Positions 1 through 64,000 of a stretch of 64,000 nucleotides of DNA are shown here, one piece after another. Within the stretch, counting starts at the first letter, position 1, and the number at the start of each line of letters is the position of its first letter. The notes below the pieces were generated by a model. The model had not been told where the DNA came from. It ran no database searches and saw only the letters and a program-made list of their open reading frames with translations. Source of the stretch: Mycolicibacterium litorale (lineage in GTDB: Bacteria > Actinomycetota > Actinomycetes > Mycobacteriales > Mycobacteriaceae); contig CP019882.1 of NCBI GenBank assembly GCA_002007745.1, positions 1,674,001-1,738,000 on the forward strand, read 5' to 3'. Both the position numbers and the translations under genes were made by a program.

Positions 1-176
1 CCGGCGGCATCATGGTGGCGCTGATCGCCATGTTCCCCTGGTACATCCAGTGGGCGCCGAACGCGATCTGGAAGACCTTCGACTTGTTCGTCGGCCTCAT
101 CCAGGCGTTCATCTTCGCCCTACTGACCATCCTGTACTTCAGCCAGTCCATGGAACTGGATGATGAGCACCACTGA
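1..176 (+). CDS. atpB: ATP synthase Fo subunit a, C-terminal end (partial)
   Basis: The window opens inside this gene; codons start at base 3 and run to TGA at 174-176, giving 57 residues. The end reads as a transmembrane hairpin with the sequence [18 protein letters not shown], followed by a short acidic/His tail ending DDEHH. This is the last helix of subunit a, which forms the proton half-channels against the c-ring in the plasma membrane. Identification rests on this helix plus its position directly upstream of atpE. The catalytic arginine helix lies outside the window. Confidence 0.93.
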
Positions 177-217
177 CCGGAACTAACCCAGCAGTTCGAC
201 CCCCGAACCACCCATAG

Positions 218-508
<291 letters not shown>

Positions 509-513
509 CCGGC

Positions 514-1038
514 ATGGGGGAGCACAGCGTCACCCTGTTGGCGGCTGAGGAGGGCGGCACCCAGAACTTCCTCATCCCCAACGGCACCTTCTTCTTCGTA
601 CTGGCCATCTTCTTGATCGTGCTGGGTGTGATCGGCAAGTTTGTCGTGCCGCCGATCCAGAAGGTGCTCGGTGAGCGCGAGAAGATGGTCGCCAAGACCG
701 GCGAGGACAACCGCAAGGCCACCGAGCAGGAGGCCGCCGCCGACTCCGACTACCGGAAGGAACTGGCGGCAGGGCGCACCGAGGCGTCGGCGATCCGCGA
801 CGAGGCTCGAGCCGAGGGACGCAAGATCCTCGACGAGCATCGGGGCCGCGCCAACGAGGAGGCGGCGGCGACGCTGCAGCAGGCAGGCGACCAGCTCAAG
901 CAGCAGGGCGACGCCATCGCGGCGGACCTCAGGTCATCGGTGGAGACACTGTCGGCGGCCCTGGCCAGCCGAGTACTCGGTGTCCCGGTCACCAACACGG
1001 CCTCCAGCGAGTCGGCGACTACGGCGCCGGGACGGTAG
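514..1038 (+). CDS. atpF: ATP synthase Fo subunit b
   Basis: A 174-residue peripheral-stalk subunit. One N-terminal transmembrane helix (about residues 24-46, [20 protein letters not shown]) is followed by a long charged Ala/Glu/Arg coiled-coil (about 47-160). It dimerises with the b-like part of the next gene product to hold F1 static against the rotor. The gene starts 5 bases after atpE with no clear Shine-Dalgarno, suggesting translational coupling. Length and topology fit the mycobacterial family. Confidence 0.96.
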
Positions 1039-1041
1039 GAC

Positions 1042-2373
1042 ATGTCAACCTTCATCGGACAGCTCATCGGCTTCGCGGTCATCGTGTGGATCCTCTGGCG
1101 GTACGTGGTGCCGCCGGTGAAGCGCATGATGGCCAATCAGCAGGATGCGGTGCGCACCCAGCTTGACGAAAGCGCCAAGGCCGCCAAGCGGTTGGCCGAG
1201 GCCGACAAGCATCACGCGCAGCGCGTCGAGGAAGCCAAGGCGGAGGCCAAGCACATCGTCGAAGAGGCCCGAGTCGATGCCGAGCGCATCGTCGAGCAGC
1301 TTCGCGCGCAGGCCGACGTCGAGGTCGAGCGGATCAAAGTGCAAGGCGGGCAACAGGTTCAGTTGCTGCGTGCGCAACTGATCCGCCAGCTGCGTCAAGA
1401 CCTGGGCAGCGAGTCGGTGCGCCGCGCCGGTGAGCTGGTCCGCGCCCACGTGGCCGACGCCCAGGCCCAGTCGGCCACCGTCGACCGGTTCCTCGACGAG
1501 CTCGATTCGATGGCGCCGGCGGCATTCACCCCGGAGACGGCTTCGGATATGCGGTCGGCCAGCCGGGAGGCTCAGGCGGCCGTGATCGAGACCTTCGGCT
1601 CGGTGTCCTCCGAGCTGTCCGCCGACGCGTTGTCAACCCTGTCCGACGAATTGGCGTCGGTGGCCGGACTGCTCATTCGTGAGCCGATCCTGGCACGCCA
1701 CCTCGCCGAGGCCTCCGGCGAAACGGAGGCCAAGAAGCGCCTCGTCAACCAGCTGCTGTCCGGGAAGGTCGGCGAGAACACCGTGACGGTGCTGGACACC
1801 GCGGCCGCGGTGCGCTGGTCGCTGACGTCCGATCTGATCGACGCCATCGAACACGTCGCACAGCTGGCACTGCTGGTGCGTGCCGAGCGCGAGAACCAGG
1901 CCGACGAGGTCGAGGAGCAGTTGTTCCGGTTCACTCGGATCCTCGACCAGCAGCCCAGGCTGACCTCGCTGCTGGGGGACTACACCGCCCCCGTCGAGGG
2001 CCGGATCGAGTTGCTGCGCACGGTTCTCGGCGACGGCAGTGGAGCCAACGCGACGGCGAGTGCGCTGTTGGCCCAGACCATCGGATTGCTGCGCGGTGAA
2101 CGGGCCGATGAGGCCGTACTGTCGCTGGCCCAACTCGCGGTCGCCCGCCGCGGCGAGATCGTCGCTCAGGTGAGTGCGGCTGCCGAGTTGAGTGACTCGC
2201 AGCGCACCCGCCTGACCGAGGTGCTGAGCCGCATCTACAACCACCCGGTGTCCGTGCAGCTCAATGTCGATCCGTCCCTGTTGGGTGGCCTCTCGGTCGC
2301 CGTCGGCGACGAAGTGATCGACGGGACGCTGTCCTCCCGGCTGGCCGCAGCTGAAACCAAGCTGCCGGACTAG
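1042..2373 (+). CDS. atpH: ATP synthase fused b-delta subunit
   Basis: 443 residues combining a second b-type subunit with delta, an arrangement characteristic of mycobacteria and relatives (about 446 residues in M. tuberculosis). The first ~20 residues form a membrane helix ([20 protein letters not shown]). A long heptad-rich helix rich in Glu, Lys and Ala runs to about residue 165, and the C-terminal ~270 residues are an OSCP/delta domain ending in the conserved signature with [20 protein letters not shown]. It caps F1 and forms the peripheral stalk with AtpF. It begins 3 bases after atpF. Confidence 0.97.
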
Positions 2374-2418
2374 CACCGAACTACCCAAGACCCAACAAAG
2401 GCAGGAAGACGAAAAGCC

Positions 2419-4068
<1,650 letters not shown>

Positions 4069-4075
4069 GTAACCA

Positions 4076-6455
<2,380 letters not shown>

Positions 6456-6482
6456 GCTTACAGACGCGAAAGGTGATGTGAG

Positions 6483-6848
6483 ATGGCCGAACTGGACGTC
6501 GACATCGTCGCCGTCGAACGCAAGATCTGGTCCGGGAAGGCCACCTTCGTCTTCACCCGCACCACCTCCGGCGAGATCGGCATCCTGCCGCGGCACATCC
6601 CGCTGGTGGCGCAGCTCGTCGACGATGCGATGGTCCGTGTCGAACGGGAGGGTGAGGATGATCTGCGGATCGCCGTCGACGGGGGCTACCTGTCGGTGAC
6701 GGAGACCGGTGTGACCATCCTGGCCGAGTCCGCGGCGTTCGAGTCGGAGATCAACGCCGAATCGGCCAAGGCTGACGCGGCGTCCGACGACCCGCAGGTC
6801 GCTGCCCGGGGCAGGGCGCGCCTGCGCGCCGTAGGCCAACTCGACTAG
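6483..6848 (+). CDS. atpC: ATP synthase F1 subunit epsilon
   Basis: 121 residues with the epsilon beta-sandwich ([37 protein letters not shown]) and a short C-terminal helical segment. It links gamma to the c-ring and tunes ATP hydrolysis. The mycobacterial form is shorter at the C terminus than in many bacteria, as here. An AAAGGTGATGTG stretch serves as ribosome binding region. It is the last gene of the atp operon. Confidence 0.97.
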
Positions 6849-6859
6849 CCGCACGACTG

Positions 6860-7303
6860 ATGAGCGCGCCGATGATCTTCATGGTCGCGCTCGTCAGCGT
6901 GCTGTTGCTGGTCGTCGTCGCGCTGAGCTACCGGTTGTGGAAACTGCGCCAAGGGGGCACCGCGGCGATTCTGCGCGACATTCCGGCGGTGGGCGGGCAC
7001 GGCTGGCGCCATGGTGTCATCCGCTATCGCGGCGATGAGGCCAGGTTCTATCGACTGTCCAGTCTGCGCTGGTGGCCGGATCGCCGGCTCAGCCGGCGCG
7101 GACTGGAGATCATCTCCCGCCGCAGTCCGCGCGGCGACGAATTCGACATCATGACCGACGAGATCGTCGTACTCGAGTTGCACGACACGACCGCCGATCG
7201 GTGGCGCGGATACGAGATGGCGCTGGATCGGGGCGCGCTGACAGCGTTTTTGTCCTGGGTCGAGTCCCGGCCGTCGCCGCGGGCGCGACGACGAACCGTC
7301 TGA
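6860..7303 (+). CDS. DUF2550 family single-pass membrane protein
   Basis: 147 residues. A single N-terminal transmembrane helix (about 5-25, MIFMVALVSVLLLVVVALSY) leads into a basic cytoplasmic domain rich in Arg and Trp. In mycobacteria this family lies directly downstream of atpC, as here (11 bases after its stop), so it is probably co-transcribed with the ATP synthase. Function is unknown. Its stop lies one base from the end of the convergent cobO gene, leaving no room for a separate terminator. Confidence 0.85.
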   Translation: MSAPMIFMVALVSVLLLVVVALSYRLWKLRQGGTAAILRDIPAVGGHGWRHGVIRYRGDEARFYRLSSLRWWPDRRLSRRGLEIISRRSPRGDEFDIMTDEIVVLELHDTTADRWRGYEMALDRGALTAFLSWVESRPSPRARRRTV

Positions 7304-7304
7304 G

Positions 7305-7898
7305 TTACTGCTTCTCCGGTCGGCTGGCGTCGGCGCCGCCGGGCTGCCACAGAACGTCGCCGTCGGGATTGGCGACGCGGGACAGAATGAACAACAAGTC
7401 CGAGAGCCGGTTCAGGTAGCGGGCCGGCAGCGGGCTGACGGTGTCCGGATACGCCTTGACCGCTGCCCACGCCGAGCGCTCGGCCCGCCGCGTCACGGTC
7501 CGGGCTACGTGTAACAACGCCGAAAGGGCGGTCCCACCCGGCAGGATGAACGAATTCAGCGCCGGTAGGCCGTCGTTGTAGTGGTCGCACCACGCTTCCA
7601 GTCGTTCGACGTAGGGTGCCGTGACTCGTAGCGGGGGATATTCGGGATTCTCGGCAATGGGGGTGGACAGGTCCGCGCCGGCGTCGAACAGGTCGTTCTG
7701 GATCTGCAGCAACACCGCCCGCAGGTGGTCTTCGGGCTGGCCCATGGCGACGGCCACGCCGATCGCGGCGTTCGCCTCGTCGCAGTCGGCGTAGGCGACC
7801 AGGCGCGGATCACTCTTCTGCACTCGTGAGAAATCACTCAGTCCCGATGTCCCGTCGTCACCGGTACGGGTGTATATGCGGGTCAGGTGGACTGCCAT
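7305..7898 (-). CDS. cob(I)yrinic acid a,c-diamide / cob(I)alamin adenosyltransferase, PduO type
   Basis: 197 residues. It transfers the adenosyl group of ATP to cob(I)alamin to make coenzyme B12. The N terminus has the PduO-family phosphate-binding pattern IYTRTGDDGTSGL, and the C-terminal half has RTVTRRAERSAWA and LNRLSDLLFILSR, typical of the helical-bundle adenosyltransferases (EutT/PduO). A link to adenosylcobalamin-dependent methylmalonyl-CoA mutase is plausible, since a methylmalonyl-CoA epimerase gene lies further along. It is transcribed divergently from murA. Confidence 0.9.
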   Translation of the reverse strand: MAVHLTRIYTRTGDDGTSGLSDFSRVQKSDPRLVAYADCDEANAAIGVAVAMGQPEDHLRAVLLQIQNDLFDAGADLSTPIAENPEYPPLRVTAPYVERLEAWCDHYNDGLPALNSFILPGGTALSALLHVARTVTRRAERSAWAAVKAYPDTVSPLPARYLNRLSDLLFILSRVANPDGDVLWQPGGADASRPEKQ

Positions 7899-7947
7899 GG
7901 TTAAAACCGTACCGGCCGAGTGTCCGGGTGCAGGGGGTTGACTCCAC

Positions 7948-7953
7948 TAAACT
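7948..7953 (+). promoter_or_regulatory. Candidate -10 box for leaderless murA
   Basis: TAAACT fits the mycobacterial TANNNT -10 element and ends 6 bases before the GTG start of murA, which would put the transcription start at or next to the start codon. There is no Shine-Dalgarno in front of the GTG. No convincing -35 at normal spacing is seen; TTGACT at 7938-7943 is too close. Confidence 0.4.
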
Positions 7954-7959
7954 GTCAGC

Positions 7960-9210
7960 GTGGGCGAGCGTTTCGTGGTGACCGGTGGCAACCGGTTGTC
8001 GGGCGAGGTGGCGGTGGGGGGCGCCAAGAACAGTGTTCTCAAACTGATGGCCGCCAGCCTGCTGGCCGAGGGCACCACCACGATCACCAACTGCCCGGAC
8101 ATTCTCGACGTGCCACTGATGGCCGAGGTGCTCCGTGGCCTGGGGGCCAACGTCGAACTGGATGGTTCGGTGGTGCGGATCACCTCACCCGACGAACCCA
8201 AGTACGAGGCTGATTTCGCCGCGGTGCGTCAGTTTCGCGCGTCGGTCTGCGTGCTCGGACCGCTGGTGGGGCGGTGCAAGCGGGCGCGGGTCGCGCTGCC
8301 CGGCGGGGATGCGATCGGTTCGCGGCCCCTCGACATGCACCAGGCCGGCCTGCGCCAGCTCGGCGCGGACTGCAACATCGAGCACGGCTGCGTGGTGGCA
8401 ACCGCCGAGAAGCTGCACGGCGCGGAGATCCAGCTCGAGTTTCCCTCCGTCGGGGCGACGGAGAACATCCTGATGGCGGCGGTCGTCGCCGAAGGGGTCA
8501 CGACGATCCACAACGCCGCACGCGAGCCGGACGTCGTCGATCTGTGCGAGATGCTCAACCAGATGGGCGCCCAGATCGAGGGGGCTGGAACCGCGACGCT
8601 GACGATAACCGGCGTTCCCCGACTGCATCCCACTGAGCATCGGGTGATCGGCGACCGGATCGTCGCCGCGACCTGGGGTATCGCGGCGGCGATGACCCGT
8701 GGGGACATCGCGGTGACCGGTGTCGATCCGGCCCATCTGCAGCTGGTGCTGCACAAGCTGCACGACGCCGGAGCCACCGTCACCCAGCACGACAACGGGT
8801 TCCGAGTGGTCCAGTACGAGCGGCCGAAGGCCGGAAACGTGGCCACGCTGCCGTTCCCTGGCTTTCCCACGGACCTGCAGCCGATGGCGATCGCGCTGGC
8901 ATCCATCGCCGATGGAACGTCGATGATCACCGAGAACGTCTTCGAGGCGAGGTTCCGGTTCGTGGAGGAGATGATCCGGCTGGGCGCCGACGCCAGGACG
9001 GACGGACACCACGCGGTGGTGCGGGGGATCCCGCAGCTGTCGAGTGCGCCGGTGTGGTGTTCGGACATCCGGGCCGGTGCCGGTTTGGTGCTGGCCGGGC
9101 TGGTCGCCGACGGTGAAACCGAGGTTCACGATGTGTTTCACATCGACCGCGGCTACCCGCTGTTCGTGGAGAATCTGGTCCGACTTGGAGCTGAGATCGA
9201 ACGCGTGTAA
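7960..9210 (+). CDS. murA: UDP-N-acetylglucosamine 1-carboxyvinyltransferase
   Basis: 416 residues, GTG start. It catalyses the first committed step of peptidoglycan synthesis, adding enolpyruvate from PEP to UDP-GlcNAc. The family N terminus ([20 protein letters not shown]) and the RPLDMH region are intact. The residue that is a catalytic Cys in most bacteria (Cys115 in E. coli) is Asp117 here, in [10 protein letters not shown]. This is the known mycobacterial substitution that confers intrinsic fosfomycin resistance. It directly precedes the rRNA operon, as in other mycobacteria. Confidence 0.98.
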
Positions 9211-9263
9211 TGTCTGTGTCCGGCCGGTCGCACCGGGCCCGGAGACGGGACGAGAGCGGCGAG

Positions 9264-9292
9264 TCGAAGCCGAAAAACTTTTGAAGTGAATG
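9264..9292 (+). promoter_or_regulatory. Degenerate rRNA promoter unit 1
   Basis: First copy of a unit repeated three times in the rrn leader. By alignment to the two better copies its -35 would be TCGAAG (9264-9269) and its -10 TGAATG (9287-9292), 17 bases apart, both poor. It is followed by the conserved CGCAGGGTTGCCTGCTGGCG. Probably weak or inactive. Confidence 0.4.
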
Positions 9293-9369
9293 CGCAGGGT
9301 TGCCTGCTGGCGCAAGCCGGTTGGTCGCCCAGCTGCTCTGGGCCCTCGATCGGGGCGCGAGCAGCAGGT

Positions 9370-9398
9370 TGACACGGAGAAAGTTTGGAAGTAAGTTG
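9370..9398 (+). promoter_or_regulatory. rRNA operon promoter unit 2
   Basis: -35 TTGACA at 9370-9375, 17-base spacer, -10 TAAGTT at 9393-9398, followed immediately by GGCAGGGTTGCC. That downstream block is, as I recall, characteristic of mycobacterial rrn promoters. A typical SigA-type strong promoter. Confidence 0.75.
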
Positions 9399-9469
9399 GC
9401 AGGGTTGCCTGCTGGCGGGCGTCAACGAGCCAGACACTTTTGAACCGAGATCGGAACGAAGGTGGCGAG

Positions 9470-9498
9470 TTGACACCACGAGGTACATGAAGTAAGCT
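9470..9498 (+). promoter_or_regulatory. rRNA operon promoter unit 3 (proximal)
   Basis: -35 TTGACA at 9470-9475, 17-base spacer, -10 TAAGCT at 9493-9498, then GGCAGGGTTGCC at 9499-9510. It lies exactly 100 bases downstream of unit 2 and is the closest promoter to the 16S gene. Confidence 0.78.
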
Positions 9499-9510
9499 GG
9501 CAGGGTTGCC

Positions 9511-9702
9511 TAAGCGGCGAAAGCTCTGCGGGTGTGTTGTTTGAGAACTCAATAGTGTGTTTGGTGGTTTTTGTTTGTTGTTTTTTTGGCTGCATTCTGA
9601 TACCCCCGTGTTGGGGTGTGGTCTTTTTGATGCCAGTTTTGGTGTCTTTTTGTTAGGTCAGATTTTCTCTGATTGTGAATTCGCCTCGCGTGTGTGAGGG
9701 GT
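9511..9702 (+). promoter_or_regulatory. rrn leader with boxA-like antitermination element
   Basis: The transcribed leader contains TGTTTGAGAACTCAATAGTG around 9539-9557, the boxA-like sequence found before 16S genes of mycobacteria. A T-rich tract follows. A related TGTTTGATTTGTGGATAGTG occurs in the 16S-23S spacer near 11498, supporting a shared antitermination or processing role. No protein gene is visible from 9211 to 9702. Confidence 0.5.
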
Positions 9703-14742
<5,040 letters not shown>

Positions 14743-14859
14743 ACCAACACAACAACCAATGTTGGAACTGACGTAAACACATCACGCCCGCAACCACACC
14801 ACAACAACCACACCCCACCACCAAAACACAGATTCACACTCACAAACGAGTGAATAAAG

Positions 14860-14973
14860 TTACGGCGGCCATAGCGGCAGGGAAACGCCCGGACCCATCC
14901 CGAACCCGGAAGCTAAGCCTACCAGCGCCGATGATACTACCCACACGGGTGGAAAAGTAGGACACCGCCGAAC
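14860..14973 (+). rRNA. rrf: 5S ribosomal RNA
   Basis: About 114 bases, TTACGGCGGCCATAGCGGCA to GGACACCGCCGAAC. The GGCGG/CCGCC ends pair as the terminal stem, and CCCGAACCCGGAAGCTAAGC is the conserved actinobacterial core. It follows the 23S gene by a 117-base spacer. Confidence 0.96.
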
Positions 14974-14984
14974 ACAATTTAAGT

Positions 14985-15018
14985 CCTGTGCCCCCTGATT
15001 TCGATCAGGGGGCACAGG
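14985..15018 (+). terminator. rrn operon terminator hairpin
   Basis: A perfect 15-bp stem: CCTGTGCCCCCTGAT at 14985-14999 pairs with ATCAGGGGGCACAGG at 15004-15018 around a UUCG tetraloop, followed by CATTTGTG rather than a long T-run. It lies 11 bases after 5S and 17 bases before the end of the convergent ogt gene, so it may act in both directions. Confidence 0.9.
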
Positions 15019-15035
15019 CATTTGTGCATCTATTG

Positions 15036-15542
15036 TCAGTCGAACAATGACAATTCGGCTGCCACGCGTTTCTTTTCGAGCGCCAGCAGCGCTTTCTTGC
15101 GATCAATTCCGCCGCCGTATCCGGTCAATCCACCGGTGGAACCGATAACGCGATGACACGGCACGATGATGCCGATCGGATTTCGTCCATTCGCCAAGCC
15201 GACAGCGCGCGAGGCGCCCGGTGAGCCTATGTGCATCGCAATTTCGCCGTAGGACCGTGTTTCGCCATACGGAATGGTTTGCAGCGCCGCCCACACCTTG
15301 CGCTGGAAATCGGTTCCGGCAAGGTGCAGGTCCAGATCGAACTGGGTGAGCTCGCCGGCGAAATACGCCGCCAGCTGCTCGACTGCATCGGCGAAGATGT
15401 CTGTCTCTGCCGGCGCCCAACCGGATCGGTCGGGTTCATGGGTCTGGTCGACCATCCGCAGGTGCATCAACGTTGAGCCGATGCCGGCCAGCGTGAGCGG
15501 TCCCACCGGGCTGTCGATGATCTGGTACTGCATTGTCGTCAT
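15036..15542 (-). CDS. ogt: methylated-DNA-protein-cysteine S-methyltransferase
   Basis: 168 residues. It removes methyl groups from O6-methylguanine by suicidal transfer to its own cysteine, Cys129 in the motif IIVPCHRVIG. The DNA-binding helix region GETRSYGEIA and the arginine-finger area ASRAVGLANGRNP are present. The start ATG overlaps the stop of the upstream alkA gene in ATGA, so the two are translationally coupled. Both belong to the alkylation (adaptive) response. Confidence 0.95.
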   Translation of the reverse strand: MTTMQYQIIDSPVGPLTLAGIGSTLMHLRMVDQTHEPDRSGWAPAETDIFADAVEQLAAYFAGELTQFDLDLHLAGTDFQRKVWAALQTIPYGETRSYGEIAMHIGSPGASRAVGLANGRNPIGIIVPCHRVIGSTGGLTGYGGGIDRKKALLALEKKRVAAELSLFD

Positions 15543-17032
15543 CCCAACGTCTCCTTCGGCGGCCAGTGATTCACGGAGTGGTCCAACGTCGTCCACAGAT
15601 GCTGGACCGCGTACGAACGCCACGGGCGCCAGTGCGCACTGCGGGCGGTCAGCGTCCGGGGGTCGGACGGCAGGCCCAGGTGCTCGGCGGCCATCCGCAC
15701 ACCGAGATCGCCTGCGGGCAAGGCGTCGGGGTCGCCCAGCCCGCGCATCGCGACGATTTCGGCGGTCCATGGCCCGATTCCGGGCAGGCTCAACAGCTGC
15801 TGGCGGGCCCGCTGCCAGTCGCAACCCGGATTCAGCGTCACTTCGCCGCTACCGAAGGCGCTGATCAGCGCCGACAGCGACCGGCGTCGGGCGGCCGGGA
15901 CCGCAAGGTGGGCCGGATCGATATCGGCCAGCTGGGCGGTGCTGGGAAAGGTGCGCGCCAGACCGCCCTGCGGATCGGGAACCGGGCTGCCGTACGCGGC
16001 CACCAGCCGGCCCGCGTGGGTGCGTGCCGCCTTGGTAGACACCTGCTGGCCGAGAACGGCGCGAACCGTCAATTCCTCCTCGTCGACAGTCCGCGGGATG
16101 CGCTGCCCCGGGGCCTTGGCCACCACCGCCCGCAGATCGGCATCGCGGCCCAGCGCGTCGATGACTGCCTCCGGGTCGGCATCGAGGTCCAGCAGCCGTC
16201 GGCACCGCGCTATCGCCGTCGCCAGGTCCCGGACCTGCTCCAAAACCAGTGTGCAGCGGACATGGTCGGGCTGCGGGGTCAGGCTCACCACGCCGTATCC
16301 GGCCGGCAGCCGCAACGTGCGCCGGTAGGCGCCGTCGCGCACCTCTTCACAACCAGGCACCGCGGCGGCAGCGAGATGACCGAACACCCCCTCGTAGGCG
16401 AACGGTGTCCGAACCGGCAGTCGCAACGACAGCGCTTGGCCGGCCGGCGCATCTGCCGACCAGTCCCTGCCGGCCGCCTTGTGCCGCAGCCCGGTCGGCG
16501 TCATATCGCAGGCCGCCCGGACGGTGTCGTTGAACTGCCGAATACTGGTGAACCCGGCCGCGAACGCGATGTCGCTGAACGCCATCTGGGTGGTCTCGAT
16601 GAGCACCCGGGCCGTCTGCACGCGTTGTGCCCGGGCCAGCGCCAGCGGCCCGGCGCCGACCTCGGCCTGCAGCATGCGCTCGAGCTGACGAGGGGTGTAC
16701 CCCACTTGAGCCGCCAGACCGCCGACCCCGTCCCGATCCACCGCGCCATCGGCAATCAGCCGCATGGTGCGGGCCACCGCGTCGCCGCGGACGTTCCACT
16801 CCGGCGATCCTGGCGACGCATCAGGGCGACACCTCTTGCAGGCCCGGAACCCGGCTCGCTGCGCGGCCGCCGCGCTGGGATAGAACCGCACGTTGCGGGC
16901 CAATGGCAACCGCACCGGGCAGCTGGGCCGGCAGTAGATCCCAGTGGTCTTCACTGCGGTGACGAACCAGCCGTCGAACCGGGAGTCCTTGGATTGGACG
17001 GCTCGGTAACAGCGGTCGAAATCGTCATGCAC
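15539..17032 (-). CDS. alkA: Ada-type regulator / AlkA DNA-3-methyladenine glycosylase fusion
   Basis: 497 residues from a GTG start giving MHDDFDRC, as in the M. tuberculosis homologue (recalled at 496 residues). The N-terminal Ada Zn domain has Cys34, Cys38, Cys65 and Cys68 (GIYCRPSCPVR, CKRCRP), followed by an AraC-type HTH (about 85-185) and a C-terminal AlkA glycosylase with the HhH-GPD motif LPGIGPWTAEIVAMRGLGD and catalytic Asp in PAGDLGVRM. It senses methyl-phosphotriesters, activates transcription and excises alkylated bases. It is coupled to ogt by a 4-base overlap. Confidence 0.95.
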   Translation of the reverse strand: MHDDFDRCYRAVQSKDSRFDGWFVTAVKTTGIYCRPSCPVRLPLARNVRFYPSAAAAQRAGFRACKRCRPDASPGSPEWNVRGDAVARTMRLIADGAVDRDGVGGLAAQVGYTPRQLERMLQAEVGAGPLALARAQRVQTARVLIETTQMAFSDIAFAAGFTSIRQFNDTVRAACDMTPTGLRHKAAGRDWSADAPAGQALSLRLPVRTPFAYEGVFGHLAAAAVPGCEEVRDGAYRRTLRLPAGYGVVSLTPQPDHVRCTLVLEQVRDLATAIARCRRLLDLDADPEAVIDALGRDADLRAVVAKAPGQRIPRTVDEEELTVRAVLGQQVSTKAARTHAGRLVAAYGSPVPDPQGGLARTFPSTAQLADIDPAHLAVPAARRRSLSALISAFGSGEVTLNPGCDWQRARQQLLSLPGIGPWTAEIVAMRGLGDPDALPAGDLGVRMAAEHLGLPSDPRTLTARSAHWRPWRSYAVQHLWTTLDHSVNHWPPKETLG

Positions 17033-17087
17033 ATCTCGACCCTTACACGTCGGCACCGACAGTACTAGCGGAAAACCGACATCGTGG

Positions 17088-17993
17088 TCAGGCGTCGGAA
17101 CGCTTGGCTGAGGTGGCGAACAACTCGAGTGCGGCCTCGATGAGCGGCTCCGGTCCGGTCCTTCGGGTGTACGCGCCGATGCTCAGGGTGGGGTGATGAC
17201 CGTCGATCGCGAGGACAACCGACTCCGCAGAACAGAGATCGTCGGTGAAGGATTTCGGCACGATCGCGGCCCCGAGTCCGTTCATCGCGCATCGCGCCAC
17301 ATCGGCGATCTGCCCCAGTTCGAACATGATCTCCCGGTGCAGCCCGGCGTCGCGGAAGGTGGCGTCGACCATCGCGCGCAGCAGGGTTCCGGTGCGGAAC
17401 TCGATGAACGGCCCGACCGTCGCAAGCTCGGACAAGCCGACACTCGTCCGTCCGTCCCGCACCGCAGCGGCGGGCACAATCGCCACCAGGGGTTCGGGCG
17501 GGCACAGCGCTCGGAACACGACCGCCGAATCCAGCGGACCGGGCACCATGCTTGCCAGCCCGACGTCGAGGGTGCCGCCAATGATGGCGTCGAGCAGTTC
17601 TGTGCTGGGCCCGGTGGTCATGGTGATCCGGACACGCGGGTGCCGGCGGTGCAGCTCACCCAGTGCGGCGGGCAGTTGCAGCACTCGGTTGGCTGTCTGG
17701 GTGCCCCCCACCCGCAAGGTGCTGCGCGAGGCGGTGGAGTGCGCGCTGACCTGGGCACGAAGGTTAGCCGTGTCGGCCAGCAATTGGCGTGCCCCGGGGA
17801 TGAACAGCACGCCGCTCTCGGTCAGCGACACCCGCCTGGTCGTTCTGGTGAAAAGCCGCGCACCCAACTCGTTTTCGAGCTGAGCCACTTGGGTGCTGAG
17901 CGCCGACTGCGAGACATGGCACCGGCGAGCCGCGGCGGTGAACGAGCCAGCGTCCGCCACGGCCACGGCGTAGGTCAGTTGGCGAAGTTCCAT
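17088..17993 (-). CDS. LysR-family transcriptional regulator
   Basis: 301 residues. The N-terminal winged HTH (MELRQLTYAVAVADAGSFTA, HVSQSALSTQVAQLENELGA) covers about 1-60. A co-inducer-binding periplasmic-like domain covers about 90-295. It is divergent from the MaoC gene across a 100-base AT-rich gap, the classical LysR layout in which the regulator controls the neighbouring operon and itself. The effector is unknown; a small acyl or hydroxy-acid metabolite would fit the neighbours, but that is inference. Confidence 0.93.
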   Translation of the reverse strand: MELRQLTYAVAVADAGSFTAAARRCHVSQSALSTQVAQLENELGARLFTRTTRRVSLTESGVLFIPGARQLLADTANLRAQVSAHSTASRSTLRVGGTQTANRVLQLPAALGELHRRHPRVRITMTTGPSTELLDAIIGGTLDVGLASMVPGPLDSAVVFRALCPPEPLVAIVPAAAVRDGRTSVGLSELATVGPFIEFRTGTLLRAMVDATFRDAGLHREIMFELGQIADVARCAMNGLGAAIVPKSFTDDLCSAESVVLAIDGHHPTLSIGAYTRRTGPEPLIEAALELFATSAKRSDA

Positions 17994-18093
17994 AGACGAA
18001 TCAGATTAGTGATCCCGGATTTATCTATCAATCATATTGCTCAACTGTGTCAGACTCGACTGCGGTCGGGAAGGGAGATCAGGTAGGAGCACC
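17994..18093. promoter_or_regulatory. Divergent LysR/MaoC regulatory region
   Basis: A 100-base AT-richer gap between two divergent genes, with ATTAGTGATCCCGGATTTAT (about 18005-18024) and ATCTATCAATCATATTGC next to it. LysR-type T-N11-A sites can be drawn in this stretch, but no perfect dyad was found. TAGGAG at 18084 is the Shine-Dalgarno for the MaoC gene. Confidence 0.4.
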
Positions 18094-18588
18094 ATGTCCG
18101 TGAACCGTGACGTCGCACCCTTCGACCCTCGGTCGTATGCGATCGTGCCGGCCCGCACCTTCGACGAGCTGCTGGTCGGCGAAGTCTTCCGGGCGCCTAG
18201 TCGCACCATGACCGACGCCCATGCCTCGGCCTTCCAGGCGGTCTCCGCGGATAACCACCCGGTGCATTACGACACGGAATGGGCTCGCGCGCACGGACAT
18301 TCGGCCCCGGTCGTACACGGATTGCAGGTGCTCGCCACGACCGCGCCAGGTGCGACACTGTTCCCGCATGTGATCGGCGAGGTCTTTGTCCGCTTCGAGA
18401 GCTTGTCCTGCGACTTCCTCGGTGAGGTCCATGCCGGGGACACGCTGTATTCCCAGCTACGGATCGCTGAGCTGATCCCAGCCGGAGCAGAGGGCCGGGT
18501 GAAAGCCGCGGTGTCGGTGCATAACCAGCGAGGTGAACTAGTCCTCGCCGGTCAGCACGTCTATGTGTTGCGGAGGGACGAACGATGA
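18094..18588 (+). CDS. MaoC-like hot-dog-fold dehydratase
   Basis: 164 residues, starting at an ATG 5 bases after TAGGAG. The hydratase motif is clear: SADNHPVHYD with Asp53 and His58 as the likely catalytic pair, followed by PVVHGLQ, where MaoC proteins have the (A/H)G turn at the acyl-CoA tunnel. MaoC proteins hydrate enoyl-CoA or related thioesters. It is the first gene of a rightward operon that overlaps the next gene by 4 bases (ATGA). The substrate is unknown. Confidence 0.85.
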   Translation: MSVNRDVAPFDPRSYAIVPARTFDELLVGEVFRAPSRTMTDAHASAFQAVSADNHPVHYDTEWARAHGHSAPVVHGLQVLATTAPGATLFPHVIGEVFVRFESLSCDFLGEVHAGDTLYSQLRIAELIPAGAEGRVKAAVSVHNQRGELVLAGQHVYVLRRDER

Positions 18589-19472
18589 GCCACCCTCGCC
18601 CGATCGCGGTCATCGGGGCCGCCGGCGCCCAGGGTGGCGCGGTGGTCACCGCCCTGATCGACAGGGGAATTCGGCCGCGTGCGGTCACCCGCGACCCGGC
18701 CTCCCGCCGGGCGCGAGCCCTGGTCGAGCGCGGGATCGAAGTAGTCGGCGCGGATCTGGCCGACGAGGATGCGCTGACCGAGGCATTCACCGGTGTGCGT
18801 GGGGTCTTCGCCCTCACCACTCCGTTCGAAGATGGCACCGACGCCGAAGTCGAGCAGGGACTGCACTTGATCGCGGCCGCACGGCGGGCCAGCACACCGC
18901 ATCTGGTGTTCTCATCGGTGGCCAGCGCAGACCAGCATTCAGGCGTGCCGCATTTCGACAGCAAAGTGGTCATCGAGGCGGCTCTCGCCGACTCAGGTAT
19001 TCCGTACACGGTGGTGGGTCCTACCTACTTCTTCGACAACCTGCTCGGTGGTCTCGACCAGCTGCGGGCCGGAGTCTTCGAGCTGCCGCTGCCGTCCAAC
19101 ATTGCGCTGCAACAACTCTCCCGTCGCGACCTGGGGCGTTTCGTGGCGACGATCTTGGCTGATCCCGCGCGCTTCACCGGACAGCGCATCGACATTGCCT
19201 CGGATGCGCTGACACCTCAGCAGATGGCGAATGCCCTGAGTCGTGTACTCGCCCGCCCGGTCCGCCTGGTCACCGATGACCCGGCACGCATCGGCTCAGC
19301 CGATATGCGCGCCATGTTCACCTTTCTCGCCGACCGGGGATATGCCGCCGATATGACCCGAGTACACCGGGCCTTCCCGGATGTCGGCTGGCAGCGATTC
19401 GACGATTGGCTCGAGGAGATTCGTCCGGTGATCGCACCCGATGCCGCCCCCAGGCACGGCGCCGGTGCCTGA
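18585..19472 (+). CDS. NmrA-like atypical short-chain NAD(P)-binding protein
   Basis: 295 residues. The N-terminal Rossmann motif reads AVIGAAGAQGGAVVTAL (GxxGxxG), with RAVTRDP after beta-2, where NmrA proteins bind NADP phosphate. There is no clear YxxxK catalytic pair, so it may be a redox sensor or an isoflavone-reductase-like enzyme. It overlaps the MaoC gene by 4 bases and the downstream VOC gene by about 30, so it is part of the same operon. Confidence 0.85.
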   Translation: MSHPRPIAVIGAAGAQGGAVVTALIDRGIRPRAVTRDPASRRARALVERGIEVVGADLADEDALTEAFTGVRGVFALTTPFEDGTDAEVEQGLHLIAAARRASTPHLVFSSVASADQHSGVPHFDSKVVIEAALADSGIPYTVVGPTYFFDNLLGGLDQLRAGVFELPLPSNIALQQLSRRDLGRFVATILADPARFTGQRIDIASDALTPQQMANALSRVLARPVRLVTDDPARIGSADMRAMFTFLADRGYAADMTRVHRAFPDVGWQRFDDWLEEIRPVIAPDAAPRHGAGA

Positions 19473-20384
19473 CAGCCGTCGGTCATGGCCCGCGCGGGTC
19501 GCTGCCGCCGCCGTTGTGCTGCTCACCGCGGCATGCGCCAACGGCCCCTCCCAGCCGTCGCCGGTCACCTCGTCCCAGGCGCAGCAGCGGACTCAGGCCG
19601 TTGGCCCACAATACGATTCGGTGCACGTCTATGTCGATCCCACCCAATTCGACGCCTTCGTCCGCAGTTGGGTCGTGACGTTTGGGGGACCACGAGCCAG
19701 GCCGTTATCACGCACGTCACGCCGACAGCCAGCACCACTCGTTCCCAGCTGATCCTCTCGCCGGTCGGCACGTTGTCGGTGTTCGGATTCCTCAGCCCCA
19801 TTCCGTACCCGTTCGGCACCGAACGCGGCGGCTGGCTGATGGCAGACTTCGACGCTGGTTTGGCTCAGGCGCGCGCCGCGGGAGCGGCTACCGTCGTCGC
19901 CCCCTTCGTCGACCCCATCGGGCGCGACGCAGTGATCCAATTTCCGGGCGGAGTGAACACCCAGTTGTATTGGCACACAACCGCCCCGTCCTACCCGCCG
20001 TTGCAGACCATTCCCGATAATCGGGTGTACCTGTCCGCTGACTCGGCCGATGCATTCCTGCATTCCTACCGCCAATTCGCCGGTGCATCAGTGGATTCCG
20101 ATGACGCGCACGCTGACGGCGCACTCATCGGCAAGCCGGGGACGGAATTTCGGCAGGTGCGGTTGTCCTCGCCACTCGGCAAGACCGTCGTCATCGTGAC
20201 CAACGGCCAATTGCCGTACCCCTTCGGTCGCGATGTCGCCGGGTACGCGGTGGCCGACGTCGCGGCGACCGTGACCAAGGCCCAGTCGGCGGGTGCCACC
20301 GTCCTGTCGCCTCCGGTCGGACGGCAGCGAAGTGCCGTCCTGCAATTCCCCGGCGGCTATGTCGCCGAGATCCACAACGGGTAA
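19441..20384 (+). pseudogene. VOC/glyoxalase-like lipoprotein, frame broken by a one-base deletion
   Basis: The first frame (start 19441, or GTG 19465) gives a lipoprotein signal ending LLTAAC and the beginning of a VOC domain (HVYVDPTQFDAFVRSWVVTF). It then stops making sense at the G5 run 19684-19688. The next frame continues with TTSQAVITHVTPT and runs to 20384. Adding one base restores a 314-residue (or 306) lipoprotein with two VOC half-repeats, each ending in a block like VIQFPGG..TQLYWH / VLQFPGG..AEIHNG. I infer one intact ancestral gene. A sequencing deletion is as likely as a real mutation. Confidence 0.8.
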
Positions 20385-20409
20385 GGCGCGCAGCATGATC
20401 GGAGGAAGC

Positions 20410-21261
20410 ATGGCAGGGGTGGGCCTCGTCGGGGTCGGTGACATGGGTGTGCAGATGTTGCCGCACCTGCTTGCTGCCGGATTCACCGTGACCGCCTTCG
20501 ACATCGACCAGACCCGGCGCGACGCCGCACTCGCCGCCGGTGCCCGTATCGCCGACTCACCGGCGGCGGTCGCGGCGACGGCGGATGTTGTCATCACACT
20601 GGTGATGTCCGATGACATCCCCGCGGCGCACTTCGGTGCACACGGGGTGCTGGCGGGGCTGCGGCCGGACTCGGTTCTGGTGATCGGATCGACCACGACG
20701 CCAGGGATGATCGACGATGTACGGGCGCACGCCGGCGACGGCGCGCTGCTCGCCGACGCTCCGATCATCGGCGGCGTCCGGTATGCCCGGGAGAAAGCGG
20801 TGACCTTTCTTCTCGGCGGCTGCGACGAGGCGTCGCGCCGCGCCACGGCGGTGCTGGAGGTGCTTGGAAAGGTCGAGCGCGTCGGTGCTTTCGGTTCCGG
20901 GGTGAGGTACAAACTCATTACCAATGCGTTTGTGATGGCGGCCGAAGTAGGCCTGCGAGAAGCGCTCGACCTTACCGACATCCTCGGTGGCGACTACCCT
21001 ACGGCGCTACGTCTGTTCCAGATCGGACCGATGGCCGCGGTGGTCAAGCGCGCCCTCGACGCCGACAACCCTCGTCCGCTGCGGGCATCCGCCCAGGACT
21101 TCGATGCGCTGCTGTCGGTGGTCGAGGACCCGGCGCTACTGCCGATCAGCGCTGCCGGGCGAGAGCGGCTGTGGGCGGCCGTCGACGGCGATCCCGACTA
21201 CGAGCCGATGTTCATCGACCTGACCCGCAGGACGACAGCCAGGCAGCCCTATCGGCGGTGA
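20410..21261 (+). CDS. beta-hydroxyacid dehydrogenase (3-hydroxyisobutyrate dehydrogenase family)
   Basis: 283 residues from the ATG preceded by GGAGGA; an ATG at 20395 is also in frame. The N-terminal NAD(P)-binding motif is GVGLVGVGDMGVQM, and the likely catalytic lysine is in GSGVRYKLITNAFV. The substrate motif usually written DAPVSGG is here DAPIIGGVRY, so the substrate may be unusual. It reduces or oxidises a small beta-hydroxy acid. It is the last gene of the LysR-linked operon. Confidence 0.88.
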   Translation: MAGVGLVGVGDMGVQMLPHLLAAGFTVTAFDIDQTRRDAALAAGARIADSPAAVAATADVVITLVMSDDIPAAHFGAHGVLAGLRPDSVLVIGSTTTPGMIDDVRAHAGDGALLADAPIIGGVRYAREKAVTFLLGGCDEASRRATAVLEVLGKVERVGAFGSGVRYKLITNAFVMAAEVGLREALDLTDILGGDYPTALRLFQIGPMAAVVKRALDADNPRPLRASAQDFDALLSVVEDPALLPISAAGRERLWAAVDGDPDYEPMFIDLTRRTTARQPYRR

Positions 21262-21556
21262 AACCGGCCGCACTGCGCAGGCCGCGCGCTCAGGTTGCGG
21301 CGCCCGTGCCGGTGCGCCCGTCGGAGCATCTCCAAGGCCGCCCTTCGGGATCACCAGGGCGGATCGCCTCCACGATGATGCAATGGTCGCTCTGGGATTT
21401 CTCGGGCTGGCCGGCGCACGTCAACGACGTCTCCGATGTGCGATCCAGCGAGCCGCCGACGCTATGCAGCAACTCCATCAGCCGGATTGTGCGCAGCCGC
21501 GGCCACCCCCGTATGGATCGGGGGTCACGTTCCATCGGTGCGGTTGTGGCTTCGTG
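21262..21556. other. Convergent intergenic region with hairpin
   Basis: 295 bases between two convergent genes with no recognisable gene. An 81-codon open frame on the minus strand (21290-21535) resembles nothing known to me. A 7-bp stem with a 7-base loop (ACCCCCG at 21505-21511, CGGGGGT at 21519-21525) is a candidate bidirectional terminator. Confidence 0.45.
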
Positions 21557-23158
21557 TCAGGCCGGCGTTGCCAATCGGGTCGGCTGGTCGTGGCCGCGCA
21601 GGGTCACCGAGTCACCCAGAACCCAATGTGAACGCTCGTCCTCGCTGGCGTTCTCGACTGTCACCGCTGAGGCAAGCAACCGCGATTCCGCGGACTTGGC
21701 CAGCTCGGAGAGCCGGGCGGCCTCGTTGACCGGCTCACCGATCACCGTGTACTCGAATCTCTCGTTGGCCCCGACGTTGCCGGCCACCACCTGGCCGGCC
21801 GCCACCCCGATGCCGGCCGCGCATTCGGGAACCTCGCGCTCGAGCCGCTGCACGATCGTGCGGGCGGCAGCCAGCGCGTCGTCTTCGGGGTTGTCCAACG
21901 TGACCGGCGCGCCGAACACCGCCAGTGTCGCGTCACCCTCGAACTTGTTGAGCAGCCCGTGGTGTCGGTTGACCTCTTCGACGACGACGGCGAAGAATCG
22001 GTTGAGCAGCTCGACGACCTCGATCGGCGGAAGAGTGCTGACAAGCTGAGTCGAGCCGACGATGTCGACGAAAATGACTGCGACATGGCGTTCTTCGCCG
22101 CCGAGCTTGGGGCGCTGCAGCTCGGCGGCGGCCGCCACTTCGCGTCCCACGTGCCGGCCGAACAGATCGCGGACCCGTTCGCGTTCCCGCAAGCCGTGCA
22201 CCATCGAGTTGAAGCCACGCTGCAGCTCGCCGAGTTCGGTGCCGTCGAAGACCACCAGGCTGGCGTCCAGGTCGCCCTCCTCGACGCGCTTGAGGGCCGA
22301 GCGCACGACTCGCACGGGCGTGGCGATGATCCAGGCCAGGATCCACATCAGGAGAAAGCCGAAGATCAGCGAGACGACCGAGGTGATCAAGACAGCGACC
22401 TCGAGTTGGGTCTTGGTCAGGTTCTGCAGGACCAGCGAGAACATCGCTATGAGCCCGATGCCGATCAGCGGCACACCGGAGCCCAGCATCCAGACCGTCA
22501 TGGTGCGGCCCATGATCCCCGGCGCCAGCCGGTGCGGCGGGGGGCCGGCGGCCAGCGCCTGGGCTGCCACCGGCCGCAGCGCGAACTCGGTGAACAGATA
22601 GGCGCTGGTGGACACCAGTACCCCGCAGAATCCGACGCCGAGGGCGAGCCGGGGTATGAAGTCGGTGTCGAACAAGCCGTACAGGACGGTGAACATGGCG
22701 GTGCCCACGGCCCAGAGCACCAGTTGAGCCCTCGCCACACGCCATGGTGTGAAGAACGCGTTGCGCTGGTCTTCGCGGGTCGGTTCCCGTCCTTCGATGG
22801 CCCAGCGCAGATCGCTCATCGTGCGGGTGGTGATCCACCAACTGCCGAATGCCAGCGCGAATGCGGCGTAGGCGGGGGCAAGGACAAAGGACAGCCACGC
22901 CGGCACGTCGCGCAGGACGCTGGGCACCGGGAATGCCACCGTCTCCAGCAAGGCAGCCACCGCGATCCCGATGAAATTCACCACCAGCATGAAGATCGTG
23001 ACCAGGGTCTGGATCCGCACCCGTCGCTTGGCGGGGCTCTCGGAAACCTTGCCCAGGATCAGGGAGCCGTAGGCCGGGGTGTCGGCCCGGCCGCTCTGCC
23101 GGGTGAGCCGTTCCAGGACACGCCCCAACCGCTGCGCAACGCTGGGCTGGGAACTCAT
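21557..23158 (-). CDS. membrane-bound class III adenylyl cyclase with HAMP domain
   Basis: 533 residues. Six predicted membrane helices (about 50-275) are followed by a HAMP linker (about 272-325) and a class III cyclase domain (about 355-525). Metal-binding Asp365 is in FVDIVGST and Asp409 is in NKFEGDATLAVFG, with Lys405 and Thr471 in base-recognition positions, and Asn478 and Arg482 (VNEAARL) for transition-state binding. This predicts ATP-to-cAMP conversion at the inner membrane. The M. tuberculosis region carries three such genes (Rv1318c-Rv1320c); only one is present here. Confidence 0.93.
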   Translation of the reverse strand: MSSQPSVAQRLGRVLERLTRQSGRADTPAYGSLILGKVSESPAKRRVRIQTLVTIFMLVVNFIGIAVAALLETVAFPVPSVLRDVPAWLSFVLAPAYAAFALAFGSWWITTRTMSDLRWAIEGREPTREDQRNAFFTPWRVARAQLVLWAVGTAMFTVLYGLFDTDFIPRLALGVGFCGVLVSTSAYLFTEFALRPVAAQALAAGPPPHRLAPGIMGRTMTVWMLGSGVPLIGIGLIAMFSLVLQNLTKTQLEVAVLITSVVSLIFGFLLMWILAWIIATPVRVVRSALKRVEEGDLDASLVVFDGTELGELQRGFNSMVHGLRERERVRDLFGRHVGREVAAAAELQRPKLGGEERHVAVIFVDIVGSTQLVSTLPPIEVVELLNRFFAVVVEEVNRHHGLLNKFEGDATLAVFGAPVTLDNPEDDALAAARTIVQRLEREVPECAAGIGVAAGQVVAGNVGANERFEYTVIGEPVNEAARLSELAKSAESRLLASAVTVENASEDERSHWVLGDSVTLRGHDQPTRLATPA

Positions 23159-23207
23159 GGTGGCGTCAGCCTAATTCGTCGGGGCCTCCAGCCCCTAAGC
23201 TTGTGCG

Positions 23208-23882
23208 GTGCGCCTTGTGATCGCCCAATGCACCGTCGACTACCTCGGCCGCCTCACCGCCCACCTTCCCTCGGCTCGTCGGCTGCTGCTGATCAAGGCC
23301 GACGGTTCGGTCAGCATCCACGCCGACGACCGTGCCTACAAGCCGTTGAACTGGATGAGCCCGCCGTGCTGGCTCACCGAGGAGGCCCGCGACGATTCGT
23401 TGCCGGTGTGGGTCGTCGAGAACAAGGCCGGCGAGCAGCTGCGGATCACCATCGAGGGCATCGAGCATGACTCCAGCCACGAGCTGGGGATCGATCCGGG
23501 CCTGGTGAAGGACGGTGTCGAGGCCCATCTGCAGGAGCTGCTGGCCGACCACATCGAGCTGCTGGGTGACGGCTACACGCTGGTGCGGCGCGAGTACATG
23601 ACCGCCATCGGCCCGGTGGACATCCTGTGCCGCGACGAGCAGGGCCGTACGGTGGCCGTCGAGATCAAGCGACGCGGCGAGATCGACGGTGTGGAGCAGC
23701 TGACCCGCTATCTCGACCTGCTCAACCGCGACAGCCTGCTGGCGCCGGTGAGCGGGGTGTTCGCCGCCCAGCAGATCAAGCCACAGGCGCGCACGCTGGC
23801 CACCGATCGCGGGATACGGTGTCTCACTTTGGATTACGACGTGATGCGCGGCATGGACAGCGACGAGTTCCGGCTCTTCTGA
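23208..23882 (+). CDS. nucS: mismatch-specific endonuclease NucS/EndoMS
   Basis: 224 residues, GTG start. This is the non-canonical mismatch-repair nuclease of actinobacteria, which lack MutS/MutL. It has an N-terminal DNA-binding beta domain and a C-terminal RecB-like PD-(D/E)xK nuclease with Asp138, Glu152 and Lys154 (GPVDIL...[13 protein letters not shown]). The C terminus ends in DEFRLF, a beta-clamp-binding peptide. Its stop shares a base with the next gene's ATG (TGATG). Confidence 0.96.
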
Positions 23883-24178
23883 TGCCACGGCGCCGACCGG
23901 CCCGCCGGCGTGACAGCGGCGTTGCGCCGCTGCCCATGTCGCGCCGGATAGAGCCCGGTGCCGACGGATTCGACTACGAGGTGCGACCGATACCGGCAAC
24001 GCGCGCGGTCAAGACCTACCGGTGTCCCGGCTGCGACCACGAGATCCGCCCGGGGACATCCCACGTGGCGGTGTGGCGGGCCGACGATCCCGAGCGCGGG
24101 CTCGACGACCGGCGGCACTGGCACACCCCGTGCTGGGCCAACCGCGCAACGCGCGGCCCGACCCGCAAGTGGTCTTAG
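23882..24178 (+). CDS. conserved small protein with zinc-ribbon-like cysteines
   Basis: 98 residues, Arg-rich at the N terminus. It has a CPGCDHEIRPGTSHV motif and a later HWHTPCW segment, so two Cys pairs/His could bind zinc. It is translationally coupled to nucS (overlap TGATG), and the same pair is adjacent in other mycobacteria, so a role alongside NucS is possible but unproven. Its 3' end overlaps the convergent epimerase gene by 4 bases. Confidence 0.85.
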   Translation: MPRRRPARRRDSGVAPLPMSRRIEPGADGFDYEVRPIPATRAVKTYRCPGCDHEIRPGTSHVAVWRADDPERGLDDRRHWHTPCWANRATRGPTRKWS

Positions 24179-24645
24179 TGGTGAGCTGCCGGTTCGACGA
24201 GCTCCACCAGCACGCCGCCGGCGTCCTTGGGGTGGATGAAGTTGATCCGCGAGTTCGCGGTTCCGCGCCGCGGGGCGTCGTAGATCAACCGCACGCCCTG
24301 GCCACGCAGCTGCTCGGAAATGGCGTCGAGGTCGCTGACCCGGTAGGCCATCTGCTGGATGCCCGGACCGCGCTTGTCGATGAACTTGGCGATGGTCGAG
24401 GTCTCGTCGAGCGGAGCCATCAGCTGGAGCTGCGCGCAGTCCGGAGTGGCGTTCTTCAGCGACAGCATGGCCTCGCGAATGCCCTGGTCTTCGTTGATCT
24501 CCTCGTGCACCAGGATCATGCCGAGGTGCTCGTGGTACCACTGGATGGCCGCGTCGAGATCCGGCACCGCGATGCCGACATGATCGACAGCGGTGACGAG
24601 CGCACTGGCCAGGACTGGACGGGCGTCAACTTGCTCGGCGGTCAT
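24175..24645 (-). CDS. mce: methylmalonyl-CoA epimerase
   Basis: 156 residues starting at MTAEQVDARP. The glyoxalase/VOC fold has the metal His in VDHVGIAV (His22) and the C-terminal glutamate in GGVLVELVEP. It interconverts (S)- and (R)-methylmalonyl-CoA in propionate catabolism, upstream of the B12-dependent mutase. It is divergent from the thiolase gene, a common mycobacterial arrangement. Confidence 0.93.
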   Translation of the reverse strand: MTAEQVDARPVLASALVTAVDHVGIAVPDLDAAIQWYHEHLGMILVHEEINEDQGIREAMLSLKNATPDCAQLQLMAPLDETSTIAKFIDKRGPGIQQMAYRVSDLDAISEQLRGQGVRLIYDAPRRGTANSRINFIHPKDAGGVLVELVEPAAHH

Positions 24646-24737
24646 AACGCAAAGGTAACCTAACGACATCGGATCCAACACTGGGGGATCCGTGGATAGC
24701 CGCATCGCAGCGGTTCGAAACGCCTTTGGAGGTTGGA

Positions 24738-25931
24738 ATGACGACGTCGGTGATCGTTGCTGGAGCACGCACACCCATCGGCAGGTTGATGGGTTCGCTC
24801 AAGGATTTCTCCGGCAGCGATCTGGGCGGGATCGCGATCAAGGCAGCCTTGGAGAAGGCCTTCCCGAATGTGGAAGCGCCGGCGTCGCTGGTCGAGTACG
24901 TGATCATGGGCCAGGTGCTGACCGCCGGTGCCGGACAGATGCCGGCCCGCCAGTCGGCGGTGTCGGCCGGTATCGGTTGGGATGTGCCCGCGCTGAGCAT
25001 CAACAAGATGTGCCTGTCGGGCATCGATTCGATCGCCCTGGCCGATCAGTTGATCCGTGCCGGTGAGTTCGACGTCGTCGTGGCCGGCGGTCAGGAGTCG
25101 ATGACCCGGGCGCCGCATCTGCTGATGAACAGCCGCGAAGGCTACAAATACGGCGACGTGACGGTGCTCGATCACATGGCCTATGACGGCCTGCACGACG
25201 TGTTCACCGACCAGCCGATGGGTGCGCTGACCGAGCAGCGCAACGATGTCGACAAGTTCACCCGGCTCGAGCAGGACGAGTTCGCCGCGACCTCGCACCA
25301 GAAGGCGGCCGCGGCGTGGAAGGACGGGGTCTTCGCCGACGAGGTCGTGCCGGTGGCGATTCCGCAGCGCAAGGGCGAACCGATCGAGTTCGCCGAAGAC
25401 GAGGGCATCCGGGCCAACACCACCGCCGAATCGCTGTCCGGTCTCAAGCCCGCCTTCCGCAAGGACGGCACGATCACCGCCGGCTCGGCGTCTCAGATTT
25501 CCGACGGCGGTTGCGCCGTCGTGGTGATGAACAAGGCCAAAGCCCAGGAACTCGGGCTGAGCTGGCTGTGCGAGATCGGTGCGCACGGCGTGGTGGCCGG
25601 CCCGGATTCCACGCTGCAGTCCCAGCCTGCCAACGCCATCAAGAAGGCGGTCGCGCGGGAGGGCATCAGCATCGATCAGCTCGATGTTATCGAGATCAAC
25701 GAGGCGTTCGCCGCGGTGGCGCTGGCCTCGAGTCGTGAGCTCGGCGTGGACCTGGACAAGGTCAACCGCAACGGCGGGGCGATCGCGGTGGGCCATCCGA
25801 TCGGGATGTCGGGTGCGCGGATCACGCTGCACGCCGCGCTGGAACTCGCCCGGCGTGGGTCGGGCTACGCCGTGGCCGCCCTGTGTGGCGCCGGCGGCCA
25901 GGGCGACGCGCTGATCCTGCGCGCCGGCTAG
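24738..25931 (+). CDS. fadA4: acetyl-CoA C-acetyltransferase (thiolase)
   Basis: 397 residues from the ATG after GGAGG; an upstream TTG in frame is less likely. Active-site residues are Cys92 (NKMCLSG), His353 (GHPIGMSG) and Cys383 (CGAGGQG). The family condenses or cleaves acetoacetyl-CoA. The position beside mce matches the M. tuberculosis fadA4 neighbourhood. Confidence 0.95.
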
Positions 25932-25987
25932 GCAACGTCAACGACGCAGCGTAGTAGCTGGGCCGTCCGGTGCGGCAGAATGGCGGC

Positions 25988-26392
25988 ATGGCGAGCACTT
26001 TCGACGTTCGGACCACGGCGGGGCGTTTCCGCTTGGTGGCCTTGGCCGAAGCGGTAAGTTGGATCGGCCTGCTGGTCGGGATGTACTTCAAGTACCTGGG
26101 CAGCCCACGCACCGAGATCGGGGTGAAGATCTTCGGCATGGCTCACGGACTGGTGTTCATCGCCTTCGTGGTGACCGCCGTGCTCGCCGGCATCGCCTAC
26201 ACGTGGGGTGTGCTGACGTGGTTGCTGGCGTTGCTGGGCAGCATCGTGCCGCTCGGCAGTGTGATCTTCCTCATATGGGCCGACCGGACGGCGAAACTGG
26301 GTTCCGGGCCCCGGCCCGACGCTGGTCCGATGCGTTCTGCTCAACCGGCCGATTCGGCACCGACACCCGACGTGACAAACTTGAGGGCGTGA
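25988..26392 (+). CDS. DUF3817 integral membrane protein
   Basis: 134 residues with about three transmembrane helices (SWIGLLVGMYFKYL, AHGLVFIAFVVTAVLAGIAY, WLLALLGSIVPLGSVIFLIW). The pattern resembles the second DUF3817 protein in this window (49231-49590). Function is unknown. Its stop overlaps the GTG start of the following thioredoxin-like gene (GTGA). Confidence 0.85.
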   Translation: MASTFDVRTTAGRFRLVALAEAVSWIGLLVGMYFKYLGSPRTEIGVKIFGMAHGLVFIAFVVTAVLAGIAYTWGVLTWLLALLGSIVPLGSVIFLIWADRTAKLGSGPRPDAGPMRSAQPADSAPTPDVTNLRA

Positions 26393-27282
26393 CGCGTCCA
26401 CGCCCTCCGATCTCCCCGGCCCTGGCCGGTGCCGTCGATCTGTCCGGTCTCAAACAGCGGGCTCAGCAGCCCAGTAGCGGTGGTGCATCCGCGCCTGCCG
26501 GTGGTGTCGAGATCACCGAGGCGAACTTCGAAGCCGAGGTCCTGGTCCGGTCCAGTCAGGTGCCGGTCGTCGTGCTGCTGTGGTCACCGCGCAGCGACGT
26601 CTGTGTGCAGCTTGCCGAGGTGCTGGCCGGACTGGCCGCCGCCGACAACGGCAAGTGGTCGCTGGCCACCGTCAACGTCGACGTCGTGCCGCGGGTGGCC
26701 CAGATGTTCGGCATCGAGGCGGTGCCCACCGTGGTGGCCCTGGCCGCCGGCCAGCCGCTGGCCAGCTTCCAGGGACCCCAGCCTCCCGACCAGCTCCGCC
26801 GGTGGGTCGATTCGTTGTTGTCGGCCACCGCCGGAAAGCTGAGCGGATCGTCGGACTCCGAGCCCGAGCAGGTCGACCCGGCGCTGACCCAGGCCCGCGA
26901 ACACCTGGATTCCGGTGACTTCGTATCCGCCGCAGCGGCCTACCAGGCCATCCTCGACGCCGATCCGAACCACGCCGAAGCCAAGGGTGCCCTGCGCCAG
27001 ATCACCTTCCTGGAGCGGGCCACCGCACATCGGCCCGATGCCGTGGCTGTCGCCGATGCCGCCCCCGCCGACATCGACGCGGCGTTCGCCGCCGCCGACG
27101 TACAGATCCTCAACCAGGACGTCGTGGCCGCATTCGATCGCTTGATCGCCTTGGTGCGCACGACATCCGGTGACGAACGCACCAAGGTGCGCACCCGGTT
27201 GATCGAACTGTTCGACCTGTTCGATCCCGCCGACCCGGATGTGATCACCGGGCGGCGGAATCTGGCCAACGCGCTCTACTGA
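26389..27282 (+). CDS. thioredoxin-like/TPR protein of the YbbN type
   Basis: 297 residues. An N-terminal thioredoxin fold (about 45-150) is followed by a C-terminal TPR-like helical region (about 165-295). The redox motif WCxxC is replaced by WSPRS, so it is unlikely to be a disulfide reductase; YbbN-type proteins act as chaperone partners. It is coupled by 4 bases to the DUF3817 gene and its end overlaps the convergent glgB by 7 bases. Confidence 0.88.
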
Positions 27283-29485
27283 TCGCCGGCCGGCGCGGGT
27301 TCGAGCCAGATGGCCGAGGTCGGCGGCAGCACCAGCAATGCCGATGCCGGCCGACCGTGCCAGGGCTCGTCGGTGGCCTCGACCGCGCCGAAGTTGCCGG
27401 CCCCGGCACCGTTGTAGACGGTGGCGTCGCTGTTGAGCACCTCGCGCCAGGTCCCGGCATGCGGCAGGCCCAGCCGGTAGCTGCTGTGCTCGGCGCCGGC
27501 GAAGTTGTACACGCAGGCCAGCACCGACCCGTCGCTGCCGTACCGCAGGAAGCTCAGCACATTGTTGGCCGAGTCGTTGGCGTCGATCCAGGAGTAACCC
27601 TCGGGGCGGGTGTCCTGGCTCCACAGCGCCGGTCGGGTGCGGTAGATCTCGTTGATGTCGGCGACGAACCGTAGGATGCCGTCGGAGTAGCTGTGCTCGT
27701 CGAGTTGGTACCAGTCGACGCCGCGTTCCTCCGACCACTCCGCACGCTGCCCGAACTCCTGTCCCATGAACAGCAGCTGCTTGCCCGGGTGCGCCCACTG
27801 ATAGGCCAGCAGGCTGCGTAGCCCGGCCGCCTTGACATGGTCGTTGCCCGGCATGCGTCCCCACAGGGTGCCCTTGCCGTGCACCACTTCGTCATGGCTG
27901 ATCGGCAGCACGTAGTTCTCACTGAACGCGTAGAGCATCGAGAACGTCATCTCGCCGTGGTGATAGGTCCGGTAGATCGGGTCACGGCTGATGTAGTCCA
28001 GCGTGTCGTGCATCCAGCCCATGTTCCACTTCATCGAGAACCCGAGCCCGCCAAGGTTCGTGGGGCGGGTGACACCGGGCCACGAGGTGGATTCCTCGGC
28101 GATGGTCACAATGCCCGGAGCGAGCTTGTGCACGGTGGCGTTCATCTCCTGCAGGAACTGCACCGCCTCGAGGTTCTCCCGCCCGCCGTAGATGTTGGGC
28201 GTCCAACCGCCCGCCGGCCGGGAATAGTCCAGGTACAGCATCGAGGCCACCGCATCGACACGCAGACCGTCGATGTGGAACTCCTGCAACCAGTACAGGG
28301 CGTTGGCCACCAGGAAGTTGCGCACCTCGGCTCGGCCGAAGTCGAAAACATAAGTGCCCCAGTCGAGTTGCTCGCCCCGGTGCGGGTCGGAGTGTTCGTA
28401 GAGCGGGGTGCCGTCGAACCGGCCGAGCGCCCAGGCATCCTTCGGGAAGTGCGCAGGCACCCAGTCGACGATCACGCCGATCCCGGCGCGGTGCAGGGTG
28501 TCGACCAGAAAGCGGAAGTCGTCGGGCGAGCCGAACCGAGACGTCGGCGCGTAATAGGACGTCACCTGATAGCCCCACGAGCCGCCGAACGGATGCTCAG
28601 CCACCGGCAGGAACTCGACGTGGGTGAAACCTTGGGCCAGAACGTAGTCGGTGAGCTGTTCGGCCAGTTCGCGATAGCTCAGACCCGGGCGCCACGAACC
28701 GAGGTGAACCTCGTAGGTGCTCATCGGCTCGAAGACGGGGTTCTGCTGCGCCCGCTGGGTCATCCACTCGGCGTCTGTCCAGCTGTAGTCCGACGTGAAC
28801 ACCCGAGACGCCGTGTGCGGGGGACCTCGGTGGCGAAGGCGAACGGATCGGCACGATCGGTGACCGAGCCGTCCACCCCGTGCACGCGGAACTTGTACAG
28901 CCCGTCGACGGGGAAGCCGGGCCAGAACAGCTCCCACACTCCTGACGACCCCAGCACCCGCATCGGTGCGTCGTTGCCGTCCCAGTGGTTGAACTCGCCG
29001 ATCAGGTTGATGCCCTTGGCGTTCGGTGCCCACACCGCGAACGAGACACCCTCGACGACACCGTCGGGTGTGGTGAACGAGCGGGGATGCGCGCCGAGGA
29101 TCTCCCACAGCCGTTCATGGCGGCCCTCGCCGTAGAGGTACAGATCCATCTCGCCCAGGGTGGGCAGGAACCGGTAGCCGTCGGCGACGGTGATGGTGTG
29201 CCCGCCCGGGTAGGTGACCTCGAGCCGGTAGTCGACGAGGTCGGTGAACGGCAACGCCACCGCGAACACCCCGGAGTCGATATGCGCCAGCGGATGGCGC
29301 TCGCCGCCGATCAGAGCCACCACCTGCTCGGCGTGCGGTTTGAGCGCACGGATGACGGTGTGGTCGTCATACTCGTGCGCGCCCAGGATGCTGTGCGGAT
29401 TGTGATGCACGCCGGCGACCAGTCGGGCCACTTCGCCGGGGTCGGGCGCCAGATACGGGCTGGCGAGTTTGTCGGATCTCGTCAT
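27276..29485 (-). CDS. glgB: 1,4-alpha-glucan branching enzyme, reading frame interrupted by a one-base deletion
   Basis: The minus-strand N-terminal part ([12 protein letters not shown], to about ATEVP) and the C-terminal part (from about [11 protein letters not shown], to 27276) lie in different frames. They meet at a five-base run on the + strand, 28819-28823 (CCCCC as coded). One extra base gives a continuous 736-residue GlgB, close to the usual ~731. It has two N-terminal carbohydrate-binding modules, a GH13 barrel (nucleophile Asp in [10 protein letters not shown], Glu in TIAEESTSW) and a C-terminal domain. It makes alpha-1,6 branches in glucan. It follows glgE by 23 bases in one operon. 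Confidence 0.9.
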
Positions 29486-29508
29486 GGCCTAGGCTCCTTT
29501 TCGTTCCG

Positions 29509-31608
<2,100 letters not shown>

Positions 31609-31822
31609 TCCCTACAGTTGTGCGGCACGGCCCGCGCCGCACCGAATTCGTCGGTCTACTCGCTGTCGTGGCGCAGTGTTCGTCGCTGCACCGGTCGTGA
31701 CTCCTTGCCCCCGGGGTAACCGCATCGCGCTCAGTTCACACCGTAGTGGCCGGAATGACCGGTCGGGGAAGAAGGACCCGGACGCCCATCGGGGCCGCAG
31801 AATCTCAGTAAGGTGGGGACGC

Positions 31823-34405
31823 GTGAAGGCCCTGCGTAGGTTCACCGTCCGTGCCCACCTGCCTGAGCGGCTGTCCGCCCTTGGTCGGCTCTCGACCAAT
31901 CTGCGCTGGTCCTGGGACAAACCGACGCAGGATCTGTTCGCCTCGATCGATCCGCAGCTCTGGTTCCAGACCGGCCAGGACCCGGTGGCGCTGCTGGGCG
32001 CGGTGAGCCCCGCGCGGCTCGACGAGCTCGCCGAGGACGAGTCGTTCCGCAACACGCTCGACCAACTCGCCGCCGATCTGGACGACTACCTGAGCCGGCC
32101 GATGTGGTTTCAGCAACAGGACAGCGCCGTCATGCCGACCGGGATCGCCTACTTCTCGATGGAGTTCGGCGTCGCCGAGGTGCTGCCCAACTATTCCGGC
32201 GGACTGGGCATCCTCGCCGGTGATCACCTCAAGTCGGCGTCCGATCTGGGGCTGCCGCTGATCGCCGTCGGGCTGTACTACCGGTCCGGCTATTTCCGGC
32301 AGTCGCTGACCGCCGACGGCTGGCAGCACGAGAACTATCCCTCGCTGGATCCACAGGGGTTGCCGCTTCGGTTGCTGGCCGACACGTCGGGGGCGCCGGT
32401 GCTCGTCGAGCTGGCCATGCCCGACGACAAGACGCTGCGCGCCCGGGTGCTGGTGGCGCAGGTCGGCCGGATTCCGCTGTTGCTGCTCGACTCCGACATT
32501 CCGGAGAACGAGCATGACCTGCGCGCCGTCACCGACCGCCTCTACGGCGGTGACCAGGAGCACCGCATCAAACAGGAACTGCTCGCCGGTATCGGCGGCG
32601 TGCGGGCCATCCGGGCGTTCACCGCCATCGAGGGATTGCCCGCACCGGACGTCTTCCACATGAACGAGGGCCACGCGGGATTCCTCGGGGTGGAGCGGAT
32701 CCGGGAGTACATGTCCGCCGACCGGCTCGACTTCGACACCGCGCTGACCGTGGTGCGGTCCAGCACAGTGTTCACCACGCACACGCCGGTGCCGGCCGGC
32801 ATCGACCGGTTTCCGGTGGAGATGGTGCAGCGGTACTTCGGTGACGACGGCAAGACCGGCTTGCTTCCCGGGGTTCCGGTGGGCCGGGTGCTGGCCTTCG
32901 GGGCCGAGGACGATCCGTCGAAATTCAACATGGCGCACATGGGGCTGCGGCTGGCCCAACGGGCCAACGGGGTGTCGCTGCTGCACGGTCGGGTCAGTCG
33001 CGCGATGTTCGACGAGCTGTGGCCGGGCTTCGATCCGGCCGAGGTGCCGATCGGTTCGATCACCAACGGGGTGCACGGTCCCACCTGGGCGGCGCCGCAG
33101 TGGCTGGAACTGGGCCGCGAGCTGGCCGGGTCCACCGAGGCGCTGCGCGAACCCAATATCTGGCAGCGGCTACAGCAGGTGGACACCAGTCACATCTGGT
33201 GGATCCGGGCTCAGCTGCGTGCCCTGCTGGTCGAAGACGTGCGGCTCCGGCTGCGTCGGTCGTGGCTGGAACGCGGCGCCTCTGACGCTGAATTGGGCTG
33301 GATAGCAACGGCATTCGATCCGAATGTGCTGACCATCGGCTTCGCCCGGCGGGTGCCCACCTACAAGCGGCTGACGTTGATGCTGCGCGATCCGCAGCGG
33401 CTCGAGGCGTTGTTGCTTGATGAGGACAAGCCGATCCAGTTGATCGTGGCCGGCAAGTCGCACCCCGCCGACGATGCCGGTAAGGCGCTCATCCAGCAGA
33501 TCGTGAAGTTCGCCGACCGGCCCGAGGTGCGCCATCGCATCGCGTTCCTGCCCGACTACGACATGTCGATGGCGCGCCAGCTCTACTGGGGCTGTGACGT
33601 GTGGCTGAACAATCCGCTTCGGCCGTTGGAGGCCTGCGGCACCTCGGGCATGAAGAGCGCGTTGAACGGCGGTCTGAACCTGTCCATCCGTGACGGTTGG
33701 TGGGACGAATGGTACGACGGCGAAAACGGTTGGGAGATACCAACAGCCGACGGCCTGGCCGACGAGGGACGCCGCGATGATCTGGAAGCCGCGGCGCTCT
33801 ACGACCTGCTCGCGCATTCGGTCGGTCCGACCTTCTACGACCGCGACGACAAGGGTGTGCCGACCCGCTGGGTCGAGATGGTGCGTCACACCCTGCAGAC
33901 GCTGGGGCCCAAGGTGTTGGCTTCGCGGATGGTGCGCGACTACACCGAGAACTACTACGCGCCCGCCGCCCAGTCGCTGCGCAGGACCAGTGCCCCCGTG
34001 GACGGGCTGCCGTTCGGTGCGGCGCGCGAACTGACCGCCTATCGGCTGCGGGCCCGGGAGGCGTGGCCGAAGATCCAGATCACCGATGTGGACAGCACCG
34101 GGCTGCCCGACACCCCGGTGCTGGGCTCGGAGCTGACGCTGACGGCGACGGTGCAGCTGGCCGGGCTGCAGCCCGACGAAGTGGTGGTTCAGGCCGTGGT
34201 GGGCCGAGTCGATGGCGCCGACGCGTTGCAGGACCCGCTGTTCGTCGAGATGCAGCACACCGGTTCCTCCGACGGCGGGACCGAGGTGTTCTCCACCACG
34301 ACGCCACTGCCGGTGGCCGGTCCTGTCGGCTACACGGTGCGGGTGCTGCCGCACCACCCACTGCTGGCCGGCGACACCGAACTCGGGCTGGTCACACTCG
34401 CGTAA
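31823..34405 (+). CDS. glgP: alpha-glucan phosphorylase
   Basis: 860 residues from the GTG of MKALRRFTVRAHLPE. It breaks down alpha-glucan to glucose-1-phosphate using PLP; the PLP-region motif CGTSGMKSALNGGLNL is intact. Other family blocks are HMNEGHAGFLGVERI and TTHTPVPAGIDRFP. The upstream gap to glgE (31609-31822) carries the divergent promoters; the SD-like AAGGTGG sits 5 bases ahead of the start. Its activity fits the alpha-glucan gene cluster around it. Confidence 0.95.
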   Translation: MKALRRFTVRAHLPERLSALGRLSTNLRWSWDKPTQDLFASIDPQLWFQTGQDPVALLGAVSPARLDELAEDESFRNTLDQLAADLDDYLSRPMWFQQQDSAVMPTGIAYFSMEFGVAEVLPNYSGGLGILAGDHLKSASDLGLPLIAVGLYYRSGYFRQSLTADGWQHENYPSLDPQGLPLRLLADTSGAPVLVELAMPDDKTLRARVLVAQVGRIPLLLLDSDIPENEHDLRAVTDRLYGGDQEHRIKQELLAGIGGVRAIRAFTAIEGLPAPDVFHMNEGHAGFLGVERIREYMSADRLDFDTALTVVRSSTVFTTHTPVPAGIDRFPVEMVQRYFGDDGKTGLLPGVPVGRVLAFGAEDDPSKFNMAHMGLRLAQRANGVSLLHGRVSRAMFDELWPGFDPAEVPIGSITNGVHGPTWAAPQWLELGRELAGSTEALREPNIWQRLQQVDTSHIWWIRAQLRALLVEDVRLRLRRSWLERGASDAELGWIATAFDPNVLTIGFARRVPTYKRLTLMLRDPQRLEALLLDEDKPIQLIVAGKSHPADDAGKALIQQIVKFADRPEVRHRIAFLPDYDMSMARQLYWGCDVWLNNPLRPLEACGTSGMKSALNGGLNLSIRDGWWDEWYDGENGWEIPTADGLADEGRRDDLEAAALYDLLAHSVGPTFYDRDDKGVPTRWVEMVRHTLQTLGPKVLASRMVRDYTENYYAPAAQSLRRTSAPVDGLPFGAARELTAYRLRAREAWPKIQITDVDSTGLPDTPVLGSELTLTATVQLAGLQPDEVVVQAVVGRVDGADALQDPLFVEMQHTGSSDGGTEVFSTTTPLPVAGPVGYTVRVLPHHPLLAGDTELGLVTLA

Positions 34406-34450
34406 CGCGAGGAGTTCGGAATCCGGCCAATACGGCGCGGGAGCCCCCTG

Positions 34451-34456
34451 TAGGTT
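34451..34456 (+). promoter_or_regulatory. Candidate -10 box for leaderless MspA-like gene
   Basis: TAGGTT (TANNNT) ends 5 bases before the ATG at 34462, so transcription would begin at the start codon. No Shine-Dalgarno is present. There is no clear -35. Confidence 0.4.
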
Positions 34457-34461
34457 CCCGT

Positions 34462-35262
34462 ATGGAGTATCGACCGGTTGCCGCATCGGGGCGGACGAGC
34501 CGGTGCTCCGGGAAGGCGTTCGGGGCAGTGGTTGTTCGTCATGCGGCGTTGATCGCGCTGGTAGGTGCCTTGTTGGCGACACCGGTTCCGGCGTCGGCCG
34601 ACCCTGATCCGGGCGGTCCGGACCTGGCGCAGCCCGCCGCCGTCGACACCGCAGCCCTCGATCCCGCCGCCGTGCCGGTCGACGACGGCCGGGTGGCATC
34701 CAGCCCGCCGGCCACCACGAAGTCTCCGGACGGCTGGACGCTCACCATCTCGGCCAAGGACGAGATCCAGATGCCGGTCGCGCCGCTGACCACCGCGATC
34801 TCCTCCCGCGAGTACGTCGTGGGTGGGGTGTACAACGGCGACCTCAGCGGCCCGGGTGACGCGCCCAAGGGTGTGTTCGAGGTGGGCTACCAGATCGGCT
34901 GTGGTATCGACATGAGCACCTCCAACGGCGTCTCGCTGACCGGTACCGCAGGCATCAATCCGTCGCTCGGCGTCTTCGGTCTGGACTTCCCGAACAACGC
35001 GGCCGAAGGCATCCTGCCCGGCGTCGGCGCGAACATCGGTGGTGGTATCACGGTGGGTCTCAAGCCCGGCATCATCAACCTGGTGCCGGTGACCAAGAAG
35101 GAATACAAGGGCTCCGCGCCGTGGGTGTCGATCAGCAATTTCCACGTCAAGATCGACGGCTGTGTGGGCGAGTCGTTCATCCGCTCGTATGCGACGCTGA
35201 CCAAGTCCACCGATGAGGGTGACGCCATCCTGTCCTGGTACGGGGTGACGAAAAAGATCTGA
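34462..35262 (+). CDS. MspA-family porin-like outer-envelope protein (copy 1)
   Basis: 266 residues with a long signal region: Arg-rich N-terminus, then a hydrophobic ALIALVGALLATPVPASADP. After a Pro/Ala linker, the body matches the MspA family blocks EVGYQIGCGIDM, GLKPGIINLVPV, and C-terminal SYATLTKSTD. The two conserved Cys (GYQIGCG and KIDGCVG) are absent from classic MspA, so a disulfide-bonded relative is likely. MspA forms octameric channels in the mycolate outer membrane; pore activity here is inferred. Confidence 0.85.
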   Translation: MEYRPVAASGRTSRCSGKAFGAVVVRHAALIALVGALLATPVPASADPDPGGPDLAQPAAVDTAALDPAAVPVDDGRVASSPPATTKSPDGWTLTISAKDEIQMPVAPLTTAISSREYVVGGVYNGDLSGPGDAPKGVFEVGYQIGCGIDMSTSNGVSLTGTAGINPSLGVFGLDFPNNAAEGILPGVGANIGGGITVGLKPGIINLVPVTKKEYKGSAPWVSISNFHVKIDGCVGESFIRSYATLTKSTDEGDAILSWYGVTKKI

Positions 35263-35287
35263 GTAGATCGGCGACCTCGCAGCGCGC

Positions 35288-36730
35288 CTACGGGAAACGC
35301 TTGAGACAGCGGTCCTCGTCGCCGAGCACCCCGATCCGGAACGCGTCGATGCGGGAGAACCCGGCGGGCACCGACTCGCCGTTGACGTCGCTGGCGGCCA
35401 GCCCGTTGGTCAGCAGCCCCGACACCGCTTCGTCGATGTCACCGGCGGTCAGGGCGACGGTGTTGCCGTCCGGCGTGGTCACCTCTTTCGACATCTTGGT
35501 GGTCGCCACACCGGTCAGGCAGGCAGTCCGCAACGCGGCCTCGGCGTTGTCCAGCACCAGCCCGCCGTGCTCTTCCTGCACCGCCAGCATGTACCGCGAC
35601 ACCAGCACCGAGTAGGCGGTGTTGTCGCCGGTCACCAGGACGTTCTCGCTATCCCCGGTCGAGGTCCCCATCTTCTGCAGTTCGGGCAGATCGACGGTGA
35701 TCGTGTTGGTCGCGGGGCAGAACGACACCGGCGAACTGGGCCGGGCGTCGGGGCATTTCGACGCCGCGGACGCATCGAAACTCAGTTGGGGCGGGCTCTT
35801 CGGCGTGAACAGGATGTTCATCGCCTCGACGATCGAGCGGACCGACTCCTCACTGACCGGCCACTCGCCGGTCTGGTCCTGCTGCAATTCGACGGGCAGG
35901 TCGCCACGGCGCTGGCCGATCTCCTTGGCGTCGATCGCCGCACACGACGACGGGCCGTCGGTGAAGCCGAACTGGAACGCCGAGATGCGCTCGAACGCCG
36001 AGCCGTGCTCGTCACCGGTGTCGAAATAGTCGTCCTGGCTCAGCAGTGGATCGCGGAACGAGATCATCGCGGCGAGCAGGTTGTTCAGCCCGTCCCCGGT
36101 GCTCAGGGTGAACCGTGGTGAATTGCCTTCGGCCACCCAGCGCAGGTAGGAGCCGGCGAAACAGTCCGCCTGCTGTTCGGCCACCAGCGTGGGGGTGCCC
36201 TTCTTGTTCAGCTTGGCCATCTTCTGGATCGCGTGCCCGTACTCGTGGGCCAGCACCATGGTGATGGCCATGTCGCCGTTGGCTTTCCGCAGCGCCGGCA
36301 GCAGCACCCCGCGGTCCCAGCCGATGGTGTTGTCGTCCTCGCAGAACGCGGCGTTGATCAGGCCGGCGGTCGACTCGTCACAGAACATGCCGTCGTAGTC
36401 GTCGGAATTCCAGGAGATCAGCGCCTCCACCGGCTGGAACTGACCGGAGAAGGTGTCGCCGTAGACGCCTTGCCAATACGTCTCCAGGTCGCTGACCGAC
36501 TGGGCGGCGATCTCGTCGTCCTTACCGCCGTCGGTGCCGTCGACCTCACGGGTCGGCTTCTCGGCGTCGGAGCGAAGGCCACTGGCACCGTCGACGACCT
36601 GCAGGCCGGCGACCTTGAATGGGTCGTCGAACACCGACACCGCCTTGCCCGACACGGTCGTTCCGCAGCCGGCGACCGTCGCCGCCACGGCCAGTAGGGC
36701 GAGCAGGCGACCCGTATGTCGTGTGCGCAT
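35288..36730 (-). CDS. neutral zinc metallopeptidase lipoprotein
   Basis: 480 residues from the ATG after AGGTGG (a GTG 9 bases further upstream is possible). An N-terminal lipobox ends VAGCG (Cys22). The zinc motif HEYGH is at about 162-166, with a Cys-rich, Glu-rich body. It is a putative periplasmic lipid-anchored peptidase of the neutral zinc metallopeptidase (YpfJ-like) type. The gene is convergent with the MspA-like gene, separated by only 25 bases. Confidence 0.87.
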   Translation of the reverse strand: MRTRHTGRLLALLAVAATVAGCGTTVSGKAVSVFDDPFKVAGLQVVDGASGLRSDAEKPTREVDGTDGGKDDEIAAQSVSDLETYWQGVYGDTFSGQFQPVEALISWNSDDYDGMFCDESTAGLINAAFCEDDNTIGWDRGVLLPALRKANGDMAITMVLAHEYGHAIQKMAKLNKKGTPTLVAEQQADCFAGSYLRWVAEGNSPRFTLSTGDGLNNLLAAMISFRDPLLSQDDYFDTGDEHGSAFERISAFQFGFTDGPSSCAAIDAKEIGQRRGDLPVELQQDQTGEWPVSEESVRSIVEAMNILFTPKSPPQLSFDASAASKCPDARPSSPVSFCPATNTITVDLPELQKMGTSTGDSENVLVTGDNTAYSVLVSRYMLAVQEEHGGLVLDNAEAALRTACLTGVATTKMSKEVTTPDGNTVALTAGDIDEAVSGLLTNGLAASDVNGESVPAGFSRIDAFRIGVLGDEDRCLKRFP

Positions 36731-36817
36731 GAGGGCCACCTCGTGTGTCAGGGCCGGCGGTCCGCGGCGTCGAAGTTCGCTCCCACCATAGTGCCGTGCC
36801 GGCGCCTAATCCGGCGA

Positions 36818-38812
36818 TCAGTCAGCGGGGCCGGTGCACAGGCGCCGAAGTGCTTGTTCGACCCGCTCGTGGTCTGTGGTGGTCCAGAACGGGGGCAGCG
36901 ACGCTCGCAGGTAGCCGCCGTACCGGGCGGTGGCCATCCGGGAGTCCAGTACCGCGACCACGCCGCGATCGTCGGCCCGGCGCAGCAGCCGTCCCGCGCC
37001 CTGCGCCAGCAGCAGGGCGGCGTGCGCGGCGGCGACCGTCATGAACCCGTTGCCGCCCTTGGCCGCCACGGCCCGCTGCCGCGCGGTCAGCAGCGGATCG
37101 TCGGGGCGGGGAAAAGGAATCCGGTCGATCAGGACCAGGGACAGCGACGGACCCGGCACGTCGACGCCCTGCCACAGCGACAGGGTGCCGAACAGCGACG
37201 TCTCCGGCTCGGCGGCGAATCGCTGCACCAGCGCGGCGGTGCCGTCATCGCCCTGGCAGAGGATCGGGGTGTCGACCCGGGTCCGCACTGCCTCGGCGGC
37301 GGCTTTGGCCGCCCGCATCGACGAGAACAATCCCAGCGTCCGCCCGCCGGCGGCCTGCATGAGTCCGGTGATCTCATCGAGGAGTTCCGGCGAGCCGGCG
37401 CCGTCGCGGCCGGGTGGCGGCAGGTGCGCGGCGATGTAGAGGATGCCGGACTTGGCGTGTTCGAAGGGTGAGCCGACGTCCAGCCCCTGCCAGGGCGGCC
37501 CGTCGCGCAACCCCCAGGCGCCGGCCATCGCGTCGAACGACCCGCCGACGGTCAGGGTCGCCGACGTCAGCACCGCCGTCGCGTCGGCGAAGATCCGGGT
37601 GCGCATCAGGCCGGCCACCGACAGCGGGGCGACTCGCAGAACCGGACGCATACCGGCCGCCGCGCCCCGGATCTCCTCATGGTCGAGCCACACCACGTCG
37701 GTGCGGTCGGGGATGGCCGGCACGAAGGAGTCGAGTACCCGGGCCGCGGTGTCGGCGATCTCGGTCAGCGCCGCGATCGCCTCGTTGCGGGTGGCGGCCG
37801 CCTTGGGGTCTCGCGGCGCCGGGTCGATGTCGCCACGCGCGGCGCTGGCCGCGTCGCGCAGTGCGGTCAGGTAGGTGGCGAGTTCCTCGTCGAGGTGATC
37901 GAACCGGCCGGGCTGGGCGTCGTGGATCGCTGAGGAGAAGGTGGCCGCCGCGGCCTCCATCCGCTGAGCCAGCTCGGGACGGACCAGCCGCGCGACGCGC
38001 CGGGTCGCCACTCCGAGCGGGGCGGGGGTGAGCTCGCCGGTGGCCACCGAGGTGACCCGGTCCACCAATTCGTGGGCCTCGTCGACCACCAGGAACCGGT
38101 GTTCGGGCAGCACCGACGCATCCGCGATCGCGTCGATGGCCAGCAGCGCATGGTTGGTGACGACGATGTCGGCCCGGCCGGCCTCGCCCCGGGCACGTTC
38201 GGAGAAACAATCGGTGCCGTACGGACACCGGGCCACGCCGAGGCATTCCCGGGCCGAGACGCTCACCTGTGACCACGATCGGTCCGGCACGCCGGGAGTC
38301 AGCTCGTCACGGTCCCCGGTTTCGGTGGACGACGCCCACTCGGTCAACCGCGCGACGTCGCGGCCCAATGCGGTGGTGGCGACGGGGCCGAACAGCTCTT
38401 CTTGCGGGGCGTCGGCGTTGTCGTCACCACTACCGTTGTGAATTTTGTTCAGGCACAGGTAATTCCGCCGGCCCTTGAGCAGTGCGAAGCGCGGCCGGTG
38501 CGGCAGGGAGCCGGCCAGTGCGTCGACAAGACGGGGCAGATCACGGTCGACGAGCTGGCGTTGCAGGGCGATGGTCGCCGTCGACACCACCACCGGGGTC
38601 TCGTCGGTGACGGCCCTGGCGATCGCCGGGATCAGGTAGGCCAGCGACTTGCCGGTCCCGGTGCCGGCCTGCACCGCCAGATGCTCGCCGGTGGCGAAGG
38701 CGTGGGCCACCGCCTCGGCCATCTGGACCTGACCCGAGCGTTCGGCGCCGCCGAGCGCGGCGACAGCCGTCGCCAGCAGCTCGGTGACCGGCGGTAGTTC
38801 GTCGGCGTTCAC
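36818..38812 (-). CDS. dinG: ATP-dependent DNA helicase of the DinG/XPD family
   Basis: 664 residues, GTG start ([13 protein letters not shown]). Walker A AGTGTGKS is at 49-56 and the DEAH box is in LVVDEAHELVD. Four cysteines (CLN..., CLGVARCPYGTDC) form the FeS-cluster site expected of this family. It unwinds DNA structures such as R-loops or G4s. The gene is coupled to pncB by a 4-base overlap (GTGA). Confidence 0.94.
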   Translation of the reverse strand: MNADELPPVTELLATAVAALGGAERSGQVQMAEAVAHAFATGEHLAVQAGTGTGKSLAYLIPAIARAVTDETPVVVSTATIALQRQLVDRDLPRLVDALAGSLPHRPRFALLKGRRNYLCLNKIHNGSGDDNADAPQEELFGPVATTALGRDVARLTEWASSTETGDRDELTPGVPDRSWSQVSVSARECLGVARCPYGTDCFSERARGEAGRADIVVTNHALLAIDAIADASVLPEHRFLVVDEAHELVDRVTSVATGELTPAPLGVATRRVARLVRPELAQRMEAAAATFSSAIHDAQPGRFDHLDEELATYLTALRDAASAARGDIDPAPRDPKAAATRNEAIAALTEIADTAARVLDSFVPAIPDRTDVVWLDHEEIRGAAAGMRPVLRVAPLSVAGLMRTRIFADATAVLTSATLTVGGSFDAMAGAWGLRDGPPWQGLDVGSPFEHAKSGILYIAAHLPPPGRDGAGSPELLDEITGLMQAAGGRTLGLFSSMRAAKAAAEAVRTRVDTPILCQGDDGTAALVQRFAAEPETSLFGTLSLWQGVDVPGPSLSLVLIDRIPFPRPDDPLLTARQRAVAAKGGNGFMTVAAAHAALLLAQGAGRLLRRADDRGVVAVLDSRMATARYGGYLRASLPPFWTTTDHERVEQALRRLCTGPAD

Positions 38813-40104
38813 CGCGGCCGCACCGCCACCTGGCGGGTGGGGATCGCCGGCTCGCCGGCCGACAGGGCCAGCCCCTCCCACGGCAGGCTGCGCAGTCCGT
38901 CCACGACCCGCGCGCGGGCGGCCGTCAGGTCGGGCGCGGAAAGGACCCGGCCGTCCCGTACCAGCGGCACCGTGAGTAACCGCGCGGGCTCGGCGACCTC
39001 TGGAGGTGCGCTCACCGGGTAGATCAGCTCTTCGACGATGGTGCCGGTCGGCCGGGACAGTCGCAGGGCGGCCTTACGTCCGCCGTGAGATTCCTTGCGG
39101 CTGCTGCGCTTTTCCACCGGCAGGCCGTCGACCTCGACCAGCTTGTAGACCATGCTCGCGGTGGGGGCGCCCGAACCGGTGACCACCGACGTGCCGACCC
39201 CGTAGCTGTCGACCGGATCGGCGCGCAGCGCCGCGATCGAGAACTCGTCGAGATCGCCGGAGACGACGATCTGGGTTCGGGTTGCGCCCAGTTCGTCGAG
39301 CTGGACACGCACCCGCCGCGCCAGGACGCCCAGGTCGCCGGAGTCGATACGCACCGCGCCCAGCTCGGTGCCCGCCACGGCGATCGCGTTGGCCACCCCC
39401 GTCGTCACGTCGTAGGTGTCCACCAGCAGGGTGGTGCCCACACCGAGCGCCTCGACCTGCGCGCGGAAGGCGGCCGACTCGTCCGGACCGGCTTCGGTGG
39501 TGTGCAGCATGGTGAACGCATGGGCGCTGGTGCCCATCGCGGGGATGCCGTAGCGGCGGTTCGCCTCGAGGTTGGACGTCCCGGCGAAACCCGCCAGATA
39601 GGCGGCGCGGGCGGCGGCGACGGCCGCGTACTCGTGGGTGCGCCGTGAACCCATCTCGATCAGAGATCGTCCGGCGGCCGCACTGACCATTCGCGCGGCC
39701 GCCGATGCGATCGCGGTGTCGTGATTGAAGATCGACAGCGCCAGCGTCTCCAGCAGCACACATTCGGCGAACGTGCCGGTGACCGACAGGACGGGGGAGC
39801 CGGGGAAGTACAGCTCGCCTTCGGCGTAGCCGTCGATGTCGCCGGAGAACCGGAAACCCCGCAAATAGTCCAGCGTCACCGGATCCAGGAAGGCCGCCAG
39901 CGGCTCGAGGGCGGCGTCGTCGAAGACGAACTCGCCCAACGCCTCAACGAAGCGTCCGGTGCCGGCCACCACCCCATAACGCCGCCCGTCGGGTAGTCGG
40001 CGGGCGAACACCTCGAAGGTGGTCCTGCGATCGGCGGTGCCGTCGCGCAGGGCGGCGGCCAGCATCGTCAGCTCGTATTTGTCCGTCAGCAGGGCGGCGG
40101 TCAC
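38809..40104 (-). CDS. pncB: nicotinate phosphoribosyltransferase
   Basis: 431 residues, GTG start giving [15 protein letters not shown]. It converts nicotinate to NaMN with PRPP and ATP, in NAD salvage. Family blocks include the N-terminal [27 protein letters not shown], and the substrate loop [12 protein letters not shown]. The upstream promoter region faces clpS divergently. Confidence 0.94.
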
Positions 40105-40181
40105 ACGGCAACGGTATCGGCTGGCCGGCGCGGAGGATACGGCGCTGGGTGCGGTGGGAGGGGCTCGCTATCCTTGTTCGC

Positions 40182-40487
40182 ATGGGCTCGCAAGCAGCTC
40201 CGACCCGGCCGGGCACCAGCGGAGAGCAAAGCACTGATTCCGTCGCTGCCCTGGACAGCCCGTGGGTCACCATCGTCTGGGACGACCCGGTCAATCTGAT
40301 GAACTACGTGACCTATGTGTTCCAGAAGCTGTTCGGCTACAGCGAACCCCAGGCCACCAAGCTGATGCTGCAGGTGCACCACGAAGGTAAGGCGGTCGTG
40401 TCCTCCGGCAGTCGCGAGTCCATGGAAGTCGACGTGTCCAAACTGCATGCCGCCGGGTTGTGGGCGACGATGCAGCAGGACCGCTGA
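40182..40487 (+). CDS. clpS: ATP-dependent Clp protease adaptor ClpS
   Basis: 101 residues. The ClpS core starts at [17 protein letters not shown], with the signature DPVNLMNYV and later HHEGKAVV. It presents N-end-rule substrates to ClpC. It starts the rightward series clpS, DUF2017, P1 peptidase, mec, cysO, cysM, as in M. tuberculosis. Confidence 0.95.
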
Positions 40488-40491
40488 CCGC

Positions 40492-41079
40492 GTGCGTAAA
40501 TGGAAGCGGGTGGAGACCGCTGACGGACCCCGGTTTCGGTCCGCATTGGCCCCGCACGAGGCGGCGCTGCTGAAGAACATGGTGCTCTCGGTGCAGGGCA
40601 TGCTCGACGAGCGCGAAGCGTCGACTCCAGCGGATCCGCTGGAACAGATCACCGGGATCCGTGCGGGCAACCCGCAGGCCCCCGAAGACTCCACCTTGCG
40701 CCGACTGCTGCCGGACTTCTTCAAGCCCCAACGTGAGCACCCGGCCGGCTCGGCAGCCGCCGAAAGCCTCAACGGCGCGCTGCGCAGTCTCCACGAACCA
40801 GACATCATCGATGCGAAAAAGGCTGCTGGACAACGGCTTTTGGACACCTTGCCGGACGGCGGTGGGCGCTTCGAGATCAGCGAGGGCGACGCCAACGCCT
40901 GGGTCTCCGCGGTCAACGACGTGCGGCTGGCCCTGGGCGCCATGCTCGAGATCGGGCCGGAGGGCCCCGACCGGTTGCCGGCCGATCATCCGCTGGCCGG
41001 CCATCTGGACGTGTATCAGTGGCTGACGGTGCTCCAGGAGTATCTGGTGCTCGGCTTGATGGGCAAACCGATCCGATGA
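40492..41079 (+). CDS. DUF2017 conserved protein
   Basis: 195 residues from a GTG start (MRKWKRVETAD). No signal peptide; mostly helical with QWLTVLQEYLVLGLMG at the C terminus. Its function is unknown. It sits immediately after clpS (4-base gap) and overlaps the peptidase by 4 bases. The conserved linkage suggests, but does not prove, a proteolysis role. Confidence 0.88.
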   Translation: MRKWKRVETADGPRFRSALAPHEAALLKNMVLSVQGMLDEREASTPADPLEQITGIRAGNPQAPEDSTLRRLLPDFFKPQREHPAGSAAAESLNGALRSLHEPDIIDAKKAAGQRLLDTLPDGGGRFEISEGDANAWVSAVNDVRLALGAMLEIGPEGPDRLPADHPLAGHLDVYQWLTVLQEYLVLGLMGKPIR

Positions 41080-42113
41080 ACCATCCGATGGGCTCGATCA
41101 CCGACGTCGCGGGCATCCTGGTCGGCCACCACGACCGGCTCGACCCGGACGCGACGTTGGGCTCGGGCTGGGCCTGCGGCAGCACCGTGGTCCTGGCGCC
41201 CCCCGGGACCGTCGGAGCGGTCGACGTTCGCGGCGGCGCCCCGGGCAGCCGCGAGACCGACCTGCTCGACCCGTCGAACAGCGTCCGCCACGTCGACGCG
41301 GTGGTGTTGACCGGCGGCAGCGCCTACGGGCTCGCCGCCGCCGACGGCGTGATGACCTGGCTCGAGGAGCAGGGCCGCGGCGTGGCGATGGACGGCGGGG
41401 TCGTTCCGATAGTTCCAGCCGCGGTGATTTTTGATCTTCCAGTCGGTGGCTGGAAATGCCGGCCGACCGCCGAATTCGGGTACCGGGCAGTCCAGTCGGC
41501 TGCCGTGGACTTCGCGGTGGGAACCGTCGGCGCCGGGGTCGGCGCTCGTGCGGCAGTCCTCAAAGGGGGTGTCGGCACCGCGTCGACGACCCTGGTATCC
41601 GGGGTGACCGTGGGTGCCGTCGTCGTGGTCAACAGTGCCGGCAACGTCGTCGACCCGGCCACCGGCCTGCCGTGGATGGCTCATCTGTCCAAGGAATTCG
41701 GCCTGGTCACGCCGCCCGCCGAGCAGATCGCCGCGCTGGCAGCCCTGGACGCCGAGTCCAGCCCGCTCAACACCACCATCGCGGTGGTCGCCACCGATGC
41801 CGCATTGACGCCGGCGGCCTGCCGGCGCTTCGCGGTGGCCGCGCAGGACGGGCTGGCGCACACCATCCGGCCGGCCCACACCCCACTCGACGGGGACACC
41901 GTGTTCGCCCTGGCGACCGGGGCGATCGAGCTCGAACCCGCCGCCAACACCCCGGTGGCGATGGTGCCCGAGACCAAGCCGCTCGCCGACATCGGGGCGG
42001 CCGGGGCAGACTGTTTGGCACGCGCAGTGGTGGCCGCCGTGTTGGCCGCGCAGACGGCGGCAGGAATACCGACTTACCGCGACGTGTTGCCCGGTGCGTT
42101 CCAGGCGCACTGA
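41076..42113 (+). CDS. P1-family (DmpA/NylC-type) self-cleaving aminopeptidase/hydrolase
   Basis: 345 residues. The nucleophile is predicted to be Thr233 of LNTTIAVVATD (Asn232-Thr233), where NylC-type enzymes autocleave to expose an N-terminal Thr. It has the glycine-rich family block LTGGSAYGLAAADGVM. Substrates are unknown. The start ATG overlaps the DUF2017 stop. Confidence 0.88.
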   Translation: MNHPMGSITDVAGILVGHHDRLDPDATLGSGWACGSTVVLAPPGTVGAVDVRGGAPGSRETDLLDPSNSVRHVDAVVLTGGSAYGLAAADGVMTWLEEQGRGVAMDGGVVPIVPAAVIFDLPVGGWKCRPTAEFGYRAVQSAAVDFAVGTVGAGVGARAAVLKGGVGTASTTLVSGVTVGAVVVVNSAGNVVDPATGLPWMAHLSKEFGLVTPPAEQIAALAALDAESSPLNTTIAVVATDAALTPAACRRFAVAAQDGLAHTIRPAHTPLDGDTVFALATGAIELEPAANTPVAMVPETKPLADIGAAGADCLARAVVAAVLAAQTAAGIPTYRDVLPGAFQAH

Positions 42114-42149
42114 GCGCGCACTGACATCGATCGCAGGAGGACTTTCACC

Positions 42150-42578
42150 GTGCTGGTGATCCGTGCCGACCTGGTGGAAGCGATGGTCGCCCACGCCCGC
42201 GCCGATCACCCGGACGAAGCGTGCGGTGTGCTGGCCGGCCCCGAGGGGTCCGACCGGCCCGAGCGGCACATCCCCATGCTCAACGCCGAACGGTCGCCGA
42301 CGTTCTACCGGTTCGATTCGGGGGAACAACTCAAGGTGTGGCGCGAGATGGAGAACGCCGACGACGCGCCGATCGTCATCTACCACTCCCACACCGCCAC
42401 CGAGGCCTACCCGAGCCGGACCGACATCTCCTACGCGTCCGAGCCGGATGCCCACTACGTCCTGGTTTCCACCCGGGACCCGGACCGCCACGAACTACGC
42501 AGCTACCGAATCCTCGACGGCGTGGTCGACGAGGAACCCGTCACCGTCGTCGAGCAGTATCAGGAAGGCCCTCAATGA
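42150..42578 (+). CDS. mec: Mec, JAMM metallopeptidase that releases cysteine from CysO
   Basis: 142 residues, GTG start with AGGAGG 9 bases upstream. The zinc-hydrolase motif is complete: Glu23 in DEACGVL, then His79, His81 and Asp92 in HSHTATEAYPSRTD. It hydrolyses the CysO-cysteine thioester/peptide to release cysteine. It overlaps cysO by 4 bases (ATGA), and cysO is followed by cysM, forming the mec-cysO-cysM unit. Confidence 0.96.
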   Translation: MLVIRADLVEAMVAHARADHPDEACGVLAGPEGSDRPERHIPMLNAERSPTFYRFDSGEQLKVWREMENADDAPIVIYHSHTATEAYPSRTDISYASEPDAHYVLVSTRDPDRHELRSYRILDGVVDEEPVTVVEQYQEGPQ

Positions 42579-42847
42579 CTGTCACCGTGTCCATCCCGAC
42601 CATCCTGCGCACCCACACCGGCGGGGAGAAGCGGGTCAGCGCCAGCGGTGACACGCTGGGCGCCGTCATCGCCGACCTGGAAGCCAACTACGCCGGAATC
42701 TCCGAGCGGCTCATGGACGCCGGCAAGCTGAACCGGTTCGTCAACATTTACGTCAACGACGAGGACGTGCGCTTTTCCGGCGGTTTGGCCACCGACGTCG
42801 CCGATGGCGACTCGGTGACGATCCTGCCCGCCGTCGCCGGCGGCTGA
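42575..42847 (+). CDS. cysO: sulfur carrier protein CysO
   Basis: 90 residues, ubiquitin-like beta-grasp fold, ending in the obligatory Gly-Gly (AVAGG). It carries a thiocarboxylate as sulfur donor to O-phosphoserine-derived cysteine via CysM. The N-terminal TVTVSIPTILRTHTGGEK and FVNIYVNDEDVRF blocks match the family. Confidence 0.96.
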   Translation: MTVTVSIPTILRTHTGGEKRVSASGDTLGAVIADLEANYAGISERLMDAGKLNRFVNIYVNDEDVRFSGGLATDVADGDSVTILPAVAGG

Positions 42848-42857
42848 ACGGAGATGA

Positions 42858-43835
<978 letters not shown>

Positions 43836-43865
43836 CTGCGGAGGCTTGATGGGACCGGGACAGCG

Positions 43866-44540
43866 ATGAACCAACCGTTGGGCTACCCGGTGTCGCCGCC
43901 GCCGAAGCCCACGAAGCCACCGGCCTGGAAAGTCGGCGGCGCCACGATCCTGACGTTCGTCGCGCTGCTCTACCTCATCGAGCTCGTCGACCAACTCTCC
44001 GGCCACGCGCTGGACCGCAACGGCATCCGGCCGCTGGAGGCCGACGGGCTGTGGGGTGTGCTGTTCGCACCCCTGTTGCACGCCAACTGGCAACACCTGG
44101 CCGCCAACACCGTGCCCGCCCTGGTGCTCGGGTTCCTGGTGACGCTGACCGGCATGGCCCGATTCGTCTGGGCCACGGCGATCATCTGGATCGTCGGCGG
44201 CGTGGGCACGTGGCTGATCGGTGACGTCGGCGGCTGCCCACTGCCGACCAACCACATCGGCGCGTCCGGGCTGATCTTCGGCTGGCTGGCGTTCCTGCTG
44301 GTGTTCGGGTGGTTCACCCGGCACGTGTGGTGGATCGTCACCGGCATCGTGGTGCTGTTCGTCTACGGCAGCGTGCTGTGGGGGGCCCTTCCGGAGCTGA
44401 ACGGCTGCGGCGGTGTGTCCTGGCAGGGGCATCTATGCGGTGCGGTCGCTGGGGTACTGGCGGCGTACTGGCTGTCCGGGCCGGAACGCAAGGCCCGGCA
44501 ACGCAAGAAGGCCGGCCAGTTTCCCGGGCTGAGCTCATGA
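43866..44540 (+). CDS. rhomboid-family intramembrane serine protease
   Basis: 224 residues, about six transmembrane helices. Catalytic Ser134 is in GASG and the partner His189 in WQGHL, giving the Ser-His dyad. A NHI-like [13 protein letters not shown] run precedes the Ser helix. Substrate unknown. The gene overlaps murI by 4 bases (ATGA). Confidence 0.93.
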
Positions 44541-45358
44541 GTGACCGGTTCGCCCCGATCGGCATCTTCGACTCCGGCGTCGGTGGGCTCACGGTGGCCC
44601 GGTCGATCATCGACCAGCTGCCTGACGAGGACATCGTCTACGTCGGCGACACCGGCAACGGTCCGTACGGCCCGTTGACCATCCCGCAGGTCCGGGCGCA
44701 CGCCTTGGCCATCGGCGACGACCTCGTCGAGCGCGGCGTCAAGGTACTCGTCATCGCGTGCAACACCGCGTCGTCGGCCTGCCTGCGTGATGCCCGGGAG
44801 CGCTACGACGTTCCGGTGGTCGAGGTGATCCTGCCGGCCGTGCGGCGCGCCGTCGCCACCACCCGCACCGGGCGGGTGGGCGTGATCGGCACCCAGGCGA
44901 CCATCGCCTCGGGCGCCTACCAGGACGCGTTCGCCGCGGCACGGGACCTCGAGGTCACCGCCGTGGCCTGCCCGCGGTTCGTCGACTTCGTCGAACGCGG
45001 CGTCACCAGCGGGCGGCAGGTGCTGAACCTGGCCGAGGGATACCTCGAGCCGTTGCAGCGCGCCGAGGTCGACACACTGGTCTTGGGGTGCACGCACTAT
45101 CCGTTGCTGTCCGGACTGATTCAGCTGGCGATGGGGGATACGGTGACGCTGGTGTCCTCCGCCGAGGAGACGGCCAAAGACGTGCTGAAGGTGCTGACCG
45201 AACGGGACTTGTTGCGTCCGCACGACTCGCCCGCGGCAGCCCGGACTTTCGAGGCGACAGGCGATCCGGATGCGTTCACCGCGCTGGCGGCGCGTTTCCT
45301 GGGGCCCGCGATCACCGGTGTGCGCCCCGTCGCGCATCACGCTGCTGCGGCGAAGTGA
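44537..45358 (+). CDS. murI: glutamate racemase
   Basis: 273 residues. It supplies D-glutamate for peptidoglycan. The two catalytic cysteines are Cys75 (IACNTASSA) and Cys185 (LGCTHYPLL), and [12 protein letters not shown] is the N-terminal signature. The start overlaps the rhomboid gene. Confidence 0.96.
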
Positions 45359-45415
45359 TTCTCGTGTCCAAAGCCGTGATGTTTTCCTCTTGCGGCAACC
45401 GGGCATGGCAAGCTA

Positions 45416-46186
45416 GTGGCTGTGCGAATCACCGTCCTTGGTTGCTCCGGCAGTGTTGTCGGGCCCGATTCGCCGGCGTCCGGGTACCTGCTGACGGCAC
45501 CTGACACGCCGCCGCTGGTCCTCGATTTCGGCGGCGGAGTGCTCGGTGCGCTGCAGCGCTACGCCGACCCCAATGACGTCCACGTCCTGCTTTCGCATCT
45601 GCACGCCGACCACTGCCTGGATCTGCCCGGGCTGTTCGTCTGGCGTCGCTACCACCCGTCGCCGGCCAAAGGCCGCGGCATCATGTACGGCCCGAGCGAT
45701 ACCTGGACGCGGCTGGCGGCGGCGTCCTCACCGCTGGGCGGTGAGCTTGACGACTTCTCCGACATCTTCGAGATCCGGCACTGGTCGGACGGCAAGCCGG
45801 TGCAGTTCGGTGCCCTGAGCGTGCTGCCGCGGTTGGTCACGCATCCGACGGAGTCCTTCGGCATGCGCATCACCGACCCGTCCGGCGCGACCCTGGTGTA
45901 CAGCGGTGACACCGGGGTGTGTGAGTCGTTGGTCGAATTGGCCAGGGGAGCGGACACGTTCCTGTGCGAGGCGTCCTGGACGCACGGCCCCGACCGCCCG
46001 CCGCACCTGCACCTGTCGGGCACCGAGGCGGGGCAGATCGCCACCCGGGCCGGGGTCGGGGAACTGCTGTTGACCCATATCCCGCCGTGGACCTCGCGGG
46101 AGGACGTGATCAGCGAGGCGAAGGCCGAGTTCGACGGTCCGGTGCACGCCGTGGTGTGCGGCGAGACCATTGAGGTGTCCCGCTAG
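45416..46186 (+). CDS. cAMP phosphodiesterase of the metallo-beta-lactamase fold (Rv1339 type)
   Basis: 256 residues (GTG at 45416; GTG at 45422 also possible). The HxHxDH motif is LSHLHADHCLDLP, and SGDTGVCESLVELA and LLLTHIPPWTSREDV are further metal/fold segments. The M. tuberculosis relative Rv1339 has been shown to hydrolyse cAMP; function here is by family. It may counter the adenylyl cyclase at 21557-23158. It precedes rph. Confidence 0.9.
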   Translation: MAVRITVLGCSGSVVGPDSPASGYLLTAPDTPPLVLDFGGGVLGALQRYADPNDVHVLLSHLHADHCLDLPGLFVWRRYHPSPAKGRGIMYGPSDTWTRLAAASSPLGGELDDFSDIFEIRHWSDGKPVQFGALSVLPRLVTHPTESFGMRITDPSGATLVYSGDTGVCESLVELARGADTFLCEASWTHGPDRPPHLHLSGTEAGQIATRAGVGELLLTHIPPWTSREDVISEAKAEFDGPVHAVVCGETIEVSR

Positions 46187-46243
46187 TTCGCGAGGGTGCG
46201 TGTCGGCGCACCGACACGCCGTCGCCACGCGCAGTTGGCGCAC

Positions 46244-46336
46244 GCTCGGCTGGGTCTGAGTGCCGAGCTCCTCCTCGGCTCGTCCCTCGCCGCATCGTCG
46301 CTCGGCTGGGTCTGAGTGCCGAGCGCCTCCTCGGCT
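46244..46336. repeat. Tandem 37-bp direct repeat upstream of rph
   Basis: Two near-identical units, 46244-46280 and 46300-46336, 56 bp apart, differing at one position. Each begins with GCTCGGCTGGGTCTGAGTGC and ends with CTCCTCGGCT. Within each, GCTCGG and CCGAGC form a 6-bp stem with a 13-base loop. It occupies most of the gap (46187-46347) before rph. Function unknown. Confidence 0.8.
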
Positions 46337-46347
46337 AGGGTTGCCTC

Positions 46348-47126
46348 GTGTCCCGACGACAAGACGGCAGGCTCGACGACGAGCTGCGACCGGTGAGCAT
46401 CACCCGCGGCTTCACCTCCCATCCGGCCGGTTCGGTCCTCATCACGTTCGGTCAGACCCGAGTGATGTGCACCGCCAGCGTCACCGAGGGCGTGCCGCGG
46501 TGGCGCAAGGGCTCGGGGAGGGCTGGCTGACCGCCGAGTACGCGATGCTGCCCGCGGCCACCCACACCCGCTCGGATCGCGAATCGGTGAAGGGCCGCCT
46601 CGGTGGGCGCACCCAGGAGATCAGTCGACTGGTCGGGCGTTCGTTGCGTGCCTGCATCGATCTTGCCGCGTTGGGCGAGAACACCATCGCCATCGACTGC
46701 GATGTGCTGCAGGCCGACGGCGGGACCCGCACTGCGGCGATCACCGGGGCGTATGTCGCGTTGTCCGACGCGGTGACCTATCTGGCGGCGGCGGGCAAAC
46801 TGTCTGACCCGCGACCGCTGTCGTGTGCCATCGCCGCGGTCAGCGTGGGTGTGGTCGACGGCCGGGTTCGCGTCGACCTCCCTTACGAGGAGGATTCCCG
46901 CGCCGAGGTCGACATGAATGTCGTGGCCACCGACACCGGCACGCTGGTGGAAATCCAGGGCACCGGCGAGGGGGCGACCTTCCCGCGGTCGACTCTGGAC
47001 AAGATGCTCGACGCCGCTCTCGGCGCCTGCGAGACGCTGTTCGCGGTGCAGCGTGAAGCGCTGGCCCAGCCCTACCCCGGGGTGCTGCCGGACGGGCCCG
47101 GGGTGAAGAAGGCGTTCGGGAGCTGA
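46348..47126 (+). CDS. rph: ribonuclease PH, reading frame interrupted by a one-base deletion
   Basis: GTG start ([16 protein letters not shown]). The frame ends early at the GGGG run 46515-46518 (KGSG) and resumes one frame later at [15 protein letters not shown]. Restoring one base gives 259 residues, the family size in mycobacteria. RNase PH trims tRNA 3' ends with phosphate; the conserved [15 protein letters not shown] and [17 protein letters not shown] blocks are present in the second part. The next gene begins right after. Confidence 0.92.
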
Positions 47127-47127
47127 G

Positions 47128-47739
47128 CTGACCCGTTTACTGGTCGCCAGCCGCAACGCCAAGAAGCTGGCCGAGCTGCGCCGGGTGCTCGATGCCGCCG
47201 GGCTGGCCGGGCTGACCCTCGTTTCGCTCGATGATGTGCCGCCGTTCGAGGAAGCCCCCGAGACCGGCGCCACCTTCGAGGAGAACGCGCTGGCCAAGGC
47301 CCGCGACGGGTACGCGGCGACCGGGCTGCCGACCGTGGCCGACGATTCCGGGCTGGAGGTCGCAGCCCTCAACGGGATGCCCGGGGTGTTGTCGGCCCGA
47401 TGGTCCGGCGTGCACGGCGATGACGAGGCGAACTATGCGCTGCTCCTCGCCCAGTTACGCGATGTTCCTGACCAGCGGCGAGCGGCGGCATTCGTGTCGG
47501 CGTGCGCCCTGGTCTACGGACCAGCCGCGGCCAACAGCGTGGTGGTGCGCGGCCAGTGGCCGGGAACGATCATCCGGGAACCCCGCGGGGACGGCGGGTT
47601 CGGCTACGACCCGGTGTTCGTGCCCGATGGCCAGACCCGCAGCGCCGCGCAGCTGAGCCCGGCGGAGAAGGATGCCGCCTCGCACCGCGGCCGGGCACTC
47701 GCCCTGCTGGTGCCGGCGTTGCGCACGCTCGCCGGCTGA
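47128..47739 (+). CDS. rdgB: dITP/XTP pyrophosphatase (RdgB/HAM1), apparent CTG start
   Basis: 203 residues if translation begins at CTG 47128. The conserved nucleotide-binding N terminus (LLVASRNAKKLAELRRVL) lies upstream of the first in-frame GTG (47185), and no ATG, GTG or TTG is available before it. GGGAG 5 bases upstream supports the CTG. It removes non-canonical (d)NTPs; VADDSGLEV and GDGGFGYDPVFV are hallmark motifs. It follows rph directly. Confidence 0.88.
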   Translation: MTRLLVASRNAKKLAELRRVLDAAGLAGLTLVSLDDVPPFEEAPETGATFEENALAKARDGYAATGLPTVADDSGLEVAALNGMPGVLSARWSGVHGDDEANYALLLAQLRDVPDQRRAAAFVSACALVYGPAAANSVVVRGQWPGTIIREPRGDGGFGYDPVFVPDGQTRSAAQLSPAEKDAASHRGRALALLVPALRTLAG

Positions 47740-47755
47740 CCGACAGCAATTCGTG

Positions 47756-47761
47756 TAGCAT
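47756..47761 (+). promoter_or_regulatory. Candidate -10 box for leaderless MFS gene
   Basis: TAGCAT (TANNNT) ends 5 bases before the ATG at 47767, the same spacing as seen for the MspA-like gene at 34462. No Shine-Dalgarno or clear -35. Confidence 0.35.
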
Positions 47762-47766
47762 ATCTA

Positions 47767-49230
47767 ATGTGTCATGATGCTCGCGTGGGGCGTCACTGCG
47801 TCCGGGCGGCGCACCCCGGAGTCCTGATCGCCGTTTTGGCGGCTGCCGGCATCAGCGTGTCGTTGATGCAAACGCTGATCATCCCCCTGGTTCCCGAGTT
47901 GCCGGTGTTGCTGAACACCAGCCCCGCCGACGCATCGTGGGCGATCACCGTCACCCTGCTCACCGCGGCGGTGACCACCCCGGTGTTCGGGCGTCTGGGC
48001 GACCTGTTCGGTCCCAAGCCGATCCTGATGGTCTGTGCCGGTGCGTTGACCATCGGCTCGCTGGTCGCGGCCACCACCAGCTCGCTCGTGCCGTTCATCG
48101 TCGGCCGTGGCCTGCAGGGTCTGGGCATCCCGATCATCCCGCTGGCCATCAGCGTCTTGCGGGCGTCGATCCCGGCCGAGCGGGTCGGCTCGGCCATGGG
48201 ATTGATCAGCGCGTCGTTGGGTGTGGGTGGTGCGCTGGGTCTGCCGCTGGCAGCCCTGATCGCCGAGCGATTCAACTGGCACACGTTGTTCTGGTTCGCT
48301 GCCGGGCTGGGCGCGTGCTCGTTGCTGTTGTTCTTCGTGGTGGTGCCCCGGGTTCCGGCCAGGTCTACCGATCGTCTGGACCCGTTGGGCACGGTGTTGC
48401 TGACGGTCGGGTTGGTGTCGTTGCTGCTGGCGATCTCGAAGGGGTCGGCGTGGGGTTGGCTCAGTACGACGACGTTGGCTTTGCTCGCGGCGTCCGCGGT
48501 GGTGTTCGTTCTGTTCGCCAGCTGGCAGTTCCGCACGGCGTCCCCGGTGGTCGATCTGCGCACCACGCTGAAGCGCCCGGTGTTGACCACGAACGTGGCG
48601 TCGGTGGCGATCGGGTTCGCGATGTTCGCGATGTCCTTGATCGGACCGCAGATTCTCGAGTTGCCGACCCAAACCGGATTCGGCCTCGGACAGTCGATGT
48701 TGCATGCCGGCCTGTGGATGGCACCCGGCGGGCTGGCGATGATGATCGCCGCGCCCATCGCGGCGCGGGTCGCGTCCACCCACGGCCCCAAGGTCACGTT
48801 CGTCGTCGGCGGGCTGATGATCACCGGCGCTTACGGCGCCGGCTTCTTCCTGTTGAACAATCCGGTCCAGGTGATGGTGTTCAACGCCCTCATCAGCCTC
48901 GGGGTGGGTTTCGCCTACGCGTCCATGCCTGCGCTGATCAACGCGGCCGTTCCGGTGTCGGAGACGGCGGCGGCCAACGGGGTCAACGCACTGGCGCGTT
49001 CGTTGGGCACGTCGATGTCCAGCGCGGTCATCGGTGCGGTGCTCTCGACGATGACGATGCCCTTCGCCGGGCACTCGGTGCCGTCGCTGGATGGTTTCCG
49101 GGCTGCGGTGCTGGTGGCTGCCGCGGCCGCCGGCATGGCGGTCGTCATCGCGTTGACGATCCCGACCCCGCCGGCGCAGACGGTCTCGGAGTTGCCCCCA
49201 AGGACGTGGACTCGGCGGACGAGACTCTGA
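47767..49230 (+). CDS. MFS multidrug exporter, DHA2 (14-helix) type
   Basis: 487 residues with about 14 hydrophobic helices and the MFS loop motif GRLGDLFGPKPI (motif A variant) between helices 2 and 3. The GLQGLGIPIIPL stretch also fits the DHA2 family. A start at GTG 47785 is possible. Substrate unknown; such proteins export drugs or dyes. It is inserted between rdgB and the DUF3817 pair relative to the recalled M. tuberculosis order. Its stop abuts the next, convergent gene. Confidence 0.9.
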   Translation: MCHDARVGRHCVRAAHPGVLIAVLAAAGISVSLMQTLIIPLVPELPVLLNTSPADASWAITVTLLTAAVTTPVFGRLGDLFGPKPILMVCAGALTIGSLVAATTSSLVPFIVGRGLQGLGIPIIPLAISVLRASIPAERVGSAMGLISASLGVGGALGLPLAALIAERFNWHTLFWFAAGLGACSLLLFFVVVPRVPARSTDRLDPLGTVLLTVGLVSLLLAISKGSAWGWLSTTTLALLAASAVVFVLFASWQFRTASPVVDLRTTLKRPVLTTNVASVAIGFAMFAMSLIGPQILELPTQTGFGLGQSMLHAGLWMAPGGLAMMIAAPIAARVASTHGPKVTFVVGGLMITGAYGAGFFLLNNPVQVMVFNALISLGVGFAYASMPALINAAVPVSETAAANGVNALARSLGTSMSSAVIGAVLSTMTMPFAGHSVPSLDGFRAAVLVAAAAAGMAVVIALTIPTPPAQTVSELPPRTWTRRTRL

Positions 49231-49590
49231 TCAGAGGTTGAACCGGGTCTTGAGTTCCCGGGTCTGCACCTGTTCGACGATGATGCCCAGCAGCGGGATC
49301 GTCCCGGCCAACAGGACGCCGACGGTCTTCGCGATCGGCCAGCGCACCTTCACCGCGAGGTTCGCGGTGAACATCAGGTAGATGAAGTACACCCAGCCGT
49401 GCACCACACCGATCCAGGTCGGCGGGTCCTCGACCTTGACCACGTACTTCAGCACCATCTCGTAGCACAGCGCGATCAGCCAGACGCCGGTCGTCCAGGC
49501 CAGGACTCGGTAGCCCAGCAGAGCCTTCCGCAGCTTGTCGACCGGGACCGTCGGCTGGGTGTGGGCGTCGGGTGTCTCGGGTGCACTCAT
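49231..49590 (-). CDS. DUF3817 integral membrane protein
   Basis: 119 residues with three to four transmembrane helices (ALLGYRVLAWTTGVWLIALCYE, WIGVVHGWVYFIYLMFTANLAVKV, GVLLAGTIPLLGIIVEQV). It is a paralogue of the protein at 25988-26392. It overlaps the upstream lprD-like gene by 4 bases (ATGA). Function unknown. Confidence 0.88.
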   Translation of the reverse strand: MSAPETPDAHTQPTVPVDKLRKALLGYRVLAWTTGVWLIALCYEMVLKYVVKVEDPPTWIGVVHGWVYFIYLMFTANLAVKVRWPIAKTVGVLLAGTIPLLGIIVEQVQTRELKTRFNL

Positions 49591-50000
49591 GCAGTGGTCC
49601 TGTTCTGGTCGTCGGTCGTCTCGGCCGTGCCGGCTGAGGCCCGGTCGGCTGCGGCCAACTCGGCGAGGTAGGCGTTGTACTCGCGCATGGCGGGGTCGGC
49701 GTCCTCGGGCGGCCATGGGGCCGTGGGGCGTTCGGGCAGCAGCCCCGCGGGGATCTCGGTGATGGAGTCGGCCGACGATGGTTGCGCCGGTGCCGAGTCC
49801 TCGTAGCGGATGAACTTGCGGTAGGCGTACACGCAGAAGCCGGCGAACATCGGCCACTGCAACGCGTAGCCCAGGTTCTGGAAGGTGCCCGATGTCGACT
49901 CGAACCTGCTCCACTGCCACCAGCCCAGAGCCAAGCAGCCGGCGGCGGCGATGATCACCAGCGTGATCAGACCGAATCGGCGACGGCGCGTCGTGGACAC
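49587..50000 (-). CDS. LprD-like small membrane protein / putative lipoprotein
   Basis: 137 residues. An N-terminal hydrophobic helix contains AAAGCLALGWW, a possible lipobox with Cys22. The rest is hydrophilic and acidic, ending SAGTAETTDDQNRTTA. The M. tuberculosis neighbour in this position is LprD. It starts the two-gene leftward unit with the DUF3817 gene. Function unknown. Confidence 0.8.
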   Translation of the reverse strand: MSTTRRRRFGLITLVIIAAAGCLALGWWQWSRFESTSGTFQNLGYALQWPMFAGFCVYAYRKFIRYEDSAPAQPSSADSITEIPAGLLPERPTAPWPPEDADPAMREYNAYLAELAAADRASAGTAETTDDQNRTTA

Positions 50001-50126
50001 ATCACGACGGTACCCTGCCAGCGGTTATGCGTTCATCAGTGAGTGACGTCGAGCACGTCGGACCGGCGGCCCGTGAGGCCAGTGGTGGCCGCCGGCCGGT
50101 GGGCGCCGGGTAGACTCGGGCGTCCT

Positions 50127-50209
50127 GCGGGCGTGGCGAAATGGCAGACGCGATGGCTTTAGGTGCCATTGCTCGAAAGAGCGTGTGGGTTCGAGTCCCT
50201 CCGCCCGCA
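50127..50209 (+). tRNA. tRNA-Leu (anticodon UAG)
   Basis: 83 bases. The acceptor stem GCGGGCG/CGCCCGC pairs perfectly. The anticodon loop TTTAGGT gives TAG (decoding CUN Leu). A long variable arm (GCTC GAAA GAGC) and T-loop GGTTCGAGTCC mark a class II tRNA-Leu. CCA is not encoded. Confidence 0.95.
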
Positions 50210-50255
50210 CTCAAGTGCTCTACGTCACAGTGGAGCGGCGCGCCGACGTATTTCA

Positions 50256-50292
50256 CCTAGCTGTACTAGCTAATCTCCTAGCGGTACTAACT
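50256..50292. promoter_or_regulatory. Tandem operator-like repeats before a small-protein gene
   Basis: CCTAGCTGTACTAGCT (50256-50271) and CCTAGCGGTACTAACT (50277-50292) are 21 bp apart, two helical turns, and the first has AGCT arms. This is typical of a repressor operator, but the regulator is unknown. They lie between the tRNA and the first small ORF. Confidence 0.55.
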
Positions 50293-50341
50293 TCTCCTGT
50301 CTAGTGTCGGTGTCAGTGCAGCAATGGCGAACGGGAGATCA

Positions 50342-50428
50342 ATGGTGATCGAGTGGGGCAGGGTCGTCTACATCGCATTCTTCGTCGGCGCCGCGCTGTG
50401 GCTCTGCGTGACCGCAGAGGGTGAATAG
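50342..50428 (+). CDS. 28-residue putative membrane miniprotein
   Basis: ATG start with GGGAG 5 bases upstream, stop TAG at 50426-50428. The product is MVIEWGRVVYIAFFVGAALW followed by a short tail ending TAEGE; the middle is one transmembrane helix. It has good Shine-Dalgarno spacing, a small acidic tail and operator-like dyads upstream, but is short enough to be chance. Function unknown. Confidence 0.5.
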   Translation: MVIEWGRVVYIAFFVGAALWLCVTAEGE

Positions 50429-50453
50429 CGTCGAGAATCCAGCAGGAGTACCC

Positions 50454-50612
50454 ATGAATGATCCGGTGATGACCTCGATCGATCTCATCCGCCACGCCAT
50501 CGGTGAACAGGTTCGAGAACTCGGTGGTGACGCCTTCGACGTGGACCGGATCGCGACGTCCGCGGCCTACGCGGTGTTCATCGGAGCGGCCGCCGACGCG
50601 CTTCGGGGCTGA
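50454..50612 (+). CDS. 52-residue hypothetical protein
   Basis: ATG after CAGGAG (6-base spacer). The product begins MNDPVMTSIDLIRHAIGEQV and ends AYAVFIGAAADALRG. It has no signal peptide or known motif and is probably helical. It lies 25 bases after the miniprotein ORF and may share a transcript. A GTG at 50421 in the same frame would extend it upstream. Function unknown. Confidence 0.5.
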   Translation: MNDPVMTSIDLIRHAIGEQVRELGGDAFDVDRIATSAAYAVFIGAAADALRG

Positions 50613-50948
50613 CTCGGCCCGACCGGCACGGTTCGCCGCTGCATTCGCTGGCTGCGAGCCCAGCGTGTTGAGTCCTTACACATCGGTATCCGGTTCGACG
50701 CCAGCGAGGTCTCGATTCGGTGCCAGATTCTTGATCCGCGCCGGTGAGAGGTCTCACTGGGACTCGTTGCTGAGAGACCCAATCGGGCTCTGACCTGGTA
50801 TGGCAACCGATGTTCGCAGCCGTCGCTCGAGTCACAGTGGTATTTGACAAGCCAAGGTCATTGATTTTTTCAGCTAAAGTGTGATTATTAACTGAGACGA
50901 CACCGCGCTGTCACGGGTGCGGCCCGACGACCGAGATGTGGATCTGCG
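50613..50948. other. Intergenic stretch with AT-rich promoter-like region
   Basis: 336 bases without a recognisable gene. The last ~100 bases (50840-50900) are AT-rich, with TTGACA at 50844-50849 and TTGATT (50861-50866) about 18 bases before TTATTA (50885-50890). This could drive the small ORF at 50949. Confidence 0.4.
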
Positions 50949-51122
50949 ATGGAAAGCATCCTGGAGATCGCCAAGGCGATCCCGGCGGACAGCTGGCTCA
51001 TCCTGTCGCTACTGAGCAGCGCGGTCGTGATCGGTCTTCACTCGGTGTTCGCCCATCTGGGCGAGCCGGATGTGTCGTCAGACGGCTCTGAGACGGCCGA
51101 ACCCGAGCTGTCCGGACCCTGA
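50949..51122 (+). CDS. 57-residue putative membrane protein
   Basis: ATG at 50949. The product begins MESILEIAKAIPADSWLILS and has one hydrophobic helix (about SWLILSLLSSAVVIGLHSVF), followed by an acidic Ser/Glu-rich tail ending SGPN-free SGP. No homologue recognised. It ends 33 bases before the convergent SDR gene. Confidence 0.5.
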   Translation: MESILEIAKAIPADSWLILSLLSSAVVIGLHSVFAHLGEPDVSSDGSETAEPELSGP

Positions 51123-51155
51123 GCCTCTCGCGGTGGCTACTGCCGGCCGGGGTGG

Positions 51156-51929
51156 TCAGAAGACGGTGTAACCACCGTCGATCACCAGGGTCTGGCCGGT
51201 CACGTACGCCGAACCCGCACCTGCCAGCCACACTGCGACGGCTTCGAAGTCGTGGGGATTTCCCCAGCGCCGCAACGGGATTCGCGGCAAGATCTTGGCC
51301 TGGGCGACGGGCGATTCCAGCAGCGCGTCGCTCATCGTCGCCTCGGTCCAGCCAGGCACCAGTGCGTTGACTCGGATGCCGTCCCGCGCCAGTTCGACCG
51401 CCAGTGCCCGGGCCATCGCCACCAGCGCACCCTTGGCCGCCGCGTACTGGGTCGAGAATGCCATGCCGTCGCTGATCGACACGCTGCTGGTGACCACCAG
51501 CGACCCGCCGCCGCCCCGCGATTTCATATGCGCAACGACCGGGCGCACCGTGTAGAAGACCCCGTCGAGGTTGACCGCCAACACCCGGCGCCACTCCTCG
51601 GTGCTCAGCGCGTCGATAGCGCTCGGCTGTGGGCTGACCCCGGCGTTGGCGAAGCAGGAATCGACCCGCCCGAACCGGGCCAGGGTGGCCTCCATGCCGG
51701 CGGCGACGGCATCCTCGTCGCTCACATCGACGGTGAACGACCCGATCGGCGCGCCGGCACCGCCGGAGGTCAATTCCTCGACCGCGGAGGTGTTCTTAGC
51801 GGCATTGGTTCCCCAGATGACCACGGTGGCCCCGGCATCGCGCAGACCGCGCGCCATCCCCAGCCCGATACCGCTGTTGCCTCCCGTCACCAGGGCGACG
51901 TGGCCGGTGAGGTCATGCCATGCGGTCAC
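51156..51929 (-). CDS. short-chain dehydrogenase/reductase
   Basis: 257 residues from the GTG giving MTAWHDLTGHVALVTGG. Cofactor motif TGGNSGIG is at 15-22, NAG at 95-97, and the catalytic triad Ser148/149, Tyr162 and Lys166 (YAAAK). It is a classical NAD(P)-dependent SDR. Substrate unknown; the neighbour is a hydrolase lipoprotein, but no shared pathway is evident. Confidence 0.9.
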   Translation of the reverse strand: MTAWHDLTGHVALVTGGNSGIGLGMARGLRDAGATVVIWGTNAAKNTSAVEELTSGGAGAPIGSFTVDVSDEDAVAAGMEATLARFGRVDSCFANAGVSPQPSAIDALSTEEWRRVLAVNLDGVFYTVRPVVAHMKSRGGGGSLVVTSSVSISDGMAFSTQYAAAKGALVAMARALAVELARDGIRVNALVPGWTEATMSDALLESPVAQAKILPRIPLRRWGNPHDFEAVAVWLAGAGSAYVTGQTLVIDGGYTVF

Positions 51930-51997
51930 AGTGTTTCGGTCCTCCGTTGCTCGACAGCCGAAGAGTACCGGTCCCACTGAGCGGTGCAGCGGGGCCG

Positions 51998-53899
51998 TCA
52001 GCTTTGCGCACGCGTCGGGACGTGATCGGATCCGGGGCCGGAATCGGGGATCACCGGGATGGTGACGGCTGACGGGTGTGCGGCGTCGTGCAGGATCGTC
52101 TGGTCGGCGACGACGGTCGCGGCGCTGGAACCGAAGGGTGCACCGGTGTTGGGGTTGGGCGCGAACTGCGGGTAGTCGCTGCTGGAGATCTCCAGTCGAA
52201 TCCGGTCGCCGGCTTTGAACAGATAACTCGTCGGCCAGATGGCGATGCGGTACTCGCGGGGCTGGTTCGGCGGTGCCGGCTGGGGATCGGACAACGACTC
52301 GGCGAACGCCGTCCGCAGGATGCCGTTGTTGAGGTTGATGACGTCGCCGTCAGGCTTGACGACCGCGAGCTTGGCGGTGAAATCGGTGTCCACCGCCGAT
52401 GACGCGGCCCAGAGGTCGACTGTCGTGGGGCCGGTCACCTCGGTGTCGGCCGCCAGCGGATCGCTGCTGTAGACCAGGACGTCGGAACGCTGCTCGGCCG
52501 GTGATTGGTCGAACGGGCCCTGCGGGCCGGATCGAGCCCCGCAGCACGAGTGCCCGCCCAGGCTCGGGACGGGGTCGGTGGGGTCGTAGGAATACCGGTC
52601 GGGTGCCTGACCGATGGGCGGCGGCGTGCCGGACAGTGTGCCGGTGCGCGAGCCCAGCCGGCCGTCACCGCCCAAAAAGTATCGGCTCCAACGGGTTTGC
52701 GGTAGCGGCCAGCTCGGTGCCGACTTCCAGGTGTTGGCCCCCATCAGGAAGTAGTCCACCCGCGGTGCGCCGGACACCCCGTTGTCGACGCCCTTGAGGA
52801 AGTGGTCGTACCAGGCCAGCATGAGTTCGTTGATCGGGCTGTCGCCCACCGGGCCGATGTCCTTGAGCAACGGGGTCGGTGTGGAACCTGGCCGGCCCCA
52901 GTCCAAATGGTCCCAGGGTCCGATGACCAGCCGTTGGTTGGCCCGGGCCGTCGGGGTACCGGCCGAATCCACCATCCCGGTGAAGTTCTCGATCCCACCG
53001 GCGAGGAACGCGTCGTACCAGCCTTCGACGTCGAGGACCGGAACCCGCACCGCCGGGTAGCGGTCGCGAATGCTCCACTGGCGCCAGAAGGCGTCGCGTG
53101 TCCAGTGGCTGAGCCAGTCGAAATACCAGGGCGCTACCGCCGGGTTGCCGGGTTGCAGTACCGGCAGTGCTCGGTACGGCCGGAAGTTCAGCCACCGCGT
53201 CGGGTCCGCCGCAGCGGATGTCAGCGCCGTCGCGGTGGCCCCATCGTGCCGGTTGGTCGCCGCGGTGGTGGCCAGCCCGATCGCCCAGGGCAGCACGAAC
53301 GCCAGTCGGAACTCGCCACCCTCGTACATCCACCCGTCGTAGTAGTCCGATGCGGTGTTCGACGGCACGATCGTGACCAGGTGTGGTGGGGTGGTGGTCG
53401 CGGCCAGCCACTGCGTGGCGCCGACGTAGGACGACCCGTACATGCCGACCTTGCCGTTGGAGCCGGGCAGTGCCGCGGCCCATTCCACCGAGTCGTAGCC
53501 GTCGTCGCGGTCGTGGGTGAACTCACTGAACGTCCCACCCGAGGTGCCTTGACCCCGAACATCCTGAATGACAACGAGATAGCAGTGCGAGGCGAACCAA
53601 TCAGGACTCTGGTAGCGCATTGGTTCGACCTGGGCGCCGGACTTGCCGTACTGGGTCCGCATCAGGATCACCGGCACCGGGTCGGCGGTGGCGGGGCGGT
53701 AGACATCGGCGCGCAGCACCGTGCCATCACGCATCCGCGCTGCGACGTCGGTCTGCTTGCCGACGGTGCACGGGCCGCGGTCGCCGGCCGGTGGCCACTG
53801 CGCGCTCACGCCGGGCTGGGCCGGTTGCGCGCACCCGGTGAGCACCATTGTCAGGATGAACAGCACCGCGAGTCCACGCGACATCGCCTTGCGCACCAC
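51998..53899 (-). CDS. CocE/NonD-type (S15) hydrolase lipoprotein
   Basis: 633 residues. N-terminal lipobox LTGC (Cys23) follows a hydrophobic signal. The nucleophile motif GSSYVG (about Ser157, as in GxSYxG of CocE) and the later IGPWDHLDW give an alpha/beta-hydrolase, with a C-terminal beta-sandwich (DTEVTGPTTVDLW). Start GTG at 53899; ATG at 53884 is an alternative. It hydrolyses an ester or X-Pro bond outside the membrane; substrate unknown. Confidence 0.88.
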   Translation of the reverse strand: MVRKAMSRGLAVLFILTMVLTGCAQPAQPGVSAQWPPAGDRGPCTVGKQTDVAARMRDGTVLRADVYRPATADPVPVILMRTQYGKSGAQVEPMRYQSPDWFASHCYLVVIQDVRGQGTSGGTFSEFTHDRDDGYDSVEWAAALPGSNGKVGMYGSSYVGATQWLAATTTPPHLVTIVPSNTASDYYDGWMYEGGEFRLAFVLPWAIGLATTAATNRHDGATATALTSAAADPTRWLNFRPYRALPVLQPGNPAVAPWYFDWLSHWTRDAFWRQWSIRDRYPAVRVPVLDVEGWYDAFLAGGIENFTGMVDSAGTPTARANQRLVIGPWDHLDWGRPGSTPTPLLKDIGPVGDSPINELMLAWYDHFLKGVDNGVSGAPRVDYFLMGANTWKSAPSWPLPQTRWSRYFLGGDGRLGSRTGTLSGTPPPIGQAPDRYSYDPTDPVPSLGGHSCCGARSGPQGPFDQSPAEQRSDVLVYSSDPLAADTEVTGPTTVDLWAASSAVDTDFTAKLAVVKPDGDVINLNNGILRTAFAESLSDPQPAPPNQPREYRIAIWPTSYLFKAGDRIRLEISSSDYPQFAPNPNTGAPFGSSAATVVADQTILHDAAHPSAVTIPVIPDSGPGSDHVPTRAQS

Positions 53900-53936
53900 C
53901 CCTTCACGGTACGCAGCGCGGCGCCGACGCCAGCGG

Positions 53937-56306
53937 CTAGATCATCTCTTTGGCGGTCAGCCAGCGCATGATGGGCCAGCCGGCGAATACCGGTAGCCAG
54001 CACGTCAGGACCCGGTAGAGCAGCACCGAGGGCACTCCGACGGCGGCCGGCACCCCGAACGCGGCAAGGCCGCCGATGAGGGCGGCCTCGACGGCGCCGA
54101 CACCGCCGGGTGTCGGCGCCGCCGAGGCCAGCGTGCCGCCGACCATCGTCACCACGGTGACGGTGACGAACGTGGTGCCGCCACCGAACGCTTCGACGCT
54201 GGCCCACAGTGCCAGTGCTGCCCCGAGAGTCGTTGCTGCACAGCCCAATACGATAAGCGCCAGCCGCTTGGGTTCGCGCATGAGTTCGAGCAGCTCGCCG
54301 CCGACCTCTTTGAGTCTCGGGCGCACCGCGGTACCCAGCCACCGACGCAGCTTGGGCACGAACAGAAACGTCCCGAGCGCGCCGAGGGCGATGCCGCCGA
54401 TCAGATAGAGCAGCGTCGCGTTCGGGACGAAATGCGACAGGTCGGCCGACGCGCCGGCGGCGACGCTGAAGAAGATGAGCAGCGCCACGTGGGTGATCAC
54501 CTGCACCGACTGTTGCAACGCGACCGCGGCGGTGGCCCGCAGGGTGCCCAGCCCGCCCTTCTGCAGGAATCGGGTGCTCAGCGCCAGCCCGCCGACACCG
54601 GCCGGGGTGGTGGTGGCGGCGAAGGTGTTGGCGAACTGCATGATGACCAGGTTGCGGAAACTGACCAGCCCGGACGCGCACGCCCACAACGCCGCTGCCG
54701 CACCGACATAGGTCAGCGCCGACACCGACAGGCCCAGCAGTGCCCACCACCAGTTCGCGTTGCGCAGTTCACTGAAGAAGGTCGGCACGGTGCTGATGAA
54801 GGGGTAGGCGACGTAGACCAGCGCCACCAACAGCACCAGCTGGATGACTTGCTTGCGGGTGAACCGGGTGATGGTCTCGGTCTTGATCTCCTCGGCACCG
54901 GTCTGGCGCTTGACCTCGTCTCGAGCCGCGGCCATCACCGCCTTCGGGTCGTCGACCGTCTTGCGGATCCGCGCAGGCACCGCCGCCCTGGTGAGCCGGC
55001 GCGAGGCGTTGAGCACGGTGTCCTTGCCCAGCGCCTCGACGGCCGCACCGACGGCGGCTTCGGCGCCGAACCGATGGGTCGTCGTCACCAGCAACTGGGC
55101 GATATCGGACTGGAGTTGCTCGTCGGTGGCACCGTATTCGGAGTTGCCGAAGCCGCCGAAGAGCACCTTGCCCGCGTCGACGGTCATCTCCTTGAAACGC
55201 AGGTCGCCGTGTGAGATCTGGTGCCGGTGCAGCACTCCCAGGGCCCCCCACACCGGCGTCACCAGGCCGTCGGCGGAGCCGTCGATCGGTGTGCCGACCG
55301 GTGCGGTGTGGGCGTAGAGCGTCCACCCCCGTTCCAGGGCGGCGACGGCCATGGTGGTGGTGTTGGAGACCCCGAGGTCGCCCACCGCGATCGTCATCAG
55401 CGCGCGGTGCTCGACCGCACGGCGCATGGAGGCCTGCAACGGTGCGGTCTCGGCGTCGCGCAGGATGAGCCAGCGCCAGAACTGCCGCAGCGCTCCACCG
55501 CTGCGCTGGTTGGGCCCGTACATCTCGACCACGACCCGGGCACCGGTGTCGTCGGTCGCGGACAGTTCCAGCGGACCCTGGCCGGCCGGACGCACCACCG
55601 TGAGGGCGGTCACCAGGAAGGCCCGGCGCGACAGCGCGCGCACCGCACCATCGAGGGGCACTTCGAGTGCAGGCGTACCGACCACCCAGACGGTCAGCGC
55701 GCCGACGAACCACCCGACGGCAAGACCCAACAGGGACCGCGCCGGGACCACCGCGCTGACGACCAGGTGGATCGGGACGAACGCCAGCAGTAGCGTCCAC
55801 CACCAGCGCCGCCAGCGGGACGGCAGCCATGGCCCCGACACCGTCAGCACCGCGGCGAGCATCGCGATCCACCGCGGATCGTCGAGGAACTGCGACAGCG
55901 TCGTCGACAGCCGCTCGGACAGGTCGAAGTGCCAGCGCGGCGCGGCGATGCCGTTGCCGGTGATCGACAGCGACAGCACGGCCAGGAACCCCGCCGCCGC
56001 GTACGCCGCGAACAGCTTCCACTGCCGGGCGGCGATCAAGCCGATCAGGATCATGAACGGCAACGCCAGGATCGCCAGGCCGTAGGCCAGGTAGACCAGA
56101 TTGGATTGGGTGGGGGTGAGAACCCCCACGATCCGGGACACCGATTTCTCCAGGCCCACCCAGTCGTTGCGGGTGATCAGCGAGCTGGTCACCACCACGA
56201 CCAGAACGACGGTGGCAAGTCCCAGCCGCACGATGTCGTTGGTGCGCCGGGTCAGCGGCTGCAGCACGTTGCCCGAAACGGCAATCTCGCGCCGGTCGAC
56301 TCGCAT
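53937..56306 (-). CDS. pseudokinase-flippase fusion membrane protein (UPF0104-type C terminus)
   Basis: 789 residues. N-terminal membrane helices (about 25-215) precede a soluble kinase-like region (about 240-480) whose catalytic motif is HGDLRFKEM, with the usual DFG replaced by GFG. The C-terminal third (about 490-789) has eight helices of the lysylphosphatidylglycerol synthase/UPF0104 flippase type (TTTPAGVGGLALSTR). It may translocate a lipid or lipid-linked unit. The kinase domain is probably inactive. Confidence 0.85.
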   Translation of the reverse strand: MRVDRREIAVSGNVLQPLTRRTNDIVRLGLATVVLVVVVTSSLITRNDWVGLEKSVSRIVGVLTPTQSNLVYLAYGLAILALPFMILIGLIAARQWKLFAAYAAAGFLAVLSLSITGNGIAAPRWHFDLSERLSTTLSQFLDDPRWIAMLAAVLTVSGPWLPSRWRRWWWTLLLAFVPIHLVVSAVVPARSLLGLAVGWFVGALTVWVVGTPALEVPLDGAVRALSRRAFLVTALTVVRPAGQGPLELSATDDTGARVVVEMYGPNQRSGGALRQFWRWLILRDAETAPLQASMRRAVEHRALMTIAVGDLGVSNTTTMAVAALERGWTLYAHTAPVGTPIDGSADGLVTPVWGALGVLHRHQISHGDLRFKEMTVDAGKVLFGGFGNSEYGATDEQLQSDIAQLLVTTTHRFGAEAAVGAAVEALGKDTVLNASRRLTRAAVPARIRKTVDDPKAVMAAARDEVKRQTGAEEIKTETITRFTRKQVIQLVLLVALVYVAYPFISTVPTFFSELRNANWWWALLGLSVSALTYVGAAAALWACASGLVSFRNLVIMQFANTFAATTTPAGVGGLALSTRFLQKGGLGTLRATAAVALQQSVQVITHVALLIFFSVAAGASADLSHFVPNATLLYLIGGIALGALGTFLFVPKLRRWLGTAVRPRLKEVGGELLELMREPKRLALIVLGCAATTLGAALALWASVEAFGGGTTFVTVTVVTMVGGTLASAAPTPGGVGAVEAALIGGLAAFGVPAAVGVPSVLLYRVLTCWLPVFAGWPIMRWLTAKEMI

Positions 56307-56412
56307 CGCTGATCATCCCTGTGGCCTCGGTGCCGCACGGCCTGCGGCTGCGGCCAAACCTATCCCGACTTGCTGGGCGTGGGACTCATTGCCCGGCGCG
56401 TGCCGGACCGAC

Positions 56413-56958
56413 TCAGACGAAGCCGATGTACCCGAGCAGGGCCGCCGCGCCGACGACGATCAGCGGGTTGGTGTTGGTGCGCAGGAAGATCACCGTGGCG
56501 ACGGCGGTGATCAGGTAGGCCCGCCAGTCGTGGTCGGCGGCCCGGCTCATCACCAGTGAGCTGGCCATGATCAACCCCACGGTCAGCGGGGCGAAGCCCT
56601 TCTGCACCGCCAGGCGCAGCTTGGACTTCTCGGCCTTCTGCCAGGACACCGTGATGAGGTACATCAGGGTGGCGGCGGGCACGATCATCGCCACGGTCGC
56701 CAGGACGCCGCCGACGATGCCGCCGATCACCCCGGCCGTTCCCAGGCCCGCCGCGTATCCGACCAGGGCGACGATCAGGATGCTGGGTCCGGGGGCGGCC
56801 TGGGAGATCGAGAAGATATCGGCGAACTGCGAATTGGTCAGCCAGTGGTGACCGGTGACCGCCTGCAGATGCATGTCGGGCAACACCGTGTTGCCGCCGC
56901 CGATGGACAGCAGCGACAACGAGCCGAACATGCTCAGCAGGGCGAGATAGGTCTTCAT
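56413..56958 (-). CDS. chromate transporter ChrA, C-terminal half
   Basis: 181 residues, about six helices (LSMFGSLSLLSIGGGNTVLP, AAPGPSILIVALVGYAAGLG). The CHR family motif GGxxxVLP region is present. It is the second of two adjacent half-size proteins that together correspond to a full ChrA; its start overlaps the first half by 4 bases (ATGA). Chromate or sulfate movement is inferred from the family. Confidence 0.9.
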   Translation of the reverse strand: MKTYLALLSMFGSLSLLSIGGGNTVLPDMHLQAVTGHHWLTNSQFADIFSISQAAPGPSILIVALVGYAAGLGTAGVIGGIVGGVLATVAMIVPAATLMYLITVSWQKAEKSKLRLAVQKGFAPLTVGLIMASSLVMSRAADHDWRAYLITAVATVIFLRTNTNPLIVVGAAALLGYIGFV

Positions 56959-57521
56959 GCCTGGGCACGCTTCCGCGGCCAGGCCCACAGCAGGCTCAGC
57001 GGCGCCAGGATCGCCAGGGTTTCCAGCAGCGGCCAGCGCAGCACCCCGTTGAGCACGAACGCGGCCCCGAAGAACACCACCGGCACCACGCCGGTCAGGC
57101 ATTTCTTGCCGGTCTGGATCACCATCGTCAGGGTCAACGCGACGGCCGCGGCTGATGCGCCGTGCAACGCCCCCTTGACCGCGGGGATCTCCTTGAAGGT
57201 GAAGTAGACGAAGGCCAGGGCCAGGACGATGGCGACCGGCACGGTGCACAGCCCCACCAGGGCCGCGATAGCGCCTGGGATGCCCTTGAGTTTGGCGCCG
57301 ACGAAGACGGCCAGGTTCACCTGGTTGGCGCCGGGGACGATCCGGCACATGGTCATGGCGCTGAGGAACTCCTCCTCGCCCATCCATTGCTTCTGCACGA
57401 CGATCACTTCCCGTGACCACGCCGACAGCCCGCCGCCGAACGAGGCCAGTGCGATGTGATTGAAGGTCAGCGCGATCTGCAGCAGCGACACCTTCTGCAG
57501 GGTCGGTCCGGACTCACTCAT
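56955..57521 (-). CDS. chromate transporter ChrA, N-terminal half
   Basis: 188 residues from the ATG of MSESGPTLQ (57533 is an alternative start). The FGGGLSAWSREVIVVQK and PGANQVNLAVFVGAKL blocks are the CHR N-terminal half. Its start overlaps the end of the phospholipase D-like gene by 8 bases, so the three genes form one leftward unit. Confidence 0.9.
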   Translation of the reverse strand: MSESGPTLQKVSLLQIALTFNHIALASFGGGLSAWSREVIVVQKQWMGEEEFLSAMTMCRIVPGANQVNLAVFVGAKLKGIPGAIAALVGLCTVPVAIVLALAFVYFTFKEIPAVKGALHGASAAAVALTLTMVIQTGKKCLTGVVPVVFFGAAFVLNGVLRWPLLETLAILAPLSLLWAWPRKRAQA

Positions 57522-58503
57522 GGACCAGGTCATCGTCGTGCGGGAATTCGTCCTCGACGGGACGGTTCTGCTCGAGCGGATCCGGCGGCACGTAGTGGTG
57601 GGAGATGTCCCAATCGCTTTTGAAGACGTCCCTGAGCCGTCCGACCACGTCGGGTTCGGTGATGGTGATGCCCAGTTCGCGACGCAGGTCGAAGGCGCTG
57701 CGATCGATGTTCATCGAACCGACCAGCGCGCTGGTGTTGTCCACGATCAGCAACTTGGCATGGACCCGCAGATTCTTCTGTTTGCGCACCTTGACCCCGA
57801 AGCGGCTCAAGGTGCGCAGCGAGGCGAACGTGTCGAGGATGTCCCATTCACTGATGCCGTGCTTGCCGCCGCACAGCACCTTCACCTTCACGCCGCGATG
57901 CGCCGCCGCGGCGATGTGGTCGAGGATGACCGCATCCACATACTTCGGATGCTGAATGTAGAGCCGACGCTGTGCGGTGTCGATGAACCGGGCCATGTGG
58001 TAGCGCGAGTTCGAATTGCTCCACAGCAGCCCCTCGTACTTCGGCGGGGTGAAGTCGCGATGTTGCCAGTCGGCGTTGAACACATCGATGATCTGGGCGA
58101 CGTGCAGCGGATCGTGGGTGATGATCCCGTAGTCCCGGGTCAGGGTGAAGTACTTGATCATCAGGTTGAAGGTGGCGACCATCGCGGCCCGTTCGTCGAC
58201 GACGATCGACTTCTCATGGGTGACATAGAATTTCGGGCTCGACCACTGGACGTCGATGCCTGCGGCCTTGAGCTGTTCGTAGCTCTCGTCGTTAGCCCGG
58301 TCGCCGCCCGACCGCTGCGGGTTCAGCATGACTCGGACGTCGACACCGGCCTTCTTCCGGTCGATCGCGGCCTCGAGCAGGCTGGCCTCGGTGAAGGTGA
58401 ATTGCTTTATCAGCAGCGAGGTTTGCGCGCTCAGGATGAACTCGCGAACCGGGTCCAAACCGTCGTCGGGCTCGACGATCAGGTACGGAGCGTTAGCAGG
58501 CAT
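57514..58503 (-). CDS. phospholipase D-like protein with two HKD motifs
   Basis: 329 residues, no signal peptide. It has two complete HxKx4D motifs: His96-Lys98-Asp103 (THEKSIVVDE) and His248-Lys250-Asp255 (VHAKLLIVDN). The family includes phospholipases, cardiolipin synthases and nucleases. It is the first gene of the ChrA unit; a role in membrane or DNA chemistry is not resolved. Confidence 0.88.
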   Translation of the reverse strand: MPANAPYLIVEPDDGLDPVREFILSAQTSLLIKQFTFTEASLLEAAIDRKKAGVDVRVMLNPQRSGGDRANDESYEQLKAAGIDVQWSSPKFYVTHEKSIVVDERAAMVATFNLMIKYFTLTRDYGIITHDPLHVAQIIDVFNADWQHRDFTPPKYEGLLWSNSNSRYHMARFIDTAQRRLYIQHPKYVDAVILDHIAAAAHRGVKVKVLCGGKHGISEWDILDTFASLRTLSRFGVKVRKQKNLRVHAKLLIVDNTSALVGSMNIDRSAFDLRRELGITITEPDVVGRLRDVFKSDWDISHHYVPPDPLEQNRPVEDEFPHDDDLVHE

Positions 58504-58593
58504 AAGATTCGGATGCTAGCACCGGAACTCTCGGATCAGTTTGCCGTTCAGTGAATGTTGGGCGCGTCGTTGCCGCTCGTTACCGGCGGTGAC

Positions 58594-59190
58594 TCACGGC
58601 GTCGGTGCGGCGGCCGGGTCGGCGATGGCCGGCCCGAGGCCCGGCGGCAGGTGGATGTCGGGTCCTGGCGCGGTGCCGGGCAGCGGCTGACCGAGTTGGT
58701 GGTCGTCGACCTGACCCAGCAGCGCACCGCGAAGAGCGCCCGCCTGGTACATCTCGTGCACGCGACGCAGGAAGGCCAGTCGCCCGGCGCTCGGGTCCTC
58801 GGTGGTGGGCCCGAGGCCGACATCGGCGACGCCTTCGCCGGGGGCGGCCGGCGCGACATTCTGCGGGAGAAGGTACTGGCTGTCGAACGCGTTGAGGTTC
58901 GCAGCGGTGACTGCCGCGGGCCCGCCGGGTGCCGACGGCACCGCGTTCTGCGCCAGCAGTAGTCCGGCAGCGTAGCTCGACAGGTCGGGCAGCCCCAGCG
59001 GCCCGGCGGCCGGTGCCCCGCTCTGCGCCAGCGCGCTACCGATGCCCGGCGGTGGCCCAACGGTGGCCGGCGCGGCCGGGTCGGCCGGGTCGGCGACCAG
59101 CGGATCAGGATCGGCGGCGGCCGGGACTGCTGTCGCCGTGCTGACGAGAAGAACTGAGACCCCGAGCGCAGTCGCCAGACCTCTGCCCAT
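58594..59190 (-). CDS. exported Pro/Ala-rich protein
   Basis: 198 residues. The signal peptide ends ...TATAVPAAADP (Sec-type, cleaved after about residue 27). The mature part is rich in Pro/Ala and carries QLGQPLPGTAPGPDIHLP near the C terminus, a block shared with the neighbour at 59264. The function is unknown; the two are tandem paralogues. Confidence 0.85.
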   Translation of the reverse strand: MGRGLATALGVSVLLVSTATAVPAAADPDPLVADPADPAAPATVGPPPGIGSALAQSGAPAAGPLGLPDLSSYAAGLLLAQNAVPSAPGGPAAVTAANLNAFDSQYLLPQNVAPAAPGEGVADVGLGPTTEDPSAGRLAFLRRVHEMYQAGALRGALLGQVDDHQLGQPLPGTAPGPDIHLPPGLGPAIADPAAAPTP

Positions 59191-59263
59191 ACTGCCCGGT
59201 CTCCTTCGGCTCGATCCTCGGGACACCGTAATACGCGACGGGTGAAGCCGGCAGCGTTGTCGG

Positions 59264-59909
59264 TCAGCCGGCGGGAGCCGGTGGTGGGGCGAGCAGCGCA
59301 GGATCGGCCGGGGAACCGGCGCAGCGGGGTTCGGCGCTGCGGCGGGGTCCGGCAGGAACTGTTCGGGGCCGGCCGGGATGTTGGTACCCGGTGGCGGCGC
59401 GGTGCCGGGCAGCGGCTGGCCGAGCTGGTCGGCCGGCATGCGGCCCAGCGCGCCGTGGATCATCGCGTGCACGCCTTTGAGGGCGTCGACGCGCGCGAAC
59501 GGCCCGGGGGGTACGCCGGTTTGCAGATCGTAGGGCGACGGGGTCGGATCGTCGGCGCCCTGAACCGTGCGATAGGTCTGCGGGAAGAGCATCTGACTGG
59601 CGTCGAGGACGTCGGCGTTCGGTGGGGCCGCCGGGGCAGTGCCTGCCACGGCGGGCGCAGGTGTCTGTCCGAGCAGCAGCTGGTTGCCGGCGGGCCCGGC
59701 GAGGTAGCTGGCGAATCCGCTGACCGAGTCCGAGATGGTTGCGGGCGGGGGATGAAGCCCTGCGGCGGCGGTGCCGCGGGATCGACAGGCACGGCGGGGT
59801 CGGCGGGGGGCGGGTCGGCGGCGGCGGTCGCCATGGAGACGGCCGCCGCCCCTACCGCGAGCACGGCTGCGGCCGCACCCGTGACGAGCAATCTGTGCAG
59901 GTCGCGCAT
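59264..59909 (-). pseudogene. exported Pro/Ala-rich protein paralogue with two one-base deletions
   Basis: The N-terminal signal MRDLHRLLVTGAAAAVLAVG leads to PAAPPPQGFIP, where the frame is lost at the G5 run 59747-59751. It resumes with DSVSGFASYLAGPAGNQ...QLGQPLPGTAP, is lost again at the G4 run 59310-59313, and ends LLAPPPAPAG at 59264. Adding one base at each site gives a 215-residue paralogue of the upstream protein. Confidence 0.75.
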
Positions 59910-59916
59910 CGGGGCG

Positions 59917-60603
59917 TCAGAAGACCTTGGTGACGCCGTAGTACGCGACGATGTCGTCGGCGTCGGTGCCCGAACTGGTCAGCACCGCGTACGAGCGCAG
60001 CGACGAGGCCCCGACGCAGTTGTCGACCTTGATGTGGATGTCTTTGAGGGTGACGCGCGCCGAGTTGCCCTTGAAGGACTTCTTGTCGACGACGACGTTG
60101 GTGATCGTGCCGGGACGAGGTTCGACTTCCACCTGGCCCTGGATCGGGAAGCTGATCGATCCGGGCAGCGACACACCGGCGGTGGTGAGGCTGCCGTTGC
60201 CCAGCGTCGCGCCGATCGAGCCGTTGAGCTTGACCTTGTCCATTTCGACGCCGCAGCCGATCTGGTAGCCGGCCTCGAGCGTTCCGCCCTGCACCGAGCC
60301 CGGAGCGGATCCGGTGAAGGTGCCGCCGACCAGCCAGTCGCGCGACGACAGGGACGTGGTCAGCGGTGCGACCGGCAGCTGGGTCTCGTCCTTGGCGACC
60401 ACGGTCAGAGTGCGGCCGTCGGGGGTCTTGGCGATGCCCGGAACTTCAGAGGCGACGGCGCCGTTGTCCGGTGGTGGCGGGGGAGCGCCCGGATCGGCGG
60501 CGGCCGGTGCCGCCGGATCGGCGGGGTCCGCCGCCGCGAGTGGGGCTGCTCCAATCGGGATCAGCATGCAAACTGCAGCCGCGGTGGCAAAGCGATGCAA
60601 CAT
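59917..60603 (-). CDS. MspA-family porin-like protein (copy 2)
   Basis: 228 residues, signal peptide ending PLAAADP, Pro/Ala linker, then the MspA-like body with LEAGYQIGCGVEM and DNCVGASSLRSYA. Two conserved Cys suggest a disulfide. The end YYGVTKVF matches the other copies. It is transcribed leftward after the 60816 gene. Confidence 0.87.
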   Translation of the reverse strand: MLHRFATAAAVCMLIPIGAAPLAAADPADPAAPAAADPGAPPPPPDNGAVASEVPGIAKTPDGRTLTVVAKDETQLPVAPLTTSLSSRDWLVGGTFTGSAPGSVQGGTLEAGYQIGCGVEMDKVKLNGSIGATLGNGSLTTAGVSLPGSISFPIQGQVEVEPRPGTITNVVVDKKSFKGNSARVTLKDIHIKVDNCVGASSLRSYAVLTSSGTDADDIVAYYGVTKVF

Positions 60604-60748
60604 ATCCTGTCGGCGCCTTCCGTCTGAAACTCACTGGGATTCGGGGAAATGATTGATTGGGGGGATGTCCAATCGATGAACGCTGCGCCAACGCCGGGCG
60701 CCCGAAACTCATCCACTGGGCGTTCCCGCGGTGCTTCTGGGCGGTGCG

Positions 60749-60789
60749 ATTCGGCTGCCCGTCGCCGCCCCGGTGACGGGCAGCCGAAT
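60749..60789 (-). terminator. Hairpin terminator downstream of MspA-like copy 3
   Basis: A perfect 15-bp stem: ATTCGGCTGCCCGTC at 60749-60763 pairs with GACGGGCAGCCGAAT at 60775-60789 around an 11-base loop that can extend the stem. It lies just after the 3' end of the gene at 60816-61514, between the two MspA-like genes. Confidence 0.85.
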
Positions 60790-60815
60790 GCGAGAACGAC
60801 GATGTGTAGTTGTGG

Positions 60816-61514
60816 CTAAACGGCTTTGGTGACGCCGAGGTACGTCACGACGTCATCGGTGTTGTCGGTCGAGCTGGTCAGCGTCGCGTACGAGCGGATG
60901 AAGGCCTGGCCGGCGCAACCGTCGATCTTGACGCGGAACCCGGTGATGGACACGCGCGGGTTGGTGCCCTTGAACGACTTCTTGCCCACCGGAACGATAT
61001 TCACCGTGCCGGGCTTGAGGTCGATCTTGATCTGCTCGGACAGCGACAAGCCGAGTGTGATCGGCAGCAGCGATCCGTTCACGAACGGAATGCCGACGCC
61101 GGGCGTGATGCCACCGGAGGTGATGGACTCCAGGTCGTCCTGGATGATGCCGCAGCCGATCTGGTAGCCGGCCTCCAGGGATCCGCCGGCCAGCTTGGTG
61201 CTGCCCGAGCCGGTGATCGCGCCGTTGAAGGTGCCGTCCACCAGGAATTCACGCGACCAGGGCGAGTTGGTCAGGGAAGCGACGGGTTCGATGGACTCGT
61301 CCTTGCCCGAGACGTTGAGCACCCAGCCGTCGGGTGTCTTGAGGACCCCGGGCGCACCGGAGGGCACCGGTCCTGCGGGTCCGTCGGGCGCCGGTACGGC
61401 GTTGGCCGCGGGCGCCACGTTGGGATCGGCCGGCGGGTCGGCGAGGGCGAGCGGAGCCGCTCCCGTCTGGACCAGCAGGCATACTCCAGCCAATGCGGCA
61501 AAGCGTTTCAACAT
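60816..61514 (-). CDS. MspA-family porin-like protein (copy 3)
   Basis: 232 residues. The signal peptide MLKRFAALAGVCLLVQTGAA is followed by the Pro/Ala linker and the MspA-like body (LEAGYQIGCG, KIDGCAGQAFIRSYATL). The leader resembles that of copy 2: a GGCGCC block precedes both ATGTTG starts. It ends with a strong terminator at 60749-60789. Confidence 0.88.
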   Translation of the reverse strand: MLKRFAALAGVCLLVQTGAAPLALADPPADPNVAPAANAVPAPDGPAGPVPSGAPGVLKTPDGWVLNVSGKDESIEPVASLTNSPWSREFLVDGTFNGAITGSGSTKLAGGSLEAGYQIGCGIIQDDLESITSGGITPGVGIPFVNGSLLPITLGLSLSEQIKIDLKPGTVNIVPVGKKSFKGTNPRVSITGFRVKIDGCAGQAFIRSYATLTSSTDNTDDVVTYLGVTKAV

Positions 61515-61895
61515 GTCGTGTTGGCGCCTCTCGTCGTCGATATCCACGGTGTCGTTCGGAGGAATCATTGAGTTGATGAGTGTCGCAACGGTAAACACTG
61601 CCCCAACAGCTCCCGCCCGATTACCGTCTACCGGGCGTCATTTCGTTGTGAGTCTGAGACATGCGCGCGGCGCCGGGCTTCGGGCGAGGCGAGTGGTCGG
61701 CCCCGGGGCGCGTATGACACCCGATGGATCCCCCGATGGCGCCCGTCGTTCGTTGCCTGTTCACCATTTCGACAGCCACCCGATTGATCATGGCTTCGCC
61801 CTGACCCTGGGGAACCCTGATGCGCGGGTCCGGGTCGGGCTGGTTCGAACTTCCAGCCGGACGGTCGGGGGACCCCACGATCGGAGGAGGAAGCG
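61515..61895. other. Divergent intergenic region between MspA-like copy 3 and a secreted protein
   Basis: 381 bases. The left part holds the 5' region of MspA-like copy 3 and the right part a GGAGGAGG Shine-Dalgarno for the + gene at 61896. The middle has no gene that I recognise. Confidence 0.6.
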
Positions 61896-62471
61896 ATGAG
61901 ATCGTCACTGTGGTGCGGACGTGCGCTCGCGGCGGCGCTGTTGATGTCCGGATCGGCGTTGTTCGCCATACCGACGGCGTCGGCGGATCCAGATGCACAG
62001 ACCGTGTCTCCGGCGCCTGCGCCAGATCCCGCCCCGGCCAATGTGGCTGCGCCGGAGCCGGTCCCGCTGGCTGCGCCCGACGGGCCCGATATCGGCGCGG
62101 TGACCGACGCCTGCCGGCAGTTCGGGGCGGCGCTGGACTTTGCGGCCACGAACTACGAGGACTTCGCCTACAACAGCGCCGGCAGCGGCAACGACGTGAA
62201 CTACCAGGATCCGAACGTGGCGTCGTCCAACGTCATCGGTCGCACCGCCCTGCGCGAGGCCGCCTCCGCGGGCATGTCGGCCGCGTCTACGCCCGGCTTG
62301 CCCGACGATGTCGCCGCTCCTATGCGTTCGTGGTCGCTACGTGCGGCAAAGTTGTTAGTCCTCATGGGGATTCGCGGTGGCGGTGATTCACTGAACGCCA
62401 CGGCCAATGACATGAACGTCGACGCGAAGAATGCGCAGATGGCCTGTGCGCAGAACGGCGGACGCGCCTGA
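61896..62471 (+). CDS. secreted protein of unknown function
   Basis: 191 residues, Sec signal peptide (MRSSLWCGRALAAALLMSG... ADP). After a Pro/Ala linker, two Cys (DACRQF, MACAQNGG) near the ends of the mature part may form a disulfide. GGAGGAGG precedes the ATG. It neighbours the MspA-like genes; it may be a hemophore-like or envelope protein, but this is a guess. Confidence 0.82.
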   Translation: MRSSLWCGRALAAALLMSGSALFAIPTASADPDAQTVSPAPAPDPAPANVAAPEPVPLAAPDGPDIGAVTDACRQFGAALDFAATNYEDFAYNSAGSGNDVNYQDPNVASSNVIGRTALREAASAGMSAASTPGLPDDVAAPMRSWSLRAAKLLVLMGIRGGGDSLNATANDMNVDAKNAQMACAQNGGRA

Positions 62472-62520
62472 TTCGACGGCTCGCCGCGCCGCCGGACCAC
62501 AGCCGACCCCCGACAACAGC

Positions 62521-62554
62521 GAATCGGCCCCCTTCTTGCGAAGGGGGCCGATTC
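62521..62554. terminator. Bidirectional hairpin terminator
   Basis: A perfect 15-bp stem: GAATCGGCCCCCTTC at 62521-62535 pairs with GAAGGGGGCCGATTC at 62540-62554 around the loop TTGC. It lies between the convergent secreted-protein and PGRS genes. Confidence 0.88.
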
Positions 62555-62573
62555 TGTTGCTGGACTGTTGAGC

Positions 62574-64000
62574 TCAGCCGCCAGCGCCGCCGGCACCGCC
62601 CTTGCCGGGCGCGGGGCCCAACGAACCGCCGCCCACGCTTCCGGGCTTACCGTTGACGCCGCCGCCCTTGCCGCCGTTGCCGCCCTTGCCGCCGTTGATC
62701 GCGCTCGCGCCGCCGTCAGCTCCGTTGCCGCCCTTGCCGCTCGCACCCGTGGTCGGACTGCTTCCACCGGTGCCGCCGTTTCCGCCTGCTCCACCGCTGA
62801 TGGCGCCGAAGCCACCGGTGCCGCCGGCACCGCCGGTGCCGCCGGTTGCACCCGCGGCGCCCTTGCCGCCGCTGCCGCCGGCCCCGCCGTTGTTGCCGCC
62901 GAAGGCACCGTGACCGCCGGTACCGCCAGCACCGCCGGTGGTGGCGCCGGTCCCGCCGTCACCACCGGCTGCACCTGCGCCGCCGTTGCCGGTCAACCCG
63001 CCGGCCCCGCCGCTGCCACCGTTACCGCCGTTGCCGCCCGCTCCGGTGCCGGAAGCGCCGCCGCTGCCGCCGGTGCCGCCCACTCCGCCGTTGCCCGCGA
63101 TCGTGCCGCCGGTGCCGCCGTTGCCACCGGCACCGCCGTTGCCGCCGGTTGCGACGCCGGCTCCGCCGTTGCCACCGACCCCGCCGGCGCCGCCGGCCGC
63201 GCTGCCGTAGTACCCGCCGTTGCCGCCCGCACCGCCGTTGCCGCCGTCGGTTCCGGCCGCTCCGCCGCCGAATCCGTTGCCGCCGTTGCCGCCCGCGCCA
63301 GCGCTGCCGCCGCCGAGGATCGGCAGGCCGGCCGCGTTGCCGCCGTTGCCGCCGTTGCCGCCCGCGGTGCCCGCCGCCGTGCTGGCGCCGCCGTCACCGC
63401 CCTTGCCGCCGCTTCCGGCGAACAGCCCGGAGCTGCCGCCGTTGCCGCCGTTGCCGCCGTTGATTCCCTTGCCGCCGTTGCCGCCGCCGCCGCCGAACAG
63501 AGCGCCGGAGCTGGAGCTGCCGGCGAAAAGCCCGCCGTTGCCGCCGTTGCCGCCGTTGACGGTGGCATTCACGGCGTCGCCGCCGTTGCCGCCGTTGCCG
63601 AACAGCCCGGCGTTGCCGCCGTTGCCGCCGTTGTAGCCGTTGCCACCGTTACCGAACAGCAGACCGCCGGTGCCGCCGTTGCAGGCCGCACTCGCGCACT
63701 GGGTATCTGCCGCGCTGTAGCTGTATCCATTGCCGACGAGCAGGCCGCCGTTGGGGTGGTCGGCAGTGCCGTTGCTGATGAAGATCCCGACGAAATCAGT
63801 GACCGGATTGCTGGTCGCCGACGCCGACAGGCCGGCGACGCTTACCGACGAATTACCCGAGGCGGTGCGCAGGGTATTGCAGCCAGCCGCGCCGATCGGG
63901 CATTCAGCCGAGGCCAATTTGATTGCCGGCGAAGTGGTCTGCTTCGGTGCGTCGGTGGCGGCGAGCAGGAAACCCGCGCTGACCATCGCCGCACCGGCGA
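62574..64000 (-). CDS. PGRS-like Gly-rich secreted protein, N terminus beyond window
   Basis: More than 470 residues ending at 62574; the frame continues past base 64000, so the true start lies outside. The visible part has a signal-like hydrophobic stretch (AMVSAGFLLAATDA), then a short Cys-containing region and about 350 residues of GGNGG/GGAGG repeats. It ends in GKGGAGGAGG. It resembles the PGRS domain of PE_PGRS proteins, but no PE domain is seen in the visible part. The surface role is unknown. Confidence 0.85.
   Translation of the reverse strand, partial: AGAAMVSAGFLLAATDAPKQTTSPAIKLASAECPIGAAGCNTLRTASGNSSVSVAGLSASATSNPVTDFVGIFISNGTADHPNGGLLVGNGYSYSAADTQCASAACNGGTGGLLFGNGGNGYNGGNGGNAGLFGNGGNGGDAVNATVNGGNGGNGGLFAGSSSSGALFGGGGGNGGKGINGGNGGNGGSSGLFAGSGGKGGDGGASTAAGTAGGNGGNGGNAAGLPILGGGSAGAGGNGGNGFGGGAAGTDGGNGGAGGNGGYYGSAAGGAGGVGGNGGAGVATGGNGGAGGNGGTGGTIAGNGGVGGTGGSGGASGTGAGGNGGNGGSGGAGGLTGNGGAGAAGGDGGTGATTGGAGGTGGHGAFGGNNGGAGGSGGKGAAGATGGTGGAGGTGGFGAISGGAGGNGGTGGSSPTTGASGKGGNGADGGASAINGGKGGNGGKGGGVNGKPGSVGGGSLGPAPGKGGAGGAGG

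Follow-up and report, generated by a model that had tools for sequence, protein, structure and literature searches.

Residual errors in long-read bacterial assemblies are described as mostly frame-shifting homopolymer indels, whose number in a genome can reach the hundreds or beyond (PMC8011154, PMC8812927, PMC12007338), and in the example given for Kastor deletion errors were commonest after runs of four to five bases (PMC12007338). True changes in the length of coding G/C runs are described from the same genus as the present genome, in the homopolymer phase variation of M. tuberculosis with its glpK C-tract and frameshift scars (PMC8339072, PMC10159617), and the AIMS octamers of Corynebacterium (PMC2830990, PMC3022926) recur here in identical form, with a leading-strand bias here too. 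The six frame breaks in the window, the 64,000-nt stretch of Mycolicibacterium litorale DNA analysed as a whole, resemble the cases reported with Homopolish (PMC8011154), Polypolish (PMC8812927) and Kastor (PMC12007338) in being single-base homopolymer indels that frameshift conserved genes, while the Kastor example has more A/T errors and the sites here are G/C runs, the GC content of the genome being 67%. They differ from the M. tuberculosis case, in which the glpK tract comprises 7-10 C and essential genes are spared more (PMC8339072, PMC10159617), in that the runs are of about 5, the changes are nearly all deletions, and core genes are hit. We consider it highly probable that the six breaks are long-read consensus errors that count G/C homopolymers one base short, and that their G-then-A context comes from the polar leading-strand GGGGGA rather than from any strand preference of the error. 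The breaks are as follows, with the strand of the run given first.

19684..19688, + strand: break 1, VOC/glyoxalase-like lipoprotein gene (pieces 19441-19683 and 19686-20384, + strand)
28819..28823, + strand: break 2, glgB (gene on - strand, about 27276-29485)
42898..42900, + strand: break 3, near the cysM start (second piece 42903-43835, + strand)
46515..46518, + strand: break 4, rph, ribonuclease PH (gene 46339-47123, + strand)
59310..59313, + strand: break 5, near the C-terminus of an exported Pro/Ala-rich protein (gene on - strand, about 59264-59909)
59747..59751, + strand: break 6, N-terminal part of the exported Pro/Ala-rich protein (gene on - strand)

When read in the sequence, all six positions indeed carry 3-5 consecutive G and then an A on the + strand, as claimed in the first-pass annotation, and the gene pieces at the sites represent both strands, as it had also said. 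The frame breaks themselves hold for glgB, rph, cysM, the VOC lipoprotein and the N-terminal part of the exported protein, while the break near the C-terminus of the latter is weaker. In relatives, the affected window genes stay in a single frame. The glgB site is an isolated single-base gap against both relatives aligned, the nearest one, G299, and G004, and was also called as a strict site, i.e. a frame switch, by a frame model; glgB homologues are 726-756 aa long in 117 of the 120 matches listed, and 609-638 aa in the other three. For rph, all 28 loci covering the site, from the 29 other loci compared, have one frame where two are needed here, and the site is a gap against both G299 and G004. 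The two VOC lipoprotein pieces match P0241 (306 aa) separately, with 85% identity over residues 1-73 and 90% over the remainder, and a Pfam search of each piece gave no match for either. At cysM, whose homologues measure 317-328 aa in 120/120 matches listed, the N-terminal part of the G299 protein matches another frame up to 42900, and there is a gap against G299 that the alignment does not place inside a G or C run, as is also the case at several sites outside the window; one tblastn match also runs across the cysM site with a three-residue gap, and is taken as a chance look-alike. At break 6, the N-terminal part fits best in a frame other than that of the middle, with a gap against G004 that has more gaps close by. 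The G004 C-terminus at break 5 resembles two frames successively, the second with a stop, and the DNA alignment of this Pro/Ala-rich sequence is too gappy for placing the break. The best identities among the matches listed (120 each) were 95% for glgB, 93% for cysM and 90% for the VOC protein, so that none of these matches pointed to a second assembly of the species.

The frame model was applied to four blocks totaling 1.804 Mb of the 6.10-Mb chromosome, and yielded 71 strict frame switches, 70 deletion-sense and one insertion-sense, which are present in every one of the four blocks and affect genes such as FAS-I and thrB; the way in which strict sites are called guarantees intact coding signal to either side. 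The count is a lower bound, since the model is insensitive and misses sites close to gene ends; among the six window sites, glgB was called as strict and rph fell narrowly short, its 5′ frame staying open for 38 nt beyond the switch with a limit of 40. The same model found four switches in 400 kb of G299 (one deletion-sense, three insertion-sense) and none in 220 kb of G004. Because it was trained on two of this genome's four blocks and then reused on the relatives, a symmetric count of alignment gaps is the fairer control. Eleven of the 71 strict sites fall in stretches aligned with G299, and all 11 show a net gap of -1; the rest lie outside aligned stretches.

G299 was brought into this comparison because G004 gave only about 80 kb of alignment. 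Frame-changing gap clusters against G299 numbered 112 (64 non-coding or unclear, 21 broken here, 8 broken in G299 and 19 otherwise), and, as many of these represent differences at gene boundaries, we adopted a stricter count of isolated coding single-base gaps. In 208.6 kb, 13 bases were missing here and none in G299; in 79.8 kb aligned with G004, three were missing here and none in G004; and the control pair, G299 and G004, gave one versus zero in 120.3 kb. With runs containing substitutions excluded, G299 coding G/C runs had lost a base here in 0/2457 cases at length 3, 0/274 at length 4, 4/31 at length 5 and 1/1 at length 6, or, when pooled, in 5/32 at length 5-6 and 0/2,731 at length 3-4. 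In the reverse direction, the losses in G299 were 2/2418, 0/276 and 0/26 for lengths 3, 4 and 5, with no run of length 6 present. The corresponding losses against G004 were 1/826, 0/83, 0/8 and 1/1 for lengths 3 to 6, and non-coding runs of at least 5 showed loss in 0/9 against G299, a small sample. Interior in-frame stops arising by substitution were found once in 61,720 aligned codons here and three times in 61,435 the reverse way. A blanket shortening of all long runs was ruled out, as G/C runs of 5-7 are about equally frequent here and in the G299 and G004 stretches.

Long-read undercalling of homopolymers fits these data because the losses depend on run length, with a threshold at 5, the gaps are 13:0 against the nearest relative, and core genes such as FAS-I and thrB are broken; together with the near-absence of anything but deletions, this strongly supports the sequencing artefact that had been proposed as one reading of the six sites. 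The sequence presumably comes from long reads without adequate polishing. Against an artefact count the listing of the genome as 100% complete, the 27 of 31 aligned five-base runs that are intact relative to G299, and the lack of any loss in the eight five-base runs compared with G004 and in the nine non-coding runs. The alternative is that the bases were truly lost in the sequenced clone, NucS leaving frameshifts uncorrected. In its favor, losses against G299 are restricted to coding runs of at least 5, mycobacterial polymerases slip on G/C runs, and -1 frameshifting in a 4G run is reported to rise 100-fold on overexpression of DinB2 (PMC10159617). Real slippage is for these reasons conceivable, but we regard it as very unlikely: reported polymerase slippage goes in both directions (PMC10159617), as does mycobacterial phase variation, which in addition affects essential genes less, as opposed to the 70 deletions and one insertion seen here with FAS-I and thrB among the casualties. 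In M. tuberculosis isolates, indels are found in 28.4% of essential and 77.1% of non-PE-PPE nonessential genes (PMC8339072). Moreover, substitution stops are rare, coding signal flanking the strict sites is intact, and the sampled relatives are almost free of breaks. Genome decay or programmed frameshifting limited to a few dispensable genes could be entertained for the VOC lipoprotein and the exported protein, the importance of which is uncertain, but is barely conceivable as an explanation of strict sites in all four blocks with core genes included, the more so as the mixed lesions of decay are absent from the aligned part and the examined relatives stay in frame, with no shift, where glgB, cysM and rph are broken here.

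The one-strand look of the window could also be taken at face value, as an error or deletion process that is specific to one strand, be it the + or the leading one, and targets G-runs before an A, which we find highly improbable. In its favor, the context is present at 6/6 window sites, exceeding the expectation from run supply (21-35% of window + strand G-runs are followed by A, depending on the length limit), although this regularity was spotted post hoc. Outside the window, C-runs are affected as often as G-runs, so that the + strand G-run context is not upheld as a property of the process. The longest run near the 70 deletion-sense sites is G in 30, C in 33, tied in five and absent in two; with the single insertion-sense site, the five ties and the two sites lacking a run of at least 3 left out, the + strand thus has 30 G-runs and 33 C-runs among 63 assignable strict sites in the 1.804-Mb sample. 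Equal numbers of C-run deletions elsewhere had been named beforehand as the observation refuting strand bias, and this is what the sample contains. Examples, in window coordinates, are:

-54579, 108841 and 120838: strict C-run sites outside the window

By chromosome arm, G:C is 20:12 on the right and 10:21 on the left, so that 41/63 sites are on the leading strand (p = 0.02 versus 50:50), while run supply alone predicts 36.7 (sd 3.9). The next base could be assigned at 57 sites, six of the 63 being dropped for lack of a single next base; it is A in 18/57 outside the window versus a background of 22% (p = 0.11), and these A-followed sites are distributed 15 leading to 3 lagging. The distribution of the 57 sites over strands and next bases nevertheless matches that of the long coding runs available (chi-square p = 0.64, the lagging-A cell being thinly populated), the rates per coding run of at least 5 being 4.9% leading and 4.8% lagging when followed by A and 2.6-3.8% when followed by C or T. 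A strand-biased deletion process is not needed. Under the preferred reading of homopolymer undercalling, a long-read assembly would drop one base from G or C runs alike, with no strand preference of its own, and a GGGGGA lying mostly on the leading strand would give the window its appearance. The same motif could matter if the losses were real, with selection for polar GGGGGA placing slippery G5 runs in genes of both strands, where they would act as contingency loci in a genus that lacks frameshift repair; this is extremely improbable, but, if true, chromosome-segregation signals would impose a strand-ordered frameshift load genome-wide.

With the breaks being probable consensus errors, glgB, cysM, rph, thrB and FAS-I should not be logged as pseudogenes in this species, and many further false pseudogenes are predicted in the same assembly. 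A homopolymer motif that is polar with respect to the replichores can make a strand-neutral sequencing error look like strand-biased mutation, which constitutes a trap whenever mycobacteria and corynebacteria are surveyed for strand-biased indels.

GGGGGA is the hexamer with the strongest leading-strand skew in the sample (398:99). Codon usage was ruled out as the source of its excess by the occurrence of copies in both gene orientations: 148 leading-strand copies are in same-strand genes, 138 in opposite-strand genes and 78 in intergenic regions. AIMS octamers, defined as G(A/T/C)GGGGGA or (T/C)GGGGGAG with overlaps counted separately, number 283 on the leading and 29 on the lagging strand in 1.804 Mb, compared with 856:61 in C. 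aurimucosum (PMC2830990, PMC3022926). The window has 11 on its + strand and none on the - strand, two of them at frame breaks (28817 at glgB and 59745 at break 6):

515, 5595, 5596, 7631, 9021, 12692, 28817, 39792, 59745, 60477 and 60478, + strand (leading): starts of AIMS-type octamers
5595..5603, + strand: overlapping pair of AIMS-type octamers within atpD, the comparison site cited as intact in the first-pass annotation

We infer from this distribution that GGGGGA is a putative chromosome-architecture signal (AIMS/KOPS, i.e. an FtsK-orienting polar sequence) that may be read by a DNA translocase. The present case differs from the AIMS described in Corynebacterium (PMC2830990, PMC3022926) in that it concerns a Mycobacterium-group genome and its relatives. 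As with AIMS, the octamers are denser and more biased near the terminus and converge on a dif-like site, which is located at 2,662,981, has two mismatches, and is the sole match within three mismatches. A 9-mer form is on the leading strand in 86/89 cases genome-wide (11:4 for a reversed-pattern control), occurring on the + strand until 2,637,844 and on the - strand from 2,673,206, with 3/89 exceptions. Octamers per 100 kb, based on four blocks without a randomised control, rise toward the terminus from 11.8 leading and 2.5 lagging at 0.4-0.8 Mb to 19.0:1.0 at 1.6-2.2 Mb and, on the other arm, from 14.0:2.2 at 5.2-5.6 Mb to 16.2:1.0 at 4.2-4.6 Mb.

The first-pass annotation had reported six single-base-deletion frameshifts in the window, all at runs of G followed by A on the + strand, and had considered either a sequencing artefact or a strand-biased deletion process. 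Direct reading of the sequence (G000:C1:1674001-1738000, taken from the one contig of 6,103,712 bases of this M. litorale genome, G000) indeed places 3-5 consecutive G with A as the next base on the + strand at all six sites:

19684-19688, G-run on the + strand, VOC lipoprotein
28819-28823, G-run on the + strand, glgB
42898-42900, G-run on the + strand, cysM
46515-46518, G-run on the + strand, rph
59310-59313, G-run on the + strand, exported protein
59747-59751, G-run on the + strand, exported protein

Relatives with names, as matched by the atp region, belong mostly to Mycobacterium and Mycolicibacterium. The broken genes were analysed as separate, unrepaired pieces, and alignments, homologue lengths and frame matches show the breaks to be present, with a strength that varies by site. 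Among 396 genomes of the genus, G000 included, evenly drawn from a larger group, the nearest to G000 by atpD was G299 (93%), followed by G004, G113 and G068 (92%). The glgB and rph sites each appear in DNA alignments as an isolated single-base gap against both G299 and G004. For rph, 28 of 29 other loci span the site, and one frame suffices in all 28, versus two needed in G000. Homologues of glgB measure 726-756 aa in 117 of 120 cases, and those of cysM 317-328 aa in 120 of 120, among the matches listed. The two pieces of the VOC lipoprotein separately match one 306-aa protein, and the exported protein has a frame change in its N-terminal part and a second, less firm one near the C-terminus. 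At cysM, the alignment with G299 does contain a gap at the site, but does not place it within the G-run, so that it does not demonstrate the deletion of a G proposed for this gene; one tblastn match also extends over the site with a three-residue gap.

The cysM stretch (window 42108-43783) has no blastn match of at least 300 bases in the G004 stretch, where the flanking matches are about 40 bases apart, and, judging from sequence comparison, cysM seems to be absent from G004 at this locus. The stretch containing the VOC lipoprotein (window 17090-21556) has no nucleotide match of at least 300 bases in the G004 stretch or of at least 400 bases in the G299 stretch, and is possibly a lineage-specific insert.

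A seven-track frame model, trained on 1.004 Mb of G000, was used to scan 1.804 Mb of it (1.614-2.218 Mb, which contains the window, and 4.2-4.6, 0.4-0.8 and 5.2-5.6 Mb), yielding 415 same-strand frame switches, 71 of which passed strict limits designed to leave out ordinary gene overlaps. These strict sites comprise 70 in the deletion sense and one in the insertion sense, and one of the 71, glgB, is inside the window. Applied to relatives, the same model gave four strict sites for G299 (400 kb), one of them deletion-sense, and none for G004 (220 kb). At the 70 deletion-sense sites, the longest G/C run on the + strand was G in 30, C in 33, tied in five and absent in two, with + strand counts of 20 G to 12 C on the right arm and 10 G to 21 C on the left. 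Of 63 assigned sites, 41 fell on the leading strand, versus 36.7 (sd 3.9) predicted from run supply, and at 57 unambiguous sites strand and next base are distributed in line with how coding runs of at least 5 are supplied (chi-square p = 0.64). The supposed bias of the process towards + strand G-runs thus does not hold over the 1.804 Mb; parity of G and C, together with the fit to supply, indicates that the process itself does not produce the strand pattern. A is the next base at all six window sites versus 18 of 57 elsewhere (background 22%, p = 0.11), a pattern singled out post hoc and counting cysM, whose gap the alignment does not place in the run. The window holds 19 G-runs of at least 5 followed by A, versus two in the mirror sense, and we take the six of six as chance added to local supply.

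In the comparison with relatives, all 11 of the 71 strict sites that fell within G299-aligned stretches have a net gap of -1. Isolated single-base gaps in coding sequence numbered 13 missing in G000 and none in G299 (208.6 kb aligned), and three in G000 and none in G004 (79.8 kb), while the control pair G299/G004 gave one and none (120.3 kb). With runs differing by substitution left out, G000 lost a base in none of 2,731 G299 coding runs of 3 or 4 and in 5 of 32 runs of 5 or 6; in the reverse direction, loss in G299 amounted to 2 of 2,694 and 0 of 26, respectively. Against G004, with smaller numbers, G000 lost a base in 1 of 909 and 1 of 9. The few non-coding runs of at least 5 lost none (0 of 9), and interior nonsense substitutions were rare both ways, with 1 in G000 and 3 in the opposite direction, each over some 61,500 codons.

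Broken genes, named via their intact copies in G299, include thrB, glgB, rph, FAS-I, an acyl-CoA dehydrogenase-like gene and a Mg2+ P-type ATPase that was hit twice. G000 has a single copy of the FAS-I helical domain, and thrB has one strong locus, split into two matches under the family cut-off, with a much weaker match elsewhere. FAS-I is indispensable in mycobacteria, and a live cell bearing such breaks is implausible. The breaks would be long-read consensus errors, if, as we infer, this genome was sequenced by long reads; errors of such a kind are well documented (PMC8011154, PMC8812927, PMC12007338). We are highly confident that the six breaks, genuinely present in the sequence, probably arose as errors of assembly, and that their strand pattern is due to a polar motif of a known kind. 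FAS-I itself is frame-broken in the assembly near G000:C1 1794838 (window coordinate 120838), its G299 copy spanning about 3,075 aa from stop to stop, and a break upstream of the window splits the profile match of thrB (homoserine kinase; G000:C1:1660774-1661570, window coordinate -13103) in two.

The position of dnaA (G000:C1 481-966) puts the window on the right arm, with + as the leading strand. No hexamer in the 1.804 Mb scores higher for leading-strand skew than GGGGGA (398:99), and GGGGGAG reaches 168:12; GGGGGC and GGGGGT show little skew. The GGGGGA skew recurs in the G299 stretch (104:9), in the G004 stretch in opposite orientation (6:46), and in 30 atp-region loci of relatives (120:22). 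On the leading strand it is independent of gene strand (148 same, 138 opposite), in agreement with the earlier observation that the six sites are split evenly between + and - genes. The octamers G(A/T/C)GGGGGA and (T/C)GGGGGAG are described as architecture imparting sequences (AIMS) of Corynebacterium (PMC2830990, PMC3022926); identical octamers are likewise leading-strand polar in G000 (283:29 in the sample), with density and bias rising toward the terminus. All 11 in the window are on the + strand, between 515 and 60485, and they include the glgB site, the 59747 site and the atpD site, whose G-run is intact, as the first-pass annotation had stated. Among the matches listed, the freely accessible papers searched gave no report of AIMS octamers for Mycobacterium; the GGGGGAG-type octamers may be the mycobacterial FtsK-orienting polar sequences (KOPS).

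A 9-mer form of the motif, CGGGGGAGT, has 89 copies in the genome, versus 15 for the reversed-reading pattern, and switches strand, being + in 32 of 34 copies before 2.64 Mb and - in 54 of 55 after 2.67 Mb. Between these blocks, at 2,662,981, lies a dif-like site, the sole match within three mismatches (it has two) to a 21-base segment of Frankia dif, as given in PMC3025954. Long strand blocks of the 9-mer are also seen in G113, among the matches listed, and in G337, another relative. A second polar 9-mer, CGTTGCCGC, is distributed 100:32 between leading and lagging strands in the 1.804 Mb sample, a polarity that possibly comes from a repeated gene family.
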